A stretch of 64,000 nucleotides of DNA. It comes from Malania oleifera (Eukaryota > Streptophyta > Magnoliopsida > Santalales > Ximeniaceae). Both the position numbers and the translations under genes were made by a program. The notes below the pieces were generated by a model. The model was not told the DNA's origin and did no database searches. It worked only from the letters and a program-made list of their open reading frames with translations. Position 1 is the first letter of the stretch; each line of letters starts with the position of its first letter. The DNA lies in NCBI RefSeq assembly GCF_029873635.1, contig NC_080428.1:64041957-64105956 (forward strand), given 5' to 3'. Positions 1 through 64,000 of this stretch are shown in pieces.

Positions 1-589
1 CTGATTGATATATGAGCATTATTTTGAGAGAAGACATTGAAACTACATTGAACTTATCATATCCTATCATATTGTAGTGTGTTGATTATACTGGTACAAA
101 TCTGCTTATTAGAGAAGCATTCATTTTGTACACACTTTGTATTTTTGAATTAGTTGTATTCTAGGCATGGCCTGAGGGGACATTAATCCAGTCCGGAAGG
201 ATTGATTGTAAAGATTGAGGTCAGTCTTCCTTTAATTTGACTTGGTTGTACTAGGTGCCACTCCACCTGTTAAGTGAGCCGTAGTGGAATCCTTGTACTT
301 GTGAGCCAAGGCAGGGACGTAGGTAGTATTGACCGAGCCCCAATAACATATTTTGTATCAGTTCTCTGTTTAATTTCCGCACTTTCAATTCTGCACATGT
401 ATGTTATGCTTGATCTACTGTGTATGTTTTAATTGCTTTAAATATTTGCATACATAATTTCTTGGGGGATTGAGTCTATTTTAGAAAGACCTTCGGTTGT
501 GTAATACTGTTGCTGGATTAGTTGAACATAGGGGAGAAATTTATAAATCTCCAATTCACCCCCCTTTTGGGATCGCACCAAAGTCAACA
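1..589 (+). repeat. Sirevirus-type copia LTR, 3' part, sense orientation
   Basis: The segment ends CCAATTCACCCCCC, then TTTTGGGATCGCACC and TCAACA, the terminal block of many plant Sirevirus LTRs. The same block occurs inverted at 40723, 54830 and 63369 in this window. Positions 150-330 are the reverse-complement counterpart of 55050-55260 (cctgaggggacattaatcc and the gagccaaggcagggacgta motif). The LTR start lies outside the window and no internal region follows position 589, so it is a solo or truncated LTR. Family placement follows from the shared terminal block and the associated pol gene at 57-59 kb. Confidence 0.8.
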
Positions 590-604
590 TTTGCTGAGAA
601 AATA

Positions 605-640
<36 letters not shown>

Positions 641-944
641 GTGAGGAAAGAGAAAGAGAAAAGAAAGGAAAAATCTAAGAGAGGCTTGAAAGACAGAGAG
701 GCGTATGCTAGGAGGGGTTCAAATTTCCAATTGCAAAGCAATTGGATTTCAAATTGAAATCCAACCCACCTAATGGTATTAAAACAATCATATGCTTTAT
801 TATTTAATATTAACATTATATATAAATATATATATGTATGTATTTAATTAAACCAATTCAATATTATTTAATTAATTAGTTACTAATATACATTTATGTA
901 TTTTTAATTTTTTTTTCGGGTTACTACACTTTCTACTAGTACCT
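590..944. repeat. GA microsatellite and paired palindromes, no gene
   Basis: Contains a (GA)n tract at about 608-637 and two abutting palindromes at 727-762. One has arms CCAATTGC/GCAATTGG around AAA. The other has arms GGATTTCAA/TTGAAATCC around one base. The rest is AT-rich. Short open frames across the GA tract are low-complexity and not credible genes. Confidence 0.6.
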
Positions 945-1850
945 CCTCTATCGGTTCATTTTCTGTAGGTGTCTCCAATCCAGCTTTATGGCGTTGGCTT
1001 TGGCAAGATAAGTTGATCCTTCACGCCAATGTTGTATTTGTCTCTGAATCGGTTATGCCACTCATATATTGCCGCTTCAACTACTGCTCATGATGCTCGG
1101 TCTAAGTTGCAATGATTGTACGCCAATCGTTCACACATTCGTGATGCAACTTAAGGAGGAGTTGACTCTCATTCAGTGAGAGTCCCACTCGGTCTTAGAG
1201 TGTTTCCATGTCATCATCGTTTTAGTTGATGAACTTACTGTGATTGACTCTCTTGTCTCAGCGGATGACATTGCTCTGTATGTCCTTAACGATCGTGGCC
1301 TTGAATTTCATGAGATTGTAATGCCTATTCAGGAACGTAAGATTTCTCTCATGTTTGAGGAGTTTCATGATATGCTGATTGGTCATAAAAGTTACATACG
1401 ACATGTTGACACATCCAATGTTGTCTTGGTTGCCACTGCGAACCCCAGTCAGCGCGGCACTCTTGTCTCCACTTTCAACTGCAACCAACGTTCCAACCAG
1501 GGCGCCTATGGTTAGTGTCGCCCCAACTCTGGTTGCAATAATCGCAGAGAGCAATCTGGAAAGACACATATCATTTGTCAACTAAGTGAGAAAGTAAGGC
1601 ACTTAACCAAAACTTGTTACTCAGCTTCAAAAGTAAAATTTGTAAATTGTGCCGCTACCAATGTGTCCACCAACAAAAAGTGGCTTGTGGATTTTGTTGC
1701 TTCTCACGACATCACCTCTGATCTTGCCAATCTCTCTGTTCACTTAGAGTATGATGGCACGGATAAGGTCCTCATTGGCGATAACTTAGGTTTGCGAGTT
1801 ACATATGTTGGCTCTAGGTCATCATTGATGCAGGCATTTTAAGGAAATTG
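945..1850 (+). pseudogene. decayed Ty1-copia gag-protease remnant (Retrofit/Ale-like)
   Basis: Read across several frames, this matches copia Gag in order. About 965-1150 reads WLWQDKLILHANVVFVSESV followed by SKLQ and LYANRS. About 1240-1500 reads VIDSLVSADDIALYVLN, LEFHEIV and FEEFHDMLIGHKSYIR. About 1680-1820 reads WLVDFVASHDITSDLANLS, the protease start. The protease active triad DSG has become DFV, so it would be inactive. Stops and frame changes are frequent and no LTR pair, integrase or RT is attached. Clade is inferred from the Gag wording; that it is copia is secure. Confidence 0.8.
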
Positions 1851-2185
1851 CTTAGTTTTTTAGCAAACCGTCGACGGTTGCTTTAACGGATTAAGATAGA
1901 ATTGTTGTCGTGATTAAACCATCGATGGTTTCACCAAACTATCACCGATTGTTAAATTGTCGAGAATCCTAATAATTGAAGATTTGCTAATATTGATTGT
2001 ATGCAGCGATCTGAGATTCCTCAGTTGTATCACTGGAATAGTTGTTTGTATTTGATAGTTTAGGATCTCTACTTTTGATTTAGTATTTAAATAATTTTGA
2101 ATACGTAACAAACATACCTTGTACAAGTCCTATATATAGGACATCTTTACATCAAATGAAAGTGTATTCTGCGTTTTCTATAATC
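1851..2185. repeat. probable LTR fragment with GTCGAC/ATCGAT palindromes
   Basis: Two long perfect palindromes lie close together: AACCGTCGACGGTT near 1865-1879 and AAACCATCGATGGTTT near 1917-1932. A weaker related site (ccaaactatcaccgattg) follows. Such arrays occur inside two LTR families elsewhere in the window, so this is probably LTR debris. A TATATATAGGA stretch near 2131 could be a promoter remnant. No gene. Confidence 0.4.
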
Positions 2186-2360
2186 TAACCACCATAGCTT
2201 AAGTGATAAGATTGAAGTTGGACTTTGATGATTTCAAGATTCCAATTTTGATTTTTCACTTACTCTTTGTTCGATGAATTACTAGTAATGCGCCTTTGGA
2301 TTAACATAAGGGTTTTCATCCTTCAAGTGATGCTCGGATGGATCAGAAGGGTTTGTAAAA
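2186..2360 (+). repeat. dispersed repeat, possibly tRNA-derived SINE
   Basis: A conserved module (TAGCTTAAGTGATAAGATTG, then tttgatgatttcaagattcc) recurs at 40288-40455 and 50312-50475 in the same orientation. The first part resembles an A box and GATTCCAATTT a degenerate B box, suggesting a SINE. The boxes are weak and no poly(A) tail or target duplication was found, so it may simply belong to the amplified locus. Confidence 0.35.
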
Positions 2361-3708
2361 ATTATTTTTCATGTTTAGTTATCAAGTAAAAGTGACAAAA
2401 AAAAAATATTATGTGTGTGTATATATGTATAATATAGATAAATAAATAAACACATAAAAAAATATTTTTACCTATTATTTACTTTGATTTTGTGATTTAT
2501 AATTAAATTACAATAAATTTTCATTTGAGTTGACATTGGGAGAAAATACAATCCGGGCTTGCTTTACAATCAGACTTTCAATTTTTCTTGTTCTTTGAGC
2601 TCTGAAAATATTTGGAAAAGAAACGAAAATATCAAAGATTTCACATTTTTATATTTGATTATCAAAAAAGGCCAAAAAGAAAATAAAAAATATATTAAAT
2701 TTATTAATAAAATTTCAATTTTATATATTTATCAATATTTATGTTTCATAATTTTTAGTCATATTAAAATAAGTTTTCATTTTTGAAAGTGTTTAATAGA
2801 TGAAAAAAATATAAGAGAAAATAAAATTTCTCCATATTTTTCTTTCTACTTTTTCTATTATATTTTCCTTCTCTATTAAATACTATTAAAAATGAAAGTT
2901 TTTTTTTTAATATGAATAAAAATTTTTAAAAAATATAATATTAATGATGTGAAATCAAATTTTATTCATAGATTTGGTTTTTTTTTTTTTTTTAAATTTT
3001 ATTTTTCATTTGCCTTGATAACCAAACATGAAAATGAGGATTCCTTCATATTTTTCTTTCATTTTCCTAATATTTTTCTAAGCCCCATATAGGATCATAA
3101 AGATCTATTTGAATCAAATATTTTACAAGAGGAAAGGAAATGAAAGGATAATAAAAAGAAAATTCATTTTCCTTTTCTATTAAATATTATCAAAGTTTGT
3201 TTTAATATAACTAAAAATTAGGAGAAAATAAATATTACTGAATTTCCTAATATTTTCCTTTCCTTTTCTTAATATGTTTTGAGCTTTAAAGGGGATCTAA
3301 AAAAGATTTTAATTAAGAAAAAATCATTCATTGAATGAAAATAAAGAAAAAAAAACATCTGTTGAGTTGTGGGCCGTATATAGAAGACAATATTGTTTTA
3401 TTTTCATGTTTATTGCGCCACACTGTATAGGATCGTAACACATAATTATGTTAATTTGTTGAAAAGGTATGTGAGTTAAATACCAAAACCCTAGACATCA
3501 TGGGAATAGAGTGTGGTAATGAATCTTATCATATATCATTCCTATTCAGAATGTTGTCAATTTGACATTGGTAAGGCGAAAACTTTGTAAGGAGGGCCCC
3601 CCAAAAAACTTCACTATATGAGGATATTTTATGGAGTTGTCAAATCACATGAATTGTTACCCGGCTGCTTCTTTCTCAATTGTATCCTAAAGAGTTTATT
3701 ATATATAT
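2361..3708. repeat. AT-rich flank of unit A, no gene
   Basis: Homologous to 15400-16200 and 50640-51470: all contain ccttgataaccaaacatg-like text, alternating A/T runs and tatttttctaagc stretches. It lies downstream of the hairpin cluster in the minus-strand direction. No coding region; the 75-codon frame at 2559 is AT-rich noise. Confidence 0.6.
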
Positions 3709-4038
3709 GGATGAAGTGCAATGAACACCATGATTGAGAAGACATTGTCAAGCTATCCCGTAGAATAAAATACAGTTAGAAATTATCTGTGCAAAGAGAT
3801 CCTTGTTCATGGCAAGTCACCCATCTGATCCCATGACTTGTTAGGCTGTCACGTGGATGACTCTGCTATGAACATGATCTGTTTGCGATAATTTTGAAGA
3901 AATTCCCATCTATAAATATAGGACTATTCATTAAGTCTGCAAAGAAATCTCTGTTCTTGGCAAGTCACCCATCTTATGAATTATATATAATTCTGCTAAT
4001 TGGATGACCATGCCAGGTTCAGGATCCATTTACAGTGA
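3709..4038 (-). ncRNA. unit A multi-hairpin precursor (two full stem-loops plus one arm)
   Basis: Not a recognised family. Stem-loop A3 has arms at about 3938-3974 and 4000-4038. Stem-loop A2 has arms at about 3788-3825 and 3853-3888. A remnant of A1 keeps only one arm (3709-3745), its partner having been lost before 3650. One arm of A2 reads GTTCATGGCAAGTCACCC and its partner GGATGACTCTGCTATGAAC, giving about 35 paired positions with small bulges, the shape of a plant microRNA foldback. A TATA box on the minus strand about 100 bp to the right makes minus-strand transcription likely. Identity as microRNA is inference; the foldback itself is visible. Confidence 0.7.
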
Positions 4039-4265
4039 TTTTAGTTTTTACAGAGACAACAAAACAAAATGTTATAGAAGGAAGAAATATGAGATGGAGG
4101 GAGAAGTGTGAGGATGAAGGCCAATGTGGTCTAGTATTTATAGGGAGAGTTCTGCAGTATTATATGAAATTACTGCCATGGAAATTGTGATCTCCCTTAT
4201 TTATTGTCTACATGATTTAGGGGATTCTAAATATCACGAATTTCTTGCATGCCCAAACCTCTAAA
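4039..4265 (-). promoter_or_regulatory. unit A core promoter and conserved upstream block
   Basis: TATAAATA on the minus strand (4135-4142) is followed by a pyrimidine-rich leader (cctcacacttctccctc). A block at about 4221-4260 (minus: GGCATGCAAGAAATTCGTG and atatttagaatcc) is conserved in the other units even where the sequence between differs. It contains the RY-like CATGCA core and a GTAC (4209 region in other units). Conserved position relative to the hairpins supports a promoter role. The factors are unknown. Confidence 0.6.
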
Positions 4266-4328
4266 AGGCAAAAAATAAAAATAAAAATCATATTTGCAAC
4301 ACACAAAAAGGTAAACGGCAGCACTATA

Positions 4329-4367
<39 letters not shown>

Positions 4368-5375
4368 AGGAGTTCTTAATTTAGGCATGGGAAATATTTG
4401 CAGTACAATGCTATGGTTAGTAAAATTTTCAATGCTTTATAACCAAATGGAAGTAGCAACATTAGTTGGGAAATGGGATGATGACATATTGGTATTACCA
4501 TCTTCCCAATTAACACAATTATGAGAAGCTACAAATTATGGTGTGTTGTGCTGTGCCATTCAACTTATTTTTTTCATTATCTACACTAGTAATTAAGAAA
4601 TATGAGGCAATTTTTAATTTACATATTTTCGTTTGTTCTTCTTAAAATACCCATTATGTTATAAGTTTATCTTTTAATTATTATAGATACATAAGCAATT
4701 AATAACATAATTTAAATTTTGAAAAAAAAAAATCTTTTGCTTGGAAGTTGTTTTCCAACTAGTATATGACAAATTGCAATAAAAGACTTTCTTTAATCTC
4801 CAAAACTCAATCTTAATTTTTTTTAATTTGAATATTTAAAATTTTAAAATTCTAACTACCTACCAATCAAAAATTTTCTTCACAATAAATTAATAAAATT
4901 AAATTTAAAACCCATATTTTCTTAAAATCATTATTAAATCATGTTCCCATAGCCGGGTTTTCTAATCACTAATTAACCATAAATTTATTGTTAGCTTTTT
5001 TCTTTTCAATCACTTTTTAATTACTAACGATTACAGCTTTTATACACACACATACACGTATTTTTTTCCCAATATAGTGAAAGGATTTAGCCATAAATTG
5101 ATCAACTACCTATAAAACAACTAGGGCATTAATGACATTGTGATTAGAAAATGCAACAATATTCTTTATTTATTTATTTTTTTCTCTCCTCAAAATGGAG
5201 GTGTTCTAGCAACCAATGCTCCACCCAAGCAATTGACAATTAACAAATATTATAAATCTAAAAAAAAAATTAGTTAATATAACAATTCTAGTCAAAGACA
5301 ATTTTTTGCTTTAAAATATCTATTTACAATTAACAGACCATGCAATATATTATAATTGGACTTTTAAACAGATTC
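4266..5375. repeat. unit A upstream flank with CT microsatellite, no gene
   Basis: Holds a (CT)n tract at 4334-4363, present at the same place in units B, C, D, E and H. It is followed by tgctacaaattatggtgtgttg and AT-rich DNA homologous to 6640-7440, 14280-14555, 17880-18490, 35130-35640 and 53090-53960. No open frame of interest. Confidence 0.6.
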
Positions 5376-6137
5376 TCATAAATCAGTTTCCTCTGCCATT
5401 GTTTCATCAGCTGGCGTCTCCACCTTGACACCAAGATCTTCAGAATAGTCACCGTAAACCTCCATCAGCTTTCCAAGATCGAATTTTGGAGCTTTCAGGA
5501 TCTTGACTCTACGAATGAAAACATTCTGTAGAGGATAGATGCTTGCCGTTGCCTTAACAATTTCTCGCCCAATAGATTCAGGAACGAACTTTGCCACCAG
5601 CTCCTTGAGGTCACAGGAAGATGCTTGGTTTATCATATGTTCTCTCATCTTTCGGCGAATCTGACGTATCTGGCTGGATTGGGCATAGCAGGTCTGCTTG
5701 ACCTGGTTTGTACGCTTCTTGGTAAGTGCGATGCAGAACATCCTAAGACTGCAGTTATCTGTTGTCTTCACATCAACATGAGCCTCAATCAAAGTCTGCC
5801 ACTTGCGAACCAACGACCCCAACTTGTCGGTGGTGAAATCCATACCCCAGAAGTTTGTGGGGACATTCTCCCCTGCACATCATCCGCTCTCAGTCGGATC
5901 TTCCTGTCGGACAGATCCTCATCATTGTCATTAATATCAGCTAGGCACATCTCGAACACTCCATGCTTGAGTCCTTCAGAAGCAATCTTGGTTCCCTGAG
6001 TTCGGGTAAAAGGGGTTCTGCCGACATTTCTGGTTTTGAAGGGGCGCAGGTGCCTTGATATCATACCAGTCCTTAGCGAACGGATCCGCCGCCTTCTTCT
6101 TCCCCTTGGATATCCTCTTGTTCTTTCCGACGGCCAT
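5376..6137 (-). pseudogene. RPS3A: processed pseudogene of 40S ribosomal protein S3a (eS1)
   Basis: Read from the ATG at 6137, the frame gives [20 protein letters not shown] and KAPAP, then after frame changes [60 protein letters not shown] and the C-terminus ending [13 protein letters not shown] with a stop. This is nearly the full length of plant RPS3A, a small-subunit ribosomal protein, with no introns although plant RPS3A genes have them. An extra C near 6045 (run of four C in the KAPAPF codons) and a lost base near 5854 (GGGAGAATGTCC) shift the frame twice, so no full-length protein can be made. The 5'UTR-like CTTCTGAAGCAAAACCCTAG runs directly into the first hairpin arm of unit B. No poly(A) remnant is evident at 5376. 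Processed origin is inferred from the missing introns. Confidence 0.92.
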
Positions 6138-6535
6138 TGCTAGGGTTTTGCTTCAGAAGCTGGAAGCAGGAGATAATATGAAAGTGGATGACAGTGCCAG
6201 GAAAAGGATACATTTGCAGTGATTTTAGTTTTTACAGACCCAATAGAACAAAATCTTGCAGAAGAAAGAAATATGCGATGGAGGGAGAAGTGTGAGGGTG
6301 AAGGCCAATGTGGAGAGTTCTGCAGCCTCGTCATATTAGAAATCTATTATATGGAATTACTGCCATGGAAATTATAATCTCCCTTATTTATTGTGTACAT
6401 GATTTCTGTCCTGGGATTCTACCAATTTCTTGCACGCCCAAACCTCTAAAAGGCAAAAAAATAAAAATCAAATTTTGCGACGCACAAAATAGGTAGTGGG
6501 CAGCCGTATGCCCACTCCTCTCTCTCTCTCTCTCT
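6138..6535 (-). promoter_or_regulatory. unit B hairpin arm and TATA-less promoter remnant
   Basis: 6184-6221 is one arm of stem-loop 3 (GGATGACAGTGCCAGG); its partner is missing because the RPS3A retrocopy begins where the loop should be. Compared with units A, C and H, the promoter lacks about 15 bp between CCAATGTGG and GAGAGTTC (near 6313). That removes exactly the TATAAATA box. The upstream block at 6414-6447 is shortened too. A CT tract ends the block at about 6518-6535. Probably a dead promoter. Confidence 0.7.
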
Positions 6536-7446
6536 CGCATAACAATGCTACGCAATGCAACATTAGGTGGGAACTGGGGTCATGACATATTGCTATTTTA
6601 CCGTCTTCCCAATTGACAATTACGAGTACGAGATGCTACAAATTATGATGTGTTGTGCTGTGCCATTTAATTTATTTTTTATATTATCTAAACTATTAAT
6701 TAAGAAATATGAGACAATTTTTAAAAATATTTTATTTACAAATAATTAAATAAAATATAAAATAATTAATTGCTTGGCACATTAATTGTCTCTTGAAATT
6801 GGTAAGATATTTAGAATATTTTATTTAAAAGCACAATTTCAGGAAATTTTTTAACTTCAAATGAAGCTATCAATAAATGAATTTTAAATTCATTCTATTT
6901 ATTATTTTACCAAATTAAATTTAAGTTGGCTCATTATTGCTTAAATTTTGCAAACCCCATTTAAATTTTAAATGAAATAACCAACTAGTCATTAAAAAAA
7001 TAAAAATAGTGAGAGAAAATTTTTGAATTTGTTACTTGAATTTGCCAACCGCACTAAGAATAGGCGAGGAAATGAAGATAATGGGGAAACCTCAATAATA
7101 TCATAATCGAACAGGAAAATTTTAATTTGCATATTTTTCTTTATTCGTATTAAAATACGCATTGTGGTACAAGTTATATTTTAATTATTATAGATACATA
7201 AGTAATTTAATAACATAATTCAAATTTTTTTTAAAAAAATCTTTTGCATCTAAGTATTTTTCCAACTAGTATATGACAAAGCATGATAAAAGACTCTCTT
7301 TAATCTCCAAAACTCAATTTTAATTTTGCTAATTTGAATATTTAAAATTTTAAAATTCTAACTACATACCAATCAAAAATTTTCTTTACAATAAATTAAT
7401 AAAATTTAATTTAAAATGCATATTATTATTATTAATAATATTAAAT
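6536..7446. repeat. unit B upstream flank, no gene
   Basis: AT-rich, homologous to the upstream flanks of the other units. The stretch 7010-7440 (tttgccaaccgcactaagaa onwards) is repeated directly at 14102-14555, so the 6.6 kb between them is bracketed by two copies of the same flank. Confidence 0.6.
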
Positions 7447-8463
7447 AGTTGTTACGACATTCCCGGACTCGAACTTGGGATGACTTAAAAATGATGTGTG
7501 ATTTTAAAAATGTGATTTTCGTGAAAAATAATGTGTCTGATGGAGTCGCTACTAACTTTTTAGTGTGGTTAGAACACTTGATTACTACCCAATTAAGGGT
7601 AGAATCAGTTTGCGCTATCAGAGTCGCTTTCATGAGTTCGGTTACATGAGAAGAAGGTATTAGCACCTCTTACGCGCCCGTTCTTACGAATGGTACCTAA
7701 TTAATCAAAAATTATCTCAACATAAATCTAATAAGTCTTCTTATTTTACTCCCTTTCAAAAAGTGAAGAAAATGCACAAAATAAAATACTATATAAGTAT
7801 CCCTCAGAACCGGGGCATATCATGCTCCAAAGAGCTCACGCCTCCCTTTTAAATCATCGGGATCGGAGAATCGAGAAAATAGTTTACGAAAATACACTCG
7901 TAGGATTTTTGAAATTTTTATAGAATTTTCTAAGTGTGAAAAATAAATAGTCCAGGAGTTTTTGGAATTTATTTGGGATGAAAAGAGTGCCAAAAATGAT
8001 TTTAAAGTCTTAAAATGTTTTTCCTGATTTTTCTCTATTTTTATGATTTTTTTATATTTTCCCAAATTTTGAAATAACAAAAGGGTGGTTAAAGCAAAAT
8101 CATGACAATCAAGTCCAAAAATATTTTTAGGTTTTTCTTATTTTTTTATGAATTTTCTAAGTCCAAAAAAGCAATTTCTAAACTAAATGTTTTTTGGATT
8201 TTGTGGTTTTTTTTCCTAATTTTTATGATTTTTCAAGTGCCAAAAACAATTTTCTAACCTTAAAATGTTTTTTTTTAGAATTTCTCTACAATTTTTATGA
8301 TTTTTTTGGGTTTTTTTTTTTTTTTTATGATTTTTGTTGAATTTAATTTTAAATAAAAATAAAAACTTTAAATCAGTTCCATACCGGTTCAAAGGACCCG
8401 AACCGGTTCGAAGAAGAATTAGTTCAAAAGGAGGGTAACATGTTTAAAGTCTGGTCAAGATCA

Positions 8464-8499
<36 letters not shown>

Positions 8500-8677
8500 A
8501 AATGTGTATTTTAATGTGTGTTTGAGTGTATGTGTGTGTGTATAGAAAAAAAAGTGTGTATGGGTGGGGGTGTGTAAATATGTATGTGGCCGTGAGAGTT
8601 AAGGTGTGTGTGGCTTTGTGTGTGAACAGTGTGTGTAATGGTGCATGGGTCAGTCTGTGCATGAAGTGTGTGGTAAC
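7447..8677 (+). repeat. Tat/Ogre-like gypsy LTR fragment
   Basis: Begins TGTTACGACATTCCCGG. It contains the text typical of plant Tat-lineage LTRs: gatggagtcgctactaac, a glycine/asparagine-poor spacer, then ggtattagcacctcttacgc and gcccgttcttacg. The rest is a run of ttttt/aaaa-rich copies and a (TG)n tract at about 8466-8497. No Tat coding region is attached. A few bases of its far side resume after the copia insertion (14075-14101). Assignment rests on remembered motif text, so moderate confidence. Confidence 0.5.
8673..8677 (+). repeat. 5-bp target-site duplication GTAAC (left)
   Basis: GTAAC immediately precedes TGTTGGG of the left LTR. The same five bases follow the right LTR at 14070-14074. 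This proves insertion of the copia element as one unit. Confidence 0.9.
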
Positions 8678-9345
8678 TGTTGGGTTATTTCCTTCCATGT
8701 GGAGGAAAGCTCAAGTAGACTTTATTAAAAGACCAAAGTCCAGCACTTTTAGTGTGGAAAACCTAAAGGAAGTTATAAAAAGAGAGGAGAGAAGAGAGGA
8801 GCCGTCACTTCTCAAAAGAAAGAGAGAAAAACGTGGTTTTTTCTCATGCTGCCCAGATTTCATCAAATCTCCGATCCCGCTTTTTCTGTGATTTGATCGA
8901 GCTGAAAATTGGAGGAGAGGTTCATGACTCAAGGATCTATAATCTGAACGGTAAAGATCGGATTTGGAGCTCAGGAGTTGGGGTTTTTGCCTGTGAACAG
9001 TAACCGCGAATTTAGTATATTCTCTCTAATTCTCTATGTATTTGTCAAGATTGTAGATATCTTGATGAGAGATTTTTGTATCCTCTAATTACGATTAGTA
9101 AAGACTTTGTGTACCCATTATTTGATTGATAGTGGAGATTTTAACTGGACTAGGTCCCGTGATTTTTCTTCCTCACACCGAGGAAGTTTTTCACGTAAAA
9201 AACTGCTTGTGTTCCTGTGGCTTGGTGTGATTGATTATTTCTCTTATTATTTCTAGCACATATAAAAGTATAGATACACTATGTTTACTTGCATATAGGG
9301 AGAAGAATTATTCCGCTGTGGTTGTTTATTGATATTTCTCCCACA
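8678..9345 (+). repeat. 5' LTR of the copia element
   Basis: Starts TGTTGGGTTATTTCC and ends TTTCTCCCACA. It aligns along its length with 13401-14069. The shared block gaggagccgtcacttctc appears in both. The R/U5 part carries ggatttggagctc and cctctaattacgattag. Confidence 0.9.
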
Positions 9346-9348
9346 AAG

Positions 9349-9363
9349 TGGTATCAGAGCCCG
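9349..9363 (+). other. copia primer-binding site
   Basis: TGGTATCAGAGCCCG just after the 5' LTR matches the 3' end of plant initiator methionine tRNA, the usual primer of plant copia elements. Confidence 0.85.
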
Positions 9364-9395
9364 ATTTCTAGATTATCAGGTTGGCAGTTTGAGTT

Positions 9396-12300
9396 ATGGA
9401 AGCAAATACTAGTAGAATGATTAATCTCAATGGTTTAAATTATCACATATGAAAAGGAAAAATGGAGGATCTTCTTTATGTAAAAGATTATTACCTACGG
9501 GTATTTAGTGCTGAAAAACTAGAAAAAATGTCTAATGTGGAATGGACTTTGTTACATCAACAGGTGTGTGGGTATATCAGGCAATGGGTAGATGATAATG
9601 TTTTGAACCATATTAGTGGAGAAACAAATGCACGTTCTTTATGGAATAAGCTTGAACAGTTATATGCTATGAAGACTGGAAATAATAAGTTGTTTCTGAT
9701 TAAACAAATGATGAATTTGAGGTACCAAGATGGGACTCCATTATCTGATCACTTGAATACATTCCTAGGAATTATTAATCAGTTGGCTGGAATGGGTATT
9801 AAGTTTGATGATGAGATACAAGGGTTATGGTTACTTGGTTCGTTACCGAACTTGTGGGAGACGCTCAGAACTTCATTGTCTAACTCCGCTCCAGAAGGTG
9901 TAATCACAATGGATATGACCAAGAGTTGTTTACTAAATGAAGAGATGAGAAGAAAAACACAGGGGTCCTCTTCGCAGTCAGAGATCTTGGTTACAGAAAA
10001 GAGGGGGAGAAGTAAGAGCAGAGGTCCGAAGAACAGAGATAACAGCAGAAGCAAGTCCAACAAGTTTGCAAATGTTGAGTGTCATCATTGGGGGAAAAAG
10101 GGACACATCAAGAAATATTGCAGGCAATTGAAGAGAGAAAACAAGAATGAGAAAGGGAAGGGAATGAAGAAAGGAGATAACAAAGATGGTGATGATAGAG
10201 TTGCTACTACCACTCCTGCAGAATTCCTCATTGTTTATGATGATGAGATGATAAATGTTGCATATTATGAGATCAGTTGGGTGATTGACAGTGGTGCCTC
10301 CATTCATGCTATATCTCGGAAGGATTTCTTTACAACCTATAGATCTGGTGACTTTGGAACAGTAAAGATGGGAAACGATGGCTTGGTTAAAGTCATTGGA
10401 ATTGGGGATGTGTATCTGAAGACAAAGAATGACATGAGTTTAGTTCTTAGAGATGTGAAACATATTCCTGACATTCGTTTGAATTTGATTTATGCAAGTA
10501 AACTTGATGACGAAGGGTACTACAGCACTTTCAGTGATGGCCAGTGGAAGCTCACCAGGGGTGCTATGGTTGTGGCTTCAGGCATGAAGCACTCTACATT
10601 GTACATTCTGCAAGCAAAGATCTCCAACGACATTATTAATGCGATGGAGGATAATGGTCTAGTAGAGTGGTGGCACAAGAGACTGACTCACATGAGTGAG
10701 AAAGGATTAACTCTATTGGGGAAGAAAAGTCTACTATGTGGACTAGAAAGTACACTTCTGAAAAGGTGTACTCATTGTTTGTCAGGGAAGCAGAGTAGAG
10801 TTTCCTTCAAGAATTCCCCTCATTCTAGAAAGTCAGAGATACTGGATTTAGTACATTCGGATGTGTGTGGCTCTATGAAGACGAGAACACTTGGTGGCTC
10901 CAGATACTTTGTGACCTTCATAGATGATCATTCAAGGAACTTATGGGTATATATCTTGAAGTCAAAAGACCAAGTGTTGGCTGAGTTTAAGAAATTTCAA
11001 GCCCTAGTTAAGAGATAGACTGGAAAGAAACTGAGGTGCATTCGGACTGACAACAGTGGAGAGTATTCTGGTCCATTTGATGAGTATTGCAAACAACAAG
11101 GTATTTGGCATCAAAAGACTCCTCCAAAAACTCCTCAATTGAATGGCATAGCAGAAAGGATGAACAAAACACTGCTTGAGAGAGTGAGATGTGCTTTCAC
11201 AAGACTGGTTTCCAAAATCCTTTTAGGGGGAGCCATTGAGCACTGTAGTTCATGTGTTGAATCTTACACCCTGTGTTCCTCTACAGTTTGATGTGCCAGA
11301 CCGAGTTTGGACAGGTAAGGATGTTTCCTATAATCATTTATGTGTTTTTGGGTGCAAAGCATTTGTGTATATTCCAAAAGATGAAAGGTCCAAACTTGAT
11401 TAGAAAACGCGACAGTGTATATTCCTTGGTTGTGGTCAAGATGAATTTGGATACAAGCTTTATGATCCAGTTGAGAAGAAAATTGTGAGAAGCAGAGATG
11501 TCGTGTTTGTAGAAGATCAGACGATTCAGGATATTGAGAAGGCAGAGAAACCTATGTCTCAGCAGGGTGACAGTTTAACTGATGTGGATCCAGTTCCTTT
11601 GAAGAATTTTTCATCTCAAGTTGAGAATGATGTTCAGGATGACCACCAGGGTAGAGGTGATATGAATGTTCCCTTATAGGTTCAGGGAGATGTTGAGACT
11701 AATGAGCAATTGATAGTGCCAGAGACTCCACCATAGAATCCATCAAGGAGGTCAGCCAGAGACCGACATCCTTCCACTCGGTATTCAGCAGAACAATATG
11801 TATTATTGACTGACGGGGGAGAGCCCCAGTGTTTTTCTGAAGCCATGGAAGATGAACACAAGACAAAGTGGGTTGAGGCCATGCAAGATGAGATGCAGTC
11901 ATTGTATAGTAACCAAACCTTTGAGTTAGTGAAGCTGCCTAAAGGAAAAAGAGCTTTGGAGAACAAGTGGATTTACAAGAAGAAGCCAAATGAGTTCTCT
12001 TCACGACCACGGTATAAAGCTAGATTGGTTGTCAAAGGGTTCGGTCAGAGAAAAGGTATTGATTTTGATGAGATCTTCTCTCCAACTGTAAAGATGTCAT
12101 CGATCCGTACAGTACTCGGCTTAGCAGCTAGTCTTGACTTTGAAGTTGAGCAGATGGATGTGAAAACTGCCTTCCTTCATGATGATTTAGAGGAAGAGAT
12201 TTATATGAAGCAGCTAGAGGGTTTCAGAGTGAAAGCGAAAGACGATTATGTGTGCAAACTGAAGAAAAACCTATATGGTTTGAAACAAGCACCGAGACAG

Positions 12301-13394
12301 TGGTATAAGAAGTTTGAGTCTGTTATGGGGGAGCAAGGCTATAAGAAGACAACTTTAGATTACTGTGTATTTGTTCAGAAATTCTCTGATGATGATTTTA
12401 TTTTCTTACTACTTTATGTGGATGACATGCTAATTGTTGGTAGGAATGTTTCAAGGATTGAACAGTTGAAAAAGCAATTGAATAAGTCATTTGATATGAA
12501 GGACTTGGGGATAGTAAAGAAAATTCTTGGCATAAGAATCAGTCGTGATAAGAGTGCCAAGAAATTATATTTGTCACAGGAGGAGTACATTAATAAAGTG
12601 CTTCAGAGGTTCAATATGGACAAAGCTAAAGTGGTTAGCTCTCCTCTTGCTACCCACTTCAAACTAAGTACAAAGGAATGTCCTTCTACAGATAAGGAAA
12701 ATGAAGACATGGAAAGAGTTCCTTACACCTCAGCAGTAGGGAGTTTGATGTATGCAATGGTTTGCACAAGATTAGATATAGCCTATGTAGTTAGTGTAGT
12801 TAGCCGATTCTTGTCAAATTCGGGAAGAGAGCACTGGAATGCAGTGAAGTGGATCTTGAGGTATCTTCGAGGCACTTCCAGTTTGAGCCTTGGTTTGGGA
12901 AATAGACAACCATTTTTAGTGGGCTACACAGATGCAGATATGGTTGGGGATGTGGACACTCGTAAGACTACTTCGGGCCATTTGATAACTTTTGCAAGTG
13001 GGGCTATAGCTTGGCAATCGAGACTTCAGAAGTGCATTGCTCTTTCTACGACAGAGACAGAGTTCATTGCAGCAACGGAAGCGACTAAAGAGTTGTTATG
13101 GGCAAAGAAGTTCTTGGGAAAACTTGGTTTCGAGTAGCAGAGGTATGTGTTGTTTTGTGATAACTAGAGTGCTATTCATCTTGCTAAGAATTCCAGTTTC
13201 CATGTAAGATCGAAGCACATTGATGTACGATACCATTGGATCAAAAATGCGTTGAACGATAAGTTATTGGAACTTGAGAAGGTTCACACTAATGATAATG
13301 GTTCTGATATGTTGACAAAGACACTACCAAGGGAGAAGCTTGAAGTTTGTTGTTCGATTGCCGGGGCGATTCCCTCCATATGGTCTGAAATGGG
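9396..13394 (+). pseudogene. copia gag-pol polyprotein, broken
   Basis: The frame opens MEANTSRMINLNGLNYHI, then TGA (9450-9452) where the family has Trp. Gag continues to the zinc knuckle CHHWGKKGHIKKYC (about 10080-10122). Protease: WVIDSGAS near 10277. Pre-integrase and integrase start: WHKRLTHMSEKGL, then IRTDNSGEY and PQLNGIAERMN. RT with LLYVDDMLIVG near 12407. RNase H with ALSTTETEF near 13040 and AIHLAKNSSFHVRSKHIDVR to about 13240. Stops: TAG 11016, TAG 11677, TAG 11734, TAG 13135, TAG 13165. Frame changes lie between 11180 and 11480 (lost integrase C-terminal frame). The DSG and YVDD catalytic motifs are intact. Product: virus-like-particle polyprotein for retrotransposition. Confidence 0.92.
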
Positions 13395-13400
13395 GAGATT
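13388..13400 (+). other. copia polypurine tract
   Basis: AAATGGGGAGATT directly precedes the 3' LTR TGTTGGG. It is the plus-strand primer site in the expected place. Confidence 0.8.
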
Positions 13401-14069
13401 TGTTGGGTTATTTCCTTCCATGTGGAGGAAAGCTCAAGTGGGCTATATTAAAAGACCAAAACCCAGCCCTTTTAGTGTGGAAAACCTAAAGGAAGTTGTA
13501 AAAAGAGAAGAGAGAAGAGAGGAGCCGTCACTTCTCAAAAGAAAGAGAGAAAAACGTGGTTTTTTCTCATGCTGCCTAGGTTTCATCAAGACTCCGATCC
13601 CGCTTCTTCTGTAATCCGATCGAGCTGAAATTTGGAGGAGAGGTTCACAACTCAAGGATCTACAATCTGAACAGTGGAGATCGGATTTGGAGCTCGGGAG
13701 TTGGGGTTTTTGCCCGTGAACAGTAACCGCGAATTTGGTATATTCTCTCCAATTCTCTTTATATATGCCAAGATTGTAGATATCTTGATGAGAGTTTTTT
13801 GTATCCTCTAATTACGATTAGAGAAGATTTTGTATACCTATTATTTGATTGATAGTGGAGATTTTAACTGGACTAGGTCCTGTGGTTTTTCTTCCTCACA
13901 CCGGGGAAGTTTTCCACATAAAAAACTGCTTGCGTTCTTGTGGCTTGGTGTGATTGATTATTTCTCTTATTATTTCCAGCACGTATAAAAGTATAGATAC
14001 ACTATATTTGTTTGCATATAGGAAGAAGAATTATTCTACTGTGGTTGTTTATTGATATCTCTCCCAACA
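13401..14069 (+). repeat. 3' LTR of the copia element, followed by GTAAC
   Basis: Starts TGTTGGGTTATTTCC and ends CTCTCCCAACA. The target duplication GTAAC follows at 14070-14074. Differences from the 5' LTR are mostly single substitutions. Confidence 0.9.
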
Positions 14070-14074
14070 GTAAC

Positions 14075-15383
14075 GTGTGTGCATGGGGTGTGTGGGTTAG
14101 TGAGAGCAAATTTTCGAATTTGTTACATAAATTTGCCAACCGTGCTAAGAATAGGTGAGGAAATGAAGGGACAGGAATCTGAATTATGGGGAAACCTCAA
14201 TAATGTCATAATCGATCAGGCAATTTTTAATTTGCATATTTTCCTTTGTTCGTCTTAAAATACCCATTGTGGTACAAGTTATATTTTAATTATTATAGAT
14301 ACATAAGCAATTTAATAACATAATTCAAATTTTCAAAAAAAAAAAAATCTTTTGCTTCTAAGTATTTTTCCAATTAGTATATGAAAAAGCATAATAAAAG
14401 ACTCTCTTTAATCTCCAAAACTCAATTTTAATTTTGCTAATTTGAATATTTAAAAATTTAAAATTCTAACTGCATACCAATCAAAAATTTTCTTTACAAT
14501 AAATTAATAAAATTTAATTTTAAAAGCATATTTTTATTAATAATAATATTAAATAATCACTTTACTTTTTTTTTTTTATTATTATTATCATAAAACAAAG
14601 ATGAAAATAGAATGTTATGAAAATCACATTGTGAAAATCCTCAAGGACAATGCAAGCCAATATTTAGAATAGAATATTTAGAGTTAGTCCAACTAGAAGA
14701 TGAACATAAATATAATGTGATAAACTAATATTAAAGATTTCATAGCATTCTCATCACCTTAAACCAATCTTGATATATTACAAATAATGTCCTTAACATT
14801 TATATTCTTTATTACATAAATCTATATGATAGCAAAAATATGATTTCATCAATAATATCGATAAAGTTTATATACAAATATTTTTCATTATATGAAAAAT
14901 TTTATGAAAGTGTTCCATTTGTTTTTTCTTCCATAGAACATATTATGAAAACGTGCTTGTTCTTACGCCTTTATTTGTTGTTATTGATTTTTAACTATTT
15001 GTGAAAACAATTAAAAATCAAAATTTATGATTTTAAGTTGTTTGACAACTTGTGACAAGAAACTTTTATTATTCAAAAATAGTTTTTTTATTAAATTATT
15101 TATTTAAATAATTTTATTTAAAAATTATTTTAAGTTGACAATTTATGATTTTTTATACTATTTCGATATCAACTTTTATTGCACAGGATCTTTCTTGAAA
15201 AGCCTGATAAAAATTAGGGTGTCTACAACCCTAATTTATAACTATTGATTTCATTCGAAAAGAAAGTGTTCTTTTCTATTTCTCACTAACTTAACCAAAA
15301 AAGAAAAATCACATAGAACAAAAAAAACATACAACAATGGATTCATCTGGGTTGTAACAAAATTTGCTTGGCACTAATATTTC
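14075..15383. repeat. unit X: flank-only relic of a hairpin unit
   Basis: 14075-14101 finishes the TG-rich Tat-like fragment. 14102-14555 duplicates 7010-7440, the upstream flank of a hairpin unit, but no hairpin or promoter lies to its left, so that unit lost them. 14556-15383 is AT-rich with nothing recognisable except ttagggtgtctaca near 15213-15226, which resembles the end of Tat/Ogre LTRs. Confidence 0.5.
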
Positions 15384-16740
15384 TTGAACAAAATAACACC
15401 CGCAAATTACGATCCGCCCAGCAACTTGGTCAGTTCCCGTTCTCCTCCCACACTTTGTATCAATGTCAATAATGTTCATTTCCTGTCATTAGACTTTCAA
15501 TTTTTCTCTGACAAAATATTTATAAAAGGAAACAAAAATATCAAAGATTTAACATTTTTATGTTTGATTATCAAGAAAAGTGAAAAAAAAAAATAAAAAA
15601 TATATTAAATTTGTTGAAAAAATTTTGATTTTACATATTTATTACTATTTAGTTTTTCATAATTTTTAGTCATATTTAAATAAGTTTTCATTTTTTAAAG
15701 TATTTAATAGATGAGGAAAATATAAGAGAAAATAAGTTTCCTCCGTATTTTCCTTTCTACTTTTTCTATTATATTTTCCTTCTCTATTAAATACTATTAA
15801 AAATTAAAGTTTTTTTAAATATGAATAAAAATTTTAGAAAATATAATATTAATGATGTGAAATCAAATTTTATTCATAGATTTGGTTTTTTTTTTCTTTT
15901 TCATTTGCCTTGATAACAAAATATGAAAATGAGGACTCCATTATATTTTTCTTCCCTTTTCCTAATATTTTTCTAAGCTCTAAATAGGGTCTTAAAGATC
16001 TGTTTGAATAAAATATTTTACAAGATAAGGAAAGGAAAGGAAAGGATAATAAAGAGAAAACTCATTTTCTTTCTCTATTATATTTTATTAAAAATGAAAG
16101 TTTGTTTTAATATAACTAAAGATTAAGAAAAAATAAATATTACTGAATTCCTTAATATTTTCCTTTCTTTTCCCTAATATTTTCTGAGATTTACTCTTTG
16201 TGTGTGTGCATGTGCATATACTCATGGATCATTTTTCAAACAAGGAGTCCATGGGCGAAATTGACATACTATTTTAACTTGCACTTACACTTAGTTTGGA
16301 TCTAATAATTTTGAAAGAAAAGAAAAGAAGAGAAATGACATATAACGATTTTGTATCAACAATTGATAGTATAATTGTGGATGATACAAAGTTAAATTCA
16401 TTGAACATTAGCATTGTTTGACATTACACTTTGATATACGCAATTGAATATGCAAAACAATCATTTGTATTTAATAATCGAAATTTTGGGAGATGGAGAA
16501 ATCAAAGAAAATTGATTTGCTTGATATGTATAACGACAAATTTTATTTTCCTTATACTATGACCATTGGGTATAACCTTAGTTGTGGTATTACATAATGC
16601 AAGTCCATTGCAAGAAAGCTTCAAATCCTTATTTTATAGATCAAAGCACTGACTATAACAAAGAAAAAAAATTGAGCCCAACCCCCTTTACAACTCTTAC
16701 AGAACTTGAACTTGCTCCTTTCGATCATACGTCTTTACAA
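15384..16740. repeat. AT-rich flank of unit C, no gene
   Basis: 15480-16200 repeats 2560-3290 closely (tctttgagctc/agactttcaatttttc, tataagagaaaataa). 16200-16740 repeats 51410-51990 (gtgtgtgcatatactcatgg, gtttggatctaataattttg). No coding signal. Confidence 0.6.
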
Positions 16741-16995
16741 TTAATTTCTATTTACAGAAAACGAAATCTTTGAAACCAATTTGAGCATGATCAACCCTTG
16801 TTGCAAACCCATCCACTTGAGAATCAGCGACCCTTGGAAGCCCTGACCTTGTGTATAATCTGCAAGTGCAAACCTTATATTATATAGTAAGATACGAATT
16901 GCAAAGGGCAGAAAGTTTACCTTTGCCTGCAAAGCTGGAGGCCTCAATTCAAACAGATCAGGAGTGTAAATAGATTGTTGTTCAAGGCGATTCAT
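16741..16995 (-). other. conserved 3' segment of unit C transcript, 84-codon frame, coding doubtful
   Basis: An open frame starting MNRLEQQSIYTPDLFELRPP has a close relative in unit H (52000-52272), ending FSVNRN and FSVKRN. It lies downstream of the hairpins on the minus strand and its start overlaps one arm of stem-loop 0. I recognise no domain. GTAAAC at 16915-16920 and a CAG at 16860-16862 could be a 61-nt intron, shorter than usual for plants. Conservation may reflect recent unit duplication, not selection for a protein. Confidence 0.35.
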
Positions 16996-17523
16996 TTATC
17001 TTACTCCTAATTAGCTAAAATACATGAATTGCCTTGAACACAATCCATTTACATTGATCAATCTCTTATATATTATACTGTTTCAAAAGAAATCATTGTA
17101 GTAAAGAGATCTCTGTTCATGGCAACTCACCCACCTGCTTCTTTCTCAATTTTATCCTAAAGAGTTTATTATATATATATGGATGAAGTGCCATGAACAG
17201 GATCCGTTTACCATGATTGAGAAGACGTTGGCAAGCCATTCCCGTAGAAGGAAATATAGTTAGAAACTATCTGTGCAAAGAGATCTCTGTTCATGGCAAG
17301 TCACCCATCCGATCCCATGACTGATTAGGTTGTCAAGTAGATGACTCTGCCATGAACATGATCAGTTTGCAATAATTTTGAAGAAATTGGCCGTCTCTAA
17401 ATACAGGGCTAGAAGAAATCAAGTCTGCAAAGAGATCTTTGTTCGTGACAAGTCACCCATCTTGTGAATTATATATAATTTTACTAAGTGGATGACTGTG
17501 CCACGAACAAGATCCATTTACAG
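16964..17523 (-). ncRNA. unit C multi-hairpin precursor (four stem-loops)
   Basis: The most complete unit. Arms pair at C0 16964-17000 with 17021-17056; C1 17100-17134 with 17179-17214; C2 17272-17309 with 17336-17371; C3 17424-17462 with 17487-17523. Stems are about 33-38 bp with small asymmetric bulges. The common core on the plus strand is GTTCATGGCAAGTCACCC facing GATGACTCTGCCATGAAC. Pairing survives sequence change. In C0 TTCAAGGC (16981) faces GCCTTGAA (17031), where C1 has TTCATGGC facing GCCATGAA. In C3 TTCGTG faces CACGAA. A TATA box about 80 bp to the right points to minus-strand transcription. Best reading: a polycistronic microRNA-like precursor of unknown family. An inverted-repeat siRNA source is an alternative. 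Confidence 0.8.
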
Positions 17524-17760
17524 TGATTTTAAAACAAAATGTTACAGAAGAAAGAAATATGAGACGGAGGGAGAAGTGTGAGGGTTAAGGCCAATGCGGT
17601 TTGGTATTTATAGAGAGCGTTCTGTAGTCTCATTTTAGAAATCTATTATATGGAATTACTGCCATGGAAATTGTGATCTCCCTTATTTATTGTGTACATG
17701 ATTTCTGTTATGGGATTCTAAATATCACAAATTTCTTGCATGCCCAAACCTCTAAAAGGC
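17524..17760 (-). promoter_or_regulatory. unit C core promoter
   Basis: TATAAATA on the minus strand at 17605-17612 is followed downstream by CCAAACCGCATTGGCC and a pyrimidine-rich leader. The conserved upstream block lies at about 17718-17756 (plus: GGGATTCTAAATATCAC, cttgcatgcccaaacc), with CATGTACAC near 17693-17701 giving a GTAC core. The same layout is found in A, D, E and H. Confidence 0.65.
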
Positions 17761-17823
17761 AAAAAAAAAAAAAATATCATATTTGCAATGCACAAAAAAG
17801 GTAAAGGGCAGCCCTATGCCCAC

Positions 17824-17867
<44 letters not shown>

Positions 17868-18544
17868 TTTATTACCAAATGCTACAAATTATGATGTGTT
17901 GTGCTGCACCGTTTAATTTTTTTTTTTTTTTCATTATCTACACTATTAATTAAGAAATATGAGGCAATTTTTTTAAATATTTCGTTTACAATAATTAAAT
18001 AAAATACAAATTAATTAATTGCTTGGCACATTAATTGTCTCTCGAAATTGATAAAATATTTAGAATATTTTACTTAAAAGCACAATTTCAAGAAATATTT
18101 TAACTTCAAATGAAGCCATCAATAAATGAATTTTAAATTCATTCTATTTATTTTTTTACCAAATTAAATTTAAGTTTACTCATTATTGCTTAAATTTTGC
18201 AAACCCAATTTAAATTTTAAATGAAACAGCCAATTAGTAATTAAAAAATAAAAATAGTGGGAGCAAATTTGCCACTGTTACTTGTATTTGCCAACCGCGC
18301 TAAGAGTAGGTGAGGAAATGAATGGATAGGAATCTTAATAATGGGGAAAACTTAATAATATCATAGTCAGTCAATTTTTAATTGCATATTTTCCTTTGTT
18401 CTTCTTAAAATTATGGTACAAGTTATATTTTAATTATTATTGATACATAAGCAATTTAAAAACATAATTCAAATTTTGAAAAACAAAAAGAAAAATATCT
18501 TTTGCTTCTAAGTAAAAAATATCTATTATACTTGTATGTAATCT
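17761..18544. repeat. unit C upstream flank with CT/AC microsatellites, no gene
   Basis: A (CT)n then (AC)n tract runs at about 17823-17868. Beyond it is the shared AT-rich flank (aagaaatatgaggcaattt; gccaaccgcgctaagagtag near 18291). Nothing coding. Confidence 0.6.
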
Positions 18545-18632
18545 TGGATCTACCGCCTTCTTCTTCCCTCCCTTCTTCCCCTTGGATATATCCTCTTGTT
18601 CTTTTCGATGACCATTGCTAGGGTTTTGCTTC
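18545..18632 (-). pseudogene. RPS3A: RPS3A retrocopy, N-terminal fragment in unit D
   Basis: Minus-strand text includes the leader TTCTGAAGCAAAACCCTAGC and codons for ISKGKKGGKKKAVDP, then stops matching. Its junction with the hairpin arm at 18661 is the same as in unit B (gagataaaatgaaagtggatg). It keeps the GG and AVDP residues of the usual plant protein that the 5.4-6.1 kb copy has lost. The two copies therefore diverged separately after a shared insertion. Only about 22 codons remain. Confidence 0.8.
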
Positions 18633-18660
18633 AGAAGTTGGAAATAGGAGATAAAATGAA

Positions 18661-18786
18661 AGTGGATGACCATGCTAGGAATAGGATACGTTTACAGTGA
18701 TTTTAGTTTTTACAGAGTCAATAGAACAAAATGTTACAGAAGAAAGAAATATGAGGTGGAGTGAGGTGTACGGGTGAAGGCCAATG
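18661..18786 (-). ncRNA. unit D: first hairpin arm and leader, disrupted
   Basis: One stem-loop-3 arm (GGATGACCATGCTAGGAATA, 18664-18699) and the pyrimidine-rich leader remain. The partner arm is replaced by the RPS3A fragment. A gypsy element separates this from its TATA box at 26267-26275. CAATG at 18782-18786 is the left target duplication. Confidence 0.65.
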
Positions 18787-19851
18787 TGTGACGTCCACAA
18801 AATTCTCACCATTTTTTTTAAGTCATACAACCATTTATACTGTACAATACCAGAACTTAGAATACACAAACCATAGTCATATTTAAAAACTCTCTCCAGT
18901 ATCACCTATCCAAAAAATACAAAACTCTGTCACAACTCATCCTACAATCAGGGTAACCAAGTAACCTCACTATCTGCGAGTCTAATCTGCTCGTCTAGTT
19001 GACTCACTTGAAAAATGGTAAAGTAATGGGGTGAGACGACGCTCAGTAAGTGGAAATATGCTATTACTAGTGTGTCACGACCGAGTCGTAAAACTATAAT
19101 AATAATAATATTTAAAACTGCATGATCTAGAAAAACTATAAAACAAAAATATAGTAGCTTAAAACATTTGTATCATCTGAACTTTCTATCATTCATACCG
19201 TTATATCATACTATATACGACAAAAGTTGTAAAAACTGTATACATATACACATACATAACTGTGTTATTTCCCTGGGATTCTATATGTCATGATTTGACC
19301 CTTCATGACAGGGTTGTGTGGCTCGTAGGCGGGACTTAACCTGGTCGGCCCCCCAAGTAAGTCATCATACTCTACACTACCTCAGCCCGACTAAACTGCA
19401 TCCACTCCTAAGCTCGGGACTGGCTGCTACCTCATCAAACTGGCCCCTTCAACTCAGTGAACTAGGGCGTTGCATCCTCTCCGAGCACAGTTTGACGATA
19501 CCTACACACTTTCTGAGATATGTGATTGCACTCTATTCTGTATATAGAAACGGTACCGTACTCTATAACTGTATCTGTCTATAATCTTTCCACAGGGATC
19601 TGATACTATATACATATATACTATACTTTTCTTTTTTTTAACTGTTTTCATTATATTTCCAAAATAACCATAACACAATTAATCTGAATTGTAAATATTG
19701 TAATATCTGTAGCATCTTAATGCTATAACTGTATAATCTGTTTGTATTTTCTATCTGTGTAATCTCTTTGTATACTCTGAGTGTTATGGCATTTAGGAAA
19801 ACATAACATTCTGTAAATACTATGCATACTCATATGAATAAACATCTGTGT

Positions 19852-19907
<56 letters not shown>

Positions 19908-20766
19908 GAAGCTATCTGAATAAAAATTGTATAAAATTTTACATTAAATAATATGTATACAGGCCACACATACTTTTATAATCTCATATTTTGTAAAAAC
20001 TACATAATAATTGGTATACATGCAACTGTAAAATTTTTGTTAACAAAATCAAATTTCCTAGCATAGCATATTTCCCGTTACCCACTTTCTGAAAAGCCCC
20101 AACAATACTTTAGTCCTACACCAGTAGGGTTCTCCACTCAATATCCTAAAAAAGACATCCCTAAAACAAAATATCAGTATTTTCCTACATACAACATTTC
20201 CTATAACTGCAAGGAAAACATATTCTGAATAAAACATCTTACCCTGAATTTGGGATGAATTTCAAACCACCTCCACCAACGATCTGCTCTGGAAAACTTG
20301 TAGAGAACTTCCCCAGGAGCGTCGTGATGGCTTCATATCATTGATCCGATGAGCGACGGAGCCGAGATTGAAGAGAGAAAGGGAGAGGGGCGTAGAGAGA
20401 GAAATAGAGGGTTTCTTGCGCAAATTTCGCACGAAAAATCTAGGATTTCACTATTTATAACCCCAGATTCATCGACGAGACACGTCTCGTCGACGAGTTC
20501 TTAAGTTAATTCGTTGACGAACCTTACTTCCTTGTCGATGAATTTCAGATTGCCTAAAACCCCTCTCAGTATCTTCTCGTCGACGAGACATGGTTTCGTC
20601 GACGAGGTCTCCCTATGCGCTTGTCTACGAACTCCCTGTGTAAATCTTCTAGGTTATTACATCCAAAGTGCAATGTCGTCGACGAAGCCTGCTACCTCCT
20701 TCTGTTTCTATTTCCATTTTTCTCCCTCTTTATTATTTAAATACCATTATTCTTTGGGTCATTACA
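18787..20766 (-). repeat. 3' LTR of the chromovirus element (1980 bp)
   Basis: Plus-strand ends TGTGACGTCC and TCATTACA. It contains gagacgacgctcagtaag, an (AC)n(AT)n tract at about 19853-19903, and near the transcription-start end an array of TCGTCGACGA-type palindromes (20470-20700). The LTR at 41362-43344 is 1983 bp and belongs to the same family. Confidence 0.88.
20470..20700. repeat. array of CGTCGACGA palindromic motifs in gypsy LTR
   Basis: At least seven perfect or degenerate copies of TCGTCGACGA occur within 230 bp (for example cttctcgtcgacgagaca and tttcgtcgacgaggtc). Equivalent arrays lie at 25915-26190 and 43030-43265. Confidence 0.85.
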
Positions 20767-20779
20767 TTCTCCCCTTCTT
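20767..20779 (-). other. gypsy polypurine tract
   Basis: Plus-strand TTCTCCCCTTCTT directly abuts the LTR. On the minus strand this is AAGAAGGGGAGAA, preceded by the family's ttcgaggacgaaatttt. Confidence 0.85.
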
Positions 20780-21039
20780 ATAAAATTTCGTCCTCGAAAT
20801 TTACTATTCATATAACTCACCATTCTTTAAAGGCATAACAGTCTACTTATTTTATTACCTACCCTCACTTATGGCGGAGGAATACCGTGGTTACATGGGT
20901 AGTTCTGGGAGATTATAACTATAAAAGAAAATTCCTCCAAAACTAAAATACTACATATCCTATATATTACATTACAATTCCATTGTGCTAACAAAATAAA
21001 ATTGTTATTACCTATCTACTTATACTTTACCTTTTTACC

Positions 21040-22630
21040 TCTAAACCTCTTAAAATAATCGTGGATTTTTCCGTTTGATTTCATCCTCGAGTTCCCATGA
21101 AGCTTCTTCTACAGCATGGTTCCTCCACAAAACTTTCATTAGCTGTATCTCTTTTGTGCACAATTCCTATGTCTTTCTGTCTAAAATTTGTATTGGCGAT
21201 TCTTCATAAGCTAGTGAATCTTTAAACTCTATCTTTGCATAACTAATTATGTGGGATGGGTCAAGAACGTATTTCCTTAACATAGTGACATGAAATACGT
21301 CATGTATTCTAGACAAAGCTGAAGGCAAAGCTAGCCTATAGGAAATTGGTCCTACTTTCTCTAGTATCTCAAAAGGACCCATATACCTAGGGCTCAACTT
21401 GCCATTCTTTCCAAATCTCATGATTCCTTTGAGGGGAGCCACTTTCAAAAATACCCAGTCCCCTACTTTAAATTCCAATTCCCGGTGACGTGTGTCTACA
21501 TAACTTTTCTGTCGACTCTGTGCAGTATTAATTCTTTCTCTAATCAGTTAGACCTTATCTCACGCCTGCTGTACAATCTTTAGACCCAACACTTACCTTT
21601 CACCGACTTCATCTCAGAAGAGAGGAGAACGACACCTCCTACCATACAGTGCCTCGTATGGTGTCATGCTGATGCTAGCCTGATAGCTGTTATTATAAGC
21701 AAACTTGACTAAAGACATAAATTGGGTCAAACTACCCTCGAAATCAAGCACGTAAGCACGAAGCATATCTTCTAAAGTCTGGATTGTCCTCTAAGTCTGC
21801 CCATCTGTCAGAGGGTGAAAAGTAGTGCTGAATGCTAACTGTGTACCCATAGCCTCTTAAAACTTTTCCAAAACCGCAAAGTAAACTGAGGGTCTCAGTT
21901 AGAGACTATGGATACTGGTACCCCATGAGCACGAACTATCTCCTGAACATAAATCTCCGCCAACCTGTCCATGGAATAACAAACTTTAATAGGGATGAAA
22001 TGAGCGGTCTTCGTCAGACGATCAACAACCACCCTAATCGCATTCAATCCCTGACGCACTGACGGTAATCCCATAGCGAAATCCATTGAAACGTGATATC
22101 TTTCCACTCTAGAATAAACAATGGCTGCAACTGCCCTGTTGGTCTTTGGTGCTCAGCATTAACCTGCTGGCACGTCAAACACTGCTATACAAATTCAGCT
22201 ATCTGTCTCTTCATTCCACTCCACCAGAAGCACTCTCGCAGGTCCCGATACATTTTCGTGCTGCCTGGATGTACGGTGTATTGGGATATGTGAGCTTCCT
22301 CTAATATAGTTCCCCTGATCTCAGTATCTGCAAAAACACAGAGCCTAGTACGGAACCACAAGGCTCCGTCATCTAATATGCTGAATTCCTCACCTTGACC
22401 ATCTCGCACCCTAGCCATTACCTCTGCCAACTTAGCATCATCACCCTGAGTTGCTTTAATCCTCTCGTATAGCGTAAGTTGAACCACTAGACTGACAATG
22501 ACTGCCGAGGACTCTCCTTAATCAATTCTATGTTGAGCCTATCCAAATCCATCATAATTGAGTGTTGAATCTCCATAGATCCCAATATGGGTCCCTCTGA
22601 TTTTCTACTCATAGCATCTACCACTACAGT
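21040..22630 (-). pseudogene. chromovirus integrase-chromodomain and RNase H end, broken
   Basis: Minus-strand pieces in order from the right: DAMSRKSEGPILG (end of RNase H, about 22570-22620); the integrase zinc-finger part with HPGSTKMYRDLRECFWW (22185-22487); the core with HVSMDFAMGLP, VVVDRLTKTAHFIPI and VPVSIVSN (21895-22107); and the C-terminal module FKVGDWVFLKVAPLKG with SPRYMGPFEILEKVGPISYR (21167-21478). The last runs past a TAG into a chromodomain-like tail (KVLWRNHAVEEASWELEDEI). The second catalytic Asp of the integrase core appears as Asn (SIVSN). Stops separate all pieces. Function when intact: integration directed by the chromodomain. Confidence 0.85.
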
Positions 22631-23526
22631 TGTAACGTCCCTCAATTTCTTAACATAAATTATCACATAATAAATAAAATGGTCAACCCGAACCCGTGGG
22701 TAGAGAGGACACCTGTCAAACATAGCGGAAAACCTAGCAGCAGTAAACATAAAATCTCAAACATCCAATCATAAAACATAATACCAGAGCTTTCTATAAC
22801 ATCAAAATACTGTTATGATATACAACTTCCAAAAGTCAAAATAACATTAGGATTAAATAACAAAAACTTCCGATCCTAGTTCAATGCTTACCCTTCTAGT
22901 AGGGAAGATCCAATCACTCAATGGCGACTCTAGCTCGCCGGTCTCACTGGATTTCCTGAAAATCATTTAATGTTCGGGGGTGAGACACTTCTCAGTAAGG
23001 GAAAATAAACTAAATACAGCTGTGTGGTAACATGAATATTTAATGCATTTATACGTATATAGTACATTTCATAAATCTATAAACATCATCATATCGTACT
23101 GGGTAAACATATATTTTCACATCTGTTAATAAATCATAACATACATAAAATCATCTGTTATAACTGTAGTACTGAAAACAAACCCAGGATGAATAGCTAG
23201 CTGGTGTCACGTATTACCCCCCATGACGGGTTGTGCAGCCTGAAGGCGGGACCCGACAATGGCTGGCCGACCACTGCCGAATCAAATATGTCTGTAAGTA
23301 CGATAAGCCCGCCACACCCTGGTCCGGACTGCCAGGTGGACGTCCATACTCTACTGAAAGCCACATCGACTATCCATCTCCCATCCTCTCGTGGGATGGT
23401 TAGCACTAATCTGACGTAGATATCTGATCTACACATATAGCTACGGTACCGAGCCCCTGAACTGAACTAAACTAACATCCTGGTGGTAATAAAATATAAT
23501 ACATGATCATATATATAACATTATTA

Positions 23527-23702
23527 CAGCCTCATGCCGAAAATATAGTAATCATGGCCTCATGCCGAAAACATAAATACATGGCCTCACGCCAATAACA
23601 TAAATACGGCCTCGTGCCGATAACATAAATACATGACCTCGCGCCAATAACATGAATACGGCCTCGTGCCGATAACATAAATATATGGCCTCGCGCCAAA
23701 AT
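23527..23702. repeat. seven tandem GGCCTCGTGCC-type repeats
   Basis: Seven units about 25-27 bp apart, each with a near-palindromic GGCCTCATGCCG or GACCTCGCGCCA core and an A-rich spacer (aacataaatac). Perfect and degenerate cores alternate. Confidence 0.8.
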
Positions 23703-24773
23703 TGTTTCAGGTATATATATTCTGAAAATACATCATTTATCATATAATCGTCAAAACCATCACAACATAATTCATCTTTTCATAATACCTGAAAACATGT
23801 TTCGTTCGTAAAATTTTTCAAATCATAATACATTCCACGTAAAACAATATTCATGCCACACATGTGCTGTAAAAAAAAAAAACCATACTTCATATTCTAA
23901 AATCGTGAATTCCTTACATCTCATACATACATATACATTTTAATCATCATAACAGTATTTTCCCAATCGTACATTTTATTCGTAATACATAATATAACAT
24001 ATGCATTTCTGAAAATAAATTTACTCATAATCAATAATAATTTGTATGGAAAATTACTGCTTTAGTTTATTCCCTTACCTGACTATAGAGAAATTCCTTA
24101 GGACCGAAATCCTACGTGCTTAGCGCCCGAAATTCAACTCCTGAAATTTACATTTTTCCTAGATTAATTAATCTATTTCTCCAAAATAATACTCATCTAG
24201 CCTTCCCTAGGCTCCATATACCTCAAATTAATATTTAAACTATTATTTAACATCCCCACTTAATTTTTCAAATTTTGCCTGCGGGTCCCAAAACTACACC
24301 TGCGACACTCACCCGGGCCCTAAATTTCAGAAATCCTACTTCAGTCCCAGATGCTTAATATTTTAGCATTTCTAAATTAATGCTAATTAATTAAAAATAA
24401 GTTCCTTAATAATCGCCGCACCCCAAATTTGGGATTTTGGCCCGACACCCCCACGAGAATTCCGTCCCACTAGACTTGTAAAGAATCATCCCTAGATTCT
24501 CGTGGTGGTGTCCGTTCGTCAATTGAACTTATATTTCGCAATAAATTAAAGAAAAAGGGAAAAATGGCTTACCCCTGGGAATACGTTTACGTCGCTCCTA
24601 CCATCGATCCGCTTCGGTAGAAATGACGGCAGCAGCGAATGGAGTCCAATAGTATCTTCGGATTTTTGATCGTGCGAAAATCTGTCACGAAATCGAGGAG
24701 AGAGGGAGAGAGAACGCGAGGAGAGAGAGAGAGAGTTCAGAGAGTTGCAGAGAAAAGAAAAGAAGAAGAAGAA

Positions 24774-24774
<1 letters not shown>

Positions 24775-24812
<38 letters not shown>

Positions 24813-24851
24813 TACTTTGAATCTCCTGAAGCTTGTTGAAGCTTCAGGAGG

Positions 24852-24893
<42 letters not shown>
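24775..24893. repeat. ATA-repeat tracts flanking a 12-bp hairpin
   Basis: (ATA)n on both sides of CTCCTGAAGCTT, GTTG, AAGCTTCAGGAG (24823-24850), a perfect 12-bp stem with a 4-nt loop. Confidence 0.8.
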
Positions 24894-25091
24894 TTTAATT
24901 AATATTAATAATAATATTTTTTTAATAAAAAAAATTAATTTTAATTAATTAATTTTTTTCCTTTTCTTTTCAAATTTGTTTAATTAATTAATTAATTAAT
25001 ATATTTTTTTAATTAATTTTTTTAATTTTAATTATAATTTTTTTTGGAATCATTCTATTAATCTTTTATATCTTTTTTTGGGGTTTTTACA

Positions 25092-25247
25092 ACATTTGCC
25101 TTCCTTGGATGGTAACTAATCGTGCAATCATAGTATTTAATAAGCTTTAACCACCTTCTTTGCCTCATATTCGGCTCTTTTTGGGTGAAAAAATATTTCA
25201 TGTTATTGTGATCTGTAAAAATCTCGCACTTTCCACTATATAGGTAA
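25092..25247 (-). pseudogene. chromovirus RNase H fragment
   Basis: The minus strand encodes EIFTDHNNMKYFFTQKEP followed by NMRQRRWLKLIKYYDCTISY and HPRKAN. This is the RNase H region that continues at 22630 once the nested LTR is removed. It keeps the TDH active-site Asp. It is cut by the LTR at 25248, so RT and everything upstream is deleted. Confidence 0.85.
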
Positions 25248-26255
25248 TGTAATGACCTGCTAATAAAAATAAAATAAAATAAAATTTAGTCTTTTCCCCT
25301 ATTTTAATATCAAACATTAACCTAAACAGTGGAAAGCCACATACATAAACATCTGTTTGTGAAGCTATTTGAATAAAAACTGTATAAAATTCTATATTAA
25401 ATAATATGTACTCAGGCCATACATACTTTTATAACCTCATATTCTGTAAAAACTACATAATAATTGGTATACATGCAACTGTAAAATTTCTATTAACATA
25501 ATCAAATTTCCTAGCATAACATATTTCCCTTATCTAGTTTCTGAAAAACCCCAACAATACTCTAGTCCTACACCCGTAGGGTTCTCCACTAAATATCCTG
25601 AAAACGACATCCCCAGAACAAAATATTAGTATTTTTCTACATACAACATTTCCTATAACTGCATGGAAAACATATTCTGAATAAAACACCTTATCCTGAA
25701 TTTGGGATGAAAAATAAACCACCTCCACCAACGATCTGCTCTGGCAGACTTGCAGAGAACTTCCCCAAGAGCGTCGTTGTGGCTTCAGATTGTTGATCCG
25801 GTGAGAGACAGGGCCGAGATCGAAGAGAGAAGAGGCGTAGAGAGAGAAATAAAGCGTTTCCTACGCAAATTTCGCATGAAAAATCAAGGATATCACTATT
25901 TATAGGCCCAGATTCGTCGACAAGACATGTCATCTCGTTGACGAGTTCTTAAGTTAATTTTCCGACGAACCTTACTTCCTTGTCGACGAATTTTAGACTG
26001 CCCAAAACCCCTTTCGGTATCTTCTCCTTGACGAGACATGGTTTCGTCGACGAGGTCTCCTTATGCGCTCGTCAATGAACTCCCTGTGTTTGTTGACGAG
26101 GCCTTGTGTAATTCTTCTGGGTTATTACATCCAAAGTGTCAAGTCGTCGACAAACGCTTTGCGTTCGTCAATGAAGCCTACTACCTCCTTCTATTTCTAT
26201 TTCCATTTCTCTCCCTCTTTACTATTTAAATACCATTATTCTTCGGGTCATTACA
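25248..26255 (-). repeat. 5' LTR of the chromovirus, shortened or chimeric (1008 bp)
   Basis: 25345-26255 aligns with 19905-20766 (tgtgaagctatctgaataaa; cattattcttcgggtcatta). The first about 95 bp (TGTAATGACCTGCTAATAAA onward) do not match the start of the other LTR. About 1 kb of LTR middle is absent. This is either an internal deletion or a chimera with a related LTR. Confidence 0.75.
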
Positions 26256-26498
26256 CAATGTGGTTTCGTATTTATAGGGAGAGTTTTGTAGTCTCATCAT
26301 ATTTAAATTCTATTATATGAAATTACTACCATGGAAATTGTGATCTCCCTTATTTATTGTGTGCATAATTTCTATTTTGGGATTCTAAATATCACGAATA
26401 TCTTGCATGCCTAAACCTTTAAAAGGCAAGAAAAGGTAAAGGGCAACCCTATGCCCACCTCTCTCTCTTTCACATCGGAGATGAGCAGCTTAGCCATG
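26256..26498 (-). promoter_or_regulatory. unit D promoter, cut off from its hairpins
   Basis: The right duplication CAATG (26256-26260) is followed by TATAAATA on the minus strand (about 26268-26275), the conserved upstream block (26376-26415) and a short CT tract. Ten bases separate the TATA box from the gypsy insertion, so any transcript would begin inside the LTR. Confidence 0.65.
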
Positions 26499-27100
26499 TG
26501 TCATAAGCTAAGCTTGTTCAGAGCATTATGTTTGCCTGTGATCGCTTGTCTCATGTACTTAGGATGAGTTTCCATCATGTAAATACTAGTGTAGGGTTAT
26601 TTTCTATTAGTAGTTTATTTGTATTCCAAATATGGCAATATGAATCCTCGATCACTTTGATATTTCCTAGTGTCAGGATGATAATTACATAAAAACTTCT
26701 TTAGGGGAGGGTGAGTGTTCATCAGTCATTGTAAAACTCACTAGCTTTTGTCAACATGTTTAGCCTACTAGCCTCCCTCGCTAAGCACACAATGTCAACG
26801 AAGGTGTTGTTAATGAATTGCATAGTTCCAATGTTTACTGCTTATTTGCCATTGCTTTCATGATTGCTTACTGTTTCCGCTGTCATTTGATTGAATGCTA
26901 ATGAAAGGGTTTCATGGATGAATGTTGGTAAACTATAGGCTGAATAGTTAAACAAGAGTACTTTAGCTAGCGCCGCATGACCCTTTCACAATGGTGTGAA
27001 AATAGTCGAACCGTGACAGTTGGTATCAGAGATAAGGCTCAGTTGCTACGAGAATTCAGTTACCTTTATTGTGGGATTTGGAAAGCTTTGGTAAGTGACC

Positions 27101-28290
27101 ATGGCACCAAACAATGCTGAGAGGATTAGCGTGTTGGAAGCACAGGTTGAGGCAACAACCAATATTGTGGCCTCGGAGGTGGCCCAGATGAGAGAACTTG
27201 TTGATGAAGTGATGGAATCACAAAAACATCAAGCAGGTTTGATAGGCGATATGTTAGAGGACTTTCGTCACACAGTTGAAACTTTGTAGTCGCGGATGGC
27301 TAATCTGGATGTAAAGGTGAATCTGATGGTTCTTGCTATGGGGAACTCCAACACTTCGAGAGTTAGTAACAACAAGGTACCTAAACCCAGGACGTATAGG
27401 GGTGCCCGTGATGCTAAGGAGTTAGAGAACTTCTTGTTTGATGTGGAGCAGTACTATCGCACTATGAGGATGGCCTTAGAACAGGCAAAGGTGGATACTG
27501 CGACCATATACTTGGTTGGTGATGCCAAACTGTGGAGGCGTGCCAAGGCCAATTCTTTCCTGAGAATGTTGAGTATAATGCAAAGAGAAAGCTGAGAGAT
27601 CTCAAGCATACGAGGACAATCAGCGAATATGTGAAACAATTTTTTGCTTTGATGTTGGATATTCAGGATATGTCGGAGAAGGAAAAGTTGTTCTATTTTA
27701 TAGAGGGAATGAAACCGTGGGCCAGAACTGAACTTCATAGATAAAGAGTTCAAGACTTGTCAACTGCACAAGTTGTTGCAAAACGCTTGACTGACTACAC
27801 TGGTGATGATAACGCTTCGTCCAAAAGGTTTGGCAGAGAGGGAAACAATGGAAAGTCTTTCAAGAAAGGCAAACCCAAGAGTGGGGGAGCCAAATCTAAA
27901 TCATCAACCTCAAAGGAAGCTTCGTCATCTCAAGGGTTCAACACACCCAATGGAAAGGGGAATAGTAAAATTTCGTGCTACTTGTGTGGAGGACCTCATA
28001 GAGTGAGTGAGTGTCAACACAAGGAATTACTCAATGCCTTACAAGCTTCCACTTTGGGAAAAGTGGTGGAAAGCAAGGAGGAAGAGGATGATGCCCCGAG
28101 GGTAGGTTTAGTGCGGCTGGTGAGCACATTGGAAAAGCAGGCAAAAGCACCGAAAGTTACAAGAGCAAAAGGGTTAATGTTTGTGGACTTGAGGATCAAT
28201 GGGAAGAGTACCTGTGCTATGGTGTATACGGGAGCTACTCATAATTTTGTTTCGCAATTAGAAGCATGAAGACTTAACTTATCCTTATAA
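27101..28290 (+). pseudogene. chromovirus gag and protease start, broken
   Basis: Gag opens APNNAERISVLEAQVEATTN (coiled-coil-like N-terminus). It continues after a TAG at 27287 (KPRTYRGARDAKELENFLF) and then shifts frame near 27550 (RKLRDLKHTRTISEYVKQFF). After a TAA at 27742 it resumes to the zinc knuckle CYLCGGPHRVSECQHK near 27977-28024. The protease begins FVDLRINGKSTCAMVYTGAT: the usual DTG aspartate is Tyr (YTG), so it would be inactive. At least three disruptions. Role when intact: capsid protein and polyprotein cleavage. Confidence 0.88.
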
Positions 28291-28305
28291 AAGGATACCA
28301 AATGC

Positions 28306-30100
28306 ATGAAAGCAGTTAATTCTGTAACCCAGCCTACTCTGAGAGTAGCCAAGCAAGTGACTGTAAAGCTTAGACAGTGGGAAGGTCATGTGAATTTCAC
28401 AGTGGTGCCATTGGATGACTTTCCATTCATTCTAGGAATGGAGTTCCTAAAGGGGACGAGGGCAGTGCTAATGCCTTCGATTGGTTCCCTATGTCTGATG
28501 GGAGATCACTTGTGCATGATGCACGTCCTTGCGATGAAAGGAGACGATGGGAAGTCCCTTTCAGCCATACAACTCAATGAGGGATTATGTCAGGGTGAGC
28601 AGATACGTCTAGCCACGGTGGTGGTAGACAAATAAGTAGGCTAAGAGTTGGAGCCTATAATCATCCAAGCAGTGTTGAATGAGTACAAGGAGGTGTTTCT
28701 AGATAAGCTGCCTCACAATTTGCCTTCACGGCGGACTGTGGAGCATGAGATTGAGTTGTTATCAGGAGTGAAACCACTTGCTAAAGGGCAATGTCAGATG
28801 ACACCTCTTGAGATAGTAGAGTTGGGGAAACAACTTGATGAATTGGAAGCGGGATGTGTTCCCTCTTCCAAAGCACCGTTAGGAGCATTGGGGTTGTTTG
28901 AGAGGAAACATAAAGAGCATCTATGGAAGGTGTTCAACAGGCTGAGGGGAAAGAATTTGTATGTGAAGAAAGGGAAGGTGTCTTTCGCTCAGTGGAGCAA
29001 CATATTCCTTGGTTTTGTGGTTGTGCAAGGTCGTATCCAGAGGGGTATGGAGAAGGTAAGGATGATTCAAGAACGGAAGGTCCCCATTACAGTGAAGGAC
29101 TTGCGTTCCTTTCTTGGCCTTACTAGATATTGCAAGAAGTTCATTGAGGGGTATTTGCGGAGAATGACTCCAATGACAGGACTACTGGGTAGGTATTGTT
29201 GGCCGCACACACGGGATGATGTGGTTGATTATACCAGAATTTGTTTCACTTTCCAACAAGACAAGGGGGAGCAGAAGAAGTATGGTACTTTTAGGGCTGG
29301 ACCAAAGTACTTTTCGGCAGAGGAGACAACACAATTGTTCCTTGTGACTATTGTGAGATATTGGGGTTTTCCACAAGTTATTATTTGTGATCGAGACTTA
29401 ATGTTTACTAACAACTTCTTGATAGAATTTTTCAGGATATTTAGGTCACATCTTGACATCTCTTTGAGTTATCACCGGCAGATCGACTGACAGATGAAGA
29501 GATTCAGAGAGCTGTTAGATGAGTACTTGCGCCATTTTGTCAACGACAACCAGAAGAATGGCATGCAACTACTTGATGTGGCTTCGTTCTGTGGCAATGC
29601 CAAAGGAGATCAACAACCAACAAAAGACCTTTTGAGTTTGTTATAGGACAGCAGTCGCTGTTACCTCACACAGTGGGCGAGCCGTACAAACGAAAGAGTC
29701 CTAGGGCGTACATCTTCACCAGAGAATGGAGACAGAATACAGAATTTGCCCGAATCTATTTGGAGAAAGCTTCTAAGAAGATGAAGAAGTGGGCAGATCA
29801 GGGGAGAAGACCATAGTTTCATGTGTGCTGCCTCAAGCCGTTCAACACCGACACCGACGATCTGAGTAGAAGTCAGTCAAACAGAGCAGAGTTGAAGACA
29901 GTGCCACTTGACAAACAAGAAGTTGATGAGATCCTTGTAGCCCAACAGTTCATAACCTCAAGGAAGAAGCAGTAGAAGTTCCTAGTGAAGTGAAAATGCC
30001 TTGATGACAAAGCAATTAGGTGGATTTCAGCAGAAGATATGCAACCGTTTGTGGACAGAGTTGAAGTGTACCTACCACCAAAGTCTACGAGGACGTCAAC
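28306..30100 (+). pseudogene. chromovirus pol remnant: protease end, partial RT, integrase end, chromodomain
   Basis: 28306-28635 ends the protease (FTVVPLDDFPFILGMEFLKG). 28648 onward starts RT (EYKEVFLDKLPHNLPSRRTV) but jumps from the SKAPLGA region straight to the thumb/connection (FLGFVVVQGRIQ, LRSFLGLTRYCKKFIEGY). The palm with its YLDD motif is missing without a frame break, leaving a 280-codon frame to 29490. Integrase is reduced to the part around VIICDRDLMFTNNFL and LSYHRQID. The catalytic Glu position reads Lys. A chromodomain-like tail (VDEILVAQQFITSRKKQ, then FLVK, IRWISAEDM; 29910-30060) has two stops. Non-autonomous. Confidence 0.85.
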
Positions 30101-30636
30101 CATATAAGTGGGGGAGAATGTCACGAGTTAAGCTTGTTCAGGGCATTGTACTTGCCTGTGACCGATTGTCTCGTGTACTTGGGATGGGTTTCCATCATGT
30201 AAATACTAGTGTAGGGATATTTTCTACTAGTAGTTTATTTGTATGCCAATTATGGCAGTATGACTCCTCACTCACTTTGATGTTTCCTAGTGCCAAGAAG
30301 ATAATTACATAAAAATCTCTTTAGGGGAGGGTGAGTGTTCATTAGTCATCGTAAAACTTACTAGCTATTTTCAACGTGCTTAGCCTACTTGCCTCCCTCG
30401 CTAAGCACACAATGTCAACGGAGGTGTTGTTAATGAATTTCGTAGATTCAATATTTACTGCTTGCTTGCCACTGCTTTCATGAATGCTTATTGTTTCCGC
30501 TGCCATTTGATTAAATGCTAATGAAAGTATTTCATGGATGAGTGTTGGTAAACGATGGGCTGGCTAGTTAAACGAGTGCTTTAGCTATCGTCGCACAGCC
30601 CTTTCACAACGGTGTGAAAATAGTCAGACCGTGACA

Positions 30637-30818
30637 CCATGTCATCCCAATCAATGGTCTTCAATGACCATGCGAGGAACAGGATAGGTTTACAGTGACT
30701 TTTTTTTTTACAGAGGCAACAGAACAAAATTTTATAGAAGAAAGAAATATGAGATGAAGGGAGAAGTGTGAGGGTGAAGGCCAATGTGGTATGGTATTTA
30801 TAGGGAGAGTTATGTAGC

Positions 30819-30825
<7 letters not shown>
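30637..30825 (-). ncRNA. unit E: hairpin arm, leader and TATA box
   Basis: After the CCATG duplication, one stem-loop-3 arm remains (ATGACCATGCGAGGAACAGG, 30667-30699). It is followed by the leader and TATAAATA on the minus strand (30795-30802). The partner arm was lost. Positions 30813-30825 are the left copy of the LINE duplication TGTAGCCTCATAT, 11 bp from the TATA box. Confidence 0.65.
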
Positions 30826-30861
<36 letters not shown>

Positions 30862-31244
30862 AAAGAGGGCGGTAGTTCCATTTATTTATTAATATACCCT
30901 CACTTTTGGCGGAGGAATACCGTGGTTACAAGATAAAACAAAAGGGATAACAGAAAAAACCCTCCCAAAAAACCAACACCATCAACCAACCAAACTAGGA
31001 CAACAAAAACTAAACAGAACTAATAAAGAAGATAAAAATATAAACAGAACCAAAATCAAAACAAAATACACCAAAAGAAACTCTAGAGATTGAACTAACG
31101 ATGAATGGAAACGAGACCCCACCTATCCATCCGAAGAATACCTTTCAGATAACGTGGTAGAAGGTGTTGTTCTTCGTAAATTACATTATTTCCCATTTCT
31201 CTTTCTTTAGCAAGAAAATTAGCCGCACTATTGCCTTCCCTATA

Positions 31245-31598
31245 TTAATGCATCACCATGATGTTCACTCCTTCTAGCTCCACCACGAGCTCCTCCCAAA
31301 ATTTCCAAAGATACCATAAAGTACATCTACCTTTCTGAAACCATTCAACTACAATTCGCGAGTCACTTTCAATAGTCACATTAAAATAATGCAAGTAATT
31401 GCACAAACGAATTCCTTCCCTGATTGCTTTTAATTCCGCACTAGTATTTGTATCATTGCCAAAATAACTTGAAAAAGCCACTTTTACCATGCCATAGCAA
31501 TCCCGAATAATTCCTCCACCTCCTGAAGTACCCAGATTGCCCCTACAACTCCCATCACAATTAAGTTTTATCCACCATACTGGAGGTTTAACCCACAA
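31245..31598 (-). pseudogene. LINE RNase H domain
   Basis: WWIKLNCDGSCRGNLGTSGG, then GIIRDCYGMVKVAFSSYFG, AELKAIREGI and VTIESDSRIVVEWFQ are the standard plant LINE-associated RNase H motifs, with acidic residues D (NCDGS), E (AELKA) and D (ESDS). The domain is open for about 117 codons. Upstream, 31629-31883 carries the linker typical of this family (TWCLWSRRCKARMEG). Confidence 0.88.
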
Positions 31599-32498
31599 AA
31601 TAATTTTTCCAAGCCTGTTGCAAACTCCTTAATGCTTAATTTGATACTCATTCAAAATCTTAATGTCCGACTTCTTCAATTTTCGAAAAGAATTGGTGCT
31701 CTCAGCAATAAAACTAACCCAAAATCGAACACTCCTCCACATCTCATTTGCACTTTGATAAACTCCTTCCATTCTCGCTTTACATCTTCGACTCCAGAGG
31801 CACCATGTAATCAAACACGGAATTAGCCCGATTAAAATACCTTTAATAGAAGATTTTTTAGCATAGTGGAACCAATTTGCCATTTTGTTTTTTCAGGGAA
31901 GGGATCGTTGGAAAGGAATCCCCAATGCCACACTACCCCGACTCCAAACCTCTGAAGCCACTTCATCTAAAGAAAGAATATGTTCAATGTTTTCCTGACT
32001 TCTCTGAACGCAGCAATAGCAAGCCGAAGCCATCGATATTCCATTCGCCTAAATTTTTTTATCTACAATCAAGCATCTAAACCAGGCTCTCCATAAACAC
32101 ATTGAGATTCTTTTAGGTAATAAAGAATGCCAAAACTAGTCATTCCACACAAAATTATCACTTCTGCTCCTCACTGCCTCCCAAGCCATTTTTGTAGAAA
32201 AATTACCATCTGGGGTAGGCTTCCAGACAAAAATATCCTGCCCACTTTTACTTGCCGACACCTAGTGCAAAATTTCCCTTGTTTTATCGACACCAACCAA
32301 TTCAAGTACTAAATCAGAGTTCCAATTATTATTTAGCTAGCAATCCTTAATACACAATTTCTTGTTCACAATATCCTCAGTGCTCATATATAACGGGCCT
32401 GATGACAGCCACTTGTCGAACCAAAAAGAAGAGTTCCCACCTCTCACCAAAATTTTAACATTATCCATAACTTTTGGAATGGTGGCCATAATTGATTT

Positions 32499-34201
32499 CT
32501 AGAACCGAGAGTCATTGGGTCTCCCATTCCTTATTAATAAATGATCATTTCTACAATATTTAGTCCTGAAAAAACCTACCCATAGATTGTTAGAGGTGAG
32601 CAATCTGAAGGCAAATTTCATGAGAAGAGATTTTTGAACTTCCTTAAGATCTCTCAGTCCCAGACCCCTTTCCGAGGTAGGTTTACAAATTTTCCCCCAA
32701 GAGCACCAATGAATCTTCCTTTTATCTTTCACCTCTCCCCATAAAAAATTAGAAAGAAGAGAGTTAATGCGAGAATATGTGACTTGGAAAACCTTAATAA
32801 CATACATCAAATGAATAGGCATGTTAGACAACACATGTCTTAATAAAATCAATCTTCCACCTTGCAAGAGCAACTTAGATTTCCACCCTGCAATTTTCTT
32901 TCTTATCTTCTCCACAAGAGGCTACAATGTCCTAGAAGACAATTTTCAAGACACCAAAGGCGCACCCAAATATGTAACAAGGAATTTATCTTCCATGAAA
33001 CCCGTGATTCTCAATAAACCACACTTCCGAGCGGGAGTGATGTATTTTGAAAGGAATAATGCTGACTTAGTCTTACTAATTTTTTGACCCGACCACTTCT
33101 TATACCTTTTTAGAGCGTAAACTAAATTTCTAATAGACCTCTTCCCACCATTCGAAAAAATAAGAATATCATCCGCATATAATAAATGCGAAACCAATGG
33201 GGCCCCAATCGGATGATTAAATTTACCAATACGACTAGTCTCATAGTTTTTCCTAAGCAACCTTGTCAAAACCTCATCCTTTATGATGAATAAATAAGGA
33301 GAGAGTGGATCCCCTTGCCGCTAGCCTCTTGTAGATTGAAAAAACCCTTTAAAGGTTTCGTTCATCAAAACAGAAAACCATAGGGACTTCACACATTTTT
33401 TTATGAGCTTGCAAAACCTCTCAGAGAAACCAAAAGCCTTAAGAACCTCCAGAAGAAAATTTTAATTCACTCTGTCATAGGCCTTAGCCATATCGAGTTT
33501 TACCATTACATTGCCGCCAACTATTTTTTTATGCAAAGACTGAACCATTTCTTGAGCAAAAGTAATATTTTAAAAAATACTACGCCCAGGAATAAAAGTG
33601 TCTTGTTCATGCAAGACCAACTTATCAACAACCTCAGTTAGTCTAAAAACAATAATCTTGGAAAGAATTTTATAAGCCACAGAACATAAACTAATAGGCC
33701 GGAATTTATTAAAGCTAGAAGGATTATCCACCTTCGGAATTAAAACAATAAATGAAGAGGAAAAAAAACTTGGAAAGAGCAGTGCCCTGAAAAAAAATCC
33801 ATTATCGCATCCAAGAGATTTTTTTTTACAATGTCCTAGCAAGATTTATAAAATTCAGAACCAAATCCATCAGGTCCGAGACTGCTTTCTTTGGGAATAG
33901 AGAACACCGCTCTTTTAATTACTTCTTCTATCAGTTCAGCGCAAAGAAAATTATTATCAACATCTGAAATTTGCCTTTGAATTAACTCGGAGAGATCGCA
34001 TGGTTCAACCGCTGAAGACTTTAAAATAAAATTCTGGAAAAAAGCAGCTGCTTTATTATGGATTGCTTCCGCACCCTCCAATATCCTCCTGTCGTTCAGA
34101 ACCATACGGTCTATGCGACTCTTATTCCGCTTCTGATTGATATCTGAATAGAAGAATTTAGAGTTTTGATCCCTCTCAATCAACCATTTTTTTTTTCGCA
34201 A
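32499..34201 (-). pseudogene. LINE reverse transcriptase, frameshifted
   Basis: Pieces in order: 33836-34201 (WLIERDQNSKFFYSDINQKR to SSLGPDGFGSEFYKSC); 33570-33842 (SFIVLIPKVDNPSSFNKFRP, ISLCSVAYKILSKI); a stop-containing stretch with the FPRG-type region near 33300; 32946-33269 with the catalytic SHLLYADDILIFSNGG; and 32499-32915 (GWKSKLLLQGGRLILLRHVL, MPIHLMYVIKVF). The YADD motif is intact but stops and frame changes divide the domain. Confidence 0.9.
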
Positions 34202-34511
34202 TTTGTCCTAGGCGAGATGCTTCCCTATTCTCCGACGCCTGAATCTCGCTCTTAGTAGTTAGGTAATCAACTTCAACATCCTCAGAAAAGCCTGCTTGTA
34301 GTTGATTTTCTAGATGTTCCATCATTTCCTCAAAAGCTTTTAAATTTTCTCCCAGTCTTCTAAAGACATTTTTATTTCATGCACGTAATGCAACTTTAGT
34401 TCTCTCAAGGCGAATAGGCAGTTTCAAAAGACCTGAGGCCGAGTCATTCTTGATCGAGGCATCTTTAACGCACGACAAAAACATATTATGCGAGCTCCAC
34501 ATATTCAAGAA

Positions 34512-34938
34512 CTAAAATAGGGTAGGGTCATACCGAGAGAAAGACGTATTTGTATACACCACCATAGGGCTATGTTCTAAGGATTTCCGACTCAGATATT
34601 TGAATTGAGCCGAACCATATAGGTTGGAAAAATCATTATTAATAAGAACACGATCAAGCTTAACCCAACTACGAGCCACCCCTTCATGGCCATTGCACCA
34701 CGATATTCGTGGGCTCGTGTTTGATAAATCAAAAAAGACCACAATGATGTAAGCAGTCATTAAACTTTATCATAGGTAACAGTGGTCTTGGGTTTCCACC
34801 AATTCTTTCAGTATCCATTCGAATAACATTAAAATCATCCAGGACCAACCAAGGAAAATCTGATTGGCACTCCTTTAGTTGCCGCCATAATTCCCTTCTT
34901 TCAACATAAGTACATTTGGCATAGACAAAACTCACCAA
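34512..34938 (-). pseudogene. LINE endonuclease C-terminal half, truncated
   Basis: MVSFVYAKCTYVERRELWRQ, FPWLVLDDFNVIRMDTERIG and WCNGHEGVARSWVKLDRVLI correspond to the apurinic-endonuclease-like domain of L1 elements (usual GDFN seen as DDFN). The N-terminal half is missing at the duplication boundary. Confidence 0.85.
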
Positions 34939-34954
34939 ATCTGTAGCCTCATAT

Positions 34955-37172
34955 TAGAAATCTATTATATGGAATTATTACCATGGAAATTGTGATCTTC
35001 CTTATTTATTGTGTACATGATTTCTGTTCTAGGATTCTAAATATCACGAATTTCTTGCATGCCTAAACCTTTAAAAGGCAAAAAATAAAAATAAAGGGCA
35101 GCCCTATGCCCACCTCTCTCTCTCCCTCCTAAGGAGTGACAATTACAAGATGCTACAAATTATGATGTGTTGTGCTGTGCCATTTAATTTATTTTTTCAT
35201 TATCTACACTACTAATTAAGAAATATGAGGTAATTTTTAATTTGCATATTTTCCTTTGTTCTTCTTAATATACCCATTAAGTTACAAGTTATCTTTTAAT
35301 TATTATAGATACATAAGCAATTTAATAACATAATTTAAATTTTGAGAAACAAAAAAAAAAATATCCTTTGCTTGGAAGTATTTTTCCAATTAGTATATGA
35401 CAAAGCATGATAAAATACTCTCTTTAATCTCCAAAACTCAATTTTAATTTTTTATAATTTGCATATTTAAAATTTTAAAATTCTAACTACATACCAATCA
35501 AAAATTTTATTTACAATAAATTAATAAAATTAAATTTAAAACCCATACTTTTATTAATAATAATATTAAATCATGTGCCTATAGCCTAGTTTTCTAATCA
35601 CCTCTTAACGTTAAATTTATTGTTAGTCTTTTTTTTCTTCAATCACTTTTTATATTGCTAAGGATTATAGCTTTAGCTAGTTATATATATATGATAGCAA
35701 AAATAGAAAATAGGTGTATTAAAATAAAAAAGAAAAGAAAATTTTGGAGACCCAAAACACGTGATTTATCTCACTTTTTTTTTTCTTTTTTTCTTTTTTT
35801 TTTTTAATGTAGCGAAAGGTTTCAACCATAAATTGATCCCTAAAGTAATTGAAATCAAAACATTCGAGGTTCCAAATTCGCTAAAAGATTTAACAGCAAA
35901 AAGAATTCTCACAATGACTATATATATATATGTTTGATAACTATGTTTGACAATTTGCAATTAGTAGTTTTTTTTGTATAATATTTTTTTTGGGATCAAT
36001 AACATTTGTGGTTTAATTGAATTCCACTTAATTTGAAATGATTTAAACAGTTACACCTCTTGTTTCTTTGTTCATGGGAGATCTACAAGATTAGACAATG
36101 AAAGATTATTTACCCATTAATCCATATTTTTAATACGCCTCTTTGTTAAATTCAAACGTTAAATTTCTACATGAAAATAATTAACATTGACTACAAGGAA
36201 AAAATAAAATAGAGAGAAATCTTAACATGGATAGTCTATTTATTCCTTTAAATTAAAGATTTGGAAACTGAAGTAAAAAAAAATAAAAATTGCTTATCCA
36301 AAAGAGTAAGAAGCCTATACCCAGATAAGTTTATAACATTGCCAATTGTTGTGTAAATGATATAAATATAATATAAGAATGATAGACTAGACTTAGTTTT
36401 TCATTTTTAATTACCACTGGTCAAACATTTTTGTTAAGAAATTATATTGTTTGTAAGTAAACTTAACATAATTTTAGCTTTAGATATCATGATCATATTT
36501 GTAAAACGCTTAAAGCCCTTATTGGATAATGACCCTTTTGTTTCACCATCAACATTACTTATTTCAAACTCGATTATTTTTGCGATGACTTGATAATATT
36601 CAACTTTTTAAGATGCTGTTGAGCATTGTTTAATTAGTAAATTTAAACTTTCCTAGTTAGATAATAGAATTTTAAAGTTGAAGGTTACACTTTTTAATTA
36701 AAACCCGACCTTTTTATTTAATTAAAGACCAGAGTAGCAAGCCCATTACCCTGAGGAATTAATCGAATATACTAGCGTGAAACTAAAGAGACTTGGACCC
36801 CCATTGTTTCAAGACCAAAAGTAACTATAATAAAAAATTAATTAAATTAAAAGAGTCATATATTTTTTTAGTTAACAGGCTTGAGGTAAATTTAAGCAAA
36901 AACACTACAAGAACAATTAAACCATCCCTTCTTGAAAAGTGTATCTCAGGAACATACTTTAATCTACTGTTTTTGTTTTAAGAATTTCAACTTGCTTAGA
37001 ACTCATTTTGTATTATAACTTGTGTTAGTTTTAATACCAAATTTGCATTCAACTTGTCAAATTATTATTGTGATAATTTCTAATGGTCGCATATGACAAT
37101 CTAGAAGCCAGTAACTCAATTTATTTATAGGAATGGTTACTTCAACATTCAATTCAACATAAGATAGTGTAT
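34955..37172. repeat. unit E upstream block and AT-rich flank, no gene
   Basis: 34955-35070 is the unit E conserved promoter block (GGATTCTAAATATCACG near 35032). A short CT tract follows at 35113-35126, then shared flank. 35600-36480 repeats at 37580-38160, 47560-48170 and 53950-54470. 36480-36780 repeats at 54480-54780. No credible coding frame. Confidence 0.55.
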
Positions 37173-38956
37173 AGAAGCAAGTAATCGGACCTTAAATTTG
37201 GATTTGATTAGATTCAAATAAATCTTAATACAATTTTATACATCATTTTATTCAAACCCAGTACAATTCCAAATTTAAGATAGGGTAACAATATTTTTCC
37301 TACAAGACTAAAAATATAAAGGTGAAAAAAGAAATGCATATGGATTGATATACCATTGAAATATTTGATTGTTGGTTCTAATTTTTAATTTTTAATCTAA
37401 GTTTGTAGACGTCTATTGGCTTAACCTTCATTTGTATACCACAAAATATTAAAATTCACACACATTTTTATACTTATATGTTTGCAAATGTAAATTTACA
37501 TTTATTTCATATTTTATACACATGTTAAATATCATACAATAATAAATTTTTTACATCTATTTTGTGTTTTTATAAACAATTATTTTTTTAAAAAAAATTC
37601 TAAAATGTCCTTGACATTTATATTCTCTATTATGTAAATCTATATGATAGCAAAAATAGAAAATAGTTATATTAAAATAAAAAAAGAAAAGGAAATTTTG
37701 GAGGCCCAAAACACACGTGATGCGTATCAAATTAGCTAAAAGATGTAGCGGTAAAAGGAAAAGGAAATCTTACGATGACTATATATATATATATATGTTT
37801 GACAATTTACAATCAATGGTTTATTTTTTTGTACAATATTTTTTAGGAACAATAACACTTGTGGTTTAGTTGAATTTCTCTTAATTTGAAATGATTTAAA
37901 AAGTTAACACTCTTGTTTCTTTGTTGATGGGTGATCTACAAGATTAGACAATAAAAGATAATTTATCTATTAATCCACTTATCCAAAAGAGTAATAAACA
38001 TATACCCACATAAGTTTATAACCCAAAAAACATTGTCAATTGTTGTGTGAATGATATAAATATAATGTGAGAATGAAAGTCTAGACTTAGTTTTTCTTTT
38101 TAACTTTTTATTTACCACTAGTCAAAAAATTTTGTTAAGAAATTATTTTGTTAGTCATTCTCATGTTATTACCCCTTTGATTTTTTTACTCATTTATTTT
38201 GAGAGTTTAAATTTTAGGAGAAGTAATTTTACTTGATGATGGTAATAGTCCTGAATTAGTTGAAAGAAATTGTCTATGATCGTATAAATTGGCGAAAAAG
38301 TATTCATACAACTGGCCTCACCTAGTGAGATTCGAGGTTTGGTTTTGTTATTGTTGTTTGCTGTAGGTCTTTGTCAAGTGATTTATAATATAATATTAAA
38401 GATTTGGGAAAATATTATAAGAGATTTTCTAACTATTACACTTTGTTTGGGTTAGGTGGTTTGGACAAAAAAGAAAAGAAAAGAAACGAAAAGAAAAGAA
38501 AGAAGGTTCTTTCTTTAAATGAGTCGTGTGGATTATAAAATAAATAGAGAAAAAGATTGAAAAGGAAGGAAAGTAAATCTATGGCAAACTTTTTGAATCT
38601 CTTCAAAAGTGAATCGAGAAATATTTATGCCAGCAGAGAGAAAAATTATCTTCTTACTAAAGAAATAAAAGGTCAAATAAGTAAAAAAAATATTAAAAAT
38701 TTCATTTGATTTTTAATTTAAATATATAATATAAGAGATAAATTACTTAATATTTAAAATTTTAAGTCAATGGTGTGATGGTTGAAGCAAAGGTGAGGAG
38801 GAAAGAAAGTGTAGAAGGGGAGATGATTTACCAACAATGAAAAAGAAGGGTATGTCTAATTTTCACTCAAATTGGATAGAAATTAAAAACCCCCAAAAGT
38901 TGCAATGTCCTAAATTAATGAATTAAAAGAAAAAAAACATAGAAATACACACTCAA

Positions 38957-39010
<54 letters not shown>

Positions 39011-39100
39011 AATAAAATAGAAATGGAGAATGTTTACTATTGTTTCTACCATCATCTCAGAATCGTTCGTTCGGATGTGTACAATCACAACTGATAAGGG
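37173..39100. repeat. left part of duplicated segment (copy F), no gene
   Basis: Begins agaagcaagtaatcgg and is nearly identical to 47137-49125. Contains AT tracts, an AAAAGAAAAG-rich block near 38470-38505 and (AT)n(GA)n at 38957-39007. No gene. Confidence 0.7.
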
Positions 39101-39479
39101 GTGTAAAGAGATTGTTGTTCAAGACAATTCATTTATCTTACTTCAGCATATATATATTGGCATATACAATAAAACATATGAATGACCTTGAACACAATCC
39201 ATTTAGACCGATCAATCTCATGATTTATGATCATATATCACAAATGCTGCAAAAGAAATCAAACCAATAAAGAGATCTCTATTCATGACAATTCGCTCAT
39301 CTATTTTCTTTCCTGATTCTTATCTTAAAAGATGAATGAAGTGTCATGAGTAGGGATCATTTAGAAGACACAGATCATACCTGCAAAGAGATCTCTGTTC
39401 ATGGCAAATCACCCATCTCTTAACTTTTGAATGGTTGTATTAAGTGGATGATTGTGCCATGAACAAGATCCATTTGCAG
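39101..39479 (-). ncRNA. unit F multi-hairpin precursor (three stem-loops)
   Basis: F2: arms 39381-39417 and 39441-39479, reading GTTCATGGCAAATCACCC against GATGATTGTGCCATGAAC. F1: arms 39266-39301 and 39331-39364. F0: arms 39101-39138 and 39175-39206 with TTCAAG facing CTTGAA. In F1 both arms changed together relative to the other units: TTCATGACA (39282-39290) faces TGTCATGAG (39342-39350), so the G-C pair became A-U. This unit is clearly diverged from A, C and H, yet keeps stems, order and spacing. Minus-strand transcription is inferred from the TATA-like box to the right. The 76- and 84-codon frames here run through the arms and are not genes. Confidence 0.78.
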
Positions 39480-39700
39480 AAAATGTTGACAGAAGAAGAA
39501 GGAGAAACTATGCCATGGCTGGCATTCGCCATGGGAAGAGCTCTGTTTGATGTGGGGGTGGATGCCTATTCGCTGGCTACTTATAATGGGTTGCAGCTTC
39601 AAATCAAAATCTCCCTAATTAATTTTCTGCATCATAAGATTGATATTTGGGATTCTAAGTATCACGAATTCCTTGCATGCCCAAATCCCAATAAATAAAA
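39480..39700 (-). promoter_or_regulatory. unit F promoter with divergent TATA box
   Basis: The minus strand has ATTATAAGTAGCC (39576-39588), about 100 bp before the first hairpin arm. The leader between differs from the other units. The block at 39649-39689 (plus GGGATTCTAAGTATCAC, cttgcatgcccaaat) is still conserved and so stands out as a candidate regulatory element. Confidence 0.55.
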
Positions 39701-40722
39701 TAAATAAATAAGAAAAGGAAAAGACAGAAGAAATTCCTTTCTACCCTAATGAGGAAGTCACCCCATTCTCTCTCTCTCATGGATGTTGACATGGAATGCA
39801 GCAAATTCTATCATGGAAATAGGAATGCCTAGACAAACAGGCCCTGTTTGGGATGTGAGAAATGGAAAAGGAAAGCATTGAGAGAGAGAGAGAGAGCGAG
39901 AGAATATTTGGAGCGTGGCATTGATTATAAAAGAAAGAGAAAATAAAAGAAAATAATATGTAAAAATAGAAACAAAGAAATTTTGGTAAATAGTAAGAAC
40001 ATCACATTTTCTAAAAAAGTGATGGATGTGTGGGAGACTTTATGAGACCCTTATAAAATGGCTTTAAGCTATTCACTAATTTAATGATAGCTTGATCATC
40101 TTACTCCATCCTTTCTTTTCTCTTTTTTTAAATTAGCCAAATTAATAATATGAGATCTAGACATTACTCTGATGATTTCCAGACTAATTGTGAACCGCCC
40201 CAATTAATTAGGCTTAAAATTTTTTTAAAAGTAAAAATAAAAATAAAAATAAAAGGAAGATAACATAGTCATCCTTATATATTTTGTTGAGTTTGCTTAA
40301 GTGATAAGATTGAAATTGGACTTTGATGATTTCAAGATTACAAATTTGATTTTTCACTTATGGTTTGTCGAATGAATTACTAGCGATGCGTCATTGGATA
40401 AATACTAGTGTTTTCCCCCTTTGGGTGCTGCTTGGATGGATTTGAAGGGTTTGTAAAAATTATTTTTCATATTTAGTTATCAAGAAAAAAAATATTATGT
40501 ATGTGTATATATGTATAATACAAATAAATAAATTAACAAATAAAAAAACACTTTTATCTGTTATTAACTTTGATTTTTCGTGATTTATAATTACATTACA
40601 ATAAATTTTCATTTGACTTGATATTGGGGGAAAATACAATCCAAGTGATTTTTTATTTTTTTTTTTATTTTTTGCTTTTCTCAATAACTACATTACAATA
40701 AAAAAAAATTTTATTTTCTTTC
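39701..40722. repeat. right part of duplicated segment (copy F), no gene
   Basis: Nearly identical to 49726-50745 apart from small indels. 40288-40455 holds the dispersed SINE-like module. The host reading ttattttctttct is broken at 40723 by an LTR; the same text continues uninterrupted at 50735 (tttctttctcatttgcc). Confidence 0.7.
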
Positions 40723-41361
40723 TGTTGGAATTGGTGTGATCCCAAGAGGGGGGGGTAAATTGGGCATTTAAAACTTTTCGACTAATTTATAACATTTCAC
40801 CGATTCACCACAGTTCATATCCCATTCAACATATATGCGTGTATGTAAAGCGAGTTTAACAATAATAGCAAACATACACACATGTTGTATCTTATTTAAA
40901 TCAAATGAGTGCATGAGAATAATTTTGACATTAACTAAACATTCATACACATGCTGAAATTAAAGTGTAAAAATTTAAATAAGATAGAGAGAGCAACATC
41001 AGATTTGTTATCAAGGTTCGCCAAACCAACCTATATCCCCGCCTTGGGCATACCCCCCAAGGATTCCACCATACCTGCTCACTTAATCGGAAGAAGTAAA
41101 AGCCTTTTACATCCTCTCCTTATGTGGCGAGGAAAACCCCAGCTCAATTATTAGGCTGAGCCAAACTAGTCTCACTTACGGGACTGAGACTCCCCAGTTC
41201 AATTCCGGGCTGAACCGAACCGGTCTCATTTATGGGGGCTGAGACTCCCCAATTCAATTAACGGGATAAACCCAACCATTACAATAAAACCATTTTTGTA
41301 CATGAAAGTACTTCTGAAAATACAAGCTGAAATGTACACGATTACGCTCAAATAAATGCAC
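40723..41361 (-). repeat. Sirevirus-type LTR fragment, antisense
   Basis: Starts TGTTGGAATTGGTGTGATCC then a G-run and taaattggg, the inverse of the LTR end at 560-589. Also holds gttcgccaaaccaacctat and several gactgagactcccc blocks. Truncated after about 640 bp by the next LTR. Confidence 0.8.
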
Positions 41362-43344
41362 TGTAACGTCTTGCTAAATTAATTGAGATTTTTTTTTATA
41401 ATAATTACTATGAAATTCCACTGCTCTAATACCTTCATATATAAAACTAATCATCAACCTAAGCAGCAAGAAGCTAGAATCACATAACCACCACCCATAT
41501 ATATATATATATATATATATGAACAATATTAGACAGCTACAGTGTTCCCAAACTATACATATATGTCTACTTCCCAAAATACCCTCAACTGGGCTAGGGC
41601 AATATAGGAATACTTCCAAAAATACTCACTCTACTAATAGGGCGGTACTGAAGCCCCTTTACTTGCGAGCCTGATCTGCTCGCCTACTTGGATTACTTGA
41701 AAAATGTTAAAGTAATGCGATGAGACGATGCTCAGTAAGACAAAATATGCTATTGCTAGTGTGTGACAAATGAGTTACAATACTATAAAAATTTGTTTCT
41801 ATATAATCATGTATAACTGAACCTACAAATACAGTGCAAGTAATATAAACCACCACCTTTTACCATGTTACTTAACATATCTGTATTTTAGGTTTCTATA
41901 CATGACACTTTTAATATATATATATATATATATATATACGTATATTCACTATTTCTGTGAAACTATACATGCATAATAATAACTGAAAACTTTCCTAGAT
42001 GGATAACTATATGTAATGATTTAATCCCTCATGACAAGGTTGTGCGGTTCGTAGGCGGGATCTACCCTGGCTGGCCGACCAAGGTAAACCACTGTACTCC
42101 ATCAGTCTGATCAGCCCTCCTCAACCTATATCTAATGGGGAGCCTGTCCACACGTGGGCACGATCGACCTACTTACCATGAATTATCTAAATAGGTGGTT
42201 GCACTCTATTCTGTATATAGCATCGATACCATGCTCTATAAACTGTATCTGTATGGTCCATCAGGGTTTGATACTATATAGTATAAATCTATATACAATT
42301 ATCTGTTTTACCATGATTCTCTAATAATTGTATTAACCATGACGTTGCGATAAACTGTATCTGTATCAACTGTATTTCTGAAATGAACTGTAAAACTGTA
42401 TGTCATGGTACTGAAAACTGTATAATTATGGTATTCTGTAATTTCTATAAAAAATATCCACCGTCTATATATTCTGTAAAACATAACTCTAGAAAATACT
42501 GTAAAACATGTTTCTGTACTATATCTATATTCTCAAGCCACACATTAATTTAAAACATATTATTCATAATTGATAAACTACATATAGTTCTGCTCTGAAT
42601 AATAACCTGGTACAAATATACATTTCGTACTGAAAATCATTCTAGAACTGCCTAATATAACATATTTCCTTTACCTGATTCCTACTAAAAATCCCCTATT
42701 ATGATGGGTCCTGCACCCACAGGGTTCTTCACTCAACACCCTGAAAACCATCTATTTCTTTGTCTACAACATTTCCTACAACTGCTGGAAAGTCAAATTT
42801 CAATAAAAAGACCTTACCCTGAATTTGAGATGAAATCCAACTTCGTCCCACCAACGATCCGCTCCGGAAGACTTGGGGAGAACTTTTCTAGGAGCGTCGT
42901 GGTGGCCTTAAATCATCGATCCGGCAGCTAAAGGGGTCAAAATCGAAGAGAGAGAAGGGAGAGACCGTAGAGAGAGAAAAGAGAGGGTTTTGATGAGTTT
43001 TCTGCGCAAGAAAATGAGTTTAACACTATTTACACTACGACCTTCGTCGACGAGGTCATGAAGAAGGTTCGTTGACGAACACCATCTCCTCGTCAACGAA
43101 TTTTAGAGTTTAGAAAAATAGCCTCTCGGTATCTTCTCGTCAAAGAAACTTGTCTTCGTCAACGAGACCCTCTTGTACCCTCGTCGAGGAATCCCCTGTG
43201 TTCGTTGACGAGGTCCTTATATATTTTCTCGAGTCATTGCATCCCAAAGTGCAACGTCATCGATGAACGCGAACCTCCTTCTGTTTCTGTTTCCATTTCT
43301 CTCCCTCTTTATTATTTAAATACCATATTCTTCGGGTTGTTACA
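41362..43344 (-). repeat. chromovirus (Tekay-like) LTR, antisense
   Basis: Starts TGTAACGTCTTGC and ends TTGTTACA. 1983 bp, same family as 18787-20766 (gcgatgagacgatgctcagt; tcgtaggcgggatctaccc). Contains CGTCGACGA-type motifs at 43030-43265 and (AT)n tracts at 41497-41520 and 41912-41938. Confidence 0.85.
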
Positions 43345-43672
43345 TTCTCCCCTCCTTATAAAATTTCGTTCTCGAAATTTACTGTTCATATAACTCATCA
43401 TCCTTTAAAGGCAAAACGGTTTACTTATTTTATTACCTGCCCTCACTTATGGTGGAGGAATACCGTGGTTACATGGGTAGTTCTGGGAGTTTACAACTAT
43501 AAAAGAAAATTCCCCTAAAACCAAAATACTACCTATCTTATACTCTATATTACAATTACATTGTACAAAACAAAATTATCACTACTTGATTACACATCCC
43601 TGCTATAACCCACTAAACAGGTGGGAGTATTTCCATCTAATCTCATCTTCAAGCTCCCAAGAAGCTTCTTTT
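43345..43672 (-). mobile_element. chromovirus polypurine tract and 3' internal stub
   Basis: Plus-strand TTCTCCCCTCCTTATAAAAT then the cctcgaaattt-like block equals 20767-20800. The chromodomain-end text (cttcaagctcccaagaagct) equals about 21085-21110. The element is cut at about 43672, where copia sequence begins. Confidence 0.75.
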
Positions 43673-43999
43673 GTACATCCACATGTTGTGAAGGCCTTTG
43701 GAAAACTTCCACATTCTGTTGGAGGTAAGGGACTTCATCTCATCCTTTATCGCAAGCTCCCACTTGCTCGTATCTGCCACCTGACATGCTTCATCATAGC
43801 ATTCGGGCTCTCCTCCATCTGTAGGAAGTAAGTAATCAATATACCTTCTGTTTGGTACATGGGACCGAGTAGATCGCCTAAGCTCTAGAGCTGGAGTAGG
43901 AGATGGTGGTGCGACAATCTGCTCCACTGGTTCCTCCACTTGAGGATTCTCGGTATTCTGCTGATGTATCCCGACACATTCTGAGTGGACCAATTCTAG

Positions 44000-44635
44000 T
44001 CCCTTCTTCTTTGGGCCACGGGTGTTTATCTGGAAACTAACTCTCTTCTATTTCTCGACTATACAATCCTCACACATGTCAATCTGTACTGAAATAGACA
44101 TGGAGGCATTTGAGGTTAGAAAAAGTGTTTCAATTTTCTTACCTCGCGCAATCGTTAGTATACCCTTTGAAACTTTCCATTCATCGCCAATGAATTTCTT
44201 CATGTATCCCTTATCTACCAGCTAACCAACTGAGATCAAATTCTTTCTCAGGTCTGGGATATACCTGACATCCTTTAGCTTCCATACTGACCCGTTTATA
44301 TTGATCTTCACAACTCCCTTGTCGGTTGGTTAATCGTTGCCAAGGTACACCTTACCAAAATTACCTGGTGTGTACTCCTCTAGGCAATTTCTGTAGCATG
44401 TGGCATGAAATGAGGCTCTGGAGCCTAAGACCCAAGACTCTTGCTTGCTTTCCAAAGAGCAGATCCACATCTCATCATTCTCGGAAGCAATATTTACTTC
44501 TGTCTTTGCCCTCGTCTTGAATTCTTTCTTTTGACTCTTGCACTAGTTCTTGTAATGACCAGTCTTTCCACAATTCCAACACTCAATAACTTTTGTGCTT
44601 TGACGACCTGTGTCCTGAGTACCTCTGGGATTTCC
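44000..44635 (-). pseudogene. copia zinc knuckle, protease and pre-integrase, degraded
   Basis: The minus strand reads CWNCGKTGHYKN with a stop before the last Cys, then SWVLGSRASFHAT where DSGAS would be expected (active Asp lost). It continues GVVKININGSVWKLKDVRYI, LRKNLIS and KGLELVHSECVG. At VHSECVG the frame jumps into the RT leader, marking the integrase deletion. Confidence 0.8.
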
Positions 44636-45307
44636 TTATTTAGACCACCTGGGCCTAGATCTGCCGCAGTTGTTTGATCGTCCATGCCTGTTTCCTTTGC
44701 CTCGACTCTCCATGTTCAAGGCTGAACTCGAAGTGGAGCTATGGTTCGACTGCATTCTGATTTCCTTCGTCAAAATCATACGGATGACTTCATCGAATAT
44801 AAGCTTCGATTTTCTTGCAGAGGTACTGATGGCAGTAACAACACCATTCCAACTTTTAGGCACCTGACTGAGAATCAATAGGGCCCAAATCTCGTTATCA
44901 AACGTTTTCCCGACTGAGATGAGTTGATTAGACAACTCATTGAAGTTATTCAAATGTCTGTTGAAACTTTCACCTACAGACATGTTCATTGTAAATAGTA
45001 TTTTCATGAGATATACTTTGTTTGCGGCTGAAGGCTGCTCATACATATTAGAAAGCACATCCATCAGAGACTTGGTGGGTGTTATATGCTTGATATTGAA
45101 TGCCATAGATTTCGACAACATCATTTTGATGGCTCTGAGGGCTTTTCGATCAAGCAACTCCCACTCGTCTTCATTCATGGATGTTAGCTTACCTTTCAAC
45201 GGTAAGTGCAATTCCTTCCCAAACAAATAATATTCTATCCGCATCTTCCAAAAATTGAAATTGTTTGCATTGAACATTTTGATTTTTGAGCTCTTTTCAT
45301 TTGACAT
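44636..45307 (-). CDS. copia Gag (UBN2-type), open for 223 codons
   Basis: MSNEKSSKIKMFNANNFNFW opens a typical copia Gag. It contains the conserved KMRIEYYLFGKEL, LLDRKALRAIKMML, YEQPSAANKVYLMKIL, VGESFNRHLNNFNELSNQL, SVGKTFDNEIWALLILSQVP and SWNGVV motifs, ending in a basic GKGNRHGRSNNCGR tail before a stop. This is the longest undisturbed frame of the element. Role: capsid-like shell protein packaging element RNA. Expression is unlikely without a complete element. The start is chosen as the first Met after the leader. Confidence 0.85.
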   Translation of the reverse strand: MSNEKSSKIKMFNANNFNFWKMRIEYYLFGKELHLPLKGKLTSMNEDEWELLDRKALRAIKMMLSKSMAFNIKHITPTKSLMDVLSNMYEQPSAANKVYLMKILFTMNMSVGESFNRHLNNFNELSNQLISVGKTFDNEIWALLILSQVPKSWNGVVTAISTSARKSKLIFDEVIRMILTKEIRMQSNHSSTSSSALNMESRGKGNRHGRSNNCGRSRPRWSK

Positions 45308-45466
45308 CTCGATTCATTGATCTAAGAATGGAATTAGCTCAAATGGGTAGTACAGTTGGATCTGAAACGATCGAAAACCTTAGAAATAGTTCAAGTCGCT
45401 CGAAAAATGGACTCAAAACGACTCCGAAAAGCTCAATCAAAGTTTGGTCAAACCTGATCAAACTTG

Positions 45467-45672
45467 CTGACGTGGCAGGCTGACGTGGCGTGCTGACATG
45501 GCACCTACTGACATGGCAGTGGGGTCCACATGCTGACGTGGCAATGTGGGCCCTCTGATGTCGTGGCAAGCTAACGTGGTAGGGGTGGGGCCCACATACT
45601 GATGTGGCACACTCCCGCTGACGTGGCCCGGCTGGCATGGCAATTGACTCAGCAGCGCTGACGTGGCTGATT
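45467..45672. repeat. GC-rich TGACGTGGC repeat cluster in copia leader
   Basis: About ten copies of CTGACGTGGC or close variants (CTGACATGGC, CTAACGTGG, CTGATGTGGC) in 200 bp, in an otherwise AT-rich window. On the element's sense strand they read GCCACGTCAGC. It lies between primer-binding site and gag. Confidence 0.85.
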
Positions 45673-46049
45673 CTGAGATGGCGGGTCAGAGACTGAATCT
45701 CGGGTTAACTTGAGTCTGAGAGATCTGCCGAGTCGTGTCGGGGAGTGAACCTGGTCGGGTTGAGGCTATCCAAGCGAGGAAGACACATGCAACGCGTGTA
45801 GCGCGTGAGGTACTAGTCGCCGGCGCGTGACCGGCACGTGGCGAAGCGTCCTACTCCAGTGTGGCACGTGAGGGCACGTGAGGCTTCTTCTGAACTCCTT
45901 TCGAACTCAGATTTGCACGAAACTCTTCGTCTCAACGAGTTGAATGCGATGGTGGCCTCAAAACTTTGTTTCGATCCACTAGACAAAGCTTTGATTTCGG
46001 GATCACTTCCGATCTGGCTTTTTTGCTCCAATCGGACTCTGATACCATT

Positions 46050-46168
46050 TGTTAGGAACCTGTGAGCATCCAGATCAAAGTGACACCAAAGATTTAACGT
46101 GGTTCGGTCAATAACGACCTACGTCCACGGAGCACACACCAAATATTCATTATCGCCAGAAAAATTAC

Positions 46169-46213
<45 letters not shown>

Positions 46214-46473
46214 TCCCTTCTTCCTCTTTGCTGGTTTTGAGCTTCTCACTCTTCTGCACACACCATTACATCTTCCACAACCCTCTATTTATAGGGCTTG
46301 GAATTTAAATCACAATTAAAATAAAATCAATCATGAATGGAAGTTACAATGGAGAGGTTAATGGAGAGATAAATTGCACTAATTTCAACGCGTTTTCCAA
46401 CTCAGCTCCATGAATGGTCTGCCTCTCCAACTCAGCTCTAACTCCTGGCTGTCTTCTGGTTTCAGCTCTAACA
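46050..46473 (-). repeat. copia LTR (424 bp), antisense
   Basis: Plus-strand ends TGTTAGGAACC and CAGCTCTAACA. It is followed on the left by the primer-binding site (sense direction) and on the right by a polypurine-like AAGTGGGAGAT (minus, about 46474-46485). Internal-region sequence therefore lies on both sides. Contains a (CT)n tract at 46172-46210 and TATAAATAG on the minus strand at about 46284-46293. Confidence 0.85.
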
Positions 46474-46740
46474 ATCTCCCACTTGGAGATAGAGACGCCT
46501 CCTCAACTAGTATCATGAATAAATGATGTGCTTAAAACATATGTCTTCAGGCATGAAGATCAACTGAAGTTGAACACAACTTCAGCTTCTCTATAGTTAC
46601 CATCTTCCTGTCTGCTCGATTCCTGTGGACTAATTTGATGGTTGTCATCTTCACAACTGGTGTAAAAATGACATCTCATCATTCTCGAAAGCAATATTTG
46701 CTTCTGTCTTTGCCCTCGTCAGCAGGTGCCACGTCAGCAT
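46474..46740 (-). mobile_element. copia 3' internal tail plus a stray gag-region piece
   Basis: 46474-46670 is the region that normally precedes a 3' LTR (polypurine tract at 46474-46485). 46671-46718 repeats 44464-44512 of the same element (acatctcatcattctcg, cttctgtctttgccctcgtc). A TGCCACGTCAGC-like leader piece then precedes the inverted LTR. This indicates a tandem or rearranged second copy. Confidence 0.65.
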
Positions 46741-47136
46741 TGTTAGAGCTGGAGCTAGAAGACTGCCAAGAGCTGGAGCTGAGTTGGAGAGGCGGATCTT
46801 TCATGGAGCTGAGTTGGAAAACGCATTGAAATTAGTGCAATTTATCTCTCCATTAACCTCTCCGTTGTAACTTCCATTCATGATTGATTTTATTTTAATT
46901 GTGATTTAAATTCCAAGCCCTATAAATAGAGGGTTATGGAAGATGTAATGGTGTGTGCAGAAGAGTGAGAAGCTCAGAGCCAGCAGAGAGGAAGAAGAGA
47001 GAGAGAGAGAGAGAATTGTAATTTTTTCGGCGATAGTGAATATTTGGTGTGTGCTCCGTGGTCGTAAGTCATTATTCACCGAACCACGTTAAATCTTTGG
47101 TGTCACTTTGATCTGGATGCTCACAGGTTCCTAACA
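46741..47136 (+). repeat. second copia LTR (396 bp), inverted relative to the first
   Basis: Starts TGTTAGAGCTGGAG and ends CAGGTTCCTAACA, with CTATAAATAGAGGG near 46921 and a (GA)n tract near 46997-47014. It is the reverse complement of 46050-46473 with differences, so the two LTRs form a large inverted repeat. Its right end abuts duplicated host segment G exactly. Confidence 0.85.
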
Positions 47137-47730
47137 AGAAGCATGTAATTGGACCTTAAATTTGGATTTGATTAGATTCAAATAAATCTCAATACAATTT
47201 TATACATCATTTTATCCAAACCCAGTACAACTCCAAATTTAAGATAGGGTAACAATATTTTTCCTACAAGACTAAAAATATAACGGTGAAAAAAGAAATG
47301 CATATGGATTGATATACCATTGAAATATTTGATTGTTGGTTCTAATTTTTAATTTTTTATCTAAGTTTGTAGACGTCTATTGGCTTAATCTTCATTTGTA
47401 TACCACAAAATATTAAAATTCACACACACATTTTTATACTTATATGTTTGCAAATGTAAATTTACATTTATTTCATATTTTATACACATGTTAAATATCA
47501 TACAATAATAAATTTTTTACATCTATTTTGTATTTTTATAAACAATTAATTTTTTTAAAATTCTAAAATGTCCTTGACATTTATATTCTCTATTATGTAA
47601 ATCTATATGATAGCAAAAATAGAAAATAGTTGTATTAAAATAAAAAAGAAAAGGAAATTTTGGAGGCGCCCAAAACACATGTGAGTGTCAAATTAGCTAA
47701 AAGATGTAGTGGTAAAAGGAAATCTTACGA

Positions 47731-47789
<59 letters not shown>

Positions 47790-48957
47790 ATAACTATGTT
47801 TGACAATTTACAATCAATGTTTTTTTTTTTTTGTACAATATGTTTTAGGAACAATAACAATTGTGGTTTAGTTAATTTCTCTTAATTTAAAATGATTTAA
47901 AAAGTTACACTTTTGTTTCTTTGTTCATGGGTGATCTACAAGATTAAACAATGAAAGATAATTTATCTATTAATCCACTTATCCAAAAGAGTAATAAGCA
48001 TATACCCACATAAGTTTATAACCCAAAAAACATTGCCAATTGTTGTGTGAATGATATAAATATAATGTGAGAATGAAAGTCTAGACTTAGTTTTTCTTTT
48101 TAACTTTTAATTTACCACTAGTCAAAAAAATTTTGTTAAGAAATTATATTGTTAGTCATTCTCGTGTTATTACCCTTTTGATCTTTTTACTTATTTATTT
48201 TGAGAGTTTAAATTTTAGAAGAAATAATTTTACTTGATCATAGTAATAGTCCTGAATTAGTCGAAAGAAATTGTGTATGATCGTATAAATTAGCAAAAAA
48301 GTATTCATACAACCGGCCTCACCTAGTGAGATTCGAGGTTTGGTTTTGTTATTGTTGTTTGTTGTAGGTCTTTGTCAAGTGATTTATAATATAATATTAA
48401 AGATTTGCAAAAATATTAAAAGAGATTTCCTAACTATTGCACTTTGTTTGGGTTAGGTGGTTTGGACAAAAAAGAAAAGAAAAGAAACGAAAAGAAAAGA
48501 AAGAAGGTTATTTCTTTAAATGAGTCGTGTGGATTATAATATAAATAGAGAAAAATATTGAAAAGGAAGGAAAGTAAATCTATGGCAATCTTTTTGAATC
48601 TCTTCAAAAGTGAATCGAGAAATATTTATGCCAACAGAGAGAAAAATTATCTTCTTAATAAAGAAATAAAAGGTCAAATTAGTAAAAAAAATATTAAAAT
48701 TTTCATTTGATTTTCAATTTAAATATATAATATAAGAGATAAATTACTTAATATTTAAAATTTTATGTCAAAGGTGTGATGGTTGAAGCAAAGGAGAGGA
48801 TGAAAGAAAGTATAGAAGGGGAGATGATTTACCAACAATGAAAAAGAAGGGTATGTCTAATTTTCACTCAAATTGGATAGAAATTAAAAAACCCCAAAAG
48901 TTGCAATGTCCTAAATTAATGAATTAAAAGAAAAAAAACATAGAAATACACACTCAA

Positions 48958-49035
<78 letters not shown>

Positions 49036-49125
49036 AATAAAATAGAAATGGAGGATGTTTACTATTGTTTCTACCATCATCTCAGAATCGTTCGTTCGGA
49101 TGTGTACAATCACAACTGATAAGGG
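47137..49125. repeat. left part of duplicated segment (copy G), no gene
   Basis: Near-identical to 37173-39100, with a longer (TA)n at 47736-47785 and longer (AT)n(GA)n at 48957-49032. No gene. Confidence 0.7.
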
Positions 49126-49504
49126 GTGTAAAGAGATTGTTGTTCAAGACAATTCATTTATCTTACTTCAGCATATATATATTGGCATATACAATAAAAC
49201 ATATGAATGACCTTGAACACAATCCATTTAGACCGATCAATCTCATGATTTATGATCATATATCACAAATGCTGCAAAAGAAATCAAACCAATAAAGAGA
49301 TCTCTATTCATGACAATTCGCTCATCTATTTTCTTTCCTGATTCTTATCTTAAAAGATGAATGAAGTGTCATGAGTAGGGATCATTTAGAAGACACAGAT
49401 CATACCTGCAAAGAGATCTCTGTTCATGGCAAATCACCCATCTCTTAACTTTTGAATGGTTGTATTAAGTGGATGATTGTGCCATGAACAAGATCCATTT
49501 GCAG
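49126..49504 (-). ncRNA. unit G multi-hairpin precursor (three stem-loops)
   Basis: Copy of unit F at an offset of 10,025 bp. From the hairpins through the promoter I see no substitution (G0 49126-49231, G1 49291-49389, G2 49406-49504). Both copies keep the paired arms and the compensatory change in stem-loop 1. The flanks differ by scattered substitutions and microsatellite length, so the hairpin part looks at least as conserved as its surroundings. Confidence 0.78.
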
Positions 49505-49725
49505 AAAATGTTGACAGAAGAAGAAGGAGAAACTATGCCATGGCTGGCATTCGCCATGGGAAGAGCTCTGTTTGATGTGGGGGTGGATGCCTATTCGCTG
49601 GCTACTTATAATGGGTTGCAGCTTCAAATCAAAATCTCCCTAATTAATTTTCTGCATCATAAGATTGATATTTGGGATTCTAAGTATCACGAATTCCTTG
49701 CATGCCCAAATCCCAATAAATAAAA
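49505..49725 (-). promoter_or_regulatory. unit G promoter
   Basis: Same as unit F: minus-strand ATTATAAGTAGCC at 49601-49613 and the conserved block at 49674-49714. Confidence 0.55.
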
Positions 49726-51999
49726 TAAATAAATAAGAAAAGGAAAAGACAGAAGAAATTCCTTTCTACCCTAATGAGGAAGTCACCCCATTCTCTCTCT
49801 CTCATGGATGTTGACATGGAATGCAGCAAATTCTATCATGGAAATAGGAATGCCTAGACAAACAGGCCCTGTTTGGGATGTGAGAAATGGAAAAGGAAAG
49901 CATTGAGAGAGAGAGAGAGAGAGCGAGAGAATATTTGGAGCGTGGCATTGATTATAAAAGAAAGAGAAAATAAAAGAAAATAATATGTAAAAATAGAAAC
50001 AAAGAAATTTTGGTAAATAGTAAGAACATCACATTTTCTAAAAAAGTGATGGATGTGTGGGAGACTTTATGAGACCCTTATAAAATGGCTTTAAGCTATT
50101 CACTAATTTAATGATAGCTTGATCATCTTACTCCATCCTTTCTTTTCTCTTTTTTTAAATTAGCCAAATTAATAATATGAGATCTAGACATTACTCTGAT
50201 GATTTCCATGACTAATTGTGAACCGATGCAATTAATTAGGCTTAAAACTTAAAAAAAAAATAAAATAAAAAATAAAAGGAAGATAACATAGTCATCCTTA
50301 TATATTCGTTGAGTTTGCTTAAGTGATAAGATTGAAGTTGGACTTTGATGATCTCAAGATTCCAAACTTGATTTTTCACTTATGGTTTGTCGAATGAATT
50401 ATTAGCGATGCGTCAATGGGTAAATATTAGTGTTTTCATCCTTCGGGTGCTACTTGGATGGATCCGAAGGGTTTGTAAAATTTTTTTTTCATATCTAGTT
50501 ATCAAGTAAACAAAAATTATGTATGTGTATATATGTATAACATAGATAAAAAAATTAACAAATAAAAAAAATACTTTTACCTGTTATTAACTTTGATTTT
50601 TCGTGATTTATAATTACATTACAATAAATTTTCATTTGACTTGATATTGGGAGAAAATACAATCCAAATGAATTTTCATTTTTATTTTTTTGCTTTTCTC
50701 AATAATTACATTACAATAAAAAATAAATTTATTTTCTTTCTCATTTGCCTTGATAACCAAACATGAAAATGAGGGCTATTTTATATTTTTCTTTCCTTTC
50801 CCTGATATTTTTTTGAGCTCCAAATAGGGCCTTAAGGATCTGTTTGAATCAAAGATTTTACGAGAGGAAAAGAAAGGATAATAAAAAGAAAACTCATTTT
50901 CCTTCTCTATTAGATATTCAAAAATGAAAGTTTGTTTTAATATAATTACAAATTAGGGAAAAAATAAATATTAATGATGTGTAAAATCAAAATTTTGTTC
51001 ATAAATTTGGTACGGATTTCTTGATATTTTCCTATCTTTTCCCTAATATTTTTAGAGTTCCAAATAGGACTAAAAGAAGAATGTAATTAAAAAAAATTCA
51101 TACAATGTATGAAAATAAAGACAAAGGAAAAGACAATCATGTTTTATTTTCATGTTTATTGTCACCACACTACGCAGGGTCGCAACACATAATTACATTA
51201 ATTTGTTTAAAAAGTATGTGAGTTAGATATCAAAACATTGGTAAATAAAGTGTGGTAATGAATCAAACATATATCATTTCTATTGAAATGTTGGTGAATA
51301 CTTTACAAGGAGGGGCCCAAAATTTTTTTACAACAATGTGTGAAGTGTTATTATATGAATCACATGAATTGTTACTCTTCTCATATTTCTTTTTTGTTTT
51401 TTTCAGATTTTCTCTGTGTGTGTGCATATATTCATAGGTCATTTTTCAAACAGAGAGTCTATGGACAAAATTGACATACTATTTTACTTAGTTTGGATCT
51501 AATAATTTTGAAAGAAAAGAAAATAAATGTCGTACAAAGATTTTGCATCAACCATTGATAGTATAATTGTGGGTGGTACAAAGTTAACTTCATTTTGATG
51601 TATGCAATTGAATAAGCAAAAGTTTAAATTGTAACCCTACTCCATTAGATTATCATTAGCCATGAAAGCTTAAATAAATAATGATTTATGGCAATTGAAG
51701 AATGCTAAAATAACTTTCCTTTATCAATTGTAACGTATGAAACAATCACTTGTCTTTGATAATCGAAATTTTAGGAGATGCAGAAATCAAGGAAAATTGA
51801 TTTGCATTAAAATGTATAACAAAAAAATTTATTTTCCTTGTAATGAATCAGAACGCAAGTCCATTGCAAGAAAGCTTTAAATCCTTATTTTATTGAACAA
51901 AGCACTAACTATAACAAAGAAAAAAAATTGTGAGCCCAGCCCCCTTTACAACTCCCTACAGAACTTGAACTTGCTCCTTTCGATCATACATCTATACAA
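49726..51999. repeat. flank between units G and H, no gene
   Basis: 49726-50745 repeats 39701-40722, including the SINE-like module at 50312-50475. 50745-51470 repeats the unit A and C flanks (2990-3700, 15900-16270). 51470-51999 repeats 16240-16740. AT-rich, no gene. Confidence 0.6.
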
Positions 52000-52272
52000 T
52001 TAATTTCTCTTTACAGAAAACGAAATCATTGAAACCAATTTGAGCATGATCAACCCTTGTTGCAAACCCATCCACTTGAGAATCAGCAACCCATGGAAGC
52101 CCTGACCTTGTGTATAATCTGCAAGTGCAAACCTTATATTATAAAGTAAGATACAAATTGCAAAGGGCAGACAGTTTACCTTTGCCTGCAAAGCTGGAGG
52201 CCTCAATTCAAACAGATCAGGAGTGTAAATAGACTGTTGTTCAATCCATGAATTGCCTTGAACACAGTCCAT
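52000..52272 (-). other. conserved 3' segment of unit H transcript, 90-codon frame, coding doubtful
   Basis: The frame starts MDCVQGNSWIEQQSIYTPDL and is a close relative of the 84-codon frame in unit C; most differences are single substitutions. No known domain or signal peptide. It may simply be the downstream part of the hairpin transcript. Confidence 0.35.
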
Positions 52273-52741
52273 TTACATTGATTGATCTCTTGTATATTGT
52301 ATTGTTTCAAAAGAAATCATTATAGTAAAGAGATCTCTGTTCATGGCAACTCACCCATGTGCTTCTTTCTCAATTGTGAATTTTATATATATATGGATGA
52401 AGTGCCATGAACAAGATCCATTTACCATGATTGAGAAGACATTGGCAAGCCATCCCTGTAGAAGAAATATAGTTAGAAACTATTTGTGCAAAGAGATCTC
52501 TGCTCATGGCAAGTCACCCATCCGATCTCATGACTTGTTAGGCTGTCACATGGATGACTCTGCCATGAACATGATCAATTTGCGATAATTTAGAAGAAAT
52601 TGGCCGTCTCTAAATATAGGGCTAGAAGAAATCATCAAGTCTGTAAAGAGATCTCTGTTCGTGGCAAGTCACCCATCTTGTGAATTATATATAATTCTAT
52701 TAAGTGGATGACTGTGCCAGGAACAGGATCCATTTACAATG
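52223..52741 (-). ncRNA. unit H multi-hairpin precursor (three stem-loops plus one shortened)
   Basis: H1: arms 52324-52358 and 52394-52430 (GTTCATGGCAACTCACCC against GATGAAGTGCCATGAAC). H2: arms 52486-52522 and 52550-52584. H3: arms 52641-52679 and 52704-52741. H0 has lost its loop and part of one arm (52223-52244 against 52246-52280). Order, spacing and the TATA box to the right match unit C. H2 carries GCTCATGG where others have GTTCATGG, giving a G-U-type change. Confidence 0.78.
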
Positions 52742-52970
52742 ATTTTAGTTTTCACTGAGCTAACAAAACCAAATGTTACAGAACAAAGAAATATGAGATA
52801 GAGGGAGAAGTGTGAGGGTGAAGGCCAATGTGGTCTGGTATTTATAGGGAGAGTTCTGCAGTCTCATATTAGAAATTTATTATATGGAATTACTGTCATG
52901 AAAATTTTGATCTCCCTTATTTATTGTGTACATGAATATCACAAATTTCTTACATGCCCAAACCTCTAAA
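52742..52970 (-). promoter_or_regulatory. unit H core promoter
   Basis: TATAAATA on the minus strand at 52839-52846 with the standard leader (ccaatgtggtctgg in plus). The upstream block at 52935-52966 is shortened (aatatcacaaatttcttac), having lost the ggattcta part kept by the other units. Confidence 0.6.
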
Positions 52971-53036
52971 AGGTAAAAATAATAATAATCATATTTGCAA
53001 TGCACAAAAAAGGTAAAGGGCAGCCTATGCCCATCT

Positions 53037-53085
<49 letters not shown>

Positions 53086-54781
53086 TTAATGAGTTCTTAA
53101 TTTAGGCATGCGGAATATTTGCATAACAATGCTATGTTTAGTAAAATTTTCAATGCTTTACTAGTTGGGAATTGGGATGATGACGTATTGGTATTACCAT
53201 CTTCCCAATTGACAATCACATTTATTATACTTTTTTTTTCATTATCTACACTATTAATTAAGAAATACGAGGCAATTTTTTAAAATATTTCGTTTACAAA
53301 TAATTAAATAAAATATAAATTAACTAATTGCTTGGCACATTAATTGTATCTCGAAATTGGTAAAAATATTTTATTTGAAAGCACAATTTCAGGAAATATT
53401 TTTACTTCAAATGAAGCCATCAATAAATGAATTTTAAATTCATTCTATTTATTATTTTACCAAATTAAATTTAAGTTGACTCATTATTGCTTAAATTTTG
53501 CAAACCCTATTTAAATTTTAAATGAAATAGCCTATTAGTCATTAAAAAAAAATAGTGAGAGCAAATTTGCGAGGTTGTTACTTGGATTTGCCAACCGCGC
53601 TAAGAATAAGTTAAGAAATGAATGGACAGGAATGTGGTGGGAAACTTTTAATTTGCATATTTTCCTTTGTTCTTCTTAAAATACCTATTGTGGTACAAGT
53701 TATATTTTAATTACTATAGATACATAAGTAATTTAATAACATAATTCAAATTTGGAAAAACAAAAAAAAAAAAATCTTTTGCTTCTAAGTATTTTTCCAA
53801 TTAGGATACTCTCTTTAATCTCCAAAACTCAATTTTAATTTTTTCTAAATTGAGTATTTAAAACTTTAAAATTATAACTACATACCAATCAAAAATTTTC
53901 TTTACAATAAATTAATAAAATTAAATTTTAAACCCGTATTTTTTTTTTAATAATAATATTTTGTTTAGGATCGTATGTTTAATTGAGTTTCACTTAATTT
54001 GGAATGATTTAAAAAGTTTCACTTTTGTTTCTTTGTTTATTGGAGACAAGTTTAGATAATGAAAGATAATTTATCTAGTAATCCATATCTTTTAATACGC
54101 CTTTTTTGTTAAATTCAAACATTAAATTTCTACATGAAAATTTAACAATTGATCATGGAATAAATAACATTAACTACAAGGAAAAAATAAAATTAAGAGA
54201 AATCTTAAGGTGGATAGTCTATTTATTCCTTTAAAATTAAAGATTTGAAAACTGAAGTTAAAAAAAAAAAAAATTGCTTATCCAAAAGAGTGATAAGCGT
54301 ATACCCACATAAGTTTATAACCCAAAAAAACATTGCCAATTGTTGTGTGAACATTGCCAATTGTTGTGTGAATGATATAAATATAATTTGAGAATGAAAG
54401 ACTAGACTTAGTTTTTCTTTTTTAATTACCACTAGTCAAACATTTTTATTAAGAAATTATATTGTAAGTTACTATAGTTTTGAGCTTTAGATATCATGAC
54501 CACATTTGTAAAATGCTTAAAACCCTTATTGGATAATGACCCTTTTGTTTTACCATCAACATTACTTATTTCAAATTTGATTATTTTTGCGATGAATTGA
54601 TAATATTCAACTTTTTAAGATGTTGTTAAGCATTGTTTAATTAGTAAATTTAAAATTTTCCTAGTTAGATAATAGGATTTTAAAGTTGGAGGTTACCACT
54701 TTTTAATTAAAATACAACCTTGGTATTTAACTAAAGACCAGAGTAGTAAGCCTGTTACCTTGAGGAATTAATCAAACATGT
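52971..54781. repeat. unit H upstream flank, no gene
   Basis: A (CT)n tract at about 53041-53083, then the shared AT-rich flank (17880-18490, 35130-36780 equivalents). Ends where LTR sequence begins. No gene. Confidence 0.55.
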
Positions 54782-54829
54782 TGTAACGCCCCAAACCCTA
54801 AAATAGGGTCCCGAGTATTATTTGAAATA
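54782..54829 (-). repeat. gypsy LTR start fragment, antisense
   Basis: TGTAACGCCCCAAACCC and gggtcccgagtatta resemble the outer end of the Tekay-type LTRs in this window. Cut after 48 bp by the Sirevirus LTR. Confidence 0.5.
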
Positions 54830-56917
54830 TGTTAGCTTTACTGTAATCCCAAGAGGGAGGGTGAATTGGTATTTTTAAAAATTTATATCTTAGGACAATC
54901 CCCTAACAGTAGTATCACACAACCCTAAGGTCAATCTAGTGTAGATAAATTAAATCAATTTATGGGAAATTAAATTGCACAATTTAATTAACTAAACATG
55001 CACAAGAAAGCTGTAAATAAATATGACACCCAAATGTGTTATCGAGGTTCGGCAAACTGCCTACGTCCCTATCTTGGCTAACAAATACAATGATTACCAC
55101 TATAAGGCTCACTTAACGGGTGGAGCGGCACCTAAACAATCGGGTCAATTAGCATAGGGTTAACCTCAACCTTTACAAACAATCCTTACTGGACTGGATT
55201 ACCGCCCCCTCAGGCCACGCCTAGAATACAACAGTATTTCTCAATAATGAAACTAGTGCAATGATTATACTTTTCAGTAAAGCAGATATGTACCCAATCT
55301 AATCAATACACCATCGAATGATATAATGAAGTAAGCTCAATGTGGTTTAAAGGTGTACTCTCAAATATTTATGCAAATGTTACAGTTAGTGCGTGAGAGT
55401 GAAAAAATGTGATCTTTGTGTCAAAATAATGATTTCAATTACATTGCACAAACAAAGATACTAGCCACACTTGAGATATTTCAACAAATGATTTTTCTCA
55501 AGGTATAAGCCTCAAGAGACATTCAGATTTTGTTTGTAAAAATGGTTTGATCTTTGTGTTCAAAAGATAATGCTAATCAAGGAATATTGCAACAAAGATC
55601 TTTAGAACATAAACAAATATCTCTCCAAGTATTTTTCTCAAACTAAAACACACGAGAGATTTGAAAATGATTTGAAAATATTTTAGCAACCAAAATCGAA
55701 AGAGAACTCCTTAAGATATTGTAATAACGAGGCAACACTCAGAAGCTAAAATGAAGTTTTCTTAGGGAAGACTTATTGATAAAGTCTCCTAAGAAAAACT
55801 TGAGGTCTTGCTCTCAAAAAAAATAATCTCAATTGATCACAAATTGGAGAGAGCAAACCTTTAAAGTAAAAATACTCAATTCACACTTACAAAGGGACTT
55901 TTGGGAATATGGCAAGGTAAGTATGAGTGTAGGTTACTTGGAAGTGAGTATGAAAGATTTTGGATTTCAGAGGATTTTCACTAATCAAGTTTGCTAATTG
56001 GTGTCTATTTTTTTCAAATGAGGGGGGATATATAGTCTGCCCCATAATTATAATCGTTTAGGACACATAGGGTATTATTAGTATTGTTTTAAACCATTTT
56101 AACACAATTAATCCCGTTTAAAAAGTTTAACCGTGGTAAAAATAATTTACCAACCCGAGAGCACCAGTCGACCGGACTTGAGGTTTGGTTGACCCAATGA
56201 CAAAGTTCGGTTGACCGGTCAAAATTTGAATTGAAAGTTTGGTGTACCAGACTAGGGTTCCCAAAGGAGATTTTTCATTTCCATGTGGTTCAGTCGACCG
56301 TGTGGATTTGAATTGAGTGGTTCGGTCGATTGGACAGTTAGCCAAACCCACATGGGGATTCGGTCGACCAGGTGGTTGGCTTAAGCATTAAGTGCGGTCA
56401 ACCGTATGGTCAAATATTTGACCTTGAGGGAGTTCGGTCGACCGGGTGACTTGAAATGGCAGGGTTCGGTCGACCGTGATATGGTCAAACCGTTGACCTG
56501 GTGACCTGTTTGGTCGACTGACAGATTTACATTGTGAAAGTACGGTCTATCGAACATGCATTTTTAATGCATTTCGATTCTATTTTCTGATGCAATCACC
56601 CTATCCTTATAAGCATGTATGTTTATGCATGCATGAGTGTCTTAGGGTCATTTTAGGTCTTTTTCGTTTGAACTTACCTATTATATCATGCATGTGATGC
56701 ATTTAATTATTACAACTCAGATCTTATTTACTATTACAGACCCATATTAAATAATGAATTGAAATACAATACAAACAAAGTCTTCTGGGTCTTCATCCTC
56801 TACTTCTTGTACCATCATTTAGATTTGCTAATTATATACATGCACGTACACTTGAAAACCATCAAATACCTAAGTATTTGTCATTATCAAAATCGGGTGT
56901 GACCTATAAGGTCAACA
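54830..56917 (-). repeat. Sirevirus 3' LTR with palindrome array
   Basis: Plus-strand ends TGTTAGCTTTACTG and AGGTCAACA. Contains the ctacgtccctatcttgg block and, at 56155-56550, about ten CGGTCGACCG palindromes (perfect and degenerate), spaced roughly 30-50 bp. Confidence 0.85.
56155..56550. repeat. array of CGGTCGACCG palindromes
   Basis: Examples: ttcggtcgaccgggtga, ttcggtcgaccgtgata, cagtcgaccgtgtgg. Palindrome-rich Sirevirus LTRs are described in the literature. Function unknown. Confidence 0.85.
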
Positions 56918-57448
56918 TTCTCCCCCTTTTTGATGATGACAAATACACCATGCAAAAAATGGGTATAGCCTTAGAAGGCTCCCCCTAACAATGTGCATTA
57001 TGTAAAAGTATTTTCCTTAAGTGCAACCCAATTTTTGCCTTTTATTCATCTCCCCCTTTGGGCAATAGCAAAGAAGGCTATGAAAGTAATAGCCTTAGGC
57101 AATGGGTATGAATCATTTGTATACAAGATAAGTTTGGAAAAATTTTAGCAGCATGTCGTTTGAAAGTAGGACATTTCCAAAAAAAAATCCTGTATAAAAA
57201 TGACCTGTTTTGAGTTTTTAAGATTTAACAGTTTATCCACAACTACTCAACTCAAACAGTTCCAGTATGATCAATACATAAAACATAAAACCAATCATCA
57301 TCATGCAATAGATATGAGAATTGTACATTGCAAAACATAATCAATTTCATAAAGTCCAAGCCAATGAAAGATATCAATAGTTATATTAGTTGTTAGACTT
57401 TGAAATTATTAGAAAGCTCCCCCTAAGTTTATGCAAACTATGAAATAT

Positions 57449-59059
57449 CTAGGAAGTATTTCTACTATGCATGAGACCTAATTCACGTCTAATTTGTATG
57501 AACCTATCTTCTCGAAGTGGTCTAGTGAAAATGTCCGCCCATTGCTCACCGGTGCATACAAATTCAAGAGCCACATCCCATTTCTGCACATGATCACGAA
57601 GGAAGTGATGTCTAATCTCAATGTATTTTGTTTGTGAATATGAGATAGGATTTTTGGAGATGTTGATTGCACTAGTATTATCACATTTAATCGGGATTGT
57701 ATCATAGTGCAATCCAAAGTCCATAAGTTGTTGTTTGATATAAAGAGTTTGAGCATAACAACTTCCATCTGCAATATATTCTACTTCGGTTGTGGATAAG
57801 ACAACTGAGTTTTGTTTCTTGAAAAACCAAGAAACAAAAGATTGCCCTAAATAGTGACAAGTGCCGCTAGTACTCTTCCTACCAACCTTACTACCGGCAA
57901 AGTCAACATTAGTATAACTCACAATCTCAAAGGTAGTTTGCTTAGGGTGCCATAAGCCTAACTCTATAGTTCCAACTGGATACCTAAGGATTCGTTTAAC
58001 AGCTAATAGATGAGATTCCTTCGGAGCGGCCTGAAACCTAGCACACATGCACACACTAAACATAATATCAAGCCTACTAGCAGTGAGATATAGAAGACTT
58101 ACAATCATGCCACAATACAATTTCACATCAACAAGAATCCCTTGCCCATCTTTATCAAGTTTAATATAAGAACTCATAGGGGTACCAAGAATTTTACAAT
58201 CTTCCATATTAAATTTCTTTAGCAAGTCCCTAACATATTTTGATTGGCATATGAAAGTTCCATATTTAACTTGTTTAATTTTCCTTCTTAAACAGAAACT
58301 AAGCTCACCCATCATGCTCATTTCAAATTCACTTTGCATGCATTTGGAAAACTTATTACACAACTCATCTTTGGCTGCTCCAAAAATGATATCGTCAACA
58401 TAAATTTAAATTAGGAGCATATCATCATTTTTGGATTTGATGAAAAGTATAGTATTAATCGTGCCACGAGAAAACCCATTTTCTAGAAGAAAACCGCTAA
58501 GCCTCTCACACCAAGTTCTAGGAGCTTGTTTCAATCCATACAAGGCCTTAGACAACCGGTATACATGATCTGGATATTTATGATTTTCAAAATTGGGCGG
58601 TTGTTATACATATACTTCTTCATTAATATAGTCATTTAGAAAAGCGCGACATCCATTTGAAACAATTTAAAATTTTTAAAAGCTACATAAACAAGTAGCA
58701 TACGAATGACTTCCATCCTAGCAACGGGAGCATAAGTTTCATCAAAATCAATTCCCTCTTCCTGATTATAACTCTGGGCAACTAGTCTAACCTTATTTCT
58801 AGTTACTATCCCATTCTCATCTTTCTTATTTATTATATACCCATTTAGTTCCAATAATTGTATGATCATTAGGCCTAGGAACTAAGGTCCACACTTTACT
58901 TCTTTCAAATTGATTAAGTTCTTCTTGCATGGAAATCACCCAAGACTCATCCTCTATGGCTTCTTTGATATTTTTAGGTTCTTCTTGAGACAAGAAAGAA
59001 GAATGACTCAATAGGTTCTTCAAGGAAGATCTTGTGACTACACCACGAGATGGTTCACC
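57449..59059 (-). pseudogene. Sirevirus RT and RNase H, broken
   Basis: The RT start at 58826-59059 ([35 protein letters not shown]) is followed by 58636-58869 ([34 protein letters not shown]). A gap of frame changes follows, then YVDDIIFGAAKDELCNKF at about 58405 behind a TAA. The long frame 57449-58363 ends RT and holds RNase H (YTNVDFAGSKVGRKSTSGTC, VVLSTTEVEYIADG, IKCDNTSAINISKN, TKYIEIRHHFLRDHVQ) to its stop. Catalytic YVDD and DNTSA are kept. At least one stop and two frameshifts. Confidence 0.88.
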
Positions 59060-61912
59060 TGTCGACACCCCAATTTTAACCAGGCTATCCCAATGAAACC
59101 CAACGAAACAGGAGCTGACTTTGAGCCCTGAATGACCCCAAGTTTTGGAATTAAGACCCTAATCCTTCGATTGAGTCCTTCTAATCTCAGTCGAATCTAT
59201 AAAAAGTCAAAAATATGGTTTGGAGTTGAGTCTTGTAAATATTCGGTCCAAATCTTAGGTTTTAGGCTAGTTGTTATGATTTGTTTATGGTAATTTTAAT
59301 TTACTATTTTAGTTGCAAATTTAAGCTTGGTTGTTGTATGGAACCCTTGGTTCCAAAATTAATTCCCCCTTTTAGGTATTAGGGTGTGAATCGTAGGAGT
59401 CCAAAGGTTGATACTGCAAGTTTCTAAACCATTTTTTTCCTTAGCCGAGCCACGTAGCTTCCAAATTCATTGAAGATTAGACTTTAGGGTCCCCTAATTT
59501 CAGAATCTTTGCTCTTCTAAATAAGTTAAGAGTCCTTTTTCCAAAAGTCTCAATTTTAGTTTCAAAAACCAATAGAGTCCTCGTGAAGTGGTCTTTCAAA
59601 TTTAAATTTGTAATAAATTTAACTCTCAAAAAAAAAAAAATTCAATATGGAATCCTCATATTAGATTAAGAGTGGTCCTTTAATTTCAAAGCCATTTTTA
59701 TTTTTGATAAGTTCAGATTTTAATTACAAACCCAAAAATTAGTTCAGAGACCTCATAATGAATTGAATGTGGTTCTTTGATTCCAAAGTCAGTGTTCTTC
59801 ATAATAAATTTAGGTCCCATCCTTAAGTTTTAATTGTATTTTCAAAACCTAGGGTTTAGTTAATTAAGTCTTTTAAGTTTCCATGCAAAGCCTTAACCTA
59901 TTTGGAAATTGGGTCTTAATTTTAGAATAGGTCATATTCAGGTTATTAAAATTCATATTTACTATTCTATTGGTGTTTAAACTAGGTCAACTAAATTTTT
60001 GGTTATTGGTCAAAATCCAAAATGGGGAAATGTCACAAGGTGTGTGTGCACGTGTGAAGCACCTGCACACAAGCAAGCACACGAAGGAGAATAAAGCAGT
60101 TAATAAGATGTACAAGTTGATGTTACAGGGAAGAATGCTCGGGGTACATACAGGATACATCAGCCAAAAGAAAACTAAAAACAAAAAATGTAAATACAAA
60201 ATAAAAATCAAAATACAAATAACAGATTCCATGCCCTCCTCTCCTACACTGCCATCTGGAAACACCACTCCAGTCCCCTGTGCACAAGAGAAACAAGAGG
60301 AGAAAATCAGTTAGTAGTAGAGAAAGGAAATATAAAATAAAATGAAATAAGAAATACCCTACTCACCAGTCTGATGCTGCTAGCTGGAGGCCTCCAAAAT
60401 GCCTGCAAGTCTCATGCTGCCAACTAGAAGTCTCCAAAATGCCTACAAGTCCCAGCATGCCACCTAGGTAATTTGTCTGAGCACAAGAGAAACAAATCAG
60501 AAATTCATAAAGGGGAAAATCACATGACGATTGTAAAAAGGGAAATATTCCAACTATGACAGTCAGTTATAGGGGAAATTGGTGCCAAATGGGTAGCCTG
60601 ACCTCCCTATAAATAGGAAGGTTCCCGCACTGTGGTGGAGGGGGGCTTAGAAAAGCAAGAAAACCCTACGAAAATAGAAACACCCCTCAGAGAGTATTGA
60701 AACCCTGTTAAAATTGAGAGAAGTTCAAAAGGGAGGGGAGGTTTTGCTAATTTGAAAGAAAATGGGGAGTATAGAAGTTCTGTCGAATTTGGTAGTTGAA
60801 ACCCAGAGGAGGGAAGAAGGAGAAGGCGTAGACAAATTAACCAAGAGACACCCCTCAGTGTTCCCTTATTTAGATCTCGAGGCTCATTTTAGAAGTTCCC
60901 AAACCACCCATCCATCAGATGCCAGACCAAGCACTAGAGCTCAATCTTAGACAGACACAGAGGCCAGAGAAGAAGACTAGAGGAGGAAACAGGAGAAGGG
61001 TAAAAATTCTAAGCTTTCATTCTCGAATTGCTCAAATTCACCCGATAATTACGTATGCAGAATTTGAGTGCAGGTACCTTCCTTCGGATTCAAGGTCGGG
61101 TTTGAACCTGAACTTAGAATTGCTTTAAGTTTGGATCCTAATCCCTTGATCAGTACTTGAACCCATCTTTGGGTCCAAAATTGAATCCCAATTTGAGTCC
61201 GGACCCCGACCTGTCTATGCTTTAAAACCCAAACCTGAGTTTGGAGTTCGGTGTGCTGAATCAGGGTTACCTGTGAACCGGGCCACTTTTAAAATATAAC
61301 TGAGCCTTACCTTTGTTTTAAAGAAAAATGAGCCCAATACCCAATTTTTTATTACAAAGAACAGGAACTATTTATATTTAAAAGTATGTTCACATAGAAA
61401 GCTTATTTTAAAAGGTATAGGTGTGAGTTATGATATGTTTTACATTGAAATGCCATCACAATTATAGTTGAATTAATAATTATTTTATTCAAGTAAAACT
61501 CATTTGTCACACACTTGTTGTAATTTATTCCGTCTTACTGAGAGGTGTCTTACCCTAGAATTCCAAACATTTCAGGTGATCCCGATAGATGTGCGGAGCG
61601 AGCACCGAGATAAAGGGGACTTTAGTATGCCCTAGCTATAAGGTAAGTTTTTGAGTTGGGAGTTATGTTTTTGGGTATGTCCCTAGGACATTGGGTTTCT
61701 TTTGGGAGTTGTATGTGTATATTTTGGGAAATACTGAAACTCTGGTATTGTAAATAAGGTTAAAGTGTTTTTATGTTTTCCGCTGCATAGATGGTATGTA
61801 TTATAATAGGTATCCTCGAGTACCACTCTGGGTTCGAGACGTTATAGTGAATAGTATTATGGATATCAGAGTAATAATATATATAAATGGTAATAATTTT
61901 GGGGTCATTACA
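59060..61912 (+). repeat. gypsy LTR (2853 bp), sense
   Basis: Starts TGTCGACACCCC and ends GGGGTCATTACA. It has CCTATAAATAGGAAG (60615-60629) as promoter and, near the end, tcttactgagaggtgtctta and ggttcgagacgttatagtg, the sense version of motifs seen inverted in the other gypsy LTRs. The flanks TCACC and CCGAG do not match and no primer-binding site follows, so it is a solo LTR with a later rearrangement. The 114-codon frame at 59970 is not a recognised gene. Confidence 0.75.
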
Positions 61913-62198
61913 CCGAGTCCCCATTAAGATTGGTGATTATGAGGATGAGATTTGGTGTGATGCCCTACCCATGGACATTGCCCATATTTTGTTAGGATGA
62001 CCTTGGTTGTATGATTTGGATGTCTCACATAATGGGTGTGCCAACACTTATTCATTTAGGTGTAATGGCAAGAGAATTGTTTTGAATCCATTAGAGCTAA
62101 AAGGTGAGAAAAAGTAGAAGGAAAAGACAAAAAACTAGTGGAAAATCATTGAATATCATGAGTAAAAAGTAGTTTGAGCAGGAGAGTCGAGATATACA
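61913..62198 (+). pseudogene. gypsy protease-region fragment
   Basis: Encodes DEIWCDALPMDIAHILLG, a stop where Arg is usual, PWLYDLDVSHNGCANTYSF and GKRIVLNPLELKGEK. This is the end of the gypsy protease and linker to RT. Two further stops follow. Bounded by LTR sequence on both sides. Confidence 0.8.
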
Positions 62199-63368
62199 TG
62201 TAAGGACCCGAACTCGAATGGGTTCCTACATATAAATTTTTCAGCGGACGCAAATAAATCTAAATTATTTTCATTATCAGAGCACTAATTAGCTTTATTA
62301 CAAATATATGTCTCAACTATTAAAATGCAAATTTCTAAAATTCTAAAATATACAAACATATTCTAAATTGTATTATGCTAAATTTTTATCCTACTTAGCT
62401 CTTTCTATTCCCGCTCATGTACTTGCTACGCCATATTTCTAGTACACTTTTTAAAATGATTTGAAATATAAAATAATGATTAGGATGAGACGACGCTCAG
62501 TAAGTAAATAAGATTATTATTAGTGTGTGACCAAAATGAGCTTTCATAATACTTTAATTTCGTAAAATAATATTCAATATTATAACTTCAAAACTGTTTT
62601 AAAAATAAATGTAAATTTAAAAATTTCTGTATAAAACTTTTACTATCGTCTATAGCAGTAAAATTTTATAATCATATACTATAGCTGTTAAACTGAATTT
62701 TTTAACTTTTAAAACTATAACTATAATACTCAATCATGTATACATATGCATATATACTTTTCCTTATTAAATCATTATCTAGGCACAAAAATGCCCCCAT
62801 TCACATAAACATATACTTTTCATTCAATTCACCAATAGCTCCGTATACGTAATTAAATATGTATATACATGTACTGTAAAAAAAACCACCCTTAGGCCTG
62901 TTAATCATAAGTCATGTTTACCCCTATGACTGGGTTGTGCGGTCCGAAGACTGGACTTAGCTGGCTGGCCGACCAAACTAAATCAACATACATCATCATT
63001 AAGTGAGATTTTTCCTATTAAACTCCGGTCCGACCCAGGTGTGCACTTAAGAGAAATTAACTACCATATACAATCACTCTGTAAACAGTGTGGGTGCACT
63101 CTGATCCATTTAAACTTTAAGTTACGGTACCGAGCATTCGTAATTTTCTGTATCATCTGAGCCATAATGGGTTTTAAAATATTTTTATTATATAATTTCT
63201 ACAATTAAAATAATATCATGAAAATCTCATTTTTACTCATATTTTCGTGATATATGCAACATAAAAAAATCAACTCATGTAATCTTTACTCATATTTTCG
63301 TGAAATATGCAACGTATAAACTCATGCCACCCAATTTTTGTGTTAAAAATATTTTTTTGAATAAAAAT
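62199..63368 (-). repeat. gypsy LTR fragment, antisense
   Basis: Starts TGTAAGGACCCGAACTC. Contains gagacgacgctcagtaag and cgaccaaactaaatc, diagnostic of the same LTR superfamily as 18787-20766. Interrupted at 63369. Confidence 0.75.
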
Positions 63369-64000
63369 TGTTAGCTTTGGTGTATTCCCAAGGGGGGGGG
63401 GTGAATTGGAATTTAAGACTTTTTCTCCTAGGTTAAACTAGTTCAGCAACAGTACATTCACAACCTAGGTTTATCTACCCAAATGCGCAGATAAGTATAA
63501 TATGCAGAATTTAAATTATGCGCATCATTCACACAATTACATACACGTGCGGTGAATATAAAATACAAAAATATAAAAAGACACATTATATGTTATCGAG
63601 GTTCGACCAACTGTGCCTACGTCCCCACCTCTAACTCATAAGCCCAAGGATTCCACTAATGCTCACTTAAAGGGTGGAGTGACACCGATTACAACCAGGT
63701 CAATTATCACAGGGCTGATCTCAACCTTAACCAGGTCAATTAAGGGGCTAACCTCAACCAACACACGTTGCTAGGATGACGCACCTAACTTTCCTAACCG
63801 GGTCTAAGCCAATCCGGGACTATTTCAAAGGGCTAGTCTCACTCTTCAGGCCCGTGCCTGGAAATACAACAGTATTTGAAATACAACGAAATGGTACAGT
63901 GATTATGCTTTCATATAAAGTAGATGTGTACCTAGATACGCGCACTATACTTAATCAATCAAATGCACATCAACAATGTAGGTAAATGTAAGCTCAGTGA
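63369..64000 (-). repeat. Sirevirus-type LTR, antisense, runs off the window
   Basis: Starts TGTTAGCTTTGGTGTATTCC, then a G-run and gtgaattgg. Contains gttcgaccaactgtgccta and an extra copy of the aaccaggtcaatt block at about 63694-63750. Aligns with 54830-55450. Confidence 0.82.

Follow-up and report, generated by a model that had tools for sequence, protein, structure and literature searches.

Clusters of related MIRNA hairpins are known from plants, and the available part of PMC2812943 describes rice MIR395 clusters of up to eight such hairpins. Another multi-copy system is found in the parasitic plant Cuscuta campestris, whose trans-species MIRNA loci have in common a U-snRNA-type upstream element and Pol III features (PMC10226582). 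According to PMC6917502, the Cuscuta miRNA superfamilies vary with a three-nucleotide period. The window analyzed here, a stretch of 64,000 nucleotides from Malania oleifera, contains a family of hairpins in which the original prediction saw a lineage-specific microRNA or foldback-siRNA cluster, unusual in kind and possibly an undescribed system. The former idea agrees with our results, since the family is amplified, polycistronic in appearance, significantly folded and covarying, has no Rfam match at gathering score, and its unit C cluster matches lie on a single chromosome. The latter is not supported in view of PMC2812943: clusters of related MIRNA hairpins were already known and, as a consequence, we regard the family as new but the kind of cluster as known, and do not see a new system in it. 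We consider it probable (about 0.78) that the locus is a lineage-specific MIRNA family, polycistronic and transcribed by Pol II, which local duplication has enlarged.

Hairpins and TATA boxes of the window

On the minus strand there are 16 foldbacks, distributed over units A (two), C (four), F (three), G (three) and H (four), as expected from the original prediction of five units with two to four foldbacks each. Since F and G are not independent (0 substitutions over 1168 bp), the foldbacks represent 13 distinct hairpins and not 16. The hairpins of all five units listed below come from folding against shuffles, and the TATA boxes from a string scan.

3937..4035, minus strand, unit A hairpin a
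3790..3888, minus strand, unit A hairpin b
About 3660-3735, remaining 5' arm and loop of the lost hairpin c of unit A, after hairpin b
17425..17524, minus strand, unit C hairpin a
17274..17372, minus strand, unit C hairpin b
17100..17213, minus strand, unit C hairpin c
16964..17054, minus strand, unit C hairpin d
39382..39479, minus strand, unit F hairpin a
39266..39366, minus strand, unit F hairpin c
39102..39208, minus strand, unit F hairpin d
49407..49504, minus strand, unit G hairpin a, same sequence as F hairpin a
49291..49391, minus strand, unit G hairpin c, same sequence as F hairpin c
49127..49233, minus strand, unit G hairpin d, same sequence as F hairpin d
52641..52740, minus strand, unit H hairpin a
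52487..52585, minus strand, unit H hairpin b
52324..52427, minus strand, unit H hairpin c
52220..52283, minus strand, unit H hairpin d, without its loop side
4135..4142, minus strand, unit A TATA box TATAAATA
17605..17612, minus strand, unit C TATA box TATAAATA
52839..52846, minus strand, unit H TATA box TATAAATA
39578..39585, minus strand, unit F TATA-like box TATAAGTA

Two or more hairpins thus lie on one strand within 1 kb, which is one feature of a polycistronic MIRNA cluster, a single transcript being the other, and pairing is better in the minus-strand letters (336/352) than in the plus-strand ones (311/352). The order of the hairpins is constant, as had been predicted, although the units are not all complete: d and half of c are missing from A, b is absent in F and G, and the loop-side stem of H_d is gone. 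With up to 3 mismatches allowed, the 18-base arm core predicted to be common to the units was matched 12 times, where 0.04 matches would be expected.

The predicted minus-strand TATA box beside every unit was found as TATAAATA at A, C and H, whereas F and G have only the TATA-like TATAAGTA, which in G starts at 49610 on the minus strand. TATAAATA is also kept in unit fragments at 30802 and 26276 of the same strand. The distance from the TATA box to hairpin a is 85-110 nt, and in the four distinct window units (4/4) a TTTT run lies between the box and the arm of hairpin a; such runs would end Pol III transcripts, which disfavors this polymerase. TATA-like strings are frequent in the window, three variants occurring at 20 minus-strand places, 7 of them within units or unit fragments.

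Folding, covariation and duplication history

When the minus strand was folded, 15 of the 16 foldbacks lay below all 500 dinucleotide shuffles and the energy of G_c was matched by 1/500, with z from -4.9 to -9.9 across the 16; the family therefore passed the folding check proposed with the original prediction. Outside the window, 9/9 hairpins folded below 200/200 shuffles. Strong foldbacks per se are not rare in the window. What distinguishes these hairpins from the other foldbacks is their family likeness together with covariation. Among the 13 hairpins, 22 covarying cells were counted versus 6.4 in shuffles (0/500), and two-sided change was seen in 10 pairs versus 4.1 (0/500). With 21 hairpins the covarying cells were 35 versus 12.2 (0/500), and the excess of pairs changed on both sides was only moderate (8 versus 5.0; 5/500). 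Further pair types were not above shuffles in either set (188/500 with 21 hairpins, 99/500 with 13). The stems keep pairing via compensatory changes.

Annotation of plant MIRNA genes asks for a precursor below 300 nt, for a duplex in which no more than 5 positions are unpaired and no more than 3 lie in asymmetric bulges, and for small RNAs cut precisely from the two arms. The hairpins of the family are shorter than 300 nt and fold better than shuffles. In a common 3p register, all 12 scorable hairpins of the 13 distinct ones in the window stay within the duplex limits; H_d is not scorable in this register and exceeds them in 5p registers. Mismatch and bulge positions recur from hairpin to hairpin, the 5' arm of most a and b hairpins being bulged by one nucleotide, and the least variable part is the 3' arm. 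The conserved arms, of about 35 nt, exceed the length of one miRNA and, for this reason, the mature register is ambiguous.

No Rfam 15 family matched at gathering score anywhere in the window (0 matches), and unit C gave only weak below-threshold matches scattered over unrelated families. This is in line with the original prediction, which named no plant microRNA fitting the arm core, and a likeness to miR169, miR167 and miR398 was rejected as unsupported by any Rfam match. In addition, no miRNA with these arms appeared in open-access full texts searched with 13- to 15-letter pieces of both arms in U and T forms; the pieces matched PMC10609543 (Lactobacillus) and PMC6364482 (human cancer), neither of them a miRNA paper. 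A study of Malania miRNAs was not among the papers listed in the literature searches (15 of 2,223 and 12 of 158,178), which is not proof of absence.

The hairpins cluster by position (a to d) and not by unit, and the unit copies sit within longer stretches that were duplicated locally and share one orientation. Truncated copies and the tract common to F and G are as follows.

6182..6536, minus strand, truncated unit B, with the 5' arm of hairpin a, the leader and the upstream part
18660..18788, minus strand, truncated unit D, with the 5' arm of hairpin a and the leader
30664..30843, minus strand, truncated unit E, with the 5' arm of hairpin a, the leader and the TATA box
26256..26434, minus strand, upstream fragment with TATA box, without hairpin
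34940..35095, minus strand, upstream fragment without hairpin
39030..40197, no strand, tract without F-G substitutions, within a duplicate of 3.6 kb that has 107 substitutions; its copy lies near 49055-50223

Unit B has its TATA region deleted and adjoins an RPS3a retrocopy. The tract without substitutions appears conversion-like. Between F and C the arms are better preserved than other sequence, 183/210 aligned arm bases being kept with 7 indel bases, versus 200/259 aligned bases with 161 indel bases in non-arm sequence; this contrast depends on an alignment in which F_a was matched to C_b. In A, C and H, which are young units, the arms are not clearly less diverged than other parts, the C-H differences being 17/268 in arms, 11/154 in spacers and 11/96 in loops.

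Search of the 1.49-Gb Malania oleifera genome, in which match counts are lower bounds, placed 15/15 matches of the unit C cluster (at least 15) on chromosome C12. They fall in eight units. Five of these are the units of the window, two are clusters at a distance of about 20 kb, and one, which has two hairpins, is 3.7 Mb distant. Beyond these, pattern searches gave a lone hairpin, a decayed hairpin and, on C8, a truncated hairpin-less fragment (L070). A viral-contig match (L001) was discarded as chance, as it covers 18 bases only and a model search finds nothing there. In the two most diverged units, detectable likeness to the compared units is confined to 265/3256 bases (L007) and 114/3001 bases (L047). 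Hardly anything but the hairpin stretch is recognizable in them, which suggests selection on the hairpins.

Proposed mechanism, targets and alternative readings

In a MIRNA family of this kind, transcription by RNA polymerase II would begin some 30 nt below the TATA box of the minus strand. The primary transcript would contain between two and four of the hairpins a to d, and a DICER-LIKE enzyme would release from each a duplex of about 21 nt. Owing to the 5'-arm bulge, most a and b hairpins could yield a 22-nt 5p (TGTTCATGGCA...TCATCCAC type), a candidate 3p being ATGGGTGACTTGCCATGAACA, and ARGONAUTE loaded with one strand, whichever acts, would act in trans to silence mRNAs. As to its history, the locus has grown by hairpin duplication within a unit, then by whole-unit duplication, and later truncations and the F/G conversion-like event followed.

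A convincing target was not found in genome searches with the hairpin a 5p and the 3' arm. The former gave 13 matches versus 4 in the reversed control: eight family hairpins, truncated unit B, the truncated relic on C8, two sites in frames that on visual reading look like Gypsy reverse transcriptase (L067, L068) and one in no recognized gene (L069). The matches outside the locus were 4, equal to the reversed-control number. One TIR-NBS-LRR gene has a 1-mismatch copy of the hairpin 3' arm and its tandem sister a copy with 3 mismatches; the other four of six matched genes are without it. The site is outside the conserved R-gene motifs, and the best 5p target score is 4.5, which is poor. By our rough estimate, a likeness of such length would occur by chance about once per genome of this size. 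This gene as possible origin or target of the hairpins is a weak lead.

Young hairpin-siRNA (proto-miRNA) genes, that is, transcribed foldbacks diced imprecisely by DCL2, DCL3 or DCL4 with no single mature species, would explain why the paired arms are conserved over about 35 nt, beyond one miRNA duplex, and why the family is lineage-specific with copies of differing age. However, mismatch and bulge positions recur, the duplexes stay within miRNA limits and the arms outlast the flanks, so that we give this explanation a rather small share of the probability. The five truncated units or fragments and the shortened H_d could also point to a once functional cluster whose window copies are no longer expressed; the stems are intact in C, F, G and most of H, which makes this unlikely. 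A MITE-like foldback transposon family fits the multi-copy foldbacks of a transposon-rich region and is the least credible explanation, because the unit C cluster matches (15/15, a lower bound) are confined to C12, unlike a dispersed transposon, and lie in local same-orientation duplications. Dispersed full-length copies were not found in the genome search, whose counts are lower bounds, C8 holding one truncated hairpin-less fragment.

Within the MIRNA-family explanation there is a special case, that the miRNAs act on host mRNAs as in Cuscuta. Malania oleifera is a root hemiparasite, as stated in the accessible part of PMC12310656, the family is multi-copy and the bulge could give 22-nt products. 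Against this, the TTTT runs before hairpin a are unfavorable to Pol III. The U-snRNA upstream element is not in excess either, having 26 matches at up to 2 mismatches versus 27.7 expected, none of them perfect or with 1 mismatch. Arm variation in the 13 hairpins has no three-nucleotide period (phase sums 26/27/24 and 13/22/18), unlike the Cuscuta superfamilies of PMC6917502. Action on hosts is therefore improbable, and it is equally improbable that a Santalales root hemiparasite independently evolved an amplified, Pol II-driven polycistronic MIRNA family with 22-nt products acting on host mRNAs. If this were true, trans-species miRNAs would have arisen a second time, and under promoters that follow another logic than those of Cuscuta. 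If expressed, the locus would be a young MIRNA family whose birth has left its record in duplicated hairpins and clusters, truncated copies, a conversion-like tract and remote units in which hardly more than the hairpin is left, and a handle on the small-RNA biology of a parasitic plant order.

Comparison with described systems

Lineage-specific miRNAs directed against NB-LRR genes, as described in the available part of PMC6651130, resemble the Malania family in being young and multi-copy, and one TIR-NBS-LRR gene carries a near-copy of the 3' arm. In contrast to them, the Malania site is off the conserved R-gene motifs, scores poorly and is limited to two tandem genes. The trans-species loci of Cuscuta campestris (PMC10226582) are likewise multi-copy MIRNA-type loci in a parasitic plant, whereas neither the U-snRNA-type element with Pol III features nor the three-nucleotide period of Cuscuta was found for the Malania hairpins. 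As in the MIR395, MIR169 and MIR166 clusters, related hairpins lie on one strand within a few hundred bases and have spread by tandem and segmental duplication (PMC2812943, in its available part). Those families are old and conserved, whereas the arms of the Malania family match no Rfam family at gathering score and the family is known here from one genome.

Hairpin structure and its conservation

Folded as minus-strand sequence, the five units gave 16 hairpins (two in A, four in C, three in F, three in G and four in H), with z-scores between −4.9 and −9.9. An 18-base core shared by the arms had been proposed in the original prediction, and it was indeed repeated in the window (12 matches at up to three mismatches versus 0.04 expected). 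The predicted folding also withstood comparison with 500 dinucleotide shuffles on the minus strand, since 15 of the 16 hairpins lay below all of them and the other was reached once. A covariance model trained on minus-strand sequences of the 13 distinct window hairpins recovered all 16 on that strand and the same 16 places on the plus strand at lower score; this preference is not independent of the minus-strand training, and the training sequences match by construction. Strong foldbacks per se are not rare in the window, where a scan for at least 30 pairs gave 64 plus-strand and 66 minus-strand foldbacks. Energies of −25 kcal/mol or lower were found for 21 and 24 of them, respectively, family hairpins being 12 of those 24. 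What distinguishes the hairpins is their family structure.

The alignment of the 13 hairpins contained 28 consistent pairs, with standard pairs in 95.5% of 352 cells, and a control with the structure slid along the alignment was at most 41.8% paired. Two-sided changes affected 22 cells and 10 pairs versus 6.4 and 4.1 in shuffles (neither reached in 500), while further pair types were not in excess (99/500); as the shuffles ignore the relatedness of the hairpins, these covariation counts are not probabilities, and the same applies to a set of 21 hairpins (12 from the window, without the fourth hairpin of H and with G the same as F, plus nine from outside). In this set, 35 cells changed on both sides versus 12.2 in shuffles (0/500), as did eight pairs versus 5.0 (5/500), and further pair types were reached in 188 of 500 shuffles. 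The hairpin structure is maintained across the family. Standard pairing was higher with minus-strand letters (336/352) than with plus-strand letters (311/352), and most foldbacks, not all, had the lower folding energy on the minus strand.

Duplication of the units and their relatives in the genome

When the 13 hairpins were placed in a tree, each of the positions a to d fell on one side of a branch, with full support for d only, so the multi-hairpin arrangement seems to predate unit duplication. A, C and H are young copies. C and H differ at 17/268 arm, 11/96 loop, 11/154 spacer and 15/207 upstream bases, and the similar divergence of arms, loops, spacers and promoter in A, C and H gives little information on selection. 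Unit F is older. A global alignment with C, which matched F_a to C_b, kept 183 of 210 aligned arm bases with seven indel bases, versus 200 of 259 with 161 indel bases in the rest; F still has 73–75% similarity to units A and C over about 100 nt upstream. F and G belong to a 3.6-kb duplication, in which 3551 bases of F carry 107 substitutions. Within it, 1168 bp over the whole cluster (39030–40197 and its unit G copy) show no substitution and one 2-base indel, the next-longest substitution-free run being 140 bp. Gene conversion would leave such a tract, which may alternatively be an assembly artefact.

The window (C12:64041957-64105956 of the 1.494-Gb assembly) has a GC content of 34.5%; the published Malania assembly is described as 1.51 Gb with 35.8% GC (PMC6377399). 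The unit C cluster as genome query gave at least 15 matches, all on C12 (counts are lower bounds), which covered the five window units and the first three loci below.

Family members outside the window on C12
64.019/64.022 Mb pair: L006, a further cluster with three hairpins, and L004, a further cluster with four
67.78 Mb: L007, a two-hairpin unit
67.7056 Mb, opposite strand: L047, a lone hairpin (pattern search, 63.8 bits)
69.65 Mb: L033, a decayed hairpin recognized by eye, where the covariance model finds none

Overall, the model found 26 hairpins in nine units, including G's three copies of those of F. Detectable likeness was limited to 1493–1757 of 3256 between L007 and five other units, and to 1395–1508 of 3001 between L047 and three units. 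The hairpins have outlasted their flanking sequence.

Other repeats were observed as follows.

Other repeats and truncated units
5379–6137, minus strand: intronless RPS3a (eS1) retrocopy with seven in-frame stops, adjoining truncated unit B (6182–6536) directly downstream of its leader
18572–18788: fragment D, with the same RPS3a/leader junction as B
8678–14066: Copia-type element with gag and reverse transcriptase, bounded by direct repeats (8678–9343 and 13401–14066, 92% identical)
15641–15853: AT-rich foldback within the unit C duplicated flank, 92-nt arms, 82% complementary
46200–47014: inverted repeat, 276-nt arms 263 nt apart, 93% complementary
4602–4942, 7113–7447, 14215–14557, 18369–18514, 35225–35574 and 53640–53960: repeat of up to about 340 bp, with more copies than the hairpin clusters
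C8:50355156 (L070, from 1501): truncated hairpin-a 5' arm and leader, resembling truncated units B, D and E by eye

Among the matches listed, the Malania oleifera protein is closest to the retrocopy (91% identity), with no more than 86% for the 119 others. Intron-containing RPS3a genes on C4 gave 84–98% per piece against the Malania protein, the pieces extending into introns.

Predicted expression, processing and targets

A minus-strand TATA or TATA-like box stands 85–110 nt before hairpin a in A, C, F and H, and such a box was seen by eye in L004, L006 and L007. TTTT runs lie between this box and the hairpin a arm in all four distinct window units and no excess of matches to the U-snRNA upstream element was detected in the window, both of which make transcription by Pol II likelier than by Pol III. 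With a common 3p register, duplex geometry could be scored in 12 of the 13 distinct hairpins and all 12 passed, H_d being too damaged. A one-nucleotide 5'-arm bulge, common to most a and b hairpins, could give a 22-nt 5p. The 3' arm is the less variable (minority letters in 53/462 cells versus 77/460 in the 5' arm).

Searching the genome for the 3p complement at up to three mismatches gave 31 matches versus five in the reversed control. The 13 with no or one mismatch were all inside family hairpins, and the four with two mismatches were two unit C hairpins, the decayed copy and one TIR-NBS-LRR gene, where the match is antisense and falls in the C-JID region. Three mismatches were seen in 14 matches, ten of them outside C12, and inspection by eye of the reading frames at these ten sites revealed no convincing target. 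The TIR-NBS-LRR mRNA, carrying a near-copy of the 3' arm, could pair with the 5p strand; the best score over the 21 hairpins was 4.5 (lower is better), the usual limit being 4. The site has three mismatches in the tandem sister gene and is absent from the other four genes found. These tandem genes (L048 and L050) are on C8 at about 2.64–2.66 Mb, the near-copy being in one of them. The hairpin a 5p complement gave 13 matches versus four in the control, nine of them at the locus itself. Neither genome search established a target.

Comparison with known systems

No Rfam family reached its gathering score in the window, and no miRNA with these arms turned up in searches of open-access texts. Malania belongs to the Santalales and is described as a root hemiparasite (PMC12310656). 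A reading of the hairpins as trans-species miRNAs has a low probability: Cuscuta loci have an upstream promoter element and a three-nucleotide period of variation, and both were sought in the window family and neither was found. The idea of an undescribed system, raised in the original prediction, gives way to a narrower one, since clusters of related plant MIRNA hairpins have already been described, with up to eight in rice MIR395 (PMC2812943). The hairpins are therefore most likely a new family within this known clustered-hairpin type.
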